Source of the DNA: Pseudomonas fluorescens
GTDB lineage: Bacteria > Pseudomonadota > Gammaproteobacteria > Pseudomonadales > Pseudomonadaceae
Reading direction: 5' to 3'
NCBI RefSeq assembly: GCF_001648775.1
Contig: NZ_LVEJ01000003.1
Coordinates: 186,001-250,000 of the forward strand
Length of the DNA: 64,000 nt
Under the pieces are notes generated by a model, which did not search any database, was not told where the DNA came from, and saw nothing but the letters and a program-made list of their open reading frames with translations. Shown piece by piece: positions 1-64,000 of the stretch (position 1 is its first letter; each line of letters opens with the position of its first letter). The position numbers and the translations under genes are program-made.

Positions 1-32
1 CATTCAACATTGATGGTGACTGACACGACGCT

Positions 33-57
33 TTCGCGAGCAAGCTCGCTCCCACAG
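33..57. repeat. REP palindrome, single copy
   Basis: One copy of the Pseudomonas REP core (TTCGCGAGCAAGCTCGCTCCC) lies just downstream of the phaC1 stop codon. Its partner, if any, lies left of the window. As a 3'-flanking palindrome it may protect or terminate the phaC1 transcript, but this is inferred. Confidence 0.85.
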
Positions 58-60
58 GTT

Positions 61-1740
61 TTACCGTTCGTGAACGTAAGTGCCCGGCGAGGCTTCACCC
101 GCCGGATATGCCTTGTTGCCCAGTTTCAGCGGGGCCTTTTTCAGGTTGCCCGAGCGCTCGGCCTGCCACGTCTGCCAGTACAGCCACCAGGAATCGGTGT
201 GCTTGGTCGAGTTTTCCTGCCACTCATCGGCATTCGCGGCCATTTCTTCGCCGGTCATGTAACGCGATTTCGGGTTGCCCGGCGGGTTCAGAATGCTCTG
301 GATATGCCCGCTGCTCGACAACACGAACTCGACCTTGCCACCAAACAGCTGCGCCGACTTGTAGCAGGACTTCCACGGTGTGATGTGGTCGTTGGTGCCG
401 GCCAGCGAGAAAATGTCGGCGGTGACCTGCTTGAGGTCGATCGGCGTACCGCACACTTCCAGTGCATTCGGGCGGATCAGTGGGTTGTTTTTGAACATCT
501 CGATCAGGTCGCCGTGGAACGCAGCGGGCAACCGTGTGGTGTCGTTGTTCCAGAACAGGATGTCGAACACCGGCGGCTCGTTGCCGAGCAGGTAGTTGTT
601 GACCCAGTAGTTCCAGATCAAGTCGTTGGGGCGCATCCACGCGAAGACCTTGGCCATGTCTTTGCCTTCGAGCACGCCGGCCTGGTACGAGTGGCGCTTG
701 GCGGTTTCCAGGGTCTGCTCGTCGACGAACAGGGCGACGTCGCTGTCCAGCGTCGTGTCGAGCACGCTGACCAGCAGCGTGAGGGCATTGACCTTCTTCT
801 CGCCGATCGCCGCGTAGTGGCCAAGCAGGGCGGTACAGGTGATGCCACCGGAGCAAGCGCCGAGCATGTTCACGTCTTTGCTGCCGGTGATCGCGGTAAC
901 CACGTCGACCGCTTCTTTCAGCGCATCGATGTACGTCGACAGGCCCCACTCGCGCTGGGCCTTGGTCGGGTTGCGCCAGCTGACGATGAACGTCTGCACG
1001 TTATTGCGCAGGCAGAAACGCGCCAGACTTTTGTCCGGGCTCAAATCGAATACGTAGAATTTGTTGATCTGCGGCGGCACCACCAGCAGTGGACGCTCGT
1101 GGACTTGCTCGGTGATCGGCTTGTATTGGATCAGCTCCAGCACGTCGTTGCGAAACACCACCGCGCCTTCGGTGACACCAAGGCTCTTGCCGACCTCGAA
1201 CGCGCCCATGTTGACCTGACTCGGCATGCCGCCGTTGTGCACCAGATCCTTGGCCAGATGCGAGAGGCCATCGAGCAGGCTTTTGCCGCCGGTCTCGAAG
1301 AAGCGTTTCACCGCAGCCGGGTTGGCGGCGGTGTTGGTCGGGGCCATGGCTTCGGTCATCAGGTTGATGACGAAGTGGCCGCGGGCGATATCTTTGGGTG
1401 ACAGACTACTGTCATCGATCCAGGAATGGAGTTCCTTGCGCCATGCCAGGTAAGTTTGCAGATAACGTTTGTAGAGCGGGTTCTGGCTCCACGCAGGATC
1501 GGCGAAGCGACGGTCATCGCCAGCCGGTTGCAGTTCGGATTTGCCGAACAACACGTTCTTCAGTTCGAGGCCGAAATGGGTGACGTGTTTGACGCTATGG
1601 ATCGGTTGTTTAATGGCCTGTTTCAGCACCATACGAGCAGAGGCCAGCAGATCCTTTCCGCGTAGCCCAACGACGGGATTAAGCCCCAGGGTGTTTTCCG
1701 AGGCTTGGTACTTCAGGTCATCGTTATTCTTGTTACTCAT
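61..1740 (-). CDS. phaC1: class II poly(3-hydroxyalkanoate) synthase PhaC1
   Basis: This enzyme polymerises medium-chain-length (R)-3-hydroxyacyl-CoA into PHA on the surface of storage granules. The protein is 559 aa, the usual class II length. The synthase lipase-like box GACSGG places the nucleophile at Cys296. The other triad residues sit at Asp451 (in GTNDH) and His479 (in SSGH), exactly the known class II positions. The ATG is supported by a GGAG 8 nt upstream. The gene begins the pha locus (normally phaC1-phaZ-phaC2-phaD), which continues off the left edge. A sigma54-like promoter is visible upstream. The assignment is near certain; only substrate range cannot be read from sequence. Confidence 0.97.
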   Translation of the reverse strand: MSNKNNDDLKYQASENTLGLNPVVGLRGKDLLASARMVLKQAIKQPIHSVKHVTHFGLELKNVLFGKSELQPAGDDRRFADPAWSQNPLYKRYLQTYLAWRKELHSWIDDSSLSPKDIARGHFVINLMTEAMAPTNTAANPAAVKRFFETGGKSLLDGLSHLAKDLVHNGGMPSQVNMGAFEVGKSLGVTEGAVVFRNDVLELIQYKPITEQVHERPLLVVPPQINKFYVFDLSPDKSLARFCLRNNVQTFIVSWRNPTKAQREWGLSTYIDALKEAVDVVTAITGSKDVNMLGACSGGITCTALLGHYAAIGEKKVNALTLLVSVLDTTLDSDVALFVDEQTLETAKRHSYQAGVLEGKDMAKVFAWMRPNDLIWNYWVNNYLLGNEPPVFDILFWNNDTTRLPAAFHGDLIEMFKNNPLIRPNALEVCGTPIDLKQVTADIFSLAGTNDHITPWKSCYKSAQLFGGKVEFVLSSSGHIQSILNPPGNPKSRYMTGEEMAANADEWQENSTKHTDSWWLYWQTWQAERSGNLKKAPLKLGNKAYPAGEASPGTYVHER

Positions 1741-1785
1741 CTACGACGCTCCATTGTCCTGAGACGAGTACCCGGTTTTCTGCTG

Positions 1786-1802
1786 TGCAGTTCCACAGCC
1801 AA
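1786..1802 (-). promoter_or_regulatory. putative sigma54 promoter of phaC1
   Basis: On the minus strand the sequence TTGGCTGTGGAACTGCA has the GG and GC doublets separated by exactly 10 nt, as in -24/-12 promoters. It would start transcription about 35 nt upstream of the phaC1 ATG. A sigma54-type promoter has been proposed upstream of phaC1 in P. aeruginosa. The central bases deviate from consensus, so this is a candidate only. Confidence 0.45.
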
Positions 1803-1998
1803 TGCCAGGTACTACTGCTCGGGTGACCGTTAATTCTGCATAGCTGCTTTACAGTCGTAGAGCACTGCAGGGAACTTGCCAGCTCCATTGGTTACCCGAG
1901 TTTAATTTTTTTCGCAAGCAGGCCGATCCTCGGCCACACAGCAGAGCATTCAAATAGATGAATTTAGAAAATGCCCTCTAATGAGCGCAAGGCTCGGG

Positions 1999-2376
1999 CT
2001 AGAGCATCAGCTTGACGATGGACTCGTTCGGGTCGCGGGTTTTTCCCGCCGCTTTGAGCTCGGCCAGATAATCGGCCCAGAGTGCGTCATGACGTCGCCC
2101 CAGCTCGTAGAGATAATCCCAGGTGAACAGGCCGCTGTCGTGACCGTCGTCGAAGGTCAGTTTCAGTGCGTAGTGACCGGCCGGTTCCAGTTTGCTCAGA
2201 CCGACGTTGATCTTGCCGAATTGCAGGATCGGTTTGCCGTGGCCCTGGACCTCGGCGGAGGGAGAATGTACGCGCAGGAATTCGGCGGGCAGGGTGTATT
2301 CCTCGCCGGACGCGTAAGTGAGCGTCAGGGTTTTCGAGGCTTTGTGCAGTTTGATGTCGGTGGGGATTTGAGTCAT
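1999..2376 (-). CDS. DUF971 (gamma-butyrobetaine hydroxylase-like N-terminal domain) protein
   Basis: A 125-aa protein consisting of one DUF971 domain, the small fold found at the N-terminus of gamma-butyrobetaine hydroxylase and as a stand-alone bacterial protein. Its biochemical role is not established; stand-alone members are often linked with Fe-S metabolism. The start was set at the ATG of MTQIP, because the longer reading frame upstream is only translated REP sequence. The segment WDYLYELGRRHDALWADYL is typical of the family. It sits between phaC1 and hslU, a position conserved in Pseudomonas, and is separated from hslU by a REP pair. Confidence 0.9.
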   Translation of the reverse strand: MTQIPTDIKLHKASKTLTLTYASGEEYTLPAEFLRVHSPSAEVQGHGKPILQFGKINVGLSKLEPAGHYALKLTFDDGHDSGLFTWDYLYELGRRHDALWADYLAELKAAGKTRDPNESIVKLML

Positions 2377-2413
2377 GGGCTGGCGTCCGATGTGTGGGCG
2401 ACCCTTGAACAAA

Positions 2414-2505
2414 TGTGGGAGCGAGCTTGCTCGCGAAAGCGGTGTGTCAGACGACGTTGATGTCGACTGACACGGCCTCTTCGCGAGCAAGCTCGCTCCC
2501 ACAGG
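2414..2505. repeat. REP pair in inverted orientation (REPIN)
   Basis: Two REP cores (2414-2437 and 2480-2505) face each other across about 42 nt, a REPIN-type doublet of about 92 bp. It fills the gap between the hslU stop and the DUF971 start and could fold into a long hairpin in the transcript. Confidence 0.9.
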
Positions 2506-2529
2506 GTCCGCTACCGCTGTAAGTATGGC

Positions 2530-3867
2530 TTACAGGATATAACGGGACAGGTCTTCGTTCTGCGCCAATTCGCCGAGGTGGCTGTTGACGTATTCGGCGT
2601 CGATCAGAATCGGCTTCTCATCGTGGGTGCTGGCCAGATCACCGGCGCTGAACGACACCTCTTCAAGCAGACGCTCCAGCAGGGTGTGCAGACGACGGGC
2701 ACCGATGTTCTCGGTCTTCTCGTTGACCTGCCAGGCGATCTCCGCCAGACGCTTGATGCCTTCGGGCTGGAACTGGATGTTCAGGCCTTCGGTTTTCAGC
2801 AGCGCGCAATATTGCTCGGTGAGCGAAGCGTGCGGTTCGCTGAGGATGCGTTCGAAGTCTTCCGGGCTCAGGGCCTTGAGTTCGACGCGAATCGGCAGAC
2901 GACCTTGCAGCTCAGGCACCAGATCGCTCGGCTTGCTCAGGTGGAACGCACCGGACGCGATGAACAGGATGTGGTCAGTCTTGACCATGCCCAGTTTGGT
3001 GTTGACGGTGCAGCCTTCGATCAGCGGCAGCAGGTCGCGTTGCACGCCTTCACGGGAGACATCGGCGCCGCCGACATTGCCACGCTTGGCGACTTTGTCG
3101 ATCTCGTCGATGAACACGATGCCGTGCTGTTCAACCGCTTCCAGCGCTTTGGCTTTCAGCTCTTCTTCGTTGACCAGACGCCCGGCTTCCTCGTCGCGCA
3201 CCAGCTTCAGCGCTTCTTTGACCTTGAGCTTGCGCGCTTTCTTCTTGCCCTTGCCCATGTTGGCGAACAGCGACTGCAACTGGTTGGTCATTTCTTCCAT
3301 GCCGGGCGGCGTGGCGATTTCGATGCCGGCCACTTCGGCGACTTCGATCTCGATTTCCTTGTCATCCAGCTGACCTTCGCGCAGGCGCTTGCGGAACAGC
3401 TGACGGGTGTTGGAATCGGAGCTCGGTGCTTCTTCGTTGCTGAAGCCCATGCGGGCCGGCGGCAGCAGCGCGTCGAGGATACGATCCTCGGCAGCGTCTT
3501 CGGCGCGGTGACGCACGCGGGTCATTTCCTGCTCACGGAGCATTTTGATCGCAGCGTCAGCCAGATCACGGATGATCGATTCGACGTCACGACCGACGTA
3601 ACCGACTTCGGTGAACTTGGTCGCTTCGACCTTGATGAACGGCGCGTTGGCGAGTTTCGCCAGACGACGGGCGATCTCGGTTTTACCGACACCGGTCGGG
3701 CCGATCATCAGGATGTTCTTCGGGGTCACTTCAACACGCAGCTCTTCAGGCAGCTGCATGCGGCGCCAGCGGTTGCGCAGGGCAATCGCGACGGCGCGCT
3801 TGGCATCGTCCTGGCCGATGATGTGGCGGTTGAGTTCGTGGACGATTTCGCGGGGAGTCATGGACAT
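2530..3867 (-). CDS. hslU: ATP-dependent protease ATPase subunit HslU (ClpY)
   Basis: HslU is the AAA+ unfoldase that feeds substrates into the HslV peptidase in the cytoplasm. The 445-aa protein carries Walker A GPTGVGKT at residues 56-63 and Walker B with the sensor segment [10 protein letters not shown]. It ends in DLSRYIL, the C-terminal tail known to insert into HslV. The insertion domain follows Walker A as in the family. It lies 54 nt downstream of hslV and is presumably co-transcribed from the heat-shock promoter upstream of hslV. The first ATG is chosen; a second in-frame ATG two codons later is possible. Confidence 0.98.
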
Positions 3868-3921
3868 AGTAGTTGACGGTCCTCAAGCAGAAACAAGCCG
3901 TGGCACAGGGCCGCGTCAGGC

Positions 3922-4452
3922 TTATTCAGCGAGATCCTGCTCCTCAATGGTCTGAGTGTGGTTGGTGAATACGCAGATGTCGGCAGCGATGCCCAGTGCG
4001 GTTTCGACGATTTCACGGGCCGACAGGTCGGTCTTTTTCAGCAGGGCGCTGGCCGCAGCCTGCGCGTAGCCGCCGCCGGAACCCATGGCGATCAGGCCAT
4101 CTTCGGGTTCGACCACGTCACCGTTGCCGGTAATGATCAGCGAGGCGTCTTTGTTGGCGACCGCGAGCATCGCTTCGAGGCGGCTCAGGGAGCGGTCGGT
4201 GCGCCATTCTTTGGCGAGTTCGACAGCGGCACGCACCAGGTGGCCCTGATGTTTTTCAAGCTGGCCTTCGAAGCGTTCGAAGAGGGTAAAGGCGTCGGCG
4301 GTGGCACCGGCAAAACCGGCGATGACCTGGCCGTGGTACAGGCGACGAACTTTTTTCGCGTTGCCTTTCATCACGGTATTGCCGAGAGAAACCTGGCCGT
4401 CGCCGCCCATGACGACTTTGCCGTGACGGCGGACTGAAACGATGGTGGTCAA
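3922..4452 (-). CDS. hslV: ATP-dependent protease proteolytic subunit HslV (ClpQ)
   Basis: HslV is the threonine peptidase of the HslVU complex, a two-domain relative of proteasome beta subunits. The start is taken at TTG (4452-4450). This puts Thr at position 2 (TTIVSVRR), which must become the N-terminal catalytic Thr after Met removal. A GGAG lies 9 nt upstream. An upstream ATG would add 16 residues and bury the catalytic Thr, so it was rejected. The product is 176 aa, the normal length, with the expected motif [17 protein letters not shown] heat-shock promoter is visible about 50 nt upstream. Confidence 0.97.
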
Positions 4453-4498
4453 GGGAAGAGTCTCCACACAGCGGGGCGAAAGTGCCTTATGCCCATTC

Positions 4499-4525
4499 AT
4501 ATGGGGGTGCTGGAGAGGATTTCAA
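4499..4525 (-). promoter_or_regulatory. sigma32 (heat-shock) promoter of hslVU
   Basis: On the minus strand TTGAAA (4525-4520) and CCCCATAT (4506-4499) are separated by 13 nt. This is an excellent match to the RpoH consensus (CTTGAA, N13-17, CCCCATNT). It places the start of transcription about 40 nt upstream of the hslV TTG. hslVU is a classical heat-shock operon, so sequence and function agree. Confidence 0.78.
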
Positions 4526-4593
4526 CCGGGCAGGGTGCGGAGGGACGAACGGCGGAGGGCAGATCAGAATTTTGTGGTGCTGGTTATGACGCC

Positions 4594-4657
4594 TTCGCGA
4601 GCAGGCTCGCTCCCACAGGGACAGCGCATAGCCTGTGGGAGCGAGCTTGCTCGCGAA
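4594..4657. repeat. REP pair (short-spaced)
   Basis: REP cores at 4594-4619 and 4633-4657 in opposite orientation are separated by only about 14 nt. The doublet lies in the hslV / SPOR-protein gap, upstream of the hslV heat-shock promoter. Confidence 0.88.
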
Positions 4658-4693
4658 GAACGATGACACGGTGACACGGTGACTCTGACGAAA

Positions 4694-5410
4694 TCAGCGG
4701 CTCTGGCGTTGTTGTAACAACAGGTTGCTGAAGCCAGCACCGGCCAGTTGTTTCTGCGCCGTGGTCAGTTGTTCACGGTTACTGAACGGGCCGACCAAGA
4801 CGCGGTACCAGGTTTCATCCTTCACCGTGCCGGACTCAACCGCCACCGCCTGGCCAAGCAGAATGATCTGCGCGCGGACCTTGTCAGCATCGGTTTCCTT
4901 ACGGAACGAACCGGCCTGCAAGAAGAACTTGGTCACTGGCGCCGCTTTGCTCACCGGCGGTGCTGGCGGCGGGGTAATCCCGGCCAGAGCAGCCTGAGCA
5001 CGGGCGGTGTCGATCTTCGCCGCTTCCGCCGGGGTCACTGGCGTGGTCGGGATGGCCGGCACTTGTGGCGTCGGCAACGTCTTCTCCGGCACGGCGTCCG
5101 GCGGCACGATCACTTCCGATTCCGGCAACAGGGTGTAGAAGTCGTACTTCGGCTTCACCGGTTGAGTCGGGCTCGGCGGGGTCTTGTTGGCCTCGGCGAT
5201 TTTCGACGCTTTCTGCTGTTGCGCCTGCTCGACCTTCTCACGCTTGACCGTGTCGCTGCCCTTGCCCGGCTCCAGCTTCATCAGAAACACGATGAACGCG
5301 CCGACCGTCAGGCCGATGGCCATCCACAGCCAACCCGGAATCGGTTGCTTTGCAGGAGCTTGGTAACGGCTGGCGCCACGCTTGGGTGCAGGTTTTTTCT
5401 TGGCAGCCAA
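4694..5410 (-). CDS. SPOR-domain membrane protein (FtsN-like)
   Basis: A 238-aa bitopic protein. It has a basic cytoplasmic tail (residues 1-22, rich in Lys/Arg/Pro), one membrane helix (about 26-44, IPGWLWMAIGLTVGAFIVFLM), a Pro-rich linker, and a C-terminal SPOR domain (about 160-235) that would bind denuded septal peptidoglycan. The TTG start follows the argS stop by 1 nt, with GGAG about 10 nt upstream inside argS. The position between argS and hslV, the place occupied by ftsN next to hslV in enterobacteria, supports a divisome role. Equivalence to FtsN is inferred. Confidence 0.88.
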   Translation of the reverse strand: MAAKKKPAPKRGASRYQAPAKQPIPGWLWMAIGLTVGAFIVFLMKLEPGKGSDTVKREKVEQAQQQKASKIAEANKTPPSPTQPVKPKYDFYTLLPESEVIVPPDAVPEKTLPTPQVPAIPTTPVTPAEAAKIDTARAQAALAGITPPPAPPVSKAAPVTKFFLQAGSFRKETDADKVRAQIILLGQAVAVESGTVKDETWYRVLVGPFSNREQLTTAQKQLAGAGFSNLLLQQRQSR

Positions 5411-5411
5411 C

Positions 5412-7148
5412 TTACATACGCTCCAGAGTTTCCAGACCCAACAGCTCCAGGCCTTGCTTGAGGGTGCGACCGGTCAGCGCGGCCAGGCGCAGACGGCTCT
5501 GCATCTGGGCCGGGGTTTCGGCAGCGAGGATCGGGCAGTTCTCGTAGAAGCTGGAGAACAGACCGGCAACGTCGTACAGGTAGGTGCAGAGAATGTGCGG
5601 CGTGCCTTTGTCGGACACGTTGTTCAGCACTTCGCCGAACTGCGCCAGTTTCGCCGCCAGCTCTTGCTCGTGCGCGGCTTCCAGCACGATCTGGCCATCG
5701 ACTTCGCTGAAGTCCTTGCCCAGTTTGCGGAACACACCGGCCACACGGGTGTAGGCGTACAGCAGGTATGGAGCAGTGTTGCCTTCGAAATTCAGCATCA
5801 GGTCGAAGTTGAAGCTGTAGTCACTGGTGCGGTGCTTCGACAGGTCGGCGTACTTCACCGCGCCGATGCCGACGACTTTGGCGATGTTGCGCAGTTCGTC
5901 TTCGGCCAGCGTAGGGTTCTTCTCTTTGACCAGGCTGTATGCACGTTCCTGCGCTTCGGTCAGCAGGTCGATCAGCTTCACGGTGCCGCCGTCACGGGTC
6001 TTGAACGGACGGCCGTCGGCGCCGTTCATAGTGCCGAAGCCCATGTGTTCCATCTCCATCGGATGGGTGACGAAACCGGCCTTGCGCGCCACGGCGAACA
6101 CTTGCTGGAAGTGCAGGGCCTGACGCTGATCGACGAAGTACAGCGCGCGATCGGCTTTCAGTTTGCCACTGCGGTAGCGCACGGCGGCCAGGTCAGTGGT
6201 GGCGTACAGGTAGCCGCCGTCAGCCTTGACGATGATCACTGGCAGCGGGTCGCCGTCGGCGTTCTTGAACTCGTCGAGGAACACGCACTGGGCGCCATTA
6301 CTCTCGACCAGCATGCCAGCGGCTTTCAGGTCGTTGACCACATTGATCAGGTCGTCGTTGTAGGCGCTTTCGCCCATCACGTCGGCCATGGTCAGTTTGA
6401 CGTTGAGCAGTTCGTAGATCTTCTGGCAGTGCGACAGCGAGATGTCCTTGAACTTGGTCCACAGCGCCAGGCACTCGGCGTCGCCGGCCTGCAGCTTGAC
6501 CACCAGGCCACGGGCGCGGTCGGCGAATTCTGCGGATTCGTCGAAACGCTGCTTGGCGGCGCGGTAGAAGTTTTCCAGATCGGACAGCTCGTCGCTGGTG
6601 ATCGGGTTTTCCTGCAGGTACGCCATCAGCATGCCGAACTGGGTGCCCCAGTCGCCAACGTGGTTCTGACGGATCACTTCGTCGCCGAGGAATTCGAGGA
6701 CGCGGGCCACGCCGTCGCCAATGATGGTCGAGCGCAAGTGGCCAACGTGCATTTCTTTGGCCAGGTTAGGAGCCGACAGGTCGACCACGGTGCGCTGCGC
6801 CGGGCCAGCCTTGCGCACGCCAACGTTGGCGTCGGCCAGTGCGGCGTCGAGACGCGAAGCCAAAGCCTGGGTGTTCTGGAAGAAGTTGATGAAGCCCGGG
6901 CCGGCGATTTCGGCCTTGGTGACGTTCTCGTCAGCCGGCAGCGCGGCGATGATTTTTTCCGCCAGATCGCGCGGCTTCATGCCCGCAGGCTTGGCCAGCA
7001 TCATGGCGATGTTGCTGGCAAAGTCGCCGTGCGTCTTGTCGCGGGCGTTCTCCACCTGGATCGCCGGCGTCAGGCCTTCAGGCAACACACCTTCGTTGAC
7101 GAGTTGGGTGAGGGCTTGTTGGATCAGCTGGCGAATGGTGTCTTTCAT
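5412..7148 (-). CDS. argS: arginine--tRNA ligase
   Basis: ArgS charges tRNA-Arg with arginine. The class Ia protein is 578 aa when started at the ATG of [13 protein letters not shown], which has GAGAAG just upstream; the longer frame only adds noncoding sequence. The HIGH motif appears as HVGH in [17 protein letters not shown]. The C-terminal anticodon-binding domain ends in [13 protein letters not shown] canonical KMSK is not obvious, as is common in ArgS. It is followed at 1 nt by the SPOR gene, so the two are probably co-transcribed. Confidence 0.98.
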
Positions 7149-7280
7149 GGTCTTCTCTTTCGACCGCAAGCGCGGCGGGCGCATCGATGCGCGGGTGGAA
7201 AAACTGGGCATTATCCGTTGCGAAGACGGGCTTGCCAACCTTAGCAGGCAGGATGTGGATGTGTGGTGACAAATAGATCA

Positions 7281-7332
7281 CTTTCGCGAGCGAGGGCGGT
7301 GCAATTCCTGTAGGAGCGAGCCTGCTCGCGAA
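7281..7332. repeat. REP pair, one copy degenerate
   Basis: A decayed REP (from 7281, only the TTCGCGAGCGAG half recognisable) faces a nearly intact copy at 7308-7332. It sits between the priA stop and the argS start. Confidence 0.7.
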
Positions 7333-7345
7333 GACGATCCTTCTA

Positions 7346-9565
7346 TCAATACAAATCGACGGGATCGACATCCAGCGACCAGCGCACCGCGCGCCCACTC
7401 GGCATCTGCTCCAGCACCAGCAACCAACTGGCCAGCAACCGGTGCAGCGGCGCCCGCGCGGTCGCCTGCAACAACAGCTGTGCGCGATACCGCCCGGCCC
7501 GCCGCTCCATCGGCGCCGGCACTGGCCCGAGCAGCTCGATGCCGGTCAAATTCTGTTCGGCCAACAAGCGCTCAGCCTCGCTGCACGCCTCATCGAGAAA
7601 ACCTTCCGCCTGCCCTGGCTTGTGCGCTTCGGCACGCAACAGCGCCAGATGCGCAAACGGCGGCAGCCCGGCGGCGCGGCGTTCGCTCAAGGCCTGCTCG
7701 GCAAAGGCGAAATAGCCCTGCTCGGTCAGTTGCACCAATAGGGGATGGTCGGCGAGGTGGGTCTGGATGATCACTTTGCCCGGCTCTTCGGCTCGGCCCG
7801 CACGGCCGGCGACCTGCACGATCAACTGCGCCATGCGCTCGCTGGCGCGGAAGTCGCCGGAGAACAAGCCTCCGTCGGCATCGAGAATCGACACCAGCGT
7901 CACCCGTGGAAAATGGTGCCCTTTGGCCAACATCTGTGTGCCGACCAGAATGCAGGGCTGGCCCTTCTGAATCGTCGCGAACAGCTGATTCATTGCGTCC
8001 TTGCGCGACGTGCTGTCGCGGTCGACGCGCAGCACCGGGTAATCCGGGAACAAAATCGCCAAACGTTCTTCGGCGCGCTCGGTGCCGGCGCCGACGGGCC
8101 GCAGATCGACCTTGTTGCACTTCGGACACTGGCGCGGCGTACGTTCCACGTAGCCGCAGTGGTGGCAGCGCAATTCGCCATAGCGTTGGTGCACGGTCAT
8201 CCTTGCGTCACAACGCGAACACTCGGACATCCAGCCGCAGTCGTGGCACAACAGCGTCGGCGCGAAACCGCGACGGTTGAGGAAGACCAATACTTGCTGG
8301 CCATTGGCGAGCGTCTGGCCAATGGCTTGCTGCATCGGCCCGGAAATCCCGCTGTCGAGTGGACGGCTTTTCACGTCCAGCCGCAGGAAACGTGGCTGCT
8401 TGGCGCCGCCGGCACGTTCATTCAGGCGCAGCAGGCCGTAACGGCCGGTGTAGGCGTTGTGCAGACTTTCCAGAGATGGCGTGGCGGAACCGAGCACGAT
8501 CGGGATGTTTTCCTGCCGTGCACGTACCAACGCCAGATCGCGGGCGTGGTAACGCAGGCCTTCCTGCTGTTTATAAGAGCCGTCGTGCTCTTCGTCGATG
8601 ATGATCAGCCCGGGGTTTTTCATCGGCGTGAACAGCGCCGAACGCGTGCCGATAATAATGTCGGCCTCGCCATCTCGGGCGGCGAGCCAGGCGTCGAGGC
8701 GCTCGCGGTCATTGACCGCCGAGTGCAGCAGGGCGATGCGCGCATTGAAGCGCTGTTCGAAGCGCGCGAGTGTCTGCGGGCCGAGGTTGATTTCCGGGAT
8801 CAGCACCAGTGCCTGTTTGCCGGCTTCGAGGGTTTCGCGGATCAGCTGCAAATAGACTTCGGTCTTGCCGCTGCCGGTGACCCCGGCCAGCAGGAACGCG
8901 TGATAACTGTCGAATCCGGCGCGGATGGCCTCGTAGGCGGCGCGCTGTTCAGCGTTGAGCGGCAATTCCGGTTGCGCCAGCCAGTGTTCGTGGCGCGCGC
9001 CCGGTGCATGGCGGCGGATTTCCACTTGCACGAGGTTCTTTGCCAGCAGCAGATCAAGGCTGTCCTTGCTCAGCATCAATTTGCTCAGCAACTGATGGGC
9101 GACGCCGTGCGGGTGCTGGGCCAGCGTCGCCAGTGCTTCGCGCTGGCGCGGCGCGCGGGCAATGCGCGGGTCATCAAGGCTGGCGCCGGGAGTGATCGAC
9201 CAGAAGCGCTCCTGTCGCGCCTCGGCCAGTTCACCCTGGCGCAGCAGCACCGGCAACGCCCAGCTCAAGGTGTCGCCGAGGCTGTGCTGATAATACTGCG
9301 ACGTCCACAGGCACAGCTTGAACAGGGCTGGCGGCAACGGCGGCGTGGCATCGAGCAGGGCCAGCGCCGGTTTCAGTTTCTCCACCGGTACTTCGCTGGT
9401 GTCCGTGACTTCGACCAGAATGCCGATCATCTCGCGGCGGCCAAACGGCACTCGCAGACGCATGCCCGGCTGCAATTGCTCGCGCAGCACGCCGGCCGGC
9501 GCCCGATAGTCGAACAGGCGGCGCAAGGGCGAAGGCAAGGCGAGGCGCAGAATGGCGTCGGGCAC
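7346..9565 (-). CDS. priA: primosomal protein N' (replication restart helicase PriA)
   Basis: PriA is a 3'-5' superfamily 2 helicase that recognises stalled forks and loads the primosome. The protein is 739 aa. Walker A is GVTGSGKTE, the DEAH-like box is IIDEEHDGSYKQ, and the zinc-binding cysteines lie in CHDCGWMSECSRC followed by CHHCGY and CPKC. The start is a GTG; no strong Shine-Dalgarno is visible, so the exact start is less certain than the identity. It is divergent from rpmE, with a REPIN and the rpmE promoter in the gap. Confidence 0.97.
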   Translation of the reverse strand: MPDAILRLALPSPLRRLFDYRAPAGVLREQLQPGMRLRVPFGRREMIGILVEVTDTSEVPVEKLKPALALLDATPPLPPALFKLCLWTSQYYQHSLGDTLSWALPVLLRQGELAEARQERFWSITPGASLDDPRIARAPRQREALATLAQHPHGVAHQLLSKLMLSKDSLDLLLAKNLVQVEIRRHAPGARHEHWLAQPELPLNAEQRAAYEAIRAGFDSYHAFLLAGVTGSGKTEVYLQLIRETLEAGKQALVLIPEINLGPQTLARFEQRFNARIALLHSAVNDRERLDAWLAARDGEADIIIGTRSALFTPMKNPGLIIIDEEHDGSYKQQEGLRYHARDLALVRARQENIPIVLGSATPSLESLHNAYTGRYGLLRLNERAGGAKQPRFLRLDVKSRPLDSGISGPMQQAIGQTLANGQQVLVFLNRRGFAPTLLCHDCGWMSECSRCDARMTVHQRYGELRCHHCGYVERTPRQCPKCNKVDLRPVGAGTERAEERLAILFPDYPVLRVDRDSTSRKDAMNQLFATIQKGQPCILVGTQMLAKGHHFPRVTLVSILDADGGLFSGDFRASERMAQLIVQVAGRAGRAEEPGKVIIQTHLADHPLLVQLTEQGYFAFAEQALSERRAAGLPPFAHLALLRAEAHKPGQAEGFLDEACSEAERLLAEQNLTGIELLGPVPAPMERRAGRYRAQLLLQATARAPLHRLLASWLLVLEQMPSGRAVRWSLDVDPVDLY

Positions 9566-9613
9566 GCGGGGGGATCTCTATAAACGCAAAAGAAGGGTTG
9601 AGCGCAGATCAAT

Positions 9614-9704
9614 TGTGGGAGCGAGCTTGCTCGCGAAGGCGGTGTATCAGGCGCTTAAAGACTGACTGACACAACGCATTCGCGAGCAAGCTCGCTCCCA
9701 CAGG
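9614..9704. repeat. REP pair in inverted orientation (REPIN)
   Basis: REP cores at 9614-9637 and 9679-9704 face each other with about 41 nt between. The spacing and total length (91 bp) are almost identical to the pair at 2414-2505. It lies upstream of both priA and rpmE. Confidence 0.9.
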
Positions 9705-9755
9705 GGAATGCGTTCAAGGCCGGGAGCCTAGCAGACGGTCGGTCTCGGTGACAGC

Positions 9756-9783
9756 TTGCGTGTTTGAAAAGGTCTGGTAGAAT
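9756..9783 (+). promoter_or_regulatory. probable sigma70 promoter of rpmE
   Basis: TTGCGT (9756-9761) and TAGAAT (9778-9783) are spaced 16 nt and lie about 65 nt upstream of the rpmE ATG. The match is reasonable and in the right place, but is unproven. Confidence 0.5.
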
Positions 9784-9852
9784 CCGCGGCCTAATTACGT
9801 GCGGTATTCAACAATAGTGTTGGGTGGCGGCACGCTAGCTGAGGAAGACACC

Positions 9853-10080
9853 ATGAAAGCTGATATCCACCCGAATTACCCAGTCATCGCTGTTACCTGC
9901 AGCTGTGGCAACAAGTTCGAAACCCGTTCGACTTTCGGCAAAGCTCTGCCAATCGACGTGTGCAACGAATGCCACCCGTTCTACACCGGTAAGCAGAAGA
10001 CTCTGGACACCGGTGGTCGCGTTCAGAAGTTCGCAGACCGTTTCGGTGCTTTCGGCAAGAAACCTGCTGCTGCAGAGTAA
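9853..10080 (+). CDS. rpmE: 50S ribosomal protein L31 (zinc-binding form)
   Basis: L31 joins the 50S and 30S subunits at the bridge. The 75-aa protein starts at the ATG of [10 protein letters not shown], preceded by GAGGAAGA. It contains the C+ zinc motif: cysteines in TCSCG and CNECH. It is therefore the zinc form rather than the zinc-free RpmE2 used under zinc starvation. A strong rho-independent terminator follows 36 nt after the stop, so it is likely monocistronic. Confidence 0.98.
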
Positions 10081-10094
10081 GGTTGAAGGGCCCG

Positions 10095-10895
10095 GTGGGC
10101 TTTTCCTCGTTGCTGAAAAAGGCGCCCCTCGCGGGCGCCTTTTTTGTGTCCGCGATTTGGCTGTCCGGCGCGCAGGCCTTCTGTCCCGCGCCTTCGCGGC
10201 TGACTAGCGTCGCGGTGCAACGGGTGGTCGATGGCGATACGGTGCGTCTGAGCGACGGTCGCAGCGTGCGCATGATCGGCCTTAATACGCCTGAGTTGGG
10301 CAAGCAGGGGCGCAGCGACGAACCTCTCGCGGTGGCGGCGCGCCAACGGCTGCAAGCCCTGGTCGATGCCAGCGGTGGACGTGTCGGTTTGCGCCCCGGC
10401 AAGCAAGCCAAAGACCATTACGGACGTACGCTTGCGCACATTTACAGTGCCAGCGGCGTCAATCTCGAAGCGCAAATGCTCGCCGATGGCTTTGGTTTTC
10501 AGGTCGCGGTGGCGCCGAATGTCGATCTTGTCGCCTGTCAGCAAGCCGCTGAAAACGTCGCACGACGAGCCGGACGAGGCATCTGGCGGCAATCTCCTGT
10601 ACTGAAAGCGGGGCAGATCCAGCGCTCGGGTTTCGCCGTGATCAGTGGGCGTGTGAGCAAGGTTCAGCGCAATCGCGGCGGAATCTGGATCGAGTTGCAG
10701 GACGCGCTTGTATTGCGCGTTGCACCCAATCTGGTCGGACAATTCGACAATGTCCGATTGCAGGCGCTGAAAGGCAAGCAGGTTGAGGCGCGCGGCTGGA
10801 TCGTCGATCGCTCGCGGCGCGGTGGATTGCAATCGGGTCAGTCGCGCTGGTTACTGCCGTTGACTGATCCGAGCATGCTGAAAACTTCTCGCTGA
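10095..10895 (+). CDS. secreted thermonuclease-family (SNase-like) protein
   Basis: A protein of about 266 aa with an N-terminal signal peptide (KKAPLAGAFFVSAIWLSGAQA, cleavage before FC). A staphylococcal-nuclease fold follows (RVVDGDTVRLSDGR, MIGLNTPELG, KDHYGRTLAHIY). The C-terminal third resembles an OB-like nucleic-acid-binding region. It is probably a periplasmic or extracellular nuclease. The start is uncertain: TTG 10083, GTG 10095 (GAAGGG about 4 nt upstream, chosen here) and TTG 10110 are all in frame. The rpmE terminator hairpin lies inside the signal-peptide codons. Confidence 0.85.
   Translation: MGFSSLLKKAPLAGAFFVSAIWLSGAQAFCPAPSRLTSVAVQRVVDGDTVRLSDGRSVRMIGLNTPELGKQGRSDEPLAVAARQRLQALVDASGGRVGLRPGKQAKDHYGRTLAHIYSASGVNLEAQMLADGFGFQVAVAPNVDLVACQQAAENVARRAGRGIWRQSPVLKAGQIQRSGFAVISGRVSKVQRNRGGIWIELQDALVLRVAPNLVGQFDNVRLQALKGKQVEARGWIVDRSRRGGLQSGQSRWLLPLTDPSMLKTSR
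10116..10146 (+). terminator. rho-independent terminator of rpmE, inside the downstream gene
   Basis: A GC-rich stem (GGCGCCC, 4-nt loop, GGGCGCC) is preceded by five A and followed by six T. It is a textbook intrinsic terminator 36 nt after the rpmE stop. It overlaps codons for KKAPLAGAFF in the nuclease signal peptide. Confidence 0.9.
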
Positions 10896-11078
10896 ATAAA
10901 AATTGTAGACATTTTTTCTGTCGATTGTGAACAGTCAAGCCCTTGTGCGCCGTGGCTCTTGGCCCAAAGTCGTAGGACAGGGCGCTTGACAGGGGTGACC
11001 GCTCAGTCTTGTAGGGACTTTGCGAGGCGCGTATCCTCGCTGACCAGTCTGTCCAACAGTAAAAAGCGGAATGCCAAA

Positions 11079-12347
11079 ATGTCTGATCTGAAAACTGCCG
11101 CTCTCGAATATCATGCCAATCCTCGTCCAGGGAAGCTGAGTGTCGAGCTCACCAAGGCCACTGCTACCGCTCGCGACTTGTCGCTGGCCTACAGCCCCGG
11201 CGTAGCTGAACCAGTGCGTGAGATCGCTCGCGATCCTGAACTGGCCTACAAATACACCGGCAAGGGCAACCTGGTTGCAGTCATTTCCGATGGCACCGCG
11301 ATTCTCGGCCTGGGTAACCTCGGCCCATTGGCTTCCAAGCCAGTGATGGAAGGTAAAGGCGTACTGTTCAAGCGCTTCGCCGGCATCGACGTGTTCGACA
11401 TCGAAGTCGACTCGGAAAGCCCGCAAGCCTTCATCGACACCGTAAAACGCATCTCCATCACTTTCGGTGGCATCAACCTGGAAGACATCAAGGCGCCAGA
11501 GTGCTTTGAGATCGAACGTGCTCTGATCGAGCAGTGCGACATTCCGGTATTCCACGATGACCAGCACGGCACCGCGATCGTGACCGCTGCAGGCATGATC
11601 AACGCCCTCGAAATCGCCGGCAAAACCCTGCCGGAAGCGAAAATCGTCTGCCTGGGCGCCGGCGCTGCCGCCATCTCCTGCATGAAATTGCTGGTGAGCA
11701 TGGGCGCACGCATCGAAAACATCTTCATGGTTGACCGTACCGGCGTGATCCACTCCGGCCGTGACGACCTGAACCAGTACAAAGCCGTGTTCGCTCACGC
11801 TACCGACAAGCGCAGCCTGGCTGACGCACTGGCAGGCGCTGACGTGTTCGTCGGTCTGTCCGGTCCGAACCTGCTGAGCGCTGAAGGCCTGCTGTCGATG
11901 GCGGCCAACCCGATCGTGTTCGCGTGCTCGAACCCGGATCCGGAAATCTCCCCGGAGCTGGCACACGCCACCCGTAGCGACGTGATCATGGCCACCGGCC
12001 GTTCGGACTACCCGAACCAGGTCAACAACGTTCTGGGCTTCCCGTTCATCTTCCGTGGTGCCCTGGACGTTCGCGCCAAGCGCATCAACGAAGAAATGAA
12101 AGTGGCTGCCGCCAACGCCCTGCGTGAACTGGCCAAGCTGCCTGTGCCTCAGGACGTGTGCGATGCCTACGGTGGCGCGCCGCTGGAATTCGGCCGTGAG
12201 TACATCATTCCGAAGCCAATGGACAAGCGTCTGATCACCCTGATCTCCGACGCTGTGGCCAAAGCCGCAATCGAGACCGGTGTGGCTACCCTGCCGTATC
12301 CGAAGAACTACCCGCTGAAAAGCGTGGATGACGTGTTCAACGGCTAA
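11079..12347 (+). CDS. NAD(P)-dependent malic enzyme (oxaloacetate-decarboxylating), short form
   Basis: This enzyme converts malate to pyruvate and CO2 with NAD(P)H production. The 422-aa protein starts at ATG 11079 ([12 protein letters not shown]). It has the malic-enzyme N-terminal domain ([29 protein letters not shown]), the metal-binding segment FHDDQHGTA, and a C-terminal NAD(P)-binding domain ([17 protein letters not shown]). It lacks the phosphotransacetylase-like extension of the roughly 760-aa MaeB type, so it is the short form usual in Pseudomonas. It is monocistronic, with a strong terminator following. Cofactor preference cannot be decided from sequence. Confidence 0.95.
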
Positions 12348-12366
12348 GCCGTTGTAGCGCTTCAAC

Positions 12367-12402
12367 CGAAAGCCCCGGCTCGTGAGAGTCGGGGCTTTTT
12401 TG
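12367..12402 (+). terminator. rho-independent terminator of malic enzyme gene
   Basis: AGCCCCG and CGGGGCT form a 7-bp stem across a 12-nt loop, followed by a run of T, about 20 nt after the stop codon. Confidence 0.9.
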
Positions 12403-12443
12403 TTTTCGGGAATTCTCAGGATCGCATTTCATATCGACAAGGG

Positions 12444-12620
12444 CCCTCACCCTAACCCTCTCCCAGGGGGAGAGGGGACTGATTGGGGGATGTTCGGGAG
12501 TTACGCCGACCTGAACGTATTGTTTTGAATCCATAATCGACACAGCTCTCTCAGGTCGATGTAGAGCGCTAGACAACTCGGTCAGTCCCCTCTTCCTCTG
12601 GGAGAGGGCTAGGGTGAGGG
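12444..12620. repeat. MITE-like element with about 35-bp inverted ends, copy A
   Basis: A 177-bp element begins CCCTCACCCTAACCCTCTCC and ends with the near-perfect reverse complement of that sequence. The arms are about 35 bp with few mismatches, and each arm is itself self-complementary. No ORF of note lies inside. A second copy, with related ends and a shared internal CCGACCTGA motif, is at 63175-63329. It fills most of the gap between the malic enzyme and ponA terminators. Confidence 0.75.
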
Positions 12621-12640
12621 TTTTTTGATTTTCAGGTAAT

Positions 12641-12678
12641 AAAAAGCCCCGCTCTTCTCACGAAGGCGGGGCTTTTCT
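12641..12678 (-). terminator. rho-independent terminator of ponA
   Basis: On the minus strand AAAAGCCCCGC pairs with GCGGGGCTTTT across a 12-nt loop, ending in a T run, about 12 nt after the ponA stop. The A and T runs on both sides make it potentially bidirectional. Confidence 0.88.
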
Positions 12679-12689
12679 ATACCGCTGGA

Positions 12690-15137
12690 TCAGAACAGAT
12701 CGATCGGCGCCTGCTCATCCGCCGGCAGCGGGCTGCCCGGCGCTGTGCCATTGCCCAGTTCATTCACCGACGGCGGTGTGTCTTCAGACTTGAACAGCTC
12801 GAAGTACGCGCCCGGCGTGCTCGGCGTCGCTGCACGGCCGCTGACCGGGTCCACGCGCAGGCTCAGCAAGCCTTCCGGCTCAGGCTGTACGTGCGGCGGC
12901 TTGTCCTTCAACGCTGCCGACATGTAGTTCATCCAGATCGGCAGCGCCACGGTGCCGCCGAACTCACGGCGACCGAGGCTTTCCGGCTGGTCGAAACCGG
13001 TCCAGACCGTGGTCACGTAATCGGCGTTGTAACCGGAGAACCAGGCATCTTTCGATTCGTTGGTGGTACCGGTCTTGCCGGCGATGTCGCTGCGGCCCAT
13101 GGCCAGCGCACGACGACCGGTGCCGAGCTTGATCACGTCCTGCAACATACTGTTGAGGATGTAGGTGGTGCGACCATCGACGATCCGCTCAGCCACGGCC
13201 GGTGCTTGCGGCACTGCCGCGTTGCCCGGTGCCTCGCCTGGAACCGGTGCGGCATTGACTGTGAACGATTGAGCGTCTGGCGCGGCGATACCGTCCGTCG
13301 CCGCGCCACCCTGCGGTACGGTCGGCGGATTGGCCACAAACAGCGTATCGCCATTGCGGCTTTCGATCTTGTCGATGATGTACGGGGTGATCTTGTAGCC
13401 GCCGTTGGCGAACGTGCTCCAACCGGTGGCGATCTCCATCGGCGTCAGCGTCGCGGTACCCAGCGCCAGCGACAGGTTCGGCGGCAGATCCTGCTTGTTG
13501 AAGCCGAAGCGGGTGATGTAGTCGATGGTCTTGCCCACGCCCATCGCCTGCAGCAAGCGGATCGATACCAGGTTGCGCGACTTGTACAGCGCCTCACGCA
13601 GGCGGATCGGGCCGAGGAAGGTGTTGGTGTCGTTTTTCGGACGCCAGACCTTGTCCAGGTACTCGTCGACGAACACGATCGGCGCATCGTTGACCAGGGT
13701 CGCGGCGGTGTAGCCGTTATCCAGCGCGGCGCTGTAGACGAACGGTTTAAAGCTCGACCCCGGCTGACGCTTGGCCTGCATGGCACGGTTGTAGTTGCTC
13801 TGCTCAAAGGCGAAACCGCCGACCAGCGAGCGGATCGCCCCGTTCTGCGGATCCAGCGATACCAGCGCACCTTGCGCCTGCGGGATCTGGCTGAATTTCA
13901 GCGAATTGTCTTTCTGACGCTGCACGCGAACCAGATCGCCGACCTGCGCGACATCTGACGGCTGGCGCGGGTTGGCGCCCATGCTGTTGGTGTTGAGGAA
14001 CGGGCGCGCCCATTTCATGGTGTCCCAGGCGACGTGTTCTTCGCCCGTGCGAGTCAGCACTTGCAGGCCGTTCTTGTCGACCTGAGTGACGATGGCCGGC
14101 TCCAGGCTGCTGATGGTGCGTTGTTTGGTCAGCTCGCTGGCCCAGGCTTCGCGGGTCTTGCCCGGCAGGCGCGACTCGGGGCCACGGTAGCCGTGACGCT
14201 GGTCGTAGGTCATCAAACCTTCGTGCAGTGCGGTGTTGGCCATTTCCTGCAGGTTGCTCGGCACCGTGGTGGTGACGCGGAAACCTTCGGTGTAGGCGTC
14301 GCTGCCATAACGGCCAACCATTTCGGCGCGGGCCATTTCGGCGATATACGGTGCGTTCACTTCCGGCGTCGGCACGTGATAGCTGGCGTTGAGCGGCTCG
14401 TTGATCGCGGCGGTGTAGTCCGCCTCAGTGATCTTGCCGAGCTTGTACATGCGCCCGAGGATCCAGTCGCGACGCTCTTTGCTGCGTGCCGGGTTGGCCA
14501 GCGGGTTGAAGCGCGACGGGGCTTTCGGCAGGCCGGCGATCATCGCCATCTGCGCCAGGCTGACGTCACGGATCGACTTGCCGTAATACACCTGCGCCGC
14601 CGCCTCGATGCCATAGGCGCGGTTACCCAGGTAGATTTTGTTCACGTACAGCTCAAGGATTTCGTCCTTGGTCAGCTGTCGTTCGATCTGCAGGGCCAAA
14701 AGAATTTCGGTGGTTTTGCGCGAGAAGCTGCGCTCGCTGGTCAGGAAGAAGTTCTTCGCCACCTGCATGGTGATGGTGCTGCCGCCGGACTGAATGTGTC
14801 CGCTTTTGACCAGTTGGGTCGCGGCACGCATCAGGCTGCTCGGATCGACGCCATAGTGGTTGGCGAAATTGTCGTCTTCAGCACTTAGTAACGCATTAAT
14901 GAAATTGGGGGGAATGTCGGCGAAACGGATCGGCGTACGGCGCATTTCGCCAAATTCTGCGATCAACTTGTTGTCGCTGGAGTACACCCGCAGCGGAATC
15001 TGCAACTGAATGCTTCGCAGAGCCTCCACAGACGGCAAACCCGGACTAAGGTAAAGAAACGCGCCGCTGAGACCTAAAAGCAGTCCGCAGAAAACGGCGA
15101 CGATGGACCAACCGAAAAATTTCAGCAGACGAATCAA
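12690..15137 (-). CDS. ponA: penicillin-binding protein 1A
   Basis: This is a bifunctional class A PBP with peptidoglycan glycosyltransferase and transpeptidase activities, anchored in the inner membrane. The N-terminal helix is GWSIVAVFCGLLLGLSGAFLY. The glycosyltransferase motifs EDDNFANHYGVD and GGSTITMQVAKN follow. Transpeptidase motifs are SSFK (in RQPGSSFKPF, Ser nucleophile), SRN (YKSRNLVS) and KTGTT (AGKTGTTNES). It ends in APIDLF, as I recall of the P. aeruginosa protein. The start is set at TTG 15137 (MIRLLKFFGW) by similarity to PonA N-termini; a GTG at 15194 would add 19 unlikely residues. The gene is divergent from pilM, as elsewhere in Pseudomonas. Confidence 0.96.
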   Translation of the reverse strand: MIRLLKFFGWSIVAVFCGLLLGLSGAFLYLSPGLPSVEALRSIQLQIPLRVYSSDNKLIAEFGEMRRTPIRFADIPPNFINALLSAEDDNFANHYGVDPSSLMRAATQLVKSGHIQSGGSTITMQVAKNFFLTSERSFSRKTTEILLALQIERQLTKDEILELYVNKIYLGNRAYGIEAAAQVYYGKSIRDVSLAQMAMIAGLPKAPSRFNPLANPARSKERRDWILGRMYKLGKITEADYTAAINEPLNASYHVPTPEVNAPYIAEMARAEMVGRYGSDAYTEGFRVTTTVPSNLQEMANTALHEGLMTYDQRHGYRGPESRLPGKTREAWASELTKQRTISSLEPAIVTQVDKNGLQVLTRTGEEHVAWDTMKWARPFLNTNSMGANPRQPSDVAQVGDLVRVQRQKDNSLKFSQIPQAQGALVSLDPQNGAIRSLVGGFAFEQSNYNRAMQAKRQPGSSFKPFVYSAALDNGYTAATLVNDAPIVFVDEYLDKVWRPKNDTNTFLGPIRLREALYKSRNLVSIRLLQAMGVGKTIDYITRFGFNKQDLPPNLSLALGTATLTPMEIATGWSTFANGGYKITPYIIDKIESRNGDTLFVANPPTVPQGGAATDGIAAPDAQSFTVNAAPVPGEAPGNAAVPQAPAVAERIVDGRTTYILNSMLQDVIKLGTGRRALAMGRSDIAGKTGTTNESKDAWFSGYNADYVTTVWTGFDQPESLGRREFGGTVALPIWMNYMSAALKDKPPHVQPEPEGLLSLRVDPVSGRAATPSTPGAYFELFKSEDTPPSVNELGNGTAPGSPLPADEQAPIDLF

Positions 15138-15238
15138 GGCGTTTGGACATCCAGGGCAAAGAATGAATTTGGCGACGGCGTTCCGGCTACACACAGAACG
15201 GCCGCGCAGGCAGTAAAAAGCAGAAAAAAACGCTGGGC

Positions 15239-15244
15239 ATTATA
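15239..15244 (-). promoter_or_regulatory. probable -10 box of the ponA promoter
   Basis: A perfect TATAAT on the minus strand lies about 100 nt upstream of the ponA start. The -35 region is poor (TGACGC at 18 nt), so this is a tentative promoter in the ponA/pilM divergent gap. Confidence 0.35.
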
Positions 15245-15325
15245 AGCACTTTTCTGCTGGGGGCGTCATTTGCGCTTCTGTCAAGACGGGGTGAAGGAAC
15301 GCAATGCGTATTACAGAGTCCGTAA

Positions 15326-16416
<1,091 letters not shown>

Positions 16417-16417
<1 letters not shown>

Positions 16418-16983
16418 TGGCGCGGATCAACCTTTTACCCTGGCGCGAGGAGCGTCGCGAAGAGCGGCGCAAACGCTTTCTGCTGGCGCTGACCGGTGTA
16501 CTGGTCGGTTCGGTGGGGGCGGTATTCATAGCTGATCAGATCATCAGCGCTGCGATTGAACGGCAAGTGACGCGCAACGACTACATCGGCAAGCAGATCG
16601 CCGTGGTCGACGAACGGATCAAGCAGATCAGCGAGCTCAAGGCGCGCCGCCAGCAACTGGTCGAACGCATGCGCATCATTCAGGACTTGCAGGGCAACCG
16701 GCAGATCAGTGGGCGGATCTTCGATCAACTGGCGCGCACGCTGCCGGATGGCGTGTATTTCACCGACGTGAAAATGGCCGGCAAGACCCTGTCGATCAGC
16801 GGTGCCGCCGAGTCGAACAATCGGGTTTCCGAGCTGATGCGCAATCTGGATGCCTCTGACTGGTTCGACGCGCCGAGCCTCAATGAGGTGAAGGCGACGA
16901 CCGCCGGTCAGGTTGACCAGACCAATACGTTTGAACTGACCGTACGGCAGACCCAGCCGCCAACCCTGGAGGACGCCCAATGA
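16417..16983 (+). CDS. pilN: type IV pilus assembly protein PilN
   Basis: PilN is a bitopic inner-membrane protein whose cytoplasmic tail binds PilM; its periplasmic part dimerises with PilO. The 188-aa protein opens with the conserved PilM-binding segment MARINLLPWREE. One membrane helix (about residues 22-42), a coiled-coil stretch and a ferredoxin-like periplasmic domain follow. It overlaps both neighbours (1 nt with pilM, 4 nt with pilO), indicating translational coupling. Confidence 0.96.
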
Positions 16984-17603
16984 AGCCGTCCGAATGGCTG
17001 GATAGTCTGCGCGCCATCGATTTCAACGATCTCGACACCAGCAACATCGGCTCCTGGCCGGCCGCGGTGAAAGCCATCGCCGGCGCGCTGTTGATGCTGC
17101 TGGTCCTGGCGCTTGGCTATAACTTTTTCATCAGCGACATGGAAAACCAGCTCGAAGCCAAGCGCGAAGAGGAGGCCACACTCAAGGAGCAATTTGCCAG
17201 CAAAGCGCGCCTTTCAGCCAACCTTGAGTTGTACACCCAGCAAATGAAGGAGATGGAAAACACCTTTGGCGTGCTGTTGCGGCAGTTACCCAGTGATACC
17301 GAAGTCCCGGGATTGCTCGAAGACATCACCCGCACCGGGCTTGGCAGCGGTCTGGAGTTCGAAGAGATCAAACTGCTGCCGGAGGTCACTCAACAGTTTT
17401 ACATCGAACTACCGATTCAGATCACCGTCACCGGCGCCTATCACGACCTCGCAACGTTCGTCAGCGGCGTGGCCGGGCTGCCGCGTATCGTCACCTTGCA
17501 TGATTTCGAACTGGCGCCGGCCAATAAAGAGGGCGGGCCGAAGCTGCGCATGAGCATCCTTGCCAAGACCTACCGCTATAACGACAAGGGGCTGCAGAAA
17601 TGA
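16980..17603 (+). CDS. pilO: type IV pilus assembly protein PilO
   Basis: PilO is the partner of PilN in the periplasmic alignment subcomplex that connects PilM to PilP and PilQ. The 207-aa protein has a short cytoplasmic N-terminus, a single membrane helix (AIAGALLMLLVLALGYNFFI, about residues 35-54), a coiled coil, and a C-terminal ferredoxin-like domain. It overlaps pilN and pilP by 4 nt each. Confidence 0.96.
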   Translation: MKPSEWLDSLRAIDFNDLDTSNIGSWPAAVKAIAGALLMLLVLALGYNFFISDMENQLEAKREEEATLKEQFASKARLSANLELYTQQMKEMENTFGVLLRQLPSDTEVPGLLEDITRTGLGSGLEFEEIKLLPEVTQQFYIELPIQITVTGAYHDLATFVSGVAGLPRIVTLHDFELAPANKEGGPKLRMSILAKTYRYNDKGLQK

Positions 17604-18127
17604 CCCCGATCCGTTATTTGATCTTGCCGATGACCCTATTGGCATTGAGCGGCTGCGGTGGCGGCAATGACTTTGGCGACCTCGACGCCTACATGAATGA
17701 AGTGCGCCTGCGCCCGGCGGGCAAGATCGAACCCACTCCGACTTTCCGCTCCTACCCAACCTTTACCTACAGCGCTGCCAACTTGCGCAGCCCGTTCTCG
17801 CGGCAGGTGCGTGTCGATCTGGCCGGACAAAGACACGGCTCGCGCAACGTCAAACCGGACCCCAATCGGGTCAAGCAATACCTCGAAGGTTTCAACATCG
17901 AGCAGTTCGAGATGGTCGGCACGATTGCCAATGCCTCCGGCTCTTTCGCGTTGTTGCGCGGGGCAGGCGGGGTTCATCGGTTGAAGGTCGGCGATTACCT
18001 GGGGCGCAACGACGGCCGCATCGTGGCCATCAGCGCAACGCAGGTCGATGTGGTCGAAATCGTTCCCGACGGCGAAGGCGCCTGGCTGGAGCGTCCGCGC
18101 ACCATTCCTTTGAAAGAGCACTCATAG
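17600..18127 (+). CDS. pilP: type IV pilus lipoprotein PilP
   Basis: PilP is an inner-membrane lipoprotein that bridges PilNO and the PilQ secretin. The 175-aa protein has a lipoprotein signal with lipobox LSGC (Cys19) after LPMTLLA. A disordered linker and a C-terminal beta-sandwich (FEMVGTIANASGSFALLRG) follow. It overlaps pilO by 4 nt and is followed 13 nt later by pilQ. Confidence 0.96.
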   Translation: MTPIRYLILPMTLLALSGCGGGNDFGDLDAYMNEVRLRPAGKIEPTPTFRSYPTFTYSAANLRSPFSRQVRVDLAGQRHGSRNVKPDPNRVKQYLEGFNIEQFEMVGTIANASGSFALLRGAGGVHRLKVGDYLGRNDGRIVAISATQVDVVEIVPDGEGAWLERPRTIPLKEHS

Positions 18128-18140
18128 TGGAAGTCGAACA

Positions 18141-20222
18141 ATGAACAGGATTTTCTCCCGCCTCGGTTTTTCGCTATGGATAGCGCTGATGTCGCCGATG
18201 GTACTCGCGGCCAATCTGAAGGCGCTCGATGTGGCAGCGTTGCCGGGTGACCGCGTCGAATTGAAGCTGTCGTTTGACGGCCCGCCGCCGCAGCCAAAGG
18301 GTTACACCACCGAATCGCCGGCGCGGATTGCGCTGGATCTGCCCGGTGTCGCCAGCCAGTTGGCGAGCAAGAACTTCGATCTGGGCAGTGGTAATGCCCG
18401 CACGGCCACGGTGGTCGAAGCCAAGGACCGCACGCGGCTGATCGTCAGTCTTACGCAGCTTGCGCCCTACAACACGCGGGTCGAGGGCAGTAACCTGTTC
18501 GTGGTGGTGGGGCAGGGCGCGTCGGCAGCCGCGCCTCGACCTGCCGCCGCAGTGCCGCGCCCTGCCACGGCGGCTGCGGCGCCGGCCAAGGCGTTCGTGC
18601 CGAAAACCCGGGCCATTCGCGGCGTGGACTTTCAGCGCGGGACGGCAGGCGAGGGCAATGTGGTCATCGATCTGTCCGACCCGACCATCGCCCCGGACAT
18701 TCAGGAGCATGACGGCAAGATCATCCTCAGTTTCAGCCGTACACAGTTGCCGGAAAAACTGCGCGTGCGCCTCGACGTCAAGGATTTCGCCACCCCGGTG
18801 CAGTTCGTCAATGCCGGTGTGAGCGCTGATCGCACGGTCATCAGCGTCGAACCCAGCGGCACCTACGAGTACTCCACGTTCCAGACCGACAACAAGCTCA
18901 CCGTCAGCATTCGTCCGATGACGGTCGACGACCTGCAAAAGCGCAATGCCGACCGTCAGGCATACGTCGGTGAAAAGCTTTCGCTGAATTTCCAGGACAT
19001 CGATGTGCGTTCGGTGCTGCAACTGATCGCCGACTTCACCAACCTCAATCTGGTGGCCAGCGACACGGTGCAGGGCGGCATCACCTTGCGCCTGCAAAAT
19101 GTGCCATGGGATCAGGCGCTGGATCTGGTGCTGAAAACCAAAGGGCTGGATAAACGCAAGATCGGCAATGTGCTGTTGGTGGCACCGGCGGATGAAATCG
19201 CCGCCCGTGAACGCCAGGAGCTCGAGTCGCAGAAACAGATCGCCGAACTGGCGCCGCTGCGTCGCGAACTGCTGCAAGTGAACTACGCCAAGGCAGCGGA
19301 CATCGCCAAACTGTTCCAGTCGGTCACCAGTGCCGAGGCGAAAATCGATGAGCGCGGTTCGATCACCGTCGATGAACGGACCAACAACATCATTGCCTAC
19401 CAGACTCAGGATCGTCTCGACGAACTGCGGCGCATCGTGGCGCAGCTGGACATTCCAGTGCGGCAAGTGATGATCGAGGCGCGGATCGTCGAAGCCAACG
19501 TCGATTACGACAAGAGCCTGGGCGTGCGCTGGGGCGGCTCGATCCAGAACAAGGGCAACTGGAACACTTCAGGCGTGAGCAACGGCACATCGACCACCAT
19601 CGGTACGCCGGGCAGCACCAGTACCAACTCGCCGTTCGTCGACATGGGCACCGTGGGCAACACTTCCGGGATTGGCATCGCTTTCATTACTGACAACGTG
19701 CTGCTCGATCTTGAGCTGACGGCGATGGAGAAAACCGGTAACGGCGAAATCGTCTCGCAGCCGAAAGTCGTTACCTCCGACAAAGAAACGGCGAAGATCC
19801 TCAAAGGCACCGAGATTCCGTATCAGGAAGCCAGCTCCAGTGGTGCGACTTCGGTGTCGTTCAAGGAAGCCTCGCTGTCGCTGGAAGTCACCCCGCAGAT
19901 CACCCCCGACAACCGCATCATCATGGAGGTCAAGGTCACCAAGGACGAGCCGGACTACCTGAACAAAGTGCAGGATGTGCCGCCGATCAAGAAAAACGAG
20001 GTCAACGCCAAAGTGCTGGTCAACGACGGCGAAACCATCGTGATTGGGGGCGTTTTCTCAAATACTCAAAGCAAGGTTGTAGATAAGGTGCCATTTCTTG
20101 GCGATGTGCCGTATCTTGGCCGCCTTTTCCGGCGTGATGTGGTTTCGGAGAAAAAATCCGAGCTGCTGGTATTTCTCACACCACGTATCATGAATAACCA
20201 GGCGATTGCTGTGAGTCGTTGA
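18141..20222 (+). CDS. pilQ: type IV pilus outer-membrane secretin PilQ
   Basis: PilQ forms the multimeric outer-membrane pore through which the pilus is extruded. The 693-aa protein has a signal peptide (ending in MVLAA), two AMIN peptidoglycan-binding domains (about 25-130 and 155-265) separated by an Ala/Pro linker, and STN/N1 domains ([22 protein letters not shown]). The C-terminal secretin core ends in [11 protein letters not shown]. aroK follows at 4 nt, so transcription probably continues into the shikimate genes. Confidence 0.97.
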
Positions 20223-20226
20223 TTCT

Positions 20227-20745
20227 GTGCGAAATTTGATACTTGTAGGCCCGATGGGTGCTGGCAAAAGCACCATCGGCCGGTTACTGGCCAAAGAGCT
20301 GCGCCTGCCGTTCAAAGATTCCGACAAGGAAATTGAATTGCGCACGGGCGCCAATATCCCGTGGATCTTCGACAAGGAAGGCGAGCCCGGCTTTCGTGAC
20401 CGTGAGCAGGCGATGATCGCCGAGCTGTGCGCGTTCGATGGCGTGGTGTTGGCGACCGGTGGTGGCGCGGTGATGCGCGATGCCAATCGCAAGGCCCTCC
20501 ATGAGGGCGGGCGCGTGGTGTACCTGCATGCCTCCGTCGAACAGCAAGTCGGCCGTACCGCGCGCGACCGCAACCGGCCGTTGCTGCGCACCGCCAATCC
20601 TGAAAAAACCCTGCGTGATCTGCTGGCGATCCGTGATCCGCTGTATCGGGAAATCGCCGATCTGGTGGTGGAAACCGACGAACGGCCGCCACGCATGGTG
20701 GTGCTCGACATTCTTGATCGCCTCGCGCAGCTGCCACCCCGTTAA
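20227..20745 (+). CDS. aroK: shikimate kinase
   Basis: AroK phosphorylates shikimate to shikimate 3-phosphate using ATP. The 172-aa protein uses a GTG start and has Walker [10 protein letters not shown] at the N-terminus, the shikimate-binding Asp/Arg residues in SDKEIELR, and the glycine-rich GGGAV segment. It follows pilQ by 4 nt, the usual pilQ-aroK-aroB arrangement of gammaproteobacteria. Confidence 0.97.
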
Positions 20746-20896
20746 AGCCTCGCCCGAAATGCGCTATCCTCGGCGTCCTGTCACAGCCGTAGCGGTTGTG
20801 GCGGATGGCGTGCGAGCGGCGTCATACCCGCTATAGGCCGCAGACAACCAATAATTCAGGGCAGGACGCCTGCTTCCATCTTCACTGTGGGGACAC

Positions 20897-21997
20897 ATGC
20901 AGACACTCAAGGTCGATCTAGGCGAGCGCAGCTACCCGATTCATATTGGCGAAGGTTTGTTGGATCAGCCTGAGTTGCTGGCGCCGCATATCCATGGGCG
21001 GCAAGTGGCAATCATCTCCAACGAGACCGTTGCGCCGCTCTATCTCGAACGTCTGACCCGCAGCCTGGCGCAGTTCTCGGTGATTTCCGTAGTGTTGCCG
21101 GACGGCGAGGCCTTCAAGAACTGGGAAACCCTGCAACTGATCTTCGACGGTCTGCTGACCGCCCGTCATGACCGCCGCACCACGGTGATCGCCCTCGGCG
21201 GCGGTGTGATCGGCGACATGGCCGGCTTCGCTGCGGCCTGCTACCAGCGCGGCGTCGACTTCATCCAGATTCCTACCACGTTACTGTCCCAGGTCGATTC
21301 GTCGGTGGGTGGCAAGACCGGCATCAACCATCCGCTGGGCAAAAACATGGTCGGCGCGTTCTATCAGCCGAACGTGGTGCTGATCGATACGGCGTCCCTG
21401 AAAACCCTGCCAGAGCGCGAGCTGTCCGCCGGTCTGGCCGAAGTCATCAAGTACGGGCTGATCTGCGACGAGCCGTTTCTGAGCTGGCTCGAAGACAACG
21501 TCGATGCCCTGCGCGCGCTGGACCAGAAGGCCCTGACTTATGCGATCGAGCGCTCCTGCGCGGCCAAGGCTGCTGTGGTGGGCGCCGATGAGAAGGAAAC
21601 CGGCGTGCGCGCCACGCTCAATCTCGGCCACACCTTCGGCCACGCCATCGAGACCCACATGGGCTATGGTGTCTGGCTGCATGGTGAAGCGGTTGCGGCT
21701 GGCACCGTGATGGCGCTGGAAATGTCCGCGCGTCTGGGCTGGATCAGTGATGCGGAGCGCGATCGCGGCATCCGTCTGTTCCAGCGCGCCGGTCTGCCGG
21801 TGGTGCCGCCGTCTGAAATGAGCGAAGCCGATTTTCTTCAACACATGGCAATCGACAAAAAAGTGATCGACGGTCGTCTGCGCCTGGTGCTGCTGCGCCG
21901 GATGGGCGAAGCGGTAGTGACCGACGATTATCCGAAAGAGGTTCTACAGGCCACGCTGGGAGCGGATTACCGCGCCCTGGCTCAGCTTAAAGGTTAA
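20897..21997 (+). CDS. aroB: 3-dehydroquinate synthase
   Basis: AroB cyclises DAHP to 3-dehydroquinate using NAD+ and a divalent metal. The protein is 366 aa, the usual length. Visible motifs are the NAD-binding [14 protein letters not shown], the phosphate-binding [18 protein letters not shown], and metal-binding His residues in [12 protein letters not shown] and WLHGEAV. A 151-nt gap without a clear terminator separates it from aroK. Confidence 0.98.
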
Positions 21998-22007
21998 TAA
22001 GATTCCG

Positions 22008-23600
22008 ATGACTAGTTTGCATGCCGACGAGGCGTTTCTCGGCCATTTCCAGTTAAGCCACGACCCCTTCGCGCCGCGGGTGCCGGGCTTCAAATTCTTC
22101 CCGGCCCAGCGTAAACCGGTGCTGGGGCAACTGCATCATCTGGCGCGTTATAGCCAGTTGCTGCTGGTCGTCACTGGCCCGCAAGGCAGTGGCAAAACGT
22201 TGCTGCGTCAGGCACTGGTGGCCAGTACCAACAAGCAGTCGGTGCAGAGCGTGGTGGTTTCCGCCCGTGGCGCCGGCGATGCTGCTGGCGTGCTGCGCCA
22301 AGTGGCTCAGGCACTCAACGTGGCGCAAGCCGAAGTCGGCGCGATTCTGGATCAGGTGGTGCAACTCGCGCTGACCGGCCAGGAAGTCTATCTGCTGGTG
22401 GATGACGCCGAGCAGCTCGACGAGTCCGCCCTCGAAGCGCTGATGGCGCTGGGTGCCGGCGCGCCGGAAGGTCGCCCGCACGTATTCCTGTTCGGCGAGT
22501 CGTCGTTGATTGCTCAGCTCGAGGCCTTGCAGCTTGAGGAAGAGCGCTTCCACGTCATCGAATTGCAGCCGTACACCGAAGAAGAGACCCGCGAGTATCT
22601 CGACCAACGGCTCGAAGGTGCAGGCCGGGGTGTCGAACTTTTCACCGCGGATCAGATCTCTGATATTCACGAAAGCGCCGAGGGTTGGCCGGGCAACATC
22701 AACCAGGTCGCTCGCGATGCTCTGATCGAAGTCATGATTGCCAGCCGCTCTGCGGTCAAGCGTCCAAGTATGGGGTTCAACATGCCGAAGAAACACGTAT
22801 TGGCGATTTCCGCCGTCGTTGTGGTCGCGGTCGCCGCCGCCTGGCTGATGCCGGGTCGCAACAAGGCGCCAACCACCGGCGCACCGGCCAATGAACAGGC
22901 GCAGTTGCCGTTGGGCCAGGGCGCAGCCAATGGCGGCGCGCCGAACGTCGAATTCGCCGGTAATACACAACCGATGCCGCTGCCGCTGGTCGGCAACTCG
23001 CAACCGGTGATGCGCGGCCCGTTGGCTGAAGCGGCCGGTGGCATCACTGAAGGTGACGACGGCGTGCCGCTCGAAGGCTCCAGCGCAACGCCGCCAACCG
23101 TAACGACTTCGGCGCCACCGGCGGGTGTTCCGGCCGGTCCTGCACCGACACCGGTCCCAGCCCCTGCGGCCAAACCGACCCCGGCTCCGACTCAGGTTGC
23201 CACCGCCAAACCTGCTCCGGCAGCGCCAGCGGCGAAACCCGCTCCAGCGCCAGCCAAGCCAGTTGCTGCGGCCAAACCGGCCGAGAAGCCGGTTACCGTC
23301 GCCAAAGCCGCCGGTGGCAGCTGGTACGCCGGTCAGCCGACCAGCAACTACGTGGTGCAGATCCTCGGCACCAGCTCGGAAACGGCCGCGCAAAGCTTCG
23401 TCAAGGAGCAGGGCGGCGAGTACCGTTATTTCAAGAAAGTCCTCAACGGCAAGCCTCTCTACGTGATCACCTACGGCAACTTCGCCAATCGTGATGCAGC
23501 CGTTTCTGCCATCAAGGCCTTGCCAGCGAAGGTTCAGGCTGGTAAACCTTGGCCTCGCACTGTCGCCAGCGTCCAACAGGAACTGGCAACAACTCGCTGA
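22008..23600 (+). CDS. DamX-like AAA / SPOR-domain division protein
   Basis: A 530-aa membrane protein. It has an N-terminal ExeA-type AAA ATPase domain (Walker A GPQGSGKT; Walker B-like VYLLVDDAEQ), one membrane helix at about 263-283 (VLAISAVVVVAVAAAWLM), and a long Ala/Pro/Lys-rich linker. A C-terminal SPOR domain (about 445-525, YVVQILGTSSETAAQSFV) follows. The position after aroB matches damX in E. coli, where the SPOR domain brings the protein to the division septum. The Pseudomonas version keeps an ATPase module in front. It lies 10 nt after aroB and so is probably co-transcribed. Confidence 0.88.
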   Translation: MTSLHADEAFLGHFQLSHDPFAPRVPGFKFFPAQRKPVLGQLHHLARYSQLLLVVTGPQGSGKTLLRQALVASTNKQSVQSVVVSARGAGDAAGVLRQVAQALNVAQAEVGAILDQVVQLALTGQEVYLLVDDAEQLDESALEALMALGAGAPEGRPHVFLFGESSLIAQLEALQLEEERFHVIELQPYTEEETREYLDQRLEGAGRGVELFTADQISDIHESAEGWPGNINQVARDALIEVMIASRSAVKRPSMGFNMPKKHVLAISAVVVVAVAAAWLMPGRNKAPTTGAPANEQAQLPLGQGAANGGAPNVEFAGNTQPMPLPLVGNSQPVMRGPLAEAAGGITEGDDGVPLEGSSATPPTVTTSAPPAGVPAGPAPTPVPAPAAKPTPAPTQVATAKPAPAAPAAKPAPAPAKPVAAAKPAEKPVTVAKAAGGSWYAGQPTSNYVVQILGTSSETAAQSFVKEQGGEYRYFKKVLNGKPLYVITYGNFANRDAAVSAIKALPAKVQAGKPWPRTVASVQQELATTR

Positions 23601-23606
23601 AGATTC

Positions 23607-23627
23607 GGCGGCCTTACCCAGGCCGCC
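23607..23627 (+). terminator. hairpin after the damX-like gene, possible terminator
   Basis: GGCGGCCT and AGGCCGCC form an 8-bp stem with a 5-nt loop just after the stop codon. No T run follows, so it may be a rho-dependent end or an mRNA-stabilising hairpin. The rest of the 350-nt gap to gltB holds only the gltB promoter and leader. Confidence 0.45.
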
Positions 23628-23812
23628 TCTCCAAGCACCTCAAAATTTCTACGAGTGCGCGCCGCCTTCACAGGCCGCGTGCCTTGTGGTGTCTGCGTCA
23701 CAGTAGTCTTTGAGTCGTTGCGGTCAAAATTAAAAAAGTTTTGACTAGCACAGCATATCGCTTTAAACCTTTCACAAATGCGACATGAATTTGCGACAGT
23801 TCGTCGTCAAAT

Positions 23813-23841
23813 TTGTGAGCCTCTGTGTCGCTGTGTACAAT
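23813..23841 (+). promoter_or_regulatory. sigma70 promoter of gltBD
   Basis: TTGTGA (23813-23818) and TACAAT (23836-23841) are separated by exactly 17 nt, close to consensus on both boxes. It would give a leader of about 100 nt before the gltB ATG. Confidence 0.65.
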
Positions 23842-23914
23842 GACCACCCTTTTGCCCCTGCTAAGTCGGCGTACGTTCGGCGCGGGATGCAAGTGGTTGA
23901 ATTGAAAAGAAATT

Positions 23915-23931
23915 TGCCTCGAAAAGAGGCA
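23915..23931 (+). promoter_or_regulatory. hairpin in the gltB leader next to the start codon
   Basis: TGCCTC and GAGGCA form a 6-bp stem with a GAAAA loop, ending 19 nt before the gltB ATG. It is close enough to affect ribosome loading; no known riboswitch class is recognised. Confidence 0.35.
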
Positions 23932-23950
23932 GCCTGGTGAGAAAGTGTCT

Positions 23951-26900
23951 ATGAAAGCAGGTCTGTACCAACCAGATGAATTCAAGGATAACTGCGGTTT
24001 CGGCCTGATAGCCCATATGCAGGGCGAACCCAGTCATACCCTTTTGACAACGGCCATTGAGGCCCTGACCTGCATGACCCACCGCGGTGGGATTAATGCC
24101 GACGGCAAGACCGGTGACGGTTGCGGTCTGCTGATTCAGAAGCCTGATGCCTTCCTGCGCGCCATTGCCCAGGAAACCTTCAGCGTTGAGCTGCCCAAGC
24201 AATATGCGGTGGGCATGGTTTTCTTCAACCAGGATCCGGTCAAGGCCGAAGCCGCTCGCGAGAACATGAACCGCGAGATCCTCGCTGAAGGCCTGCAGTT
24301 GATCGGTTGGCGCAAAGTGCCGATCGACACCAGCGTCCTCGGCCGCTTGGCCCTTGAGCGCCTGCCACAGATCGAGCAGGTGTACATCGGCGGTGAAGGC
24401 CTGAGCGATCAGGACATGGCCGTGAAGCTGTTCAGTGCGCGTCGTCGTTCGTCGGTGGCCAACGCCGTCGACTCCGACCACTACATCTGCAGCTTTTCGC
24501 ACAAGACCATCATCTATAAAGGCCTGATGATGCCGGCCGATCTGGCTGCGTTCTATCCAGACCTGAGCGACGAGCGCCTGCAAACCGCGATTTGCGTGTT
24601 CCACCAGCGCTTCTCCACCAACACCCTGCCGAAATGGCCGCTGGCGCAGCCATTCCGCTTCCTCGCCCACAACGGCGAGATCAACACCATCACCGGTAAC
24701 CGTAACTGGGCGCAGGCCCGTCGGACCAAGTTCAGCAACGATCTGATGGATCTGGAAGAGCTCGGCCCGCTGGTCAACCGTGTCGGTTCCGACTCGTCGA
24801 GCATGGACAACATGCTCGAGTTGATGGTCACCGGTGGTATCGACCTGTTCCGTGGCGTGCGGATGATCATTCCGCCAGCGTGGCAGAACGTCGAAACCAT
24901 GGACCCGGATCTGCGTGCGTTCTACGAGTACAACTCGATGCACATGGAACCGTGGGACGGCCCGGCCGGCGTGGTCATGACCGACGGTCGTTACGCGGTG
25001 TGCCTGCTCGACCGTAACGGTCTGCGCCCGGCGCGCTGGGTCACCACCAAAAACGGTTTCATCACCCTTGCCTCGGAAATCGGCGTGTGGAACTACCAAC
25101 CCGAAGACGTGCTTGCCAAGGGCCGCGTCGGCCCTGGGCAGATCTTCGCGGTGGACACCGAAACCGGGCAGATCCTCGACACCGATGCGATCGACAACCG
25201 TCTGAAATCCCGTCATCCGTACAAACAATGGCTGCGCAAGAATGCCCTGCGCATTCAGGCGACCATGGAAGACAACGACCACGGTTCGGCGTTCTACGAC
25301 GTCGATCAGCTCAAGCAATACATGAAGATGTATCAGGTCACGTTCGAAGAGCGCGATCAGGTCCTGCGTCCGCTCGGCGAGCAAGGCTACGAAGCCGTGG
25401 GCTCGATGGGCGACGATACGCCGATGGCCGTGCTGTCGCAGCGCGTGCGCACGCCGTATGACTATTTCCGCCAGCAGTTCGCGCAGGTCACCAACCCGCC
25501 GATCGACCCGCTGCGTGAAGCGATCGTGATGTCGCTGGAAATCTGCCTCGGTGCCGAGCGCAACATTTTCCAGGAGTCGCCGGAACACGCCTCGCGCGTG
25601 ATCCTCAGCTCGCCGGTCATTTCCCCGGCCAAGTGGCGCTCGTTGATGAACCTCGACCGCCCGGGTTTCGAGCGGCAGATCATCGACCTCAACTACGACG
25701 AAAACGTTGGCCTCGAAGCGGCGATCCGCAATGTTGCCGATCAGGCTGAAGAAGCCGTGCGCGCCGGTCGTACCCAAATCGTTCTGAGCGACCGTCATAT
25801 CGCCCCGGGCAAGCTGCCGATCCACGCCTCGCTGGCGACCGGTGCGGTGCACCACCGCCTGACCGAAAAAGGCCTGCGTTGCGATTCCAACATCCTCGTT
25901 GAAACCGCGACCGCCCGTGACCCGCATCACTTTGCGGTGCTGATCGGTTTCGGCGCCTCGGCGGTGTATCCGTTCCTCGCGTACGAAGTGCTGGGCGACC
26001 TGATCCGTACCGGTGAAGTGCTGGGCGACCTCTATGAGGTGTTCAAGAACTACCGCAAAGGCATCACCAAAGGCCTGCTGAAGATCCTCTCGAAGATGGG
26101 TATCTCGACCATCGCCTCCTACCGCGGAGCACAATTGTTCGAAGCGATCGGCCTGTCCGAAGAAGTCTGCGACCTGAGCTTCCGTGGCGTGCCGAGCCGC
26201 ATCAAGGGTGCGCGTTTCGTCGACATCGAAGCCGAGCAGAAAGCACTCGCCAGCGAAGCCTGGAGTCCGCGCAAGCCGATCCAGCAGGGCGGTCTGCTGA
26301 AGTTCGTCCACGGTGGCGAATATCACGCGTACAACCCGGACGTGGTCAACACCCTGCAAGCCGCCGTGCAGCAGGGCGACTACGCCAAGTTCAAGGAATA
26401 CACCTCGCTGGTGGACAACCGTCCGGTGTCGATGATCCGCGACCTGTTCAAGGTCAAGACCCTCGATACGCCGCTGGACATCAGTGAAATCGAGCCGCTG
26501 GAATCGGTGCTCAAGCGCTTCGACTCCGCCGGTATCTCGCTGGGCGCACTGTCGCCGGAGGCTCACGAAGCCCTGGCCGAAGCCATGAACCGCCTGGGTG
26601 CGCGTTCCAACTCCGGCGAAGGCGGTGAAGACCCGGCGCGTTACGGCACCATCAAGAGCTCGAAAATCAAGCAAGTTGCGACTGGCCGTTTCGGGGTAAC
26701 CCCGGAATACCTGGTCAACGCCGAAGTGCTGCAGATCAAGGTCGCGCAAGGCGCCAAGCCGGGTGAGGGCGGGCAACTGCCGGGCGGCAAGGTCAACGGT
26801 CTGATCGCCAAGCTGCGTTATGCAGTGCCGGGCGTAACCCTGATTTCGCCACCGCCGCACCACGACATCTATTCGATCGAAGATTTGTCGCAGCTGATTT

Positions 26901-28396
26901 TCGACCTCAAGCAGGTCAACCCGAAGGCATTGGTTTCGGTGAAACTGGTAGCTGAAGCAGGCGTCGGCACCATCGCCGCCGGTGTGGCCAAGGCCTATGC
27001 GGACTTGATCACCATCTCCGGCTACGACGGTGGCACCGGTGCTTCGCCGCTGACCTCGATCAAATACGCCGGCGCACCGTGGGAACTCGGCCTCGCCGAA
27101 ACCCACCAGACCCTGCGCGGCAACGACCTGCGCGGCAAAGTCCGGGTGCAGACCGACGGCGGCCTGAAAACCGGCCTCGACGTGATCAAGGCAGCCATTC
27201 TCGGCGCCGAGAGCTTCGGCTTCGGCACCGCGCCAATGATCGCGCTGGGCTGCAAATACCTGCGTATCTGCCACCTGAACAACTGCGCCACCGGCGTTGC
27301 GACTCAGAACGAGAAGCTGCGCAAGGATCACTACATCGGCACCGTCGACATGGTGGTGAATTTCTTCACCTACGTCGCCGAAGAAACCCGTGAGTGGCTG
27401 GCCAAGCTGGGCGTACGCTCCCTCGAAGAGCTGATCGGCCGCACCGATCTGCTGGAAATCCTCGAAGGCCAGACCGCCAAGCAAAACCACCTGGACCTGA
27501 CGCCGCTGTTGGGCAGCGATCACATTCCGGCAGACAAACCTCAGTTCTGCGGCGTTGAGCGCAACCCGCCGTTCGACAAAGGTTTGCTGGCCGAGAAAAT
27601 GGTCGAGATGGCTTCGTCGGCGATCAACGACATGAGCGGCGCCGAGTTCGATCTGGACATCTGCAACTGCGACCGTTCGATCGGCGCGCGGATCTCCGGC
27701 GAAATCGCCCGCAAGCACGGCAACCAGGGTATGGCGAAAGCGCCAATCACCTTCCGCTTCAAGGGCACTGCCGGTCAAAGCTTCGGCGTGTGGAACGCCG
27801 GCGGTCTGAACATGTACCTGGAAGGCGACGCCAACGACTACGTCGGCAAAGGCATGACCGGTGGCAAGCTGACCATCGTGCCGCCGAAAGGCAGCGTCTA
27901 TAAGACTCAGGAAAGCGCCATCATCGGCAACACCTGCCTGTACGGCGCCACGGGCGGCAAGCTGTTCGCCGCCGGCACCGCAGGCGAGCGTTTCGCCGTG
28001 CGTAACTCCGGTGCCCACACGGTTGTGGAAGGCACTGGCGATCACTGCTGTGAGTACATGACCGGTGGTTTTGTCTGCGTTTTGGGCAAGACCGGTTACA
28101 ACTTCGGCTCTGGCATGACCGGTGGTTTCGCCTACGTGCTCGATCAGGACAACGCCTTCGTTGACCGGGTCAACCACGAACTGGTGGAAATCCAGCGGAT
28201 CAGCGGCGAGGCGATGGAAGCCTATCGCAGCCACCTGCAAAACGTGCTGAACGAGTATGTCGCGGAAACCGACAGCGAGTGGGGTCGTGAACTCGCCGAA
28301 AACCTCGATGACTACCTGCGCCGTTTCTGGCTGGTCAAGCCGAAGGCTGCCAACCTGAAATCGTTGCTTTCCAGCACTCGTGCCAACCCGCAGTGA
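23951..28396 (+). CDS. gltB: glutamate synthase (NADPH) large subunit
   Basis: GltB makes two glutamates from glutamine and 2-oxoglutarate. The 1481-aa protein starts at ATG 23951. A 14-residue propeptide precedes Cys15 ([11 protein letters not shown]), which becomes the N-terminal nucleophile of the glutaminase domain. A central domain, the FMN-binding synthase domain, the 3Fe-4S cysteines ([12 protein letters not shown]) and the GXGXG C-terminal beta-helix follow. gltD starts 33 nt downstream. The huge reading frame on the opposite strand is a shadow. Confidence 0.98.
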
Positions 28397-29848
<1,452 letters not shown>

Positions 29849-29878
29849 TTACATTTCAAGCTGAAATGCGATCAAAAA

Positions 29879-29968
29879 TGTGGGAGCAAGTCTGCTCGCG
29901 AAAGCGGTCTGTCAGCCAACTTAAATGTTGGATGTGCCGGCCTCTTCGCGAGCAGGCTCGCTCCCACA
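29879..29968. repeat. REP pair in inverted orientation (REPIN)
   Basis: REP cores at 29879-29902 and 29945-29968, about 42 nt apart, lie between gltD and hemE. The left copy has diverged in the stem (GAGCAAGTCTGCTCG). The remainder of the 252-nt gap shows nothing else definite. Confidence 0.88.
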
Positions 29969-30100
29969 GTTGTTTTTGGGGGCTGCAAATTCTGTATTCC
30001 AACGCAATAAATTGACCCGATAGACAAAAGGCTGACCTGCATCCGTGCCTTTTGCCTCGCGCTCTGAGAAAATGCCCGCACTTTTTTTCCGGATGCCGAC

Positions 30101-31168
30101 ATGACTGCCCTGAAGAACGACCGTTTCCTCCGCGCCCTGCTCAAGCAACCCGTTGACGTCACCCCGGTGTGGATGATGCGCCAGGCCGGCCGCTACCTGC
30201 CGGAATACCGCGCCAGCCGAGCCCAGGCCGGTGATTTCATGAGCCTGTGCATGAATCCGGAGTTCGCCTGCGAAGTCACGATGCAACCGCTCGACCGCTA
30301 TCCACAACTGGACGCGGCGATCCTCTTTTCCGACATCCTCACCATCCCCGATGCCATGGGCCAGGGCCTGTACTTCGAGACCGGTGAAGGTCCGCGCTTC
30401 AAGAAAGTCGTCAGCACCCTCGCAGACATCGAAGCCCTGCCGATCCCGGATCCGCACAAAGACCTCGGCTACGTCATGGACGCGGTCAGCACCATCCGTC
30501 GCGAGCTCAACGGTCGTGTGCCGTTGATCGGCTTCTCTGGCAGCCCTTGGACCCTGGCGACCTACATGGTCGAAGGCGGCTCGTCGAAAGACTTCCGCAA
30601 GACCAAAGCGATGCTCTACGACAACCCGCAAGCCATGCACCTGCTGCTGGATAAACTGGCGCAGTCGGTGACCTCGTACCTCAACGGCCAGATCATGGCC
30701 GGTGCGCAAGCGGTGCAGATCTTCGATACCTGGGGCGGCAACCTGTCGGCGGCGGCGTACCAGGAATTCTCGCTGGCCTACATGAAGAAAATCGTCAGCG
30801 GCCTGATCCGCGAACACGACGGTCGCAAGGTCCCAGTGATTCTCTTCACCAAAAACGGCGGCCTGTGGCTGGAAAGCATCGCCGACGCAGGCGCCGACGC
30901 ACTGGGTCTGGACTGGACCTGCGACATCGGCAATGCCCGCGCCCGCGTTGGTGACAAGGTTGCGCTGCAAGGCAACATGGACCCGACCGTGCTCTACGCC
31001 AAACCGGAAGCGATCCGCACTGAAGTCGGACGCATTCTGGCCAGCTACGGCAAGGGCAGTGGGCATGTGTTCAACCTCGGCCATGGCATCACCCCTGAGG
31101 TTGATCCGGAGCATGCCGGTGCGTTCCTGCGCGCAGTGCATGAGCTGTCGGCGCAGTATCACGAGTGA
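30101..31168 (+). CDS. hemE: uroporphyrinogen decarboxylase
   Basis: HemE removes four carboxyl groups from uroporphyrinogen III to give coproporphyrinogen III in haem synthesis. The protein is 355 aa. Family signatures include [16 protein letters not shown] near the N-terminus, [12 protein letters not shown], and [17 protein letters not shown]. The C-terminus carries [16 protein letters not shown]. It is monocistronic, closed by a perfect palindromic terminator. Confidence 0.98.
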
Positions 31169-31181
31169 TCGCGATCCAATA

Positions 31182-31211
31182 AAAAACGCCCGGCATATGC
31201 CGGGCGTTTTT
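31182..31211 (+). terminator. rho-independent terminator of hemE (perfect palindrome)
   Basis: A 30-nt perfect palindrome, AAAAACGCCCGGCAT and its exact complement, lies 14 nt after the stop. It ends in five T on either strand, so it can work in both directions. Confidence 0.93.
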
Positions 31212-31244
31212 GTTTCCACAATCCAAAGTCAGACATAGATCAAA

Positions 31245-31333
31245 TGTGGGAGCGAGCCTGCTCGCGAAAGCGGTGGATCAGCAACATTTGCATTAACTGA
31301 TAAAACGCTATCGCGAGCAGGCCCACTCCTACA
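31245..31333. repeat. REP pair, right copy degenerate
   Basis: An intact REP at 31245-31268 faces a decayed one at 31310-31333 (TCGCGAGCAGGCCCACTCCTACA). The doublet lies between hemE and the convergent MFS gene. Confidence 0.8.
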
Positions 31334-31344
31334 CGGGTTTTGTA

Positions 31345-32619
31345 TCAGGCCTTAACACCCTGCAATGGCGGCAACTTCGCCAGCTTCAACGCCACCAGCA
31401 GCGCAATCAGCAACAGCGCACCAATAAACAGGCCGATGCCATTCCAGCCGCCGAGATGCCAGAACACCCCGCCCGCCGTGCCGGCAATGCTCGACCCAGC
31501 GTAATAGCTGAACAGATACAACGACGACGCCTGCCCCTTGGCCTTGGTCGCGCGACGGCCGATCCAGCTACTCGCCACCGAATGCGCGCCAAAGAAGCCA
31601 AAGGTGAAGATCAACATGCCGACGATCACCAGCAACAGCGGCGTAAACATCGTCAGCGCGAGACCGGCAAACATCAGTGCAATGGTCGCCCACAACACTT
31701 TGCGCCGCCCCAGTTTGTCCGCCAGCGAACCGATCTTCGCCGAGCTGTAGATCCCCGACAGGTACACCACCGACAGCAAACCGACGAACACCTGATCAAG
31801 GTTGTACGGCGCCGCCAGCAAGCGATAACCGATGTAGTTGAACAGTGTGACGAACGCGCCCATCAACAGGAACGCTTCAAGGAACAGCAGCGGCAGACCG
31901 GCATCGCGAAAGTGCATGGTGAAGCCGTCGAGCAGGCTGCGCGGGTGCAGTGAACGCGAGCGGAAGTTGCGTGATTCCGGAAGGATCTTCCAGAACACCG
32001 CCGCCGCGATCATTGCCAGACCGCCGATCACCAGCATCGCCGTGTGCCAACTGACGAAGTCGATCAACACACCGGTGATCAAACGCCCGCTCATCCCGCC
32101 AATCGCGTTGCCGCCGATGTACAACCCCATCGCCAGGCCAATGTGCTGCGGATGAATCTCTTCGCTCAGATACGTCATCGCCACCGCTGCCAGGCCGCTC
32201 AGCGACAGCCCGATCAGTGCGCGCATGATCAGCACACCTTCCCAACTCGGCATCATTGCACTGGCCATGGTGCACAGCGCTGCCGCGAACAGCGCGGTCA
32301 CCATCACCGGTTTGCGTCCGACCCGGTCGGAAATCGGCCCGGTGATCAGCAGGCCGATGGCGAGCATGCCCGTGGCCACCGAAAGGATCAGGCTGCTCTG
32401 CGCCGCGTTGATCCCATATTCGTGGGACAGCAGCGGCATCATCGGCTGCACGCAATACAACAAGGCAAACGTCGCAAAGCCGCCGCTGAACAACGCCAGC
32501 ACCGTGCGCATGAACATCGGCGTGCCTTTTTCGATGTAAATCTCTTGCAGCTCGGCGACGACATCGTCCACCGCAGCAGGCGGGACTTCATGAGCTAGGG
32601 GCGCGACAGCAGTTTTCAC
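31345..32619 (-). CDS. MFS transporter, YnfM-like
   Basis: A 424-aa major facilitator with about 12 predicted membrane helices, resembling the YnfM/multidrug-type efflux family. The N-terminal tail is about 40 residues long. MFS motif A-like loops are GPISDRVGRKPVM (after TM2) and SLADKLGRRKVLW (after TM8). The GTG start at 32619 is supported by GAGG 6 nt upstream; the longer frame would read through the divergent promoter. The substrate is unknown. It is divergent from a LysR regulator, the classic arrangement for a regulated transporter. Confidence 0.85.
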   Translation of the reverse strand: MKTAVAPLAHEVPPAAVDDVVAELQEIYIEKGTPMFMRTVLALFSGGFATFALLYCVQPMMPLLSHEYGINAAQSSLILSVATGMLAIGLLITGPISDRVGRKPVMVTALFAAALCTMASAMMPSWEGVLIMRALIGLSLSGLAAVAMTYLSEEIHPQHIGLAMGLYIGGNAIGGMSGRLITGVLIDFVSWHTAMLVIGGLAMIAAAVFWKILPESRNFRSRSLHPRSLLDGFTMHFRDAGLPLLFLEAFLLMGAFVTLFNYIGYRLLAAPYNLDQVFVGLLSVVYLSGIYSSAKIGSLADKLGRRKVLWATIALMFAGLALTMFTPLLLVIVGMLIFTFGFFGAHSVASSWIGRRATKAKGQASSLYLFSYYAGSSIAGTAGGVFWHLGGWNGIGLFIGALLLIALLVALKLAKLPPLQGVKA

Positions 32620-32737
32620 TTCAGACCTCGGAGGGCACGGCCAGGCAGGCAATGAAAAAATCATATAGCTGGCTAATGTTTCTATCCAATATATTGTTCG
32701 ACCTGTTTGATAGCTTTTACGACCTAATGGGATATCC
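32620..32737. promoter_or_regulatory. divergent promoter/operator region, MFS and LysR genes
   Basis: This 118-nt AT-rich gap between the two divergent starts contains the perfect palindrome CAATATATTG (32687-32696). Further AT-rich half-sites surround it (TATAGCTGG, GATAGC). A LysR-type operator is expected here; the exact site is inferred. Confidence 0.5.
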
Positions 32738-33640
32738 ATGGAATTTCGTCATTTGCGCTACTTCATCGCCGTCGCCGAAGAACTGCATTTCGGCCGTGCC
32801 GCACAGGTGCTGGGCATCTCCCAGCCGCCACTGAGCCAGCAGATTCAGGCACTGGAGCATGAGGTGGGTGCGCGGTTGTTCGAACGGACCAATCGTCGGG
32901 TCGAACTGAGCGAGGCTGGTCGGCTGTTTCTGGAAGAGGCGCGGCTGGTGCTGGCGCAGGTCGATAAGGCGGCGGACGTTGCCCGGCGTGCGCAACTCGG
33001 TGAGCTGGGCGAGTTGAAGATTGGTTTTACCTCGTCGGCGCCGTTCAACTCGACCATTCCGCAGGCGATTTTTGCTTTTCGTCAGCGCTTTCCGGCGGTG
33101 CACCTGAACCTGCGCGAAATGAGCAGCACGATGGTGGCGGATGCCTTGGTCGATCGGTCGATTGAGGTGGGGATCATGCGCCCGCTGGGGCTGCCGGATT
33201 CGCTGAGCGTGGTCGAGTTGATGCGCGAGCCGTTGGTCGCGGTGCTCAGTTCCAAGCATCCGCTGGCGCAGGGTTCGGAAGAGGGATTGTTTCTCGCGGC
33301 GCTGGCCCATGAGCCGTTTGTGTTCTTTCCGCGCAGTTACGGCAGTGGTTTATACGCGCAGTTGTTGAGCCTGGCCCGTGACGCCGGGTTCAGCCCGCAC
33401 TTTGCCCAGGAGGCCGGCGAGGCGATGACCATCATCGGACTGGTGGCGGCAGGTTTGGGCGTTTCGGTGATGCCGGCGTCGTATCAACGGATGCGCATCG
33501 ACGGGGTGGTCTATCGACCGCTGCTCGATCCCGAGGCAGTGACGGCGGTGTGGCTGGTGCAGCGCAAGGATCAGAAATCACCGATGGCCAAGGCGTTTGT
33601 TGACCTGCTTACGCGCAAGGTCGACCCACTGAAAAGCTGA
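32738..33640 (+). CDS. LysR-family transcriptional regulator
   Basis: A 300-aa regulator. The N-terminal winged helix-turn-helix covers about residues 1-60 (FRHLRYFIAVAEELHFGRAA, SQPPLSQQI). The C-terminal periplasmic-binding-like effector domain covers about 90-295. The sequence type resembles the BenM/CatM/AlsR group. It is divergent from the MFS gene by 118 nt and presumably controls it and itself. The effector is unknown. Confidence 0.92.
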   Translation: MEFRHLRYFIAVAEELHFGRAAQVLGISQPPLSQQIQALEHEVGARLFERTNRRVELSEAGRLFLEEARLVLAQVDKAADVARRAQLGELGELKIGFTSSAPFNSTIPQAIFAFRQRFPAVHLNLREMSSTMVADALVDRSIEVGIMRPLGLPDSLSVVELMREPLVAVLSSKHPLAQGSEEGLFLAALAHEPFVFFPRSYGSGLYAQLLSLARDAGFSPHFAQEAGEAMTIIGLVAAGLGVSVMPASYQRMRIDGVVYRPLLDPEAVTAVWLVQRKDQKSPMAKAFVDLLTRKVDPLKS

Positions 33641-33654
33641 CTGCTGCGCAGTCA

Positions 33655-33719
33655 TTCGCGAGCAGGCTCGCTCCCACCCTGGAATGCGTTCCCCCTGTGG
33701 GAGCGAGCCTGCTCGCGAA
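33655..33719. repeat. REP pair (short-spaced)
   Basis: REP cores at 33655-33678 and 33696-33719 in opposite orientation fill the convergent gap between the LysR gene and the small secreted protein gene. Confidence 0.88.
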
Positions 33720-33744
33720 GGCGTCCGCTCAAACACCACCGCCC

Positions 33745-34182
33745 TCAGGGCAACCGCACCAAATCCCCCTTCAATGCCACCCGCGTGACAAAAATCCCCG
33801 CCCGGCACTCGTAGGTATTCAAATCCTTGCGCACATGCTGGTCGTAATAACTGACGATATTCACCACCGCATTCGCTCCGATCCGCTTGGCATCGGCCTG
33901 CAGCTTGATCAGATTCGACTGCAACACCCATTCGCAGGAATCGTGATCGCTCTTGTTGAAACCGTTGGTACTCAGGTCACTGACCACACCGCGACGCAGC
34001 AACTGCTGAGTGCCCTGCGGCCCGTTGCCGAGCAGATAAAACTTAACACTGCCATCCAGCCGCCCTGCGCGAATCGCGTCTGACAGCACGGTTTCGAAGG
34101 GCATGTACATGAGGTTGGTGGCATGGCTGGCGCTCGGCAACAGAGCGAAAAGCGCGGCGGCGATCAGGGCTTTCACTTGCAT
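33745..34182 (-). CDS. small secreted protein, paralogue of the 35281-35724 product
   Basis: A 145-aa protein with a clear signal peptide (VKALIAAALFALLPSASHA). The mature domain of about 120 aa carries the shared signatures DGSVKFYL, FNKSD, CEWVLQSNLI, GANAVVNIVSYY and YECRAG. Two conserved Cys may form a disulfide. Similar Pseudomonas proteins are sometimes labelled excinuclease ATPase subunit, but nothing in the sequence supports that. The start is the second ATG, because AGGAG lies 6 nt before it and abuts the first. Function is not recognised. Confidence 0.8.
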   Translation of the reverse strand: MQVKALIAAALFALLPSASHATNLMYMPFETVLSDAIRAGRLDGSVKFYLLGNGPQGTQQLLRRGVVSDLSTNGFNKSDHDSCEWVLQSNLIKLQADAKRIGANAVVNIVSYYDQHVRKDLNTYECRAGIFVTRVALKGDLVRLP

Positions 34183-34381
34183 GGTCATCTCCTTGACGGT
34201 GAAAGAGAACGCGAGTCTGGGGCTGACTGGGCTCGCCGCTCCGGCAGGCGCGTGTGACGGCCTGACAGGACGAGTGTAGATGCTGAAATGAGCAGGGCGC
34301 CGATGCTGCGAGGCATTAACCGGTTGTGGCTTTTCTTCGTTGGTTCTCGACGCATGCTCCGGTCCTGTACTTGCTGATGTT

Positions 34382-34708
34382 TTAATCTGCCTCTATTGCT
34401 GAAGTAGGATAGGTCCAGGTGGCCGTAACTGTGCAGTTGATTTTCAGATTGTTAAGTGTGTTTGTGACGAACCTGGTGTGCGAACTAGAACCATCGCGGG
34501 CATCTAGATATTCCTCAAGGGAGATCATGAATTCATCAAGCGATATAGGCGCTCCCATTCCTCCGGCAGAGACTGATATAACTACGGTTTTATCTTCACC
34601 GTATTCTTGGTAGTCAACATTGGTTGCCATTGTTCTATCGAGAGTGTGGTTTTCTGTCACTGATGTCATCAGCAATAAGATCCTCTGCTTTAGCTCGTCG
34701 GTAGGCAT
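34382..34708 (-). CDS. hypothetical protein, 108 aa
   Basis: A 108-aa acidic protein of unrecognised family with no signal peptide or membrane segment. It is rich in Thr, Ser and Asp (ENHTLDRTMATNVDYQEYGEDKT). Base composition is clearly more AT-rich than in neighbours, which suggests recent acquisition. AAGGGAGATAGTC precedes the ATG, a fair ribosome site. No toxin, immunity or enzyme motif is evident. Confidence 0.55.
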   Translation of the reverse strand: MPTDELKQRILLLMTSVTENHTLDRTMATNVDYQEYGEDKTVVISVSAGGMGAPISLDEFMISLEEYLDARDGSSSHTRFVTNTLNNLKINCTVTATWTYPTSAIEAD

Positions 34709-34795
34709 GACTATCTCCCTTCATTTATGTGGGTTAAATGGTTGCTGTGTTTATGCATCGTGGCTGCGAAACTTAAGCTAGAGGGTTTATTGCCC

Positions 34796-34990
34796 TTAAT
34801 CGCGCGGAATGAAGTCACTACTGCCTTCCGGATTTTTCGACAGTGAACGCCCGGTCGGCGCTTTTTCCTCCTGCTGCTGTGGAAGTTGTAATTGCTTGAG
34901 AATATCGCGCTGCTGACTGTGCTCGAGGGTAAGGGTTTTCGCCTGGTCATCAGACATCTGCATAAGCTGTTCGCCAGTAAAGCTTTCCAT
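34796..34990 (-). CDS. hypothetical small protein, 64 aa
   Basis: A 64-aa hydrophilic protein (MESFTGEQLMQMSDDQAK...), rich in Gln and Lys, with a likely helical N-terminal half and a disordered tail. It lies upstream of the 108-aa ORF on the same strand in the AT-richer patch. A GTG three codons earlier is an alternative start. The family is not recognised and it may not be expressed. Confidence 0.4.
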   Translation of the reverse strand: MESFTGEQLMQMSDDQAKTLTLEHSQQRDILKQLQLPQQQEEKAPTGRSLSKNPEGSSDFIPRD

Positions 34991-35242
34991 GATGATCACC
35001 CAGTCAGGAATGAAACACTTCGCTTAACCATCGTCCGTCTGATCCATAAAAGAAGCACCTGTAAGAACTACCAGTTTTTTAGAATGTTTGACGATAGGAG
35101 TTATTGCTAATGCCAAGGCGGTGCTCGGACTTAGGGTGATCGCGATGGACCACAAGGTCAGCGCATTCCCAATGGATATTCCGACGGGTGAGTTTTTGCG
35201 AACGGCCGATGGACGCGAATTAGTGCCAGCGATCACAAATGA

Positions 35243-35266
35243 AAAGGGCGCCGAATGGCGCCCTTT
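35243..35266 (-). terminator. terminator after the small secreted protein / APE operon
   Basis: AAAGGGCGCC and GGCGCCCTTT form a perfect 10-bp stem with a 4-nt loop, 14 nt after the stop of the 35281-35724 gene, ending in TTTTC on the minus strand. It is the first strong terminator downstream of the long operon. The adjoining 290-nt gap (34991-35280) contains nothing else supported. Confidence 0.8.
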
Positions 35267-35280
35267 GTCGTTTCTGGCGG

Positions 35281-35724
35281 TTACTGAACCTTCGCCAGAT
35301 CACCCTTCAACGCAACCCCGGCCATGATCGCGCCGGCGTGGCATTCGTAGGTCTGCGCATCCTTGCGCTCGTTGCTCTTGTAGAAGCTGACGATGTTGGT
35401 CACCGCATTGGCGCCGGCGTTTTTCGCGGCCTGATGCAGGCTGATGATGGCCGACTGGACGACCCACTCGCAGGCCTCTGTGTCGGACTTGTTGAAGGCG
35501 TTGGTTTTCTTGTTGGTCACGGCGCCGGGGCTGACCACGGTGACTTTGCCGGCCGGGGTGTTGCCGGCCAGGTAGAACTTCACGCTGCCATCGATTTTGC
35601 CCGAGCGGGTCGCTTCGGCGACGGCTTTGTCGAACGGCAGGTAAACCGCCGTGTCACGGGCCTGGCTGACCGCAGGCAGGGCGCAGAGCAGCAGGGTGGC
35701 GGCAGCGAGTTTGTTGAAGTGCAT
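35281..35724 (-). CDS. small secreted protein, paralogue of the 33745-34182 product
   Basis: A 147-aa protein with a signal peptide (LAAATLLLCALPAVSQA). It shares with its neighbour paralogue the motifs DGSVKFYLAGN, AFNKSD, CEWVVQSAII, GANAVTNIVSFY and YECHAG. The start is the ATG of MHFNKLAA, with AAGGAGACC upstream. It begins 20 nt after the last APE gene and may be read through from that operon. The function is unknown; an excinuclease label would be unsupported. Confidence 0.82.
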   Translation of the reverse strand: MHFNKLAAATLLLCALPAVSQARDTAVYLPFDKAVAEATRSGKIDGSVKFYLAGNTPAGKVTVVSPGAVTNKKTNAFNKSDTEACEWVVQSAIISLHQAAKNAGANAVTNIVSFYKSNERKDAQTYECHAGAIMAGVALKGDLAKVQ

Positions 35725-35744
35725 GGAGGTCTCCTTGACCTGGA

Positions 35745-36980
35745 TTAATTCGGTTGCGGCCAGCGGCGGAAAATCAACGAGGTGTTGACGCCACCAAAGG
35801 CGAAATTGTTGTTCATCACATAGTCGTGATGCATCTGGCGGAATTCGCCGCGCAGGTAATCGAGCTGGCCGCAGTGCGGATCGACCTCGTCGAGATTGAA
35901 CGTGTGCACATACAGGTCGCGATTCATCATCTCGATGCTGAACCACGACTCCAGCGCACCGCAGGCACCCAAGGTGTGGCCGAGGAAACTCTTCTGCGAG
36001 CTGATCGGCATGCGGGCACCGAACAGGCTGCTGGTGGCCAGTGTTTCGGCGATGTCACCCTGTTCGGTCGCGGTGCCATGGCCGTTCACATAGCCAATTG
36101 CGTCGGGCGTGAGCCCGGCATCTTCCAGCGCCAGTTCCATCGCGCGGCGCATGGTCACCTGTTCCGGGCGGGTGGTGTGCTGGCCGTCGGCGTTGCTGCC
36201 GAAACCGACGATCTCGGCGTGGATGTGTGCACCGCGTGCCAGCGCATGTTCCAGCTCTTCAAGCACCAGCATGCCGCCGCCTTCACCGATCACCAGGCCG
36301 TCGCGGCCCTTGTCGTACGGACGTGGGCTGGTCTGTGGCGCATCGTTCTTCAGACTGGTGGCGTACAGCGCATCGAAGACCATGGCTTCGGTCGGACAGA
36401 GCTCTTCGGCACCGCCGGCGAGCATCAATGGCAGACGACCGAACTTGATCGCCTCGTAGGCGTAGCCGATGCCCTGGCTGCCGCTGGTGCAGGCGCTGGA
36501 CGTCGGGATCAAGCGCCCGGTGAGGCCAAAAAAGATGCTGATATTGGCAGCGGTGGTGTGCGGCATCATCCGCACGTAGGAGTTGGCGTTAAGGCCTTCA
36601 GCCACCGAATTGAGCAGCATGTTGCCGAACGCTTTGATCTCGTCGGTGCTGCCGGTGGACGAGCCGCAGGCCACGCCCATGCGGCCATCCTTGATCGACG
36701 GATCGCCGAGCAGGCCGGCGTCGGCGAGGGCCTGTTCCGCCGCACCAACGGCAAGACGCGACACCCGGCCCATGCTGCGCAGTTGCTTGCGCGTCCAGTG
36801 CGCCGGCACCAGAAAGTCATCGATGGGCCCGGCCAGACGCGTGTTGAGTTCGCTGAAGCGATCCCACTCGTCCATCCGCCGAATGCCGCTGCGGTTGGCC
36901 GCGAAGTTGCCGGCGATGGTCTGCCAGTCGCTGCCCAGCGAAGTGATACCGGCCATGCCGGTGACGACGACGCGCTTCAT
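35745..36980 (-). CDS. apeR: beta-ketoacyl-ACP synthase (FabF-like) of aryl polyene cluster, ApeR type
   Basis: A 411-aa ketosynthase that condenses malonyl-ACP with the growing acyl chain. It has the full Cys-His-His set: Cys164 in SSACTSGS, His in NGHGTATEQGD, and His in FLGHTLGACGA. The start is ATG 36980, which has GGAGG 9 nt upstream; the earlier GTG is too close. It is the last gene of the minus-strand APE operon, overlapping apeQ by 1 nt (TGATG). By order and family it corresponds to ApeR of the E. coli/Xenorhabdus clusters. Confidence 0.88.
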   Translation of the reverse strand: MKRVVVTGMAGITSLGSDWQTIAGNFAANRSGIRRMDEWDRFSELNTRLAGPIDDFLVPAHWTRKQLRSMGRVSRLAVGAAEQALADAGLLGDPSIKDGRMGVACGSSTGSTDEIKAFGNMLLNSVAEGLNANSYVRMMPHTTAANISIFFGLTGRLIPTSSACTSGSQGIGYAYEAIKFGRLPLMLAGGAEELCPTEAMVFDALYATSLKNDAPQTSPRPYDKGRDGLVIGEGGGMLVLEELEHALARGAHIHAEIVGFGSNADGQHTTRPEQVTMRRAMELALEDAGLTPDAIGYVNGHGTATEQGDIAETLATSSLFGARMPISSQKSFLGHTLGACGALESWFSIEMMNRDLYVHTFNLDEVDPHCGQLDYLRGEFRQMHHDYVMNNNFAFGGVNTSLIFRRWPQPN

Positions 36981-37708
36981 CAGCACAAGCCTCCGTTGAC
37001 CGCCAGGACCTGACGGGTGATGTACGAGGCTTCCGCCGACATCAGGAAATTCACCGCAGCGGCGACCTCTTCAGGTGTGCCCATGCGTTGCGCGGGGATC
37101 ATTTTCATCAACTCCTCCACCGGCACGTTTTCATCGAGCATCGCCGTGTCGATCAGGCCCGGTGCGACGCAGTTCACAGTGATTTTGCGCTTGCCCAGCT
37201 CGATCGCCAACGCCTTTGCCGCGCCGATCACGCCAGCTTTGGAGGCGCTGTAATTGACCTGGCCACGGTTGCCGATCAGTCCCGACACCGACGTGATGCA
37301 GACAATGCGACCGGCAGCGCGGCGGCGGATCATCGGCATCATCACCGGGTGCAGGACGTTGTAGAAACCGTCGAGGTTGGTGCGCAACACCACGTCCCAA
37401 TCGTCGTCGCTCAGCGCCGGAAACGCGCCGTCACGGGTCAGCCCGGCGTTCAGCACCACGCCGTAATAGGCGCCATGGCTTTCGACGTCGGCTTCGAGAA
37501 TGGTTTTGCAGGTTTCGCGGTCGGCGACGTCGAATTGCAGGATGCGCGCTTTGCGCCCCAGCGCTTCGATTTCAGCCTGAACGCCTTGCGCCTCAGTCAC
37601 ACCGCTGCGGCAATGCAGGACGATGTCATGCCCGGCCTGAGCCAGACGCAAGGCGATGGCGCGGCCGATGCCACGGCTTGAGCCGGTGACCAGTACGGAC
37701 TCAGTCAT
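36980..37708 (-). CDS. apeQ: 3-oxoacyl-ACP reductase (FabG-like), ApeQ type
   Basis: A short-chain dehydrogenase of 242 aa reducing the 3-keto group after each condensation. The NADPH-binding TGSSRGIGRAIA lies at the N-terminus, the catalytic Ser in ITSVSGLIGNRGQ, and Tyr/Lys in NYSASKAG. The start is the ATG of MTESVLVTGSS. It overlaps the upstream dehydratase gene by 8 nt. Confidence 0.9.
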   Translation of the reverse strand: MTESVLVTGSSRGIGRAIALRLAQAGHDIVLHCRSGVTEAQGVQAEIEALGRKARILQFDVADRETCKTILEADVESHGAYYGVVLNAGLTRDGAFPALSDDDWDVVLRTNLDGFYNVLHPVMMPMIRRRAAGRIVCITSVSGLIGNRGQVNYSASKAGVIGAAKALAIELGKRKITVNCVAPGLIDTAMLDENVPVEELMKMIPAQRMGTPEEVAAAVNFLMSAEASYITRQVLAVNGGLC

Positions 37709-38165
37709 CCTTCGACTCCTTTTTTTGCACAAGATAATCAGCCGCTGCAGGCGGCCGGAACACATTCAACCGGGCCGTCGCTTCGATGCCGGGTGCGTTG
37801 ATATGGCATTCGAATACGCCCATGCCATTGTCATCTTCCAGCGAGCGAATGCCATGAATGGTCAATTCACTGCCCACGGGAAAAGCCTCGACATTGCACT
37901 CGAACTTGCGCGTACCGAGGAGGAAACCCAACTCCACCGGATTGCCTTTCAGTCGCGCGTGGCAACCGGCGAACGCGGCGACGCTCTGCGCCATCAACTC
38001 AACGCCGAGCCAGGCGGGCAGACTGCCGTCGGGCAGATTGAACAGGCCATCAGGCTTGACCGTGAGACGGGTGAAAATCTGCTCATCGTCGAAACTGAGG
38101 ATCGTGTCGATCAGGATCATGTCGCCGGCGTGGGGCAGCAATTCGGCGAGCGGCCAAGTGATCAT
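37701..38165 (-). CDS. apeP: hotdog-fold 3-hydroxyacyl-ACP dehydratase-like protein, ApeP type
   Basis: A 154-aa single hotdog domain. The N-terminal LLPHAGDMILIDTI and the central LGVELMAQSVAAFAG match FabZ-type dehydratases and retain the Glu of the ELMAQ motif. The GHFP segment that carries the catalytic His in FabZ is missing. In other APE systems ApeP works as a complex with ApeI; here the ApeI-type domain is fused to the ligase encoded at 49730-51409 and does carry GHFP. The start overlaps the upstream ketosynthase stop. Confidence 0.85.
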   Translation of the reverse strand: MITWPLAELLPHAGDMILIDTILSFDDEQIFTRLTVKPDGLFNLPDGSLPAWLGVELMAQSVAAFAGCHARLKGNPVELGFLLGTRKFECNVEAFPVGSELTIHGIRSLEDDNGMGVFECHINAPGIEATARLNVFRPPAAADYLVQKKESKDD

Positions 38166-39358
38166 GGGGCGTCTCCGATAATCAGGCTGACGTTGTTGCC
38201 CCCGAAGGCAAACGAGTTGCTCATCAGGTAGCGGGGTGCAATGGACGTCAGATGCTCGCTTGTGGTCACCCACTTCAGCGGCGGCAGGACGGGGTCGGCC
38301 TGGCCATCCCAGACGTGCGGCGGCAGGGCGCGAGCGGGGTTGTCGGCGCTCAGACTCAGCCAGCAGAACGCCGCTTCCAGCGCGCCGGCCGCACCGAGGG
38401 TGTGGCCGGTCAGCGGTTTGGTCGATGAACAGGCCACGCCTTCGGGGAACAGCGTGGCCACCGCCAGGCTTTCCATGGCGTCGTTATGTTGGGTCGCGGT
38501 GCCGTGCAGGTTCAGATAATCGATTTGCGCGGCTTGCAGTTGCGCTCGGCTCAAGGCTTTGCGCATCGATTGCAGGGCGCCGCGTCCAGTAGGTTCAGGG
38601 GCGGAAATATGATGCGCGTCGGAACTGGCGCCCGCCCCGAGCAGGGCGATGGCCGGGCCGTCACCGGGCTGCTTGCTCATCACGAACAACACCGCGGCTT
38701 CGCCGATGTTGATGCCGTTGCGATTGACCGAGAACGGATTGCAGCGCTCGCTCGACACGGCTTCCAGCGAGGAAAACCCATTGAGTGTCAGCTTGCACAG
38801 ACTGTCGACACCGCCACACAGCACGGCATCACAGAGGCCCAGATCGAGCAGGCGCTGCGCGCTCATCAGGGCGCGGGCGCTGGAGGTGCAGGCCGTGGAA
38901 ATCACATAGGCCGGGCCGCTCAGTTGCAGCCAGTCGGCGAGGAAATTCGCCGGCGCACCGAGCTCCTGTTGACGGTAATCGTATTGCGCCGGGAACTGCT
39001 GGTCACGAATGTAGTGCGCCAGGCCTCGGCTGGCCTCATCGATACCCGAAGTGCTGGTGCCAAGCACCACGCCGATGCGTTCGCGGCCGTAGGTGCGGAT
39101 CGCTTGATCGATGTCATCGCGAATCTGCAGTGCGGCTTCGAGCAACAGCTGATTGTTGCGGCTGCTTTGCTCGGCGAGCTCTGCGGGAATCGGCGCCAGA
39201 TCACCGTGTACCGCCGCTACCGGTATTTCACGTTCCGCCACCCAGCCGGATTCGCGGCGCATGCCCGAACAGTCGCCGGCAAACAGGTTGCGCGCGACTT
39301 CAGACTTGTTGCGGCCCAGCGAGCAGATCACGCCGAGGGCATTCAGGTAAGCAGTCAT
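38162..39358 (-). CDS. apeO: beta-ketoacyl-ACP synthase of aryl polyene cluster, ApeO type
   Basis: A 398-aa ketosynthase with Cys157 in STACTSSA, His in LHGTATQHND and His in LTGHTLGAAGA. It is therefore catalytically complete. In the characterised APE systems ApeO pairs with ApeC, a ketosynthase-like chain-length factor, which is encoded here as the first gene of the operon (53253-53978). ATGA overlap with the lipoprotein gene upstream and overlap with apeP downstream imply translational coupling. Confidence 0.88.
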   Translation of the reverse strand: MTAYLNALGVICSLGRNKSEVARNLFAGDCSGMRRESGWVAEREIPVAAVHGDLAPIPAELAEQSSRNNQLLLEAALQIRDDIDQAIRTYGRERIGVVLGTSTSGIDEASRGLAHYIRDQQFPAQYDYRQQELGAPANFLADWLQLSGPAYVISTACTSSARALMSAQRLLDLGLCDAVLCGGVDSLCKLTLNGFSSLEAVSSERCNPFSVNRNGINIGEAAVLFVMSKQPGDGPAIALLGAGASSDAHHISAPEPTGRGALQSMRKALSRAQLQAAQIDYLNLHGTATQHNDAMESLAVATLFPEGVACSSTKPLTGHTLGAAGALEAAFCWLSLSADNPARALPPHVWDGQADPVLPPLKWVTTSEHLTSIAPRYLMSNSFAFGGNNVSLIIGDAP

Positions 39359-39846
39359 GGCGTCGACTCACCGAGTGGAGAAACGCGATAGTGCGGGCCT
39401 TGGGGCAGGTTCAATTCGAAGCTCAACGGTTGTGCATAGTGGATCTCCCAACGCGCCGGCAGGGAACGTTGCCCGGCCTGTTGCTGCGCGCTGGGATAGT
39501 TGCGCAGCAGCTCGCCGGACGGGGTCAGGGCAAACAACAGCGCGGCGAACAGTTCCCGCGCCTCCGGGTTCGGCGGCAGCAGGCCATCGGCTTGCCAGTG
39601 GCCGTCGATCAATTGCTGACGGGCCTGGGGGATGCCCAACGGGTCCATCATCGACCAACGGATGCCGGGGCCTTCGCGCTGGATCACCAGCAGCCAGTCC
39701 TGGCGTTGTTCGGCTTGCTGGCGTTCGATGTGCAGTTGCAGCGGCAGGGGCAACGTCGGGTTGCCCGCCGGCAACGGCGCCTGGCTGGCGCATCCACTTA
39801 ACAACACCATCACGCCGATCATCAAAAGTCGCAGCGCTGAGGTCAC
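39355..39846 (-). CDS. apeN: DUF3261 lipoprotein of aryl polyene cluster, ApeN type
   Basis: A protein of about 163 aa with a lipoprotein signal (LLMIGVMVLLSGC, lipobox LSGC), followed by a DUF3261 domain. Such proteins accompany LolA and MMPL genes in APE clusters and may help deliver the lipid to the outer membrane. The start is placed at GTG 39846, giving MTSALRLLMIG. No ribosome site is visible, because a REP abuts the start; an ATG at MIGVM is the alternative. The longer frame upstream is translated REP. Confidence 0.75.
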   Translation of the reverse strand: MTSALRLLMIGVMVLLSGCASQAPLPAGNPTLPLPLQLHIERQQAEQRQDWLLVIQREGPGIRWSMMDPLGIPQARQQLIDGHWQADGLLPPNPEARELFAALLFALTPSGELLRNYPSAQQQAGQRSLPARWEIHYAQPLSFELNLPQGPHYRVSPLGESTP

Positions 39847-39936
39847 TGTGGGAGCGAGCTTGCTCGCGAATGCGGTCTCACATTCACCAGTTCTAGTGAC
39901 TGACACATCGCTTTCGCGAGCAAGCTCGCTCCCACA
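39847..39936. repeat. REP pair inside the APE operon
   Basis: REP cores at 39847-39870 and 39913-39936, about 42 nt apart, fill the gap between the methyltransferase stop (39939) and the lipoprotein start. They mark one of only two places where the operon is not tightly overlapping. Confidence 0.9.
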
Positions 39937-39938
39937 GG

Positions 39939-40676
39939 TTATTGGTAGCATCTGGAAGCCTCTGCCAGCGGCTTGCGCGCAACAACGTTCACCAACGTCT
40001 CTTCACGCTCGCCAAACGGTTTCGGCTTACGCAACCCAAACCGCTCCAGCAAGCCAAAATCCTTCGAGCGGCTCCACCACAAATACGGGTACGAGACATT
40101 CTTCTCGCCAAACTCAAACCCCTGTCCGCGAATCATCTCCAGGTACTGCGCCGCACTCTTCTGCACCTGCATCGGATGGCGGAACAGCCAGCGAATCACC
40201 CAGGTATCAATGTAAGCCTCGGTGGATTCGGCGAACAGCAGATAACCGCCCGGCTTGAGCACCCGGTAAAACTCGGCGAGGGCTTTTTCCTGCTCGACCA
40301 GATGATGAAACGTCTGGTGGCAGAACAGCAGATCAACACTGGCGTCCGGCACATTGAGCGTCGCGCAATCGCTGCCAATCAGTTCCACGTCGAGGTCCAG
40401 ACGTGTCGCTTCTTCGCCGCTCAATTCAAGGCTGTGCGGATCGGCATCGACGCCGATCAAACGCTGTGGCGCAAAGGTCTGGCGCAGATGGCCGAACGAC
40501 TTGCCCTGTCCGCAACCGGCGTCCAGCAGCACCGGATTTTCCGGCAGAGCGTCACTGAACAGTCCGCGCAAATCATTGATCGCCACGCGCAACACATGGT
40601 GCTGCCAGGTGTGGCTGCGCAGGAACCAGAAACCGAAGCGGGTCTCCTCGACGTAGCTGTCGCTCAAGTAATTCAT
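39939..40676 (-). CDS. class I SAM-dependent methyltransferase
   Basis: A 245-aa methyltransferase with motif I VLLDAGCGQGKS, motif II-like LIGVDADP and the post-I region DLLFCHQTFHH. The typical seven-strand fold is expected. It overlaps the flavoprotein gene upstream by 4 nt. In an APE context it most likely methylates the aromatic head group or its hydroxyl, but substrate and site are inferred. No membrane segments are evident. Confidence 0.83.
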   Translation of the reverse strand: MNYLSDSYVEETRFGFWFLRSHTWQHHVLRVAINDLRGLFSDALPENPVLLDAGCGQGKSFGHLRQTFAPQRLIGVDADPHSLELSGEEATRLDLDVELIGSDCATLNVPDASVDLLFCHQTFHHLVEQEKALAEFYRVLKPGGYLLFAESTEAYIDTWVIRWLFRHPMQVQKSAAQYLEMIRGQGFEFGEKNVSYPYLWWSRSKDFGLLERFGLRKPKPFGEREETLVNVVARKPLAEASRCYQ

Positions 40677-41920
40677 GGGGCGTCCTTTGCACAGAGTTCG
40701 GAAATCATCTTCAAGCGGCGCCGCGCTTCGCTGACGAACGGGTTGCGTTCATCCCAGGCGTAACCGGCGAGGATCGAGCAGATCATCCGACGGATTTCCG
40801 CCTGGCTGTCTTCATAGAAAATCACGTCCTGAAAGGTGCCGGCGTACCAGCCCTCGACGTAGCAGCGGAAGGTGTCGACGCCGCGCTTGAGCGGTTCGGC
40901 GAATTCGCTTTGCCAGTCGACGGTTTCACCCTGCAACTGACGGTGCAGCACCGCGGCGGCCATGCTCGCCGAACGCATGGCGATGGTCACGCCGGAGGAA
41001 AACACCGGGTCGAGAAATTCTGCGGCGTTGCCCAGCAGCGCGAAGCCCGGGCCGTGTAGGGTTTTCACATTGGCCGCGTAGCCGCCGAGAGTGCGTGCCG
41101 GAGTGTCCCACACAGCGTTGTTCAACACGCCGGCAAGGCTTGGGGTTTCGGCGATGAAGCTGCGCAGGCAGGCATCCAGATCGCTGTCACGGCCCTTGAA
41201 GTGTTCCTCGGCCGCGACCACGCCCACCGAGCAGCGGCCATTGCTGAACGGGATCGTCCAGAACCAGACATCACGGTGCTCCGGATGGGTGGTGACGAGG
41301 ATCTTTTCGCGGTCGAACGTCGGGTTGTCGATGTGATCTTCGACGTGGGTGAAGACTGCCTGGCGCAGCGGGAAATTCGACGGTGCTTCCAGGTCCAGCA
41401 GTCGTGACAGCACGCGACCGTAGCCGCTGGCATCGAGGACGAAATCCGCTTCGACGCGATACTCGCTGCCGTCCTCGCGATGCACCTCCAGCTGCGGTTT
41501 CGCCCGCTCGAAATCGACGCTGACGATGGCATCGCCATAGCGTATTTCAGCCCCTTGCAACGCCGCTTGATCGGCCAGCAGTTTGTCGAAATCGGCGCGT
41601 TGCACCTGGAACGTGGTCGGCTTGCCGCCGGTAAAGGTGTCACCGAAATCGAAGGCGCTGTAACGCTCGCCCCAGGCGAACGCGGCGCCGGTCTTGCGCT
41701 GGAAGCCGGCGGCGTTGACGGCGTCGAGCATGCCAGCCTCTTCGACGAAATCCAGGCAATGGCTGAGCAGGCTTTCACCGATGGAAAAGCGCGGAAAATG
41801 CTGACGCTCGATCACCAGCACATCGTGGCCCTTGCGCTTGAGCAGTGCGGCGGCGATGGCGCCGGACGGGCCGGCGCCGATGATCACGACCTGACGGGAT
41901 TCCATTTCAACGATTGGCAC
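40673..41920 (-). CDS. FAD-dependent oxidoreductase, tryptophan-halogenase-like
   Basis: A 415-aa flavoprotein. It has an N-terminal FAD-binding GAGPSG (15-20), the GESLL motif at 48-52, Lys76 in FQRKTGAAFAWG, WFWTIP at 219-224, and GNAAEFLDPVFSSG toward the C-terminus. Flavin-dependent halogenases carry a WxWxIP motif and a catalytic Lys near position 79, so both signatures are present. Members of the superfamily also include hydroxylases and geranylgeranyl-reductase-like enzymes. It may halogenate or hydroxylate the aryl head. The GTG start has GGAG 5 nt upstream and overlaps the antiporter gene by 14 nt. Confidence 0.82.
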   Translation of the reverse strand: MPIVEMESRQVVIIGAGPSGAIAAALLKRKGHDVLVIERQHFPRFSIGESLLSHCLDFVEEAGMLDAVNAAGFQRKTGAAFAWGERYSAFDFGDTFTGGKPTTFQVQRADFDKLLADQAALQGAEIRYGDAIVSVDFERAKPQLEVHREDGSEYRVEADFVLDASGYGRVLSRLLDLEAPSNFPLRQAVFTHVEDHIDNPTFDREKILVTTHPEHRDVWFWTIPFSNGRCSVGVVAAEEHFKGRDSDLDACLRSFIAETPSLAGVLNNAVWDTPARTLGGYAANVKTLHGPGFALLGNAAEFLDPVFSSGVTIAMRSASMAAAVLHRQLQGETVDWQSEFAEPLKRGVDTFRCYVEGWYAGTFQDVIFYEDSQAEIRRMICSILAGYAWDERNPFVSEARRRLKMISELCAKDAP

Positions 41921-43070
41921 GCGAGCTCCGGGGCAAAGGGTTTTTCAGATTCTTAGGCGCGCTGTGCAGGCCGATCAGGGCCGGTAGCAGCGTCGCGATC
42001 AAGCCCATCAACATCAGTGCGAAATACAGCGCCGGGGTGATGAGTTGTTGTTGCAAGAGCAGATTGAGAAAGACGATTTCGCTCAGGCCGCGAATGTTCA
42101 GCAGCACGCTTTCGCGCCAGCGGCTGGCGCCTGCGAACGAGGCGCCGGCCCAGCCGAGGCCGAGCCAGTTGCCGAGCAGTTTACTGGCAATCGGCAACAG
42201 CAGCAGCGCTGCCCATTGCAGCGGACCCAGGCTGGCAAGGGCGCTGTGCACATCGATCTGGACGATGCCGAACGTCAGTATCAGCGGGATGGCAATCCAC
42301 GTTTGCAAGCGGCTCATCCAACGTGCCGGCAAGGGCAGCACTAACGGTACTTTCATCGCGGCCATGCACAGCAGATAACCGATGCCGAAGATCAGCGCGT
42401 TGAGTTTGTAATGCTCGGCCATCACCAGCAGCGCGAAGAAACCGAGGCTGTAGGTCAGCGGTCGGCGCACACGCAACAGATGCAGCAACACTGGCACACA
42501 GGCGAGACCCAGCGGCAGCAGCAAACTGCTCAAATGCAGGCTGCCCTGCGCCAGGCCGAACAGCGTCCAGCAGCTCAGATCGATCAGGATCGCGGTTTGC
42601 ACCAGACGTCGGGTGGCGGCGGGCGGGTAATCGATGTGGCGCAGATACAGGTAGAGCACCGGGATCGCGGTGATCGCGAACACCAGGCCGATGGCCAGCG
42701 AGTTGAGCCACGGCTGCGCCGGCAGCAGCCAGTAAGCCGCCGCCAAGCCGCAAGCGAACGGCACGAGAAAACTCGGCACGGCGATTTTCACGCTCTGGCG
42801 GTCCAGACGCAGGTCGATCACATCGCTGAGGATATGCCCGAGCAACAGCGCAAAACTCAGGCTATAAAGGTTTTTCAGCCAGTCCGGAGCGATCAGTTCG
42901 GCGCCGCTGAGTTGCCAACCCGGTTCGACCCAGAAGTACATCAGCAGCGGCAGACCGAAGCTCGCCAGCAGAAGCTGACTGACGATCGGGATCAGGCCGA
43001 AATGGCGGCCGACACGGGTGGCCACGGCAAACAACGCCAGCGCCATCAGCCAGAAGGCGACGACCATCAT
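41907..43070 (-). CDS. CPA-type sodium/proton exchanger-like membrane protein
   Basis: A 387-aa integral membrane protein with about 12 helices. It has the overall shape of the CPA2/Kef family (Na+/H+ exchanger domain): repeated helices such as LYSLSFALLLGHILSDVIDL and a C-terminal LLPALIGL. No RCK or other cytoplasmic regulatory domain follows. It begins with an ATGA overlap on the MMPL gene, so it is an integral part of the operon. Such a gene is not part of the usual core APE set. It might power or balance ions for export, or be a diverged transporter; this is inferred. Confidence 0.72.
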   Translation of the reverse strand: MMVVAFWLMALALFAVATRVGRHFGLIPIVSQLLLASFGLPLLMYFWVEPGWQLSGAELIAPDWLKNLYSLSFALLLGHILSDVIDLRLDRQSVKIAVPSFLVPFACGLAAAYWLLPAQPWLNSLAIGLVFAITAIPVLYLYLRHIDYPPAATRRLVQTAILIDLSCWTLFGLAQGSLHLSSLLLPLGLACVPVLLHLLRVRRPLTYSLGFFALLVMAEHYKLNALIFGIGYLLCMAAMKVPLVLPLPARWMSRLQTWIAIPLILTFGIVQIDVHSALASLGPLQWAALLLLPIASKLLGNWLGLGWAGASFAGASRWRESVLLNIRGLSEIVFLNLLLQQQLITPALYFALMLMGLIATLLPALIGLHSAPKNLKNPLPRSSRANR

Positions 43071-45406
43071 ACTGCCGGCTCCGCGACTGTCGCGCGGTGT
43101 GCGTGACGCCCGGCCCACGGTGCGAGCATGAAACTGAAGGCCAAACCGAGGCTTACCGAGAGGCCGAAATTGCTCACCGCCGGTGTGCTCGAAACGGCCA
43201 GCAAACCAAACGACAACCATGTCGTCAGCGCCGCCAGCAAGGTGCCGAGCAGGCTGACCGCAGCGCCGCCGACCTGTTCGCGCATGAGAATCGCGTAGTC
43301 GACGCTGATCGCTGTCACCAGCAGCAGGCCGAACAGGCTGAACAAGGTCAGCGGCTGACCGAGCCAGCCAAGGCTGGCCAGACTGCACAGCGCTGCGAGC
43401 AACGGCAGAGCGACGATGCGCAGCGCCCCGCCAAGACCAAACGGCAGCATCAGCACCAGCACGATCAGCGCGCAGGAGGCGAGTTTCAGTTCAGCAGCAC
43501 TGATTTGCGTCGCGGCAAAAACTTCATTCAATTCGCCGAGGCGATCAACCAGCATCACCCCCGGCAAATCCAGCGCTTGCACGCGCAACAGCGCCGGGTT
43601 GTTAAAGCCTTGCAGGCTGGTCATCGCCGCCACGCCATCTTCGCTCGGGCCGAGCCACAGCATGCGATAAGGCTCGCCGAGCGGGCCGGCCAATGCGGCG
43701 TCGATGTCTTCGGCGGGCACTGCCTGCAATTGTTGCAACTCGGTTTGCAGGGCCGCGAGCGGCACGCCGAGGTCGAGCAGCGGTTGCCAGTATTGCGGCA
43801 GTTTGTTCAGCGCCGCGCGCACTTGTTCTTGCTGGCTCGGCGGGCTGACCAGTTGATCGAGGGCCAGATAGCCCTGCAACTTGTCGAGGTTGACCAGTTG
43901 CTCCAGACGTTCGCTCAGCGCGGCCTGACGCTCCAGCAGTTGTTGCTGATTGTCGGCACGCACAAGAAAGAACTGGCTGGTCGGCTGATAACCGGTGATG
44001 CGCGCAATAGTCTGCGCTTCGTCGGTCACGCGCTGTGGCGCACCGACCCATTGGCGAAGATCGTTTTTGCTTTGCAGTTGCACCAGGCCGCCCACACAGA
44101 AGGCGATCAGTAGCGCCAGCAATACCGGTGTGCGTACCCGTTCAAGGAGTTTTTCGCGCAGATTGACCAAGCGCTCAGCCAGATGCAGCGGCCATTGCGC
44201 CGGGCGCAGTTCGAGGTTATTCAGCAGTGCCGGCAACAGGCACACGGCCGACAAATAGGCACCGAGCAAGCCGGCGGCGGAGAACACGGCGATTTGCGTC
44301 AGCGCCGGGAACGGCGTCCACGCCAGCGCCAGATAGCCGATGGCGCTGGTGATCAGGCTCAGGGTCAGCCCGGACAGCGTCAAACGCAACGCCGGCCAAC
44401 TGCGCCACGGCTTGAGGCTCCAGCTCTTCGACAGATAGTGCAGCGGGTAATCCACCGCCACGCCGATCAGGCTGGAACCGAGCACCAGCGTCATCACATG
44501 CATGTGGCCGAACAGCGCCACACACGCCACCGCCCCGAACAGCATGCCGACCAGCACCGGCACGAACGCCAGCAACACGCGCCAGCGGCGAAACGCGAGC
44601 AGCAGCAACAGCAGAATGCCCACCGTCGCACCGCCACCGACCCAGGTCATTTCGCGAGTCGCTTGTTGTTGACCATTGGCCGCGTAGAGCAAACCGCTGG
44701 CAGCCAGCAATTGCACGTCGGATTTGGCGGCTTGTTCGCGACTGTGCTGAAGAAGGTCCGCCACTTTCAGCGGCAGGTTCATATCGAAGGCATTGCCGGT
44801 GGTGCGTGCCCGCAGCAACACCCAGCTTTTGCCGTCGGCATCGGCGATCAACGCGCCGCTACCGATGTCCAGTTGCACTGAACCGTGCTGTGGCTGACTG
44901 TTCTGGATGCGTCCGGTCAGGCCCAGCCAGTCGTCCTGACTTGGCACCAGGCTGAAACCCGTGAACGGGTCGAACAAGGCTTGTACGCGTTGCTGAATGA
45001 ACGCGTCGGGATGCTCGACCAGCAGTTGCCGATCATCCGCTGACAACATCGCCAGTCGCCCTTGCAGCAGTTGCGTGCGCAGGGCCGGCAGGTCCGCTTG
45101 CAGGTTCCACTGCACTTTTTCGAAAAGGCCGCTGGCCTGCCATTGTTCGCCCAGCGTCTGCGCCATGGCCACCGCTTGCTGGCGCTCGGCGTGGCCGACC
45201 AACACCAGCATTTCGCGATTGAGCGGCTCCTGCATGCGCTGTTCGGCGCGCAGTTCAAGCGCGTCAGGATTGGTGCCCGGCACCAGCTCCATCAAATTCG
45301 CCGACAGCGGTGCACCGTCGCGCCACTGCCAACCGGCCAGCGCGACGACTGCCAGCAGGAGGATCAGGAATAGCCAGGGCAGCCTGCGTTCACTCGGCAA
45401 AGTCAT
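43067..45406 (-). CDS. apeM: MMPL/RND-like exporter of aryl polyene cluster, ApeM type
   Basis: A 779-aa membrane protein of the MMPL family. It has two repeats, each with a leading helix, a large periplasmic domain, then a bundle of five helices (TWVGGGATVGILLLLLLAF..., and SCALIVLVLMLPFGLGGALR...). It is predicted to extract or translocate the aryl polyene lipid from the inner membrane. It works next to the LolA-like carrier gene, which it overlaps by 17 nt. It corresponds to ApeM by order and family. Confidence 0.85.
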   Translation of the reverse strand: MTLPSERRLPWLFLILLLAVVALAGWQWRDGAPLSANLMELVPGTNPDALELRAEQRMQEPLNREMLVLVGHAERQQAVAMAQTLGEQWQASGLFEKVQWNLQADLPALRTQLLQGRLAMLSADDRQLLVEHPDAFIQQRVQALFDPFTGFSLVPSQDDWLGLTGRIQNSQPQHGSVQLDIGSGALIADADGKSWVLLRARTTGNAFDMNLPLKVADLLQHSREQAAKSDVQLLAASGLLYAANGQQQATREMTWVGGGATVGILLLLLLAFRRWRVLLAFVPVLVGMLFGAVACVALFGHMHVMTLVLGSSLIGVAVDYPLHYLSKSWSLKPWRSWPALRLTLSGLTLSLITSAIGYLALAWTPFPALTQIAVFSAAGLLGAYLSAVCLLPALLNNLELRPAQWPLHLAERLVNLREKLLERVRTPVLLALLIAFCVGGLVQLQSKNDLRQWVGAPQRVTDEAQTIARITGYQPTSQFFLVRADNQQQLLERQAALSERLEQLVNLDKLQGYLALDQLVSPPSQQEQVRAALNKLPQYWQPLLDLGVPLAALQTELQQLQAVPAEDIDAALAGPLGEPYRMLWLGPSEDGVAAMTSLQGFNNPALLRVQALDLPGVMLVDRLGELNEVFAATQISAAELKLASCALIVLVLMLPFGLGGALRIVALPLLAALCSLASLGWLGQPLTLFSLFGLLLVTAISVDYAILMREQVGGAAVSLLGTLLAALTTWLSFGLLAVSSTPAVSNFGLSVSLGLAFSFMLAPWAGRHAHRATVAEPAV

Positions 45407-45992
45407 GTTGCTCCGCGTCGCTCAACGGTTGATTGGCGTTGCTGTCCTGCATGCGCAGTACGGTGCTGTCGCCTTGGGTTTCCAGCAGTTCGATGGTCTG
45501 CACCAGCGTGCCGCCGTCGATGTTGATCTGCTTGAACACTTGCTTGAGCAGCAGCGAGCGCGGCGTCAGCGTCAGTTTCCATTGCTGTGCGTCGCCGCTC
45601 AGGGCCAGTTCGAAATCGCGTTGCAGGCCACTGCTGTCACCTTGTAACACGGCGAGAAACAAGCGGTTCTGCTCGGCACCGGCGCTCTTGTTCGGCAGCA
45701 GTTGCCAGCCGTTGTCGTCACGCCGGGCGATGCCCTTGGCGGTGATGCGGTAATCCTGCTGCAACGGCGTTTTCAGCAACCAGAGCAGGCCGTGGTTTTT
45801 CGCCAGGACGAAACTGCCCTTGCTGAGCAGTGGCTGCGGCAGGGCGCGCAGGTGTTTTTCCTGAACGAACTGACCGTGGATCACCTCCGGTTTCGCCAGT
45901 TGTGCGCTGAGCTGTTGCAGGTCGAAGGCGTTGGCCAGCGCTGACAGCGTCAGCAGTGCCAATACGCTCAAGGTTTTAATAAACACATTCAT
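45390..45992 (-). CDS. apeL: LolA-like outer-membrane lipoprotein carrier, ApeL type
   Basis: A 200-aa periplasmic protein with a signal peptide (VLALLTLSALANA). The LolA-type half-barrel fold is signalled by VIHGQFVQEKHLRALPQPL and FVLAKNHGLLWLL. It is presumably a chaperone that carries the aryl polyene lipid through the periplasm rather than the housekeeping LolA. ATGA overlap with the thioesterase gene indicates coupling. Confidence 0.85.
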   Translation of the reverse strand: MNVFIKTLSVLALLTLSALANAFDLQQLSAQLAKPEVIHGQFVQEKHLRALPQPLLSKGSFVLAKNHGLLWLLKTPLQQDYRITAKGIARRDDNGWQLLPNKSAGAEQNRLFLAVLQGDSSGLQRDFELALSGDAQQWKLTLTPRSLLLKQVFKQINIDGGTLVQTIELLETQGDSTVLRMQDSNANQPLSDAEQHDFAE

Positions 45993-46414
45993 CGCAGCAT
46001 CCTTTCCACCGCATCGGTGAAGACCTTCGGCGAAGCCAGTTGCATCTCGCGGCTGCTGACGTCAACGGCGACCTGCACCGAGCTGGCGCGGGTCAGGCGC
46101 TCACCGGTTTGCAGGTCGGTGATCAGGTAATTGATCTTCAGACGGTTTTCCCACTCGACCAGATTGGCGCGCACATTCAGGCGCTGGCCAAACACGGCAC
46201 CGCGCACGTAACGCAGTTGCAGGTCGATGATTGGCCAGGCGTAACCCGACTCGACCATGTGCGTGTAGTTGTGGCCGATCTTGTCGAGCAACGCGCAACG
46301 GGCGACTTCGAGGTATTTGACGTAATGGCCGTGCCAGACCACGTGCATAGTGTCGACGTCGAAAAACGGTACGAGGATTTCCGTATCGGCGTGAAGCACT
46401 CCGGCGCTACGCAT
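45989..46414 (-). CDS. apeK: acyl-ACP/CoA thioesterase (4HBT hotdog), ApeK type
   Basis: A 141-aa single hotdog protein. The motif FDVDTMHVVWHGHYVKYLEVAR is characteristic of 4-hydroxybenzoyl-CoA-type thioesterases and contains the catalytic Asp. It would release or edit acyl chains on the ACPs. The start is the ATG of MRSAGVLHAD, which overlaps the ammonia-lyase stop by 8 nt. Confidence 0.87.
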   Translation of the reverse strand: MRSAGVLHADTEILVPFFDVDTMHVVWHGHYVKYLEVARCALLDKIGHNYTHMVESGYAWPIIDLQLRYVRGAVFGQRLNVRANLVEWENRLKINYLITDLQTGERLTRASSVQVAVDVSSREMQLASPKVFTDAVERMLR

Positions 46415-47951
46415 GCAGCCTCCAGTGTTGCGCGGCGATGCGTTGCAGGCACAGGCGCAATTCGCCTTCCAGCGCGCGGTCTTCAATGACCGGCGGGAAG
46501 TCTTTGGCCAGTTCCTCGTGCATCGCTGCCAGCGACGGCGGCAGCGGTCGTGCGTCTTCGGCCTGGGCACGCAGCCACACGCCCTGGTTGGCGGCGAGCA
46601 GGGTGGCGGCGGCGACCTGTTCGGTCAGCTCCAGCACACGGATCGCATCGCGAGCAGCGATGGTGCCCATGCTCACTTTGTCCTGGTTGTGGCATTCGGT
46701 GGAGCGCGAGAACACGCTGGCCGGCATGGTATTTTTCAGCGCTTCGGCGGTCCAGGCGCTGGTGCCGATCTGCACGGCTTTAAAGCCATGGTTGATCATT
46801 GCGCGATCCGCCGGGGCGCCGGACAGGTTGCTCGGCAAACCGTGGTTGTAGCGCTCGTCGACCAGCAAGGCGAGCTGCCGATCGAGCAGGTCGGCGACGT
46901 TGGCCACGAGGTTTTTCAGGCTGTCCATGGCGAACGCGATATGGCCGCCGTAGAAGTGCCCGCCGTGCAATACGCGCTCGGCTTCGGCGTCGATGATCGG
47001 GTTGTCGTTGGCGCTGTTCAGTTCGATTTCAATGAACGAGCGCAGCCAGTTCAGGCTGTCAGCCAACACGCCGAGCACGTGCGGGGCGCAGCGCAGCGAA
47101 TAGCGATCCTGCAAACGGTGCAGCGGCGCAGTCGGCGCGTCGATTGCCAGATCCTTGCGCAGCCACGCGGCGACCTGCATTTGCCCCGGATGCGGTTTGG
47201 CGGCGAACAGACGCTCGTCGAAGTGCTCCGGATTGCCTTGCAGCGCAACCACATTGAGCGCGGTGATGCGCGTAGCCAGTTGCAGCAGATAGTCGGCGCG
47301 GGCGAAAGCGAGGCAGGCGAGGCCGGTCATCACCGCAGTGCCGTTCATCAGTGCCAGCGCTTCTTTCGGGCGCAGCACCAGCGGCGTCCAGCCGAGTTCG
47401 CGATGCACATCGGCGGCCTGGCGGCGTTCACCTCGGAACATCACTTCACGTTCGCCGGACAGGGTTGCGGCAACGTACGACAGCGGCGTCAGATCGCCAC
47501 TGGCGCCGACCGAACCTTCTTCAGGAATCAGCGGCAGAATGTCGTGTTCAAGGAACGCGTGCAGACGCTCGAGCAATTCCACGCGCACCCCGGACACACC
47601 GTGGCACAACGACTGCAAACGTGCCGCCAACACGGCGCGGGTCGCCTGTGCGTCGAGCAGTTTGCCCAACCCGCAACCGTGGAACGTGTAGAGGTGACGC
47701 GGCAACGCTTCGACGTGATGCAGCGGCACCGCGACCACGCAGGAATCGCCGTAACCGGTGGTCACGCCGTAGATCACGCCTTCCTTGTCCAGCAGCGAAT
47801 CGAGGAACCGCGCGCCTTTGGCGATGCGCTCGCGATAGTCGGCGTCGCTCTGCAACTGCACGGGGGCCTGACGGTTGGCCAGGGCCAGCACGTCTTCGAT
47901 GCGCAAAGGGCGTTCGCCGAAGGTTACCGGCTCATGGGTTGGCGTCGTCAT
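46407..47951 (-). CDS. MIO-dependent aromatic amino acid ammonia-lyase (HAL/TAL/PAL family)
   Basis: A 514-aa lyase forming the MIO cofactor from Ala150-Ser151-Gly152 (GSVGASGDLTPLSY). The catalytic Tyr loop is YGVTTGYGDSC (Tyr61). The residue pair that steers substrate choice appears as Phe90-His91 in LPRHLYTFHGCGLG. This differs from the Ser-His of histidine ammonia-lyase and the His-Leu/His-Gln of tyrosine ammonia-lyases. Given the cluster, it likely makes an aryl starter (cinnamate or coumarate) rather than urocanate. It overlaps both neighbours, so it belongs to the operon rather than to hut genes. Confidence 0.85.
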   Translation of the reverse strand: MTTPTHEPVTFGERPLRIEDVLALANRQAPVQLQSDADYRERIAKGARFLDSLLDKEGVIYGVTTGYGDSCVVAVPLHHVEALPRHLYTFHGCGLGKLLDAQATRAVLAARLQSLCHGVSGVRVELLERLHAFLEHDILPLIPEEGSVGASGDLTPLSYVAATLSGEREVMFRGERRQAADVHRELGWTPLVLRPKEALALMNGTAVMTGLACLAFARADYLLQLATRITALNVVALQGNPEHFDERLFAAKPHPGQMQVAAWLRKDLAIDAPTAPLHRLQDRYSLRCAPHVLGVLADSLNWLRSFIEIELNSANDNPIIDAEAERVLHGGHFYGGHIAFAMDSLKNLVANVADLLDRQLALLVDERYNHGLPSNLSGAPADRAMINHGFKAVQIGTSAWTAEALKNTMPASVFSRSTECHNQDKVSMGTIAARDAIRVLELTEQVAAATLLAANQGVWLRAQAEDARPLPPSLAAMHEELAKDFPPVIEDRALEGELRLCLQRIAAQHWRLHA

Positions 47952-48879
47952 CGGTCTTCCAGAAAGGGTAAAAGTTGAACCATTGTTGCGGCGCTTCGAG
48001 GCAATAGTGACTCAGGCGCTGCGCATAGCGGGTGGCCCACTGATGAATGACCTGCTCGCGCTCGCGGCGTGTCCACACCACGGCGTCGGCGAAAGGTTCG
48101 AGGGTCAGGCGATAGTGGCCGTCCGGCTGTTTCAGGCACATCAGCAGATTGACCGGGCATTTCAGCAAACCGGCCAGCAGCCACGGGCCTTGCGGGAATG
48201 GCGCGGGGTGACCGAGAAAGTCCACGGTGACACTGCGGCCGCCGTGCAGCGGTACGCGGTCGCCGGCAATCGCCAGCCACTCGCCGCGCTCCAGCCGTTC
48301 GTGCAGTTGCAGCATGATCACCGGGTCAAGTTCACTGACCTGAATCAGGCGCAGGTTGGTCGCTCCAGCTTCGCCGAGCAGGCGGTTGAATTGTTCAGCG
48401 TGCTTGGTGTGCACCAGCACGTTCATCGTGACCTTTTCGCCGATCTCCGCCAATGCCCGGCAGACTTCGAGGTTGCCCAAGTGCGCGCCGACCAGCAGTT
48501 GCCCACGACTGCCGCGCAATTGATTGCGCAGCAGCGCCGGGTCGATGATTTCGATCTGCTCGATGCGCAGCTTGCCGTTCCACACGTCGAGTTTGTCGAG
48601 CATTGAGTCGGCGAAGGCCATGAACTGACCGAACACCCGCCAATGCGTAGGACGCACATCCTCGCGCTGGCTCCACGCGGCCAGGCGTTGCTGGTATTGC
48701 CAGGCGCTGCGTCGCGCGGTGCGACCGAACAGGAAAAAGTACAGCACGATGCCGTACAGCAACGGGCTGAGCAGGCGTCGCCCCAAGACCTTGGCGGCGA
48801 ATGCGGTGAATTTCATCAGCAGGAAACTGCCGCGCTCTTCGCGGTCAGCCCAGTGTTTTTTGTCGGCTTCGCTGCTCAT
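47932..48879 (-). CDS. LpxL/HtrB-like lysophospholipid acyltransferase
   Basis: A 315-aa acyltransferase with an N-terminal membrane helix (LSPLLYGIVLYFFLF) and the HX4E motif in VGAHLGNLEVCRAL, as in late lipid A acyltransferases. It also carries GEWLAIAGDRVPLHGGRSV. In E. coli ApeJ, glycosyltransferase and acyltransferase are, as I recall, one polypeptide; here they are two genes joined by an ATGA overlap. It probably attaches the polyene or another acyl chain to the glycolipid anchor. Confidence 0.82.
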   Translation of the reverse strand: MSSEADKKHWADREERGSFLLMKFTAFAAKVLGRRLLSPLLYGIVLYFFLFGRTARRSAWQYQQRLAAWSQREDVRPTHWRVFGQFMAFADSMLDKLDVWNGKLRIEQIEIIDPALLRNQLRGSRGQLLVGAHLGNLEVCRALAEIGEKVTMNVLVHTKHAEQFNRLLGEAGATNLRLIQVSELDPVIMLQLHERLERGEWLAIAGDRVPLHGGRSVTVDFLGHPAPFPQGPWLLAGLLKCPVNLLMCLKQPDGHYRLTLEPFADAVVWTRREREQVIHQWATRYAQRLSHYCLEAPQQWFNFYPFWKTDDDANP

Positions 48880-49610
48880 GCCCGCCACCGTCGCCAGAGG
48901 ATCAGCGGAAAGCGCAGCAACATGCCGAAGAACAGCCGCGTGTGCATGCTCGAAATCAGCGCGTTGTCATGGAACAGGCGGAAGTGCGAAACGCCGTCCA
49001 GCGGGTAATGCACGCTGGTCTGCAGCCAGCGCATCGGTTGATTGCGCCACGCCAGACGCACGAGAATGTCCGAATCGAAGTCCATGCGTTTGCCGACTTT
49101 TGCCGAATCGATGACCGCCAGCGTCGGGGTCAGCGGATAGACGCGAAAACCGCACATCGAATCGCGGATCTGCAACGACAGCGTGTTGATCCAGACCATC
49201 ACGTGGGTCAGGTAGCGCGCGTACAAACGGCCCTTTGGCACGCTCTCGTCGAACAGCGGATACCCGCAGATCAGTGCTTCAGGGTTAAGGCGGGATTCTT
49301 CGACAAAACGGCCGACATCGTGCAAATCGTGCTGACCATCAGCGTCGACCTGCAACGCATGGGTGAAGCCCAATAGCGAAGCTTCACGCAGACCGGTCAT
49401 CACCGCGCCGCCCTTGCCCTGATTGGCGGTGAGGCGCACCAGATGCACGTCATCCCGTTCGGCCAGCGCGTCGAGCACTTTCGCGCAGGATGGCTCACTC
49501 GCATCGTCCACCAGAATGCACGGCAGATTTTGCGCGAGCAGGGCGTCGACCACGGTGCCGATCGCGGTTTCGTGGTTATAAACGGGAATCACGGCGCAAG
49601 GGTTATGCAT
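48876..49610 (-). CDS. family 2 glycosyltransferase of aryl polyene cluster
   Basis: A 244-aa GT-A fold glycosyltransferase related to dolichol-phosphate mannosyltransferases. It has the nucleotide-binding AVIPVYNHE, LVDDASEPS, and metal-binding VDADGQHD motifs. The start is the ATG of MHNPCAVIP with GGAG 7 nt upstream; the longer frame is translated REP. It likely builds the sugar part of the aryl polyene lipid. It is coupled to the following acyltransferase gene, together equivalent to ApeJ. Confidence 0.85.
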   Translation of the reverse strand: MHNPCAVIPVYNHETAIGTVVDALLAQNLPCILVDDASEPSCAKVLDALAERDDVHLVRLTANQGKGGAVMTGLREASLLGFTHALQVDADGQHDLHDVGRFVEESRLNPEALICGYPLFDESVPKGRLYARYLTHVMVWINTLSLQIRDSMCGFRVYPLTPTLAVIDSAKVGKRMDFDSDILVRLAWRNQPMRWLQTSVHYPLDGVSHFRLFHDNALISSMHTRLFFGMLLRFPLILWRRWRA

Positions 49611-49643
49611 GCCGTTTCTCCGCTGGAATACCGCAGTGACTGC

Positions 49644-49706
49644 TTCGCGAGCAGGCTCGCTCCCACATGAGGTCGCGATTCCTGTGGGAGCGAGCCTGCT
49701 CGCGAT
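49644..49706. repeat. REP pair inside the APE operon
   Basis: REP cores at 49644-49667 and 49683-49706, oppositely oriented and close together, lie between the ligase stop (49730) and the glycosyltransferase start. This is the second non-overlapping junction in the operon. Confidence 0.88.
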
Positions 49707-49729
49707 TGAGTGCGTAGCACTCACCAAGG

Positions 49730-51409
49730 TCAATCATGCTCTGCACCCAAAAGAATCCGCCCACTTGAGCAGGTCGCCGTGTCATTGCGATAGGCGAAAT
49801 ACAGCTTGCTGCGCTCCGGATCGAAACGCAGGTGCAGCTGGATTTCATCGCCGGGGCGCACCAGTTGCTGGAATTTCAGCACTTCCATACCGGCAAACGG
49901 GCCGGTCAGGTTGAGCAATTGGCGACCGAGGTTCAACGCCCATTCCACCTGCACCACGCCGGGCAATACCGGCGCTTTGGGGAAGTGCCCGCTGAAGTAC
50001 GCCAGATCCGGCGGCACGCTCAGTTGCAAGCTCCACTCACCCTCTGTCTCGACCTGCGACAGCACTTCGGGGGCCTTCGGTCGTGGGGCAATCAGCAGCG
50101 CTTCGACATCGGCCTGGGGCAGCTTGCCTTGGCTATTCAACGGCAATTGCCGCAGCAGTCGCCAACGTCGAGGCAGGGCCAAGGCCTCGCAATGGTCGCG
50201 CAAATGCTGGCGCAGGGTTTCAGTCAAGCGGCGGCGGCCGTGCTCACGCAAGGCAAACAACCCCGATTCACTGAGCACCAGCAAAGCACCGAGCGAGGCA
50301 CGGTTTTCCTGCACCACGCCCAAGCGCGCTTCGGCAACCCAGTCGTGGGCGACCAAGGCTTGTTCAAGCATGGGCAGAGAGATGCGTTTTTCTTCGAGCT
50401 TGACGATGCGGTCCAGCCGTCCGAGCAGTTCGAAGCGGCCATCGGCGGCGATGCGCGCGGCGTCGGCGGTGTGCTCAACGTGCCCGGCCGGTAAATAAGG
50501 TGAAGCGATCAACAGTGCGCCGTCGCTGTCCTGATTCAGTTCGACACCGGCGAACGGTTGCCATAGTGGGTCGCCCTGACGCCAGGCGATGCCGCCGGTT
50601 TCCGAGCTGCCAAGGATTTCCGTCGGCCACTGTTGCAGGCGTTGCTGCAGGCTTTGTGCGGCCTCAAACGGCAGTGCACCCCCGGAGGAAAACACCCGCC
50701 GCACCGCGCTCAGCGCCGGCCAGTCGAGGTTGTCGCCCATGCGTTTGAGCAGCGCCGGGCTGGCAACCCAGGCGAAAGCTGGATGCTCACGGCTGGCGCG
50801 CTGCAAATCTTCAGGGAAAGCCAGTTGCTTGCTCACAAACGAGCGTCCGGCGCACAACGGCCACAGCACGCGAAACAGCAAACCGTAGATGTGTTGGGTG
50901 GCGACGCTGCCGATGATGCAGGCTTGCGCGAGGTCCGCGCCCCACAGTTGCTCCAGCGCTTCGACCTCGTTGGCCAGTTGGCGCAGGGTCTTGTCGATAC
51001 GCTTGGGCTCGCCGCTGGAGCCGGAGGTGCACAGGCTCAGGCGGCACTGATCGAGATCCAGTTCGGCCGCGAGTAATGGCGGCAACCGAAAGTCGCTCAA
51101 CTGAGCGTCATCGGTTTGATCCGTCAGCCACAGGTCGACTTCAGCCGACCAGCGCTGGCGGGTTTGCGCTTGCAGATCCGAGGGCAACAGAACGCTGACC
51201 CCCGCGCGCCATGCACCCAACAGTGCAATGGCCAGTTCGGCGGCATCTTCCAGGTGCACAGCCACACGCTTCACGCCCTGAGCTTGCAGGCCGGCGGCAA
51301 CGCTCAATGCCTGCTCGCACAGTTGCGCGTGATCGAGTGCCGGCGCAGCGCAGATCGCCCGTGCCGGCTCAACCTTGAGCAACAGCTGCTCAAGTTTTAT
51401 CCAATTCAT
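49730..51409 (-). CDS. apeH: acyl-ACP ligase fused to a FabZ-like dehydratase (ApeH-ApeI fusion)
   Basis: A 559-aa two-part protein. Residues 1 to about 455 form an ANL adenylating enzyme (P-loop [15 protein letters not shown] motif [24 protein letters not shown] hinge). It activates an aromatic acid and loads it onto an ACP. Residues about 465-559 form a hotdog domain with [19 protein letters not shown], the FabZ active-site signature (His and Glu). In E. coli these are, to my knowledge, separate apeH and apeI genes. The start (MNWIKLEQ) overlaps the membrane protein gene by 4 nt. Confidence 0.85.
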
Positions 51410-51951
51410 GTACGGCCTCTTACCCGTTGTCGTATCAGCCATTCAATGGCAAACATCAGGCCGATCAATCCATAGGAGATCAGGCCGGTGTACAACATCC
51501 ACCAATTCAGCGGCGCCCACAGGGTCAGGAGGGCGGCGCACAAACCGTTGCAGAAGAAAAACACACTCCAGGCCACAGTGACCTTTCGCGTATAGCGAAC
51601 CGCAATGTCCGGCAACTGCGGCTCACGCAGGCGCGCCAGGCGCTCGACCATCGGCGGGCCGTATTTCAGGCTCAGGCTGAACAGCACCAGCATGAAACCG
51701 CTGATCAACACCGGGTACCAGCGCAGCAGCAACGGACTGTCGAACAGCGCCAACAACCCGCAGAAAATGATCGCCACACAGGCCATCCACAGGCTGCCGG
51801 GCTTGCGCTCGCCGGTCAGCGCCCGCGCCAGCCACAAACCGCCCAGCAGCAGCCCGAACTGCCACGGAGCAAAATGCTCCATGCCGAAATACACCGCAAA
51901 GGGGTACAGCAGGCCGGCCAGCAGCAGGCCGAGGCCGATCAATCGGCTCAT
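51406..51951 (-). CDS. apeG: COG4648 membrane protein of aryl polyene cluster, ApeG type
   Basis: A 181-aa integral membrane protein with about five or six helices (LIGLGLLLAGLLYPFAVYF, MACVAIIFCGLLALFD, WYPVLISGFMLVLFSLSL). It corresponds by place and family to ApeG, whose function is not established. It overlaps the ACP gene upstream by 4 nt and the ligase gene downstream by 4 nt. Confidence 0.82.
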   Translation of the reverse strand: MSRLIGLGLLLAGLLYPFAVYFGMEHFAPWQFGLLLGGLWLARALTGERKPGSLWMACVAIIFCGLLALFDSPLLLRWYPVLISGFMLVLFSLSLKYGPPMVERLARLREPQLPDIAVRYTRKVTVAWSVFFFCNGLCAALLTLWAPLNWWMLYTGLISYGLIGLMFAIEWLIRQRVRGRT

Positions 51952-52202
51952 GCGGCCGGTTGAACCAGACGGTAAACCGCCTCGACCACGTCACCGACGG
52001 TGCGCACCGATTTGAACTCTTCGGCGGCGATTTTCTTGCCGGTCTGACGTTTGATGTGATCGATCAGGTCGACGGCGTCGATGCTGTCGATTTCCAGATC
52101 CTGATACAGGTTGGATTCCAGGCTCACGCGGGCCGGATCCAGTTCGAACAGCTCGACCAGGGCATCGCGCAGGGTGTTGAAAATGTCGTCACGAGTTTGC
52201 AT
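51948..52202 (-). CDS. apeF: acyl carrier protein, ApeF type
   Basis: An 84-aa acyl carrier protein with the phosphopantetheine Ser in LEIDSIDAVDLIDH. It holds the starter or the growing polyene for the synthases. It lies 9 nt after the first ACP gene and overlaps apeG. Assignment of which ACP takes the starter cannot be made from sequence. Confidence 0.88.
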   Translation of the reverse strand: MQTRDDIFNTLRDALVELFELDPARVSLESNLYQDLEIDSIDAVDLIDHIKRQTGKKIAAEEFKSVRTVGDVVEAVYRLVQPAA

Positions 52203-52211
52203 GGTCCGGTC

Positions 52212-52487
52212 TCAAGCTGCCTGTTTTGCCGTGACGAACGCCGCAAGGCTCGCCACGTTGGTGAAATGGTTACGGGTGTCTTTGGCATCGGCATCGATCT
52301 TGATGCCGTATTTTTTCTGGATCGCCAGACCCAGTTCCAGCGCGTCGACGGAATCCAGGCCGAGGCCTTCGCCGAACAGCGTCTGCTCGTCGCCGATGTC
52401 GTCGGCGCTGATGTCTTCGAGGCCGAGGGCGTCGATGATCAGCAGTTTGATGTCATGCAGCAGGCTATGAGTGTTCAGATCGCTCAT
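52212..52487 (-). CDS. apeE: acyl carrier protein, ApeE type
   Basis: A 91-aa acyl carrier protein with the attachment Ser in GLGLDSVDALELGLAI. The start is the ATG of MSDLNTH, overlapping the acyltransferase stop by 23 nt. Two distinct ACPs in tandem are a hallmark of APE clusters. Confidence 0.88.
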   Translation of the reverse strand: MSDLNTHSLLHDIKLLIIDALGLEDISADDIGDEQTLFGEGLGLDSVDALELGLAIQKKYGIKIDADAKDTRNHFTNVASLAAFVTAKQAA

Positions 52488-53277
52488 CTTCGGCGAGCTC
52501 CTTGATAAAGTAAGAATGCAAATAATCGTTGAGCTTGCGCGAGGCTTGTGGGGCTGGCCCCTGCGCGGCAAAGGTCTGTGGGTCTATATCGGCGCCGACG
52601 CGAAAACTGAAGTGCACACGGCGGCTGGGAATCCGGTACCACGGTTCGGCTTTGGTCAATGTGGTCGGGCTGACCTTGATCATCACCGGCGTGAGGATTT
52701 TCGCACCGCGCAGGGCAATCGCTGCCGCCCCCCGATGAAAGGCCGGTGCCTGTCCCGGTTGGGTGCGCGTGCCTTCGGGGAAAATGATCAGCGTCTGACC
52801 GTTTTGCAGGGATTGAGCGGCGGCATCGAGCATGTCCATGCTGCCGTCGTTGCTGATGTACTCGGTGCTGCGCAGCGGGCCGCGCGTGAAGGGGTTTTCC
52901 CACAGGCTTTTCTTCACCACGCAATTGGCCTGGCGCACCAGGCCGATCAGAAACACCACGTCGATCAGCGACGGGTGGTTGGCGATGATCATCTGCCCCG
53001 GTCGGCCCAGGCGTTCAGCGCCCTGGATGTCATAGGTCAACACGCCGGTGCGGGCCATGAATCGCACGAAAAACCAGAACAGCCGACTGACGGTCTGCCG
53101 CGCGCGCTGGCGATGTGCGAGGGCGTCACCGGGCAGGCAGCCCAGCAGCGGGAACACCAGCACGCGCAGGCACAGCCCGCCGAGCCCGAACAGAGCGAAG
53201 CTTGCTGCGGTGGCCAGCAGGCGCCAGTAATAGGCGTCGCGGTTTTTCTCGGTCACGGGTTGCGTTGCCAGGTCCAT
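52465..53277 (-). CDS. apeD: 1-acyl-glycerol-phosphate acyltransferase-like protein, ApeD type
   Basis: A 270-aa PlsC-type acyltransferase. An N-terminal hydrophobic region (WRLLATAASFALFGLGGLCL, LVFPLLG) precedes the NHPSLIDVV block (HX4D) and FPEGTRTQPG. It likely transfers an acyl chain to a glycerolipid acceptor in making the lipid-anchored polyene. The start [11 protein letters not shown] overlaps the end of apeC by 25 nt. Confidence 0.85.
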   Translation of the reverse strand: MDLATQPVTEKNRDAYYWRLLATAASFALFGLGGLCLRVLVFPLLGCLPGDALAHRQRARQTVSRLFWFFVRFMARTGVLTYDIQGAERLGRPGQMIIANHPSLIDVVFLIGLVRQANCVVKKSLWENPFTRGPLRSTEYISNDGSMDMLDAAAQSLQNGQTLIIFPEGTRTQPGQAPAFHRGAAAIALRGAKILTPVMIKVSPTTLTKAEPWYRIPSRRVHFSFRVGADIDPQTFAAQGPAPQASRKLNDYLHSYFIKELAEDERSEHS

Positions 53278-53978
53278 ACACGATTTTTCCAGGCATGTTG
53301 GCAAAGGGGTTGCTGGCCGAGCAGGGTGCGCAACAGATTCAGCGCGTGGGGCCAGTGCGCTTTTGACCGTGTTTGTGTGGTGCTGTTCAGGGTCAGCCGC
53401 CAGTCGGTACCTGGGGTGAGCAACAGGCCGAGCGCATAAGGAAACGGCACGTCGTCGATCCATGCCGAGTACGCTGCGGGCGGCTGTTCTTCGGTGATCA
53501 CCAGCAACACTGCCGGGGCACCTTCATTGAGCAGCGCCGCGGCTTCGAGCATGCCGTTTTCGAGACCGTCGCCAGCGGCGGCAATGGCGGTCATTTCACT
53601 GGTTTCGCCGCGCATGATCGACCACAGACCAATGATTGCGTTGTGCACCGACAGGCTGAACTGCGTCGGCGACAGCGGTTGCTCGTTGGCCAGATCGCTG
53701 AGGATCTCGTAGGTGCGCGGGGTTTCGCCGTGGCGCGAGACGAAGACCAAGGGCAGATTCTCCCGTCCGTCGGCGAGTGGCCAGCCAACGCTGAACGCCA
53801 TGCGCGCCAGGCGACTGAGGCGGCGGCGCTGCATGGCCGGCAAAAACGACACATCGGGCGCGGCATCACTGCTCTGGAGCACGACCGGTTGTCGGCTCCA
53901 GGCCTGCCAGGCGTCCACGCTGTCGAGCCCGGGGGCCCACGCGCGCCATTGGGCGATGTTGAAGTTGATCACGGACAT
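53253..53978 (-). CDS. apeC: ketosynthase-like chain-length factor, ApeC type
   Basis: A 241-aa protein of the truncated ketoacyl-synthase N-terminal family. The region where an active ketosynthase has its Cys reads [15 protein letters not shown], without Cys, and no C-terminal His motifs are present. It is therefore probably a chain-length factor partner of ApeO rather than a catalyst. First gene of the operon, about 80 nt downstream of the predicted start of transcription. Confidence 0.8.
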
Positions 53979-54066
53979 TCATCCCGCCCCTGCGGGCATG
54001 TGTTGACGCATTGAGTCGCCCAAGCCGCGGCAGGCCTGACGTGGCGCATGGCGCCGGGTGGCGCGC

Positions 54067-54095
54067 ATTATCCCGGTGCGAGGAGTGTGTAGCAA
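54067..54095 (-). promoter_or_regulatory. sigma70 promoter of the APE operon
   Basis: On the minus strand TTGCTA (54095-54090) and GATAAT (54072-54067) are separated by exactly 17 nt. It lies about 90 nt upstream of the first APE gene, inside the 356-nt divergent gap with the parA-like gene. Confidence 0.6.
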
Positions 54096-54103
54096 ATGCT
54101 GGT

Positions 54104-54126
54104 TACATTTTGCGCAATGAAATGTA
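54104..54126. promoter_or_regulatory. dyad next to the APE promoter, candidate operator
   Basis: Perfect 7-bp arms TACATTT and AAATGTA are separated by 9 nt and enclose an inner palindrome TTGCGCAA. The dyad begins 8 bp upstream of the -35 box of the APE promoter. The symmetry suits a dimeric regulator. Nothing else is seen in the rest of this gap up to 54334. Confidence 0.45.
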
Positions 54127-54334
54127 CCGATTGGTTCGCTGGAAAAATGTCACTTGGCCATTATCCAGATTATCAGCGGCCTGTCTGTCGGCTATCTCGG
54201 CGATCAGTGGCAGTTTTTGCGGCGGCTGCCCGCGGATATTTGCACCTGACTCTGTAGTCCATGTCCATGAAGGTAGCGAAGCGAGGCTGAGCGCATCTAC
54301 ACTCGGTCATTCTTTGATACACGGAGGTTTGGTC

Positions 54335-55105
54335 ATGCGGCGCGTGGTGTTCAATCAGAAAGGTGGCGTAGGCAAATCCAGCATTGCCTGCAATCTGGCG
54401 GCGGTCAGTGCCAGCGAGGGCTATCGCACGTTGTTGGTGGATCTCGATGCCCAGGCCAATTCCACTCAGTATCTGACCGGGCTCACCGGCAACGACATCC
54501 CGATGGGCATTGCCGACTTCTTCAAACAGACGCTGTCGTCGGGGCCGTTCTCCAAGAAGAATCAGGCGGACATCTACGAAACTCCGTTCGACAACCTGCA
54601 CATCATCACGGCGACCGCTGAACTGGCCGACCTGCAGCCCAAGCTTGAGGCCAAGCACAAGATCAACAAGCTGCGAAAGTTGCTGGATGAGCTGTCCGAA
54701 GATTACGACCGGATTTACCTCGATACGCCACCGGCGCTGAATTTCTATGCGGTGTCGGCGCTGATTGCCGCTGATCGGGTATTGATTCCCTTCGATTGCG
54801 ACAGCTTCTCGCGTCAGGCGCTTTACGGCCTGATCGCGGAAATCGAAGAACTCAAGGACGACCACAACGAAGGCCTGGAAGTCGAAGGCATTGTGGTCAA
54901 TCAGTTTCAGGCGCGGGCGAGCCTGCCGCAGCAGATTCTCGATGAATTGATCGCCGAAGGTTTGCCGGTGCTGCCGGTGTACCTCACCAGTTCGGTGCGC
55001 ATGCGCGAATCACACCAGGCCAGCATGCCGCTGATCCACCTCGACCCGCGCCACAAACTGACCCAGCAGTTCGTCGAACTGCACAATCTGCTCGAAGATC
55101 ACTGA
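54335..55105 (+). CDS. ParA-family ATPase (orphan)
   Basis: A 256-aa protein with the deviant Walker A KGGVGKSS ([13 protein letters not shown]), Walker A' [12 protein letters not shown] and [12 protein letters not shown]. These are typical of ParA/Soj/MinD-type ATPases that position cargo on the nucleoid or at poles. The ATG at 54335 has GGAGG 7 nt upstream; the much longer frame before it is noncoding. No parB or par site is visible nearby. Similar stand-alone ParA genes occur in Pseudomonas; the cargo is unknown. Confidence 0.88.
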
Positions 55106-55130
55106 TCTCCCGGACTGCACCTGACCCCCA

Positions 55131-55219
55131 GTGGGAGCGAGCCTGCTCGCGAAGAGGCCGGTACATTCAACATCTCTGTTGACTGACCGGACGCCTTCGC
55201 GAGCAGGCTCGCTCCCACA
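55131..55219. repeat. REP pair in inverted orientation (REPIN)
   Basis: REP cores at 55131-55153 and 55196-55219, about 42 nt apart, fill the convergent gap between the ParA-like gene and trxC. Confidence 0.9.
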
Positions 55220-55236
55220 ATTGGATTTGTGTTGGG

Positions 55237-55671
55237 TCAGATGCCTTGACTACGCAGCCACGCCATCAGCTGCGGCAGCGGCAACGCACCACTTTGCCGT
55301 GCCACTTCCCGGCCGTTCTTGAACAGAATCAGACTCGGAATCGAGCGAATCCCCAACTGCGCCGACAACTGCTGATTTGTCTCGCTATCAAGCTTGGCCA
55401 AGCGGCACTTGCCCGCCAACTGCGCCGCCGCCTGCTCGAACACCGGCGCAAACGACTTGCACGGCCCACACCACTGCGCCCAGACATCCACCAACAGCGG
55501 CAGATCGCCTTTGATCTGGCTGGCGTAGTCGCCTTGCTTGAGTTCGAAAGGTTTGTTCAGCAACACCGCGGATTTGCAGCGACCGCATTTGGGCTGATCG
55601 GTGAGACGCTCGGACGGGATGCGGTTGAGGCCGTTGCAGGAGGGGCAGGGGATGAGGAGTGGGTCGGTCAT
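55237..55671 (-). CDS. trxC: thioredoxin 2
   Basis: A 144-aa thioredoxin with an N-terminal zinc ribbon (CPSC and CGRC) and the redox motif WCGPC in WAQWCGPCKS. The extra zinc domain separates TrxC from TrxA and is linked to oxidative stress defence. Length and layout fit the E. coli protein. Located convergent to the ParA gene. Confidence 0.95.
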   Translation of the reverse strand: MTDPLLIPCPSCNGLNRIPSERLTDQPKCGRCKSAVLLNKPFELKQGDYASQIKGDLPLLVDVWAQWCGPCKSFAPVFEQAAAQLAGKCRLAKLDSETNQQLSAQLGIRSIPSLILFKNGREVARQSGALPLPQLMAWLRSQGI

Positions 55672-55742
55672 GATGGGCTCTCAGGCAGGAAGTCTATGAG
55701 ACTGATCTGGAGGCAAAGTCGCGATTATCAAGGAATTGATCT

Positions 55743-55780
55743 GTAGGTCATTACCTTCCTCAGTTGAGGAAAGGGCCTAC
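55743..55780. promoter_or_regulatory. imperfect hairpin between trxC and the HigA-like gene
   Basis: Nested inverted repeats (outer GTAGG/CCTAC, inner TTCCTC/GAGGAA around AGTT) lie in the short divergent region. It could be an operator for the downstream HTH protein. No T run follows, so it is unlikely to be a terminator. Confidence 0.35.
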
Positions 55781-55859
55781 GCACGTCTGCGCGGAGGCTG
55801 ACTATCTGTATTTCATCTAATCGGTCATCTTGTGCAGACCTGAGCGAAATGCCATTCCT

Positions 55860-56381
55860 ATGAACGCCAAGAAAGTTAAACGCCTTCCACTCTCGGAGCT
55901 TCTGAAGGGCTCTGAATATCTAAAATCCTTAAATGCCCACACGGTTTGTTCTCTCGCCGGGGGCTCTGTTGGATTTGAGAATGTTTGGATTGATTCCGGC
56001 GCGGACCAAAATCCGGGGCTCTTTCCTCGCTCGCTGCATCGGCCAGAAAACGAAGACGACTACGATGCCTTGGTATTGGCAGTCGACGAACTGCTGGAAA
56101 TTACCGGCGATGACGAGTCTCATCCGTTGATGAGCTTGGTGGATATCATTGGTGACTGGATTGAAGAATGGGATCAAACGCATCACCCGGTCCCAAAACC
56201 TCCGGGTTTTGAAGTATTGGGATATCTGATGCGTGAGCATGGTTTGACCCAGAGCGACTTGCCTGGAGTGGGCACTCAGTCAGTCGTCTCTGAGATCCTG
56301 AGCGGCAAGCGGCAACTAAACCTGCGACAGGTTCGATGGTTGGCTGAGTACTTCAAGCTGCCTGTAGACGTGTTTAACTAG
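55860..56381 (+). CDS. HigA-type antitoxin-like HTH regulator with N-terminal extension
   Basis: A 173-aa protein. Residues about 65-173 match HigA-family antitoxins: a helical dimer part (DELLEITGDDESHPLMSLVDIIGDWIEEW) and a C-terminal XRE-type helix-turn-helix (HGLTQSDLPGVGTQSVVSEILSGKRQLNLRQ). The first 60 residues do not belong to that family and are not recognised. No RelE/HigB toxin gene is adjacent on either side, so it is an orphan. The sequence is more AT-rich than neighbours, suggesting transfer. The ribosome site is weak. Confidence 0.7.
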   Translation: MNAKKVKRLPLSELLKGSEYLKSLNAHTVCSLAGGSVGFENVWIDSGADQNPGLFPRSLHRPENEDDYDALVLAVDELLEITGDDESHPLMSLVDIIGDWIEEWDQTHHPVPKPPGFEVLGYLMREHGLTQSDLPGVGTQSVVSEILSGKRQLNLRQVRWLAEYFKLPVDVFN

Positions 56382-56387
56382 GCCGCC

Positions 56388-57899
<1,512 letters not shown>

Positions 57900-60800
57900 T
57901 TAGTCGAGTTTGGCCGGCGGCGGCTCTTGCAGCGGTTTCTGATCGTCGGCGACCGGCACGATGGTTTTCGTTTCCGGCTCGATCGGCACCATCTTGTATT
58001 CCTGGCCGTGCAGGTTCTTCAGGTAAACCTCCATCTGGCGGAACGAGATGTTGATGTGCTGCTTCTTGAACTCACGGTTGATGAAGCGGTTGACCTCATC
58101 GAGCACCGGGTTACGGTCGCCAAGGTCGCGCACGTGCATGCGCAACTCGTGGTCGAGGGTGCTTTCGCCGAAGTTGAGGAAGTACACGTGCGGCTCGGGT
58201 TCCTTGAGTACACGCGGGTTCTCGCGGGCCGCCTTGAGCAGCAGTTCCTTGACCAGATCCAGGTCCGAGCCGTAATCGACGCCGAGTTTCAGCGTGACGC
58301 GGGTGATGGTGTCGGTCAGCGACCAGTTGATCAGTTGCCCGGTGATGAACGTCTTGTTCGGGACAATGATGTCCTTGCGGTCGAAGTCGGTGATGGTCGT
58401 GGCGCGGATGCGGATCTTGCTTACCGTGCCCGAGAGGTTGCCGATGGTGATGGTGTCACCGATGCGCACCGGGCGTTCGAAGAGGATCATGATGCCGGAG
58501 ATGAAGTTCGCAAAGATCTCCTGCATGCCGAAACCGAGGCCGACCGACAGCGCCGCCACCAGCCATTGCAACTTGTCCCAACTCACACCGAGGGTCGACA
58601 GGGTCGAGACGAAACCGACGCCGGCAATCACATACGACAGCAGCGTGGTGGTCGCGTAGGCACTGCCCTGCGCCAGATTGAGCTTGGACAACACAAACAC
58701 TTCGAGCAGGCCGGGCAGGTTGCGCGCGAGGGCGAAGGTAATGCCGATGATGATCAGCGCGCCGAGCATGTCGCCGATGCTGATCGGCACCATGCTCATG
58801 TTGGCGCCAGTGCCGCTGGTGTATTCGTAGAGGGTGATGTTGTCGAGGTACGAGAACACTGAAATCAGGTCCGACCAGACCCAGTACAGTGCGGCGATAA
58901 AGCCGCCGAGCAGAGCCAGACGGATCAGGCGCAGGGACTGTTCGTTGACCTTTTCGATGTCCAGTGTCGGCTCTTCGATCACCGCTTCACCGTCGCCAGC
59001 CTCTTTCGCCGCCTGACGTTTGGCCAGGGCGCGCTGGTAGGCCAGACGTCGCGCGGCAACGCTCAAGCCGCGGACGAACGTCGCTTCGATCACCAGCCAG
59101 AACATCAGCAGATAAAGAGTGTTGATCAGTCGGTCGCTGAGCTTCAGCGCGGTGTAGTAATAGCCGAAGCACACCGCCACAAACAGGGCGATCGGCAGCA
59201 AGGTGAACATCACGCCAACGGCCTTGCGGAACAGCGAGGTGTTTTCGTGAGCCGGGCTGCTGATCAGCAAACGGCTGAGCAGCCATGCCATCAGGGCGTA
59301 GCAGGTCAGCACCACCGGCATGCCGAGCACATCATCGGCCAGGGCCGCCGGTTGCAATTCGGCGACGGCAACAATGGTCACTAGCGCCATGACCACCAGA
59401 CCCAGTCGACGAATCCAGCCCTGGAGGAATTCGACCTGCGGTTTTTCCCAACGGAAGTGCAGTTCTGCCACGCCACCCGGCGCCAGAATCCGGTAAGCGG
59501 TATAGAACACCAGCCACGCCTGACCCATCTGCAGCAGTGCAGCGCCCATGTTGGTGTTCTGCCCGCGCGCATCGATCTGCAACGCCAGACCACACAAGGC
59601 CAGGCCCAGCGCCACCGGCATCGCCAACAGAATATTGATCAGAATCGCCTGCGGCGTGTGCCACTGACTGTCGCGTTTGAAGTGACCGATGTCCTGATGG
59701 ACCTTGTTCAGGCGTGAATACAGTTGTTTGCGTCGCCACAGCAAGGCACCGATCAGCAGTGCCAGCGGCAGGAACAGCAGCGGCCGCTGGGTCAGGCCGT
59801 CGGTCAGCTCGCTGAGGCTGGAGGCCCATGGCAGGGTGTCGACCTGACGCTTCAGACGCTCCGGCACCGCGCGCATCCATTCCAGGTCCAGCGGCTTGTT
59901 GCTCGGAATCCAGAACATCTGCTCATCGAGCGTCGCACGCAGACTTTGCGCGGTGCTCAGCAGTTGCTTCTGGTTGAGTTGCAGGGTGATCGACTCGTTG
60001 AGCATGGCGCTCAGTTCGCGGTTCAACCGCTCCAGCAAATCGGCGCGGGTGTTGGCCAGATCGAGCAGGTTTTTGCGCAATTGAGGGGTGACCTGCTCCG
60101 GCGGCTGAGTGGTCAGCAGGTTGTCGACATAGGCGGCCGGATTACTCAGTTGCTCACGCTGCTGGCTGACGTCGAATTGCCATAGGCGAATGTCGGCGAT
60201 CTGGTCCGCCAGATCGCGGTCGACCTTGAGCCGTGGCAGGGCTTGTTTCTGCTTGTAGAGAATCTTCGACAACAACAGGCTGCCCTTGAGCACGCTGATC
60301 TGCTCGTCCAACGCTGAATCGCTTTGGGTCAGGCTGTCGAGTTGTTGTTTGGTCTGCAGATTCTGCTGGGTGACTTCGTTGAGGCGGTCAGTGCTTTTCA
60401 GCAGATAGTCGGAGAGTTTGAGGTTGGCCGTGCTTTCGATGGCCAACAGACTGCTGCTACCGGCCTTCTGCGCTTCGATCGACTGCTGGGTCACGGTTTC
60501 CTGTGACTGTGCCAGACGCTTCTGGTTGATCAGGGTTTGCAGTTCCTGGATCTCGCGGTCGAGGCGGTCGGATTTCTCCGAGAGCAAGTCATGCTGAGCA
60601 TTGCCCAGATCCTGCAACTGGCTGTTGCCGGCCAGTTCCTGGCGGCGCAACGGGATCAGCGCATTCAGTGCCGCCAGTTCGGCATTCAACTGGTCGCGCT
60701 GCTCGGCGGTGACGGTTTTACCCGCATCCTTGCCGGATTTGAGGATGTTGTTGATCTGCTGAATGCGCGTCTGGCTGGCGGAAATTTCCGCCTGAGCACG

Positions 60801-61253
60801 TTCGGGCCGCGTCTGCGCGGTGATGATCAGGCTGTTGGCGTCGGCCAGGGCTTTTTGCAGATCACTTTGCTGGGTCGATCGATCCGTGAGGATTTGCTCG
60901 AGTTGCTGGATCGACTCCTTGGGGAAACGCTGCGCCACCGGCACCACGGCGTTGGCCTTGAGGCGCGTCAATTCGCGGGTGTTTTCAATGGTCTGCTTGG
61001 GCGCGGTCGCCAATTGCTGCTTGAGGTCGATCAGCTTCTGCTCGTAATCACGCTGATTGTTCAGTTGATTGAGCGTGTTCTGCAGGACCGTTTGCAGGCT
61101 CTTTTTATCGGCATCCGGCAGTTTGCTGTCGGCGAGTTTGTCCAGGCTGGCCTGCACGGCATCGCTGGACGGCGGTTCGGCGGCGTAAATCGGGCCGACA
61201 GTGAGACTCAGGCCCAGCAGGGCCGCGGCGAAAAAGGAGCGCAGGGTAGGCAT
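57900..61253 (-). CDS. mechanosensitive channel, MscK/KefA-like
   Basis: A 1117-aa protein with a signal peptide (RSFFAAALLGLSLTVGPIYA), then a long periplasmic coiled-coil domain (about 25-480) with repeated Gln/Leu-rich heptads. An extra set of membrane helices follows (about 490-810), and then an MscS-type pore and beta domain (about 850-1090; LSVGLGFGMQEIFANFISGIMILFERPVRIGDTI). It releases ions and solutes upon osmotic down-shock. Size and layout match MscK rather than MscS. It is followed by selO in the same direction. Confidence 0.9.
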   Translation of the reverse strand: MPTLRSFFAAALLGLSLTVGPIYAAEPPSSDAVQASLDKLADSKLPDADKKSLQTVLQNTLNQLNNQRDYEQKLIDLKQQLATAPKQTIENTRELTRLKANAVVPVAQRFPKESIQQLEQILTDRSTQQSDLQKALADANSLIITAQTRPERAQAEISASQTRIQQINNILKSGKDAGKTVTAEQRDQLNAELAALNALIPLRRQELAGNSQLQDLGNAQHDLLSEKSDRLDREIQELQTLINQKRLAQSQETVTQQSIEAQKAGSSSLLAIESTANLKLSDYLLKSTDRLNEVTQQNLQTKQQLDSLTQSDSALDEQISVLKGSLLLSKILYKQKQALPRLKVDRDLADQIADIRLWQFDVSQQREQLSNPAAYVDNLLTTQPPEQVTPQLRKNLLDLANTRADLLERLNRELSAMLNESITLQLNQKQLLSTAQSLRATLDEQMFWIPSNKPLDLEWMRAVPERLKRQVDTLPWASSLSELTDGLTQRPLLFLPLALLIGALLWRRKQLYSRLNKVHQDIGHFKRDSQWHTPQAILINILLAMPVALGLALCGLALQIDARGQNTNMGAALLQMGQAWLVFYTAYRILAPGGVAELHFRWEKPQVEFLQGWIRRLGLVVMALVTIVAVAELQPAALADDVLGMPVVLTCYALMAWLLSRLLISSPAHENTSLFRKAVGVMFTLLPIALFVAVCFGYYYTALKLSDRLINTLYLLMFWLVIEATFVRGLSVAARRLAYQRALAKRQAAKEAGDGEAVIEEPTLDIEKVNEQSLRLIRLALLGGFIAALYWVWSDLISVFSYLDNITLYEYTSGTGANMSMVPISIGDMLGALIIIGITFALARNLPGLLEVFVLSKLNLAQGSAYATTTLLSYVIAGVGFVSTLSTLGVSWDKLQWLVAALSVGLGFGMQEIFANFISGIMILFERPVRIGDTITIGNLSGTVSKIRIRATTITDFDRKDIIVPNKTFITGQLINWSLTDTITRVTLKLGVDYGSDLDLVKELLLKAARENPRVLKEPEPHVYFLNFGESTLDHELRMHVRDLGDRNPVLDEVNRFINREFKKQHINISFRQMEVYLKNLHGQEYKMVPIEPETKTIVPVADDQKPLQEPPPAKLD

Positions 61254-61287
61254 AGAGACCGGTCAAGCAAGTGAGAGTGGACGCAGT

Positions 61288-63030
61288 TTAGAGGAAGAGC
61301 CCGGGGCCCGGGCGACTTCCTTCGGGGAATCTGACGCCGACTTTGCCGATCTTGTTCCCGTCCATGACCGCAACCGTCCAGTGGGTGTTGTTCCATTCCA
61401 CCTGGTCGCCGACGATGGGCGCACCGCCCACTTTGTGGGCGATGAAGGCGCCCAGGGTCATGTCCGGATCGATGCCCTCGGCCGGCAAGCCATAGAGTGC
61501 CGCAACCGCTTTAAGCTGGGCGTCTCCTTCGAGTACGAAATCACCGAAGAAGCGCAGATCGAGACCGCGTTGCGGCGCCTGGCTGAACAGTTTTCCGAGG
61601 GCGCCGAGGTTGTGTTCATGGCCGATAACGCACAGCAAATCATCGACTTCCAGCACCGTACTACCCGACGGATGGAGCAGTTGCTGGCCACGAAACAGTG
61701 CCGCGATACGGGTGCCTTCGGGCATTTTCAGTTCACGCAGGGGCGAACCGATGCACCATTTCTCCGCGCCGAGCTTATAAACGAACAGCTCCCACTCGCT
61801 GGTGACGTGAACTTCCAGCGCCGCCCGGGAAATCGGCGCAGGCTCTGGCGGTACGGTCACCTTCAGCAGTTTGGCGACCCACGGCAGGCTCGTGCCCTGC
61901 ACCAGCAGCGACACCAGTACGATGAAGAACGCCAGGTTGAAGTACAGCTGCGCATTCGGCAGCCCGGCCATCAGCGGGAACACCGCGAGAATGATCGGTA
62001 CCGCGCCGCGCAGACCGACCCAGGAAATAAACGCTTTCTCGCGGCCATGAAACGCCTTGAACGGCAGCAGGCCGACGATCACCGACAGCGGCCGCGCAAA
62101 CAGAATCATCCACAGTGCCAGACCGAGAGCGGGCAGGGCGATCGGCAGCAAATCATGTGGCGTTACCAGCAAACCCAGCACCAGGAACATGCCGATCTGC
62201 GCCAGCCAGGCCATGCCGTCGAGCATGTGCAGAATGCCGTGGCGACTGCGCACCGGGCGGTTGCCGATCACCAGACCGCACAGATAAACCGCGAGGAAGC
62301 CGCTGCCATGCAGGGCGTTGGTCAAGGCGAATACCACCAGACCGCCGGCGATCACCAGAATCGGATACAGCCCCGCAGCGAGGTTGATACGGTTGACCAG
62401 TTGCAGCATCAGCCAGCCGCCGCCGAGGCCGATCACGCCGCCGATGCCGAACTCGCGGATCAGATGGGTCAACAGGCTCCAGTGCAGGCCGGTCTGGCCG
62501 CTGGCAAGCATGTCGATCAGGGTCACGGTGAGAAACACCGCCATCGGGTCGTTGCTGCCGGATTCGATTTCCAGGCTGGCGGTGACCCGTTCGTTCAGGC
62601 CTTTGCCGCCGAGCAGCGAGAACACTGCCGCAGCGTCCGTTGAGCCAACGATGGCGCCGATCAACAGACCTTGAATCAGATTGAGGTCGAACAGCCATGC
62701 GGCGGCCATGCCGGTCAGCCCGGTGGTGATCAACACTCCGACCGTGGCCAGCGACAGCGCCGGCCACAAGGCCACGCGGAAACTCGACACCCGCGTACGC
62801 AAGCCGCCGTCGAGGAGGATCACCGCGAGTGCGAGGTTGCCGACCAGATAGGCCGTCGGGTAGTTATCGAAAATAATGCCGCCGCCATCGACCCCGGCGG
62901 CCATGCCAACCGCGAGAATAATGACCAGAATCGGGATGCCGAGACGGGAGGAGAGGGAGCTGACGAGAATGCTTGCGCCTACCAGCAACGCGCCGATCAA
63001 GAACAGGCTGTTGATGGTCGTCGCATTCAA
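61288..63030 (-). CDS. K+/H+ antiporter, CvrA/NhaP2 type
   Basis: A 580-aa CPA1-family transporter. About 12-13 membrane helices come first ([38 protein letters not shown]), then an RCK-C (TrkA-C) domain (about 400-480). A C-terminal transporter-associated domain follows ([28 protein letters not shown]). This layout is that of NhaP2/CvrA, used in K+ homeostasis and osmotic adaptation. The start is TTG with GGAG 8 nt upstream. It lies 34 nt before the MscK-like gene, so they may be co-transcribed. Confidence 0.92.
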
Positions 63031-63174
63031 AGGCAGTACTCCAGAAGCGTAAAGACGGGCACAAACTGACCATGCAGTCTGCGTGCCAGCGATTCTAACC
63101 TGTTGAAATGTGATGCTGTCAAAAAGGTTTTTACGCTGGGGGACTCGATGTTTGGGTTCGGCTGGCGATTGCTG

Positions 63175-63329
63175 CCCTCACCCTAGCCCTCTCCCGGAGG
63201 GAGAGGGGACTGATCGAGGTGTTTGTTCAAGTTGCACCGACCTGAGCTATCGAGCCGAACTCAGGTTTGAAAAGCCCCCGATCTGCTCCCTTTCCCCCCT
63301 CTCCCTCTGGGAGAGGGCTGGGGTGAGGG
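63175..63329. repeat. MITE-like element with about 35-bp inverted ends, copy B
   Basis: A 155-bp element begins CCCTCACCCTAGCCCTCTCC and ends in the near-exact reverse complement. It shares its ends, an internal CCGACCTGA and the trailing TTTTGAT flank with the copy at 12444-12620. It occupies most of the 323-nt gap between the antiporter and chemoreceptor genes; no gene is seen in that gap. Confidence 0.75.
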
Positions 63330-63353
63330 AGCTTTTGATCTTGATCTACTCAA

Positions 63354-64000
63354 TTAAAGGCTGAACCGCCCAACCATGTTGTTCAGGTCCAGCGCCAGAC
63401 GCGACAGCTCATTACTCGCCGCACTGGTCTGATTCGCCCCGGTCGCCGACTGCACCGACAGATCGCGGATGTTGACCAGATTACGATCCACTTCCCGCGC
63501 CACTTGTGCCTGCTCTTCAGCCGCGCTGGCGATCACCAGGTTGCGCTCGTTGATCTCGACGATGGCGGTGTTGATGGTGTCCAGCGACATGCCGGCACCA
63601 CGGGCGATGTTCAGCGTCGACTCGGCGCGTTCGGTGCTGTTACGCATCGAATCCACGGCGTGTTCGGTGCCGCTCTGAATGCTGCCGATCATCCGCTCGA
63701 TTTCGCTGGTCGACTGCTGAGTACGGTGCGCCAGGGCACGCACTTCGTCCGCCACCACGGCAAAACCACGACCGGCTTCGCCGGCACGCGCCGCTTCAAT
63801 GGCCGCGTTCAGGGCCAGCAAGTTGGTTTGATCGGCCAGACCACGAATCACATCCAGCACCTTGCCGATGTCACGGGATTCATTCGCCAGATCACCGATC
63901 AGCGAAGCAGTGCTCTGCACATCAGCGCTCATGCGTTCGATGGCACTGACGGTTTCCTGCACCAGATCACGACCGTCACCTGCCGAGGTGGTGGCGTTCT
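63354..64000 (-). CDS. methyl-accepting chemotaxis protein, C-terminal part (cut by window edge)
   Basis: The frame is open to the right edge, so only the last 215 or so residues are seen. They contain the conserved signalling hairpin tip ([32 protein letters not shown]), with the glutamine/glutamate-rich methylation helix after it and the terminus MVGRFSL. No C-terminal CheR/CheB-binding pentapeptide is present. The sensor domain and start lie outside the window, so the ligand cannot be suggested. Confidence 0.93.

Follow-up and report, generated by a model that had tools for sequence, protein, structure and literature searches.

Twenty adjacent minus-strand genes in a 64,000-nucleotide stretch of the Pseudomonas fluorescens contig NZ_LVEJ01000003.1 (the window, from whose first letter all positions are counted) raise the question of which pigment pathway they encode, and whether some of them have been added to a standard set. 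The first-pass annotation described them as a complete aryl polyene (APE) operon carrying four added genes, for an ammonia-lyase, a halogenase-like flavoprotein, a methyltransferase, and a CPA-type antiporter.

Gene organization and cluster identity

The region from 35745 to 53978 is, by gene content and order, an APE cluster. All 20 genes are open and lie on the minus strand in the order of APE clusters. When the likeliest start codons are taken, neighboring genes overlap or are separated by at most 9 nt at 17 of the 19 junctions. Inverted pairs of REP-like repeats lie in a 119-nt gap between apeHI and the glycosyltransferase gene and in a gap between the methyltransferase gene and apeN, which is 116 nt long if apeN starts at the ATG at 39822. 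The genes, in transcriptional order, are as follows.

53253..53978, minus: apeC, beta-ketoacyl synthase chain length factor (PF13723, E 1.8e-79; 35% to E. coli ApeC)
52465..53256, minus: apeD, lysophospholipid-type acyltransferase (PF01553; 40% to E. coli; GTGA overlap)
52212..52487, minus: apeE, acyl carrier protein (PF00550; NF006617 over cut-off)
51948..52202, minus: apeF, acyl carrier protein (PF00550; NF003757 over cut-off)
51406..51951, minus: apeG, COG4648-type membrane protein (44% to the E. coli COG4648 protein; Pfam under cut-off only)
49730..51409, minus: apeH-apeI fusion, acyl-AMP ligase and ApeI-like dehydratase (PF00501 and PF22818 in a single ORF; separate in E. coli)
48876..49610, minus: family 2 glycosyltransferase (GT2), part of E. 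coli ApeJ (PF00535; 52% to the E. coli ApeJ gene)
47932..48879, minus: LpxL-type acyltransferase, the other part of E. coli ApeJ (PF03279; 36% to E. coli)
46407..47951, minus: aromatic amino acid ammonia-lyase with an ASG (MIO) motif, ASGDL (PF00221, E 1.1e-160; 60% to the A. baumannii cluster lyase)
45989..46414, minus: apeK, thioesterase (PF13279; 47% to E. coli)
45390..45992, minus: apeL, LolA-like protein (PF03548, PF19574)
43067..45406, minus: apeM, MMPL/RND exporter (PF03176; 30% to E. coli)
41907..43070, minus: CPA-fold antiporter, optional module (AlphaFold pLDDT 82; NapA 5bz2, E 1.2e-7)
40673..41920, minus: flavin-dependent halogenase-like FAD protein, frequent module (PF04820, E 5.9e-27; PDB 3nix, E 2.1e-107)
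39939..40676, minus: class I SAM methyltransferase, optional module (PF08241)
39355..39822, minus: apeN, probable lipoprotein in a LolB-like position (where E. coli and A. baumannii have DUF3261)
38162..39358, minus: apeO, ketosynthase (NF006618 over cut-off; ApeO branch 100/100)
37701..38165, minus: apeP, dehydratase (PF22817, ApeP-like)
36980..37708, minus: apeQ, ketoreductase (TIGR01831 FabG2 over cut-off; 60% to E. coli)
35745..36986, minus: apeR, ketosynthase (NF006587 over cut-off; ApeR branch 100/100)

The ketosynthase-chain length factor pair ApeO-ApeC and the second ketosynthase ApeR of APE groups are present (PF13723 for ApeC, the tree for the others), as are the acyl carrier proteins, ketoreductase, ApeI and ApeP dehydratases, and ligase in the known APE order, together with genes for lipid attachment and LolA/MMPL export. 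The apeN product matches no Pfam family and, by tblastn, nothing in E. coli, and its start was chosen for a lipoprotein-like signal. Both ketosynthases fall inside the APE clades: ten ApeO rows form one branch and ten ApeR rows another, each with 100/100 support and each with E. coli and A. baumannii among them, in a tree without flexirubin or xanthomonadin rows, in which the row L085_ApeR contains a stop letter and two ApeO rows are of unusual composition. The open reading frames, family matches, and order shared with E. coli, A. baumannii, and Pseudoalteromonas thus bear out the first-pass account of 20 coupled genes in APE order and, because three such clusters share that order, chance is not a serious explanation for it.

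Comparison with known systems

The E. coli cluster (NZ_AP024130; gene and pathway roles as given in the available text of PMC8253772) has the core genes C to R in the same order, but differs in having separate ApeH and ApeI and a one-gene ApeJ, split here into GT2 and LpxL-type genes, and in lacking the lyase, flavoprotein, and antiporter, so that the predicted difference in gene content from the E. coli type is confirmed. Upstream it also carries a small protein gene (apeA) and a methyltransferase gene (apeB), the pair by which the E. coli type is recognized; no counterpart of either was found here, and the description of the operon as complete therefore holds for the core genes C to R and needs a qualifier for the other two. 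The methyltransferase of the window has no BLASTP similarity to E. coli ApeB, which rules it out as ApeB, and the protein encoded after apeR has none to ApeA and is likewise not ApeA; in relatives the two are neighbors or joined. When a relative's joined frame was used as the query, its ApeA-like part had no match in the P. fluorescens genome at E 0.01, and the frame matched there by its other domain only.

The A. baumannii cluster (CP035931; PMC8358021 and PMC8041823, as excerpted) is closer, with the same order, a split glycosyltransferase and acyltransferase, a single ligase CDS and no apeI annotated apart from it, an ammonia-lyase, a flavoprotein, and an 'excinuclease' gene after apeR, although it lacks the antiporter and methyltransferase and has a phosphopantetheinyl transferase gene after the excinuclease-like one. 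Pseudoalteromonas also has the same order, with lyase and flavoprotein at the same positions. These equivalent placements rule out the view of lyase and flavoprotein as additions; judged by sequence, they are not additions to the standard cluster, and of the four genes called added, only the antiporter and methyltransferase are extra. The excerpt of PMC8719888 names ammonia lyase among the characteristic APE genes, and it and the available part of PMC5851621 use the Vibrio fischeri cluster (BGC0000837) as the reference for Pseudomonas clusters; by that description, the ammonia lyase is shared.

It is very improbable that the cluster is of the flexirubin (dialkylresorcinol ester) or xanthomonadin type and not one for an APE lipid. 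The halogenase-like gene would fit such a type, as would the ammonia-lyase, since the Chitinophaga flexirubin cluster shares a start with lyase and coumarate ligase and has a dialkylresorcinol ester as its product (PMC3992019, in the part available), and flexirubin NCBIfam models, through which that comparison was made, do match; yet all are under cut-off (FlxA 315 of 700, FlxB 272.9 of 340, and LolA2 66.3 of 125 bits), no DAR-type or XanB2-type chorismate enzyme was matched among the 20 proteins, and in the tree described above, the two ketosynthases fall with ApeO and ApeR of E. coli. The likeness to xanthomonadins suggested at first pass finds no specific support, as the methyltransferase matches general SAM-methyltransferase families only, XanB2-type matches are absent from the 20 proteins, and a Pseudomonas donghuensis cluster is judged nearer the V. 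fischeri type than xanthomonadins in the available text of PMC5851621; there is no specific support for methoxylation of the pigment. The Azoarcus arc cluster for arcuflavin, likened by annotation from an excerpt of PMC3949708, combines a halogenase, Na+/H+ antiporter, methyltransferase, and APE core genes, but differs in being spread over two loci, in having a XanB2-type starter enzyme and DAR genes, and in its non-brominated product.

Ammonia-lyase and flavoprotein

All NCBIfam subfamily scores of the lyase are under their cut-offs, the best being BagA_FevW at 415.4 of 1000 bits. The lyases of the window, A. baumannii, and Pseudoalteromonas have an F-H motif in common, which presumably sits at the lyase position of the substrate selectivity motif, and the lyase substrate is not predictable from sequence. 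We note that in vitro assays of enzymes from the A. baumannii cluster, which also carries a lyase, used 4-hydroxybenzoate (PMC8358021, excerpt), so the starter may not be coumarate. Flexirubin biosynthesis begins with a lyase and a ligase in the available part of PMC3992019.

The flavoprotein probably acts on the phenol ring, either by halogenating it, for which we would put the chance a little below even, or by oxidizing it otherwise. That it is a true ring halogenase, making a chlorinated or brominated pigment like xanthomonadins or chlorinated flexirubins, is a reading we entertain seriously but stop short of favoring. The PF04820 match argues for it, as do the PDB matches ranking after 3nix, which are halogenases (8zop, CmlS, 5buk, and others), and K76 and W219-x-W221-x-I223-P224, which are invariant in all 16 aligned sequences, the window's included; this alignment covers relatives other than the distant homologs at 30 to 37% (L044, L045, L046, L047, and L048) and L038 and L040. 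We take K76 and WxWxIP to be the catalytic lysine and motif of flavin-dependent halogenases. W-x-W-x-I-P also occurs in all 17 plus-strand-gene loci read separately, among them L021, L044, L045, and L047. Against a ring halogenase, the best PDB match, 3nix, is named merely as a flavoprotein/dehydrogenase, no flavoprotein match was found in 6 of the 91 genus genomes with ApeO, and arcuflavin is non-brominated despite a halogenase annotated in its cluster (PMC3949708, excerpt, with arcA likened by annotation only). In favor of a halogenase, the available text of PMC3992019 reports that flexirubins can carry chlorine. Among the literature titles listed, we found no report of a halogenated Pseudomonas APE. 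A monooxygenase or other oxidoreductase with retained halogenase-like motifs, acting in ring hydroxylation or polyene oxidation, is almost as probable as a ring halogenase: there are a FAD_binding_3 match and matches to 4-hydroxybenzoate hydroxylase, both weaker than the halogenase matches, and the flavoprotein occurs in clusters with and without the lyase, but both halogenase motifs are kept.

Distribution and the slot between apeM and apeN

With strict E-value limits, ApeO is matched in 91 of 119 genus genomes, the P. fluorescens genome included, and has no match in the other 28; the corresponding counts are 91 for the lyase, 86 for the flavoprotein, 84 for the methyltransferase, and 64 for the antiporter. 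Fifty-eight of 92 cluster-bearing genus genomes carry all four, with partial copies counted as present (flavoprotein in G028; antiporter in G044, G082, and G092; methyltransferase in G082 and G086; lyase in G086). The cluster is the ordinary, standard Pseudomonas form of the APE operon. Flavoprotein, methyltransferase, and antiporter occupy one optional slot between apeM and apeN, in which seven of the eight combinations were encountered, and absences were seen in nine extracted regions and in named loci; the latter are the best 80 of 592 relatives, chosen by the flavoprotein, which is present there by construction, and include neither Vibrio nor Xanthomonas.

The antiporter starts at the ATG at 43070, in an ATGA overlap with the apeM stop, and not at an upstream GTG. 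PF00999 does not match it and matches 2 of 25 aligned members (best 3e-8), and PDB sequence searches gave nothing useful. A fold search with the structure model rules out the conclusion that this protein, for want of a family match, is not an antiporter: at E<=0.001 it matches 62 PDB entries, all of the 50 that were listed being CPA-type exchangers, with a best TM of 0.65 and an rmsd of 5.5. On this predicted structure, the protein is of the CPA (NhaA/NapA-type) fold, in agreement with the first-pass call. Within the genomes searched, it is found only in APE clusters, with a single match in its own genome, which is alone in having one among 274 genomes drawn from the class; in the genus, 64 genomes have a match, which in 62 of them lies no more than 200 nt from the flavoprotein and in the remaining two (G099 and G082) is likewise in a cluster. 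This confinement, and the ATGA coupling to apeM, argue against the gene being a passenger that contributes nothing to the pigment, a reading we hold to be less likely than not, even though 28 of the 92 cluster-bearing genomes have no antiporter match and several copies are partial or broken.

A probable 21st gene

The operon probably reaches to 35281, with two further features downstream of apeR.

35281..35724, minus: probable 21st gene of the operon, for a secreted protein that weakly resembles YbjQ and has two invariant cysteines (20 nt after apeR)
35243..35266, minus: terminator-like hairpin downstream of the 21st gene (10 pairs, 7 G-C; consensus match only)

Homologs of the 21st gene lie downstream of apeR in 38 of the named loci (the best 80 of 592 relatives) and in A. 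baumannii, whose record labels the homolog 'excinuclease'; in some relatives it is joined to an ApeA-like part, and none was found in E. coli. Among the literature titles listed, a single paper, on desert actinomycetes, brings aryl polyenes and an excinuclease together. The structure model, begun one codon ahead of the start, has an AlphaFold pLDDT of 90 with weak fold matches, and PDB sequence searches with this protein gave nothing useful. Terminator-like matches in the region are near chance (22 found versus 18.6 in shuffles, sd 4.0), and promoter-like ones are as frequent as chance would give (3 found versus 2.9 expected).

Proposed pathway and implications

That this is the Pseudomonas form of an APE lipid operon, with the following pathway, is highly likely. 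We infer every reaction and product from a starting point of observed gene families, gene order, ketosynthase placement, and slot behavior. The ammonia-lyase would make a hydroxycinnamate-type starter, perhaps 4-coumarate from tyrosine, which the ApeH domain would load onto an acyl carrier protein and which ApeO-ApeC, with ApeR, ApeQ, ApeP, and the ApeI domain, would extend into a conjugated polyene. Attachment of the polyene to a lipid would fall to ApeD, the glycosyltransferase, and the LpxL-like acyltransferase, and moving the pigment to, or holding it in, the outer membrane to ApeM, ApeL, and ApeN, perhaps joined by the product of the 21st gene. The flavoprotein probably halogenates or otherwise oxidizes the phenol ring and the methyltransferase probably methylates it, with both, like the antiporter, serving as optional modules of the one slot.

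A bolder proposal, which we think unlikely, is that APE operons in general gain and lose tailoring modules by exchange at the apeM-apeN junction, that a dedicated, cluster-only ion antiporter energizes pigment export beside a ring halogenase, that close pseudomonads display combinatorially different outer membrane polyenes, and that the secreted YbjQ-like 21st protein and ApeA anchor them. The cluster draws attention to two little-noticed parts, a CPA-fold protein that was met nowhere but in these clusters, and, after apeR, a secreted protein that is conserved and that the A. baumannii record labels 'excinuclease'. A yellow membrane pigment, an aryl polyene, is the product expected from these sequences in many Pseudomonas species, and relatives that differ in the presence of just one gene, that of the flavoprotein, the methyltransferase, the antiporter, or the lyase, are clean natural experiments, so that the role of each gene in pigment chemistry should be readable by mass spectrometry across strains.

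Cluster identity

The operon, in a genome of 6.5 Mb, is by gene order and homology an aryl polyene (APE) cluster. Twenty open genes run on the minus strand from 53978 down to 35745 of the window in the order apeC, D, E, F, G, an H-I fusion, GT2, an LpxL-type acyltransferase, an aromatic ammonia-lyase (46407..47951), K, L, M, a CPA-fold antiporter (41907..43070), a halogenase-like flavoprotein (40673..41920), a methyltransferase (39939..40676), N, O, P, Q, and R. Genes overlap or are spaced by no more than 9 nt at 17 of 19 junctions; the other two measure 119 nt and, if apeN starts at 39822, 116 nt, and each contains an inverted pair of REP-like repeats (49652-49698 and 39848-39935, respectively), a pattern with 22 matches in the window and a mean of 3.85 after shuffling. 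The Pfam ApeI-like and ApeP-like models are both matched by window proteins, and tblastn against the E. coli cluster matches 15 of the 20 proteins with order kept. The lyase, antiporter, flavoprotein, methyltransferase, and apeN have no match in that comparison, and apeN is assigned from its position.

A ketosynthase tree of 23 rows (10 ApeO, 10 ApeR, and three other ketosynthases from the same genome, with no xanthomonadin or flexirubin ketosynthases included) places all ApeO rows on one branch and all ApeR rows on another, with 100/100 support for each; window, E. coli, and A. baumannii proteins are among both, and the three other ketosynthases fall outside. The first-pass annotation had described a 20-gene, APE-ordered operon, carefully and correctly as to open genes, order, and junctions. 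It had also named ketosynthases lying outside the APE clades as evidence against its reading, and because ApeO and ApeR each form a single fully supported branch in this tree, that reading survives the check. A ParA-like ATPase gene (54332-55105) lies divergent from the operon; no regulator gene of the APE cluster was identified.

Genes in the apeM-apeN slot

Four genes had been taken as additions to the APE string. This holds for the antiporter and methyltransferase but not for the lyase and flavoprotein, which occupy matching positions in the A. baumannii and Pseudoalteromonas clusters (the A. baumannii lyase is 60% identical to that of the window, 301/498 aligned columns). By comparison with those two clusters, the extra genes are the antiporter and methyltransferase only.

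One slot, the apeM-apeN junction, accommodates the flavoprotein, methyltransferase, and antiporter. This slot is empty in E. coli, where apeM abuts apeN, whereas the flavoprotein alone fills it in A. baumannii, Pseudoalteromonas, and five named Stutzerimonas loci; other genomes have either the methyltransferase or the antiporter by itself, two genes, or all three. Of the eight possible combinations, seven were found, and antiporter plus methyltransferase without the flavoprotein is the sole pattern not seen among the genomes and loci compared. In each of nine inspected regions the remaining genes keep their places and the missing ones have no intact copy; one region (L138) retains a methyltransferase remnant.

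The lyase forms another optional module, absent from 1 of 91 genus genomes with ApeO, and apeK follows the acyltransferase by 11 to 84 nt, without the lyase, in named loci of Achromobacter, a Bordetella MAG, Cupriavidus, a Nitrosomonas MAG, and Pseudomonas sp. KUIN-1. The named loci, the best 80 of 592 relatives, were chosen by the flavoprotein, which is thus present in them by construction; by this protein the closest are Pseudomonas fluorescens isolates at 96-97%. Among the 54 named Pseudomonadaceae loci, the lyase is present in 51 (contig ends cut two of the other three), the methyltransferase in 41, and the antiporter in 36, including one shortened remnant.

Only general family matches were obtained for the methyltransferase, a class I SAM enzyme, and BLASTP finds no similarity to E. 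coli ApeB, the presumed methylating enzyme of the APE head group (PMC8253772). Ring C-methylation and O-methylation are both possible actions of this putative enzyme.

The window antiporter matches nothing in Pfam up to E 10, and PF00999 is matched by 2 of 25 aligned members (best 3e-8). Its AlphaFold model (pLDDT 82) matches NapA (5bz2; E 1.2e-7, TM 0.65, rmsd 5.5), with further fold matches to NHA2, MjNhaP1, NhaA, and KefC. A search of the window's own genome gave no second copy, and the other 273 genomes of the class draw gave no match to this antiporter at E 1e-5. It is matched in 64 genomes of the genus draw, lying ≤200 nt from the flavoprotein in 62; one genome (G099) has it between apeM and apeN without the flavoprotein, another (G082) has a broken copy next to the flavoprotein, and copies in G044 and G092 are likewise partial or broken. 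In Pseudomonas sp. M47T1 (L075:9637-10011) only 125 residues of the antiporter remain, upstream of the flavoprotein. The arcuflavin (arc) cluster also has a gene annotated as a Na+/H+ antiporter (PMC3949708). The antiporter may drive or balance export.

Flavoprotein and halogenation

The flavoprotein matches Trp_halogenase, and its best PDB match is 3nix (E 2.1e-107), named a flavoprotein/dehydrogenase, with halogenases (8zop, CmlS, 5buk, and others) next in rank. When aligned with 15 homologues at 44-86% identity, K76 and W219-x-W221-x-I223-P224, which we take to be the catalytic lysine and the halogenase motif, are invariant (16/16). These motifs would permit halogenation and do not prove it.

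The Lysobacter xanthomonadin-like cluster lacks the Xanthomonas halogenase gene and yields a non-brominated pigment (PMC3691225), as would be expected if such genes encode halogenases; against this, arcuflavin is non-brominated despite an annotated halogenase in its cluster (PMC3949708). Halogenation driven by the flavoprotein is a tentative reading that we place just on the doubtful side, and the product could be halogenated. For the APE cluster of V. fischeri, the pigment is reported to be dimethylated and non-halogenated. The Pseudomonas syringae GR12-2 locus (L108) matches the flavoprotein as two disjoint segments, which points to a disrupted gene or a misassembly. Neisseria sp. MVDL19-042950 (L127) has a homologue at 59%, and the thresholds used gave no match to any of the remaining 19 query proteins within 10 kb either side.

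A probable 21st gene

Features downstream of apeR (window coordinates)
35281-35724, minus strand: 21st gene, 147-residue secreted protein, 20 nt after apeR
35243-35266: terminator-like hairpin downstream of the 21st gene; such matches are near chance across the region
33745-34188, same strand: 21st-gene paralogue, 53%, ~1 kb further downstream

Homologues lie downstream of apeR in 38 of the 80 named loci (best 80 of 592 relatives), including Stutzerimonas, Achromobacter, Cupriavidus, Paucimonas, and Corallococcus, and one follows apeR in A. baumannii (50%), where it is named excinuclease; PMC8358021 mentions an unknown-function protein beside ApeR. Counting against membership, no homologue was found in the stretch searched of E. 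coli or of the remaining 42 loci, which include Shewanella and Methylococcales.

An E. coli ApeA-like lipoprotein is encoded between apeR and the homologue in 13 of these 80 loci (L060, L064, L066, L079, L080, L082, L089, L091-L093, and L099-L101). In L049, L055, and L081, apeR is followed by a single open frame (267-270 residues) that joins the ApeA-like part to the 21st-gene domain, and the frame in L050 has the same start. The domain occurs twice in the window's genome, in copies 53% alike, and the ApeA-like part was not found there.

The AlphaFold model of the 21st protein (pLDDT 90) has no fold match at E 0.001 or better, the best, weak matches being of DUF74/YbjQ type (3qkb, E 6.5e-3; 1y2i; 1vr4). 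YbjQ_1 is weakly matched by 19 of 24 aligned members (best 0.0014), the window's member not among them, and two cysteines are invariant in all 24. A phosphopantetheinyl transferase gene follows the excinuclease-like gene in A. baumannii (L141:21845-22501); none was recognised at the corresponding place in the window.

Distribution in Pseudomonas

An even draw of 119 genus genomes, including the window's own, gives matches to ApeO and to the lyase in 91 each, to the flavoprotein in 86, to the methyltransferase in 84, and to the antiporter in 64. All four extra genes are present, as in the window, in 58 of the 92 genomes with ApeO or the flavoprotein, partial copies being counted as present. The class draw (274 genomes) has ApeO-like proteins in 62 at E 1e-50 and flavoprotein-like proteins in 45 at E 1e-35.

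APE clusters have already been reported from many Pseudomonas (PMC8942027, PMC8704066, PMC8719888, and PMC5851621). These papers describe a largest gene cluster family that contained 58 aryl polyene clusters (PMC8942027), such clusters in 23 of the 37 genomes (PMC8704066), and a cluster likened to the V. fischeri type and not to xanthomonadins (PMC5851621). The first-pass interpretation identified the type of cluster correctly and overstated its novelty; an APE cluster is ordinary for the genus.
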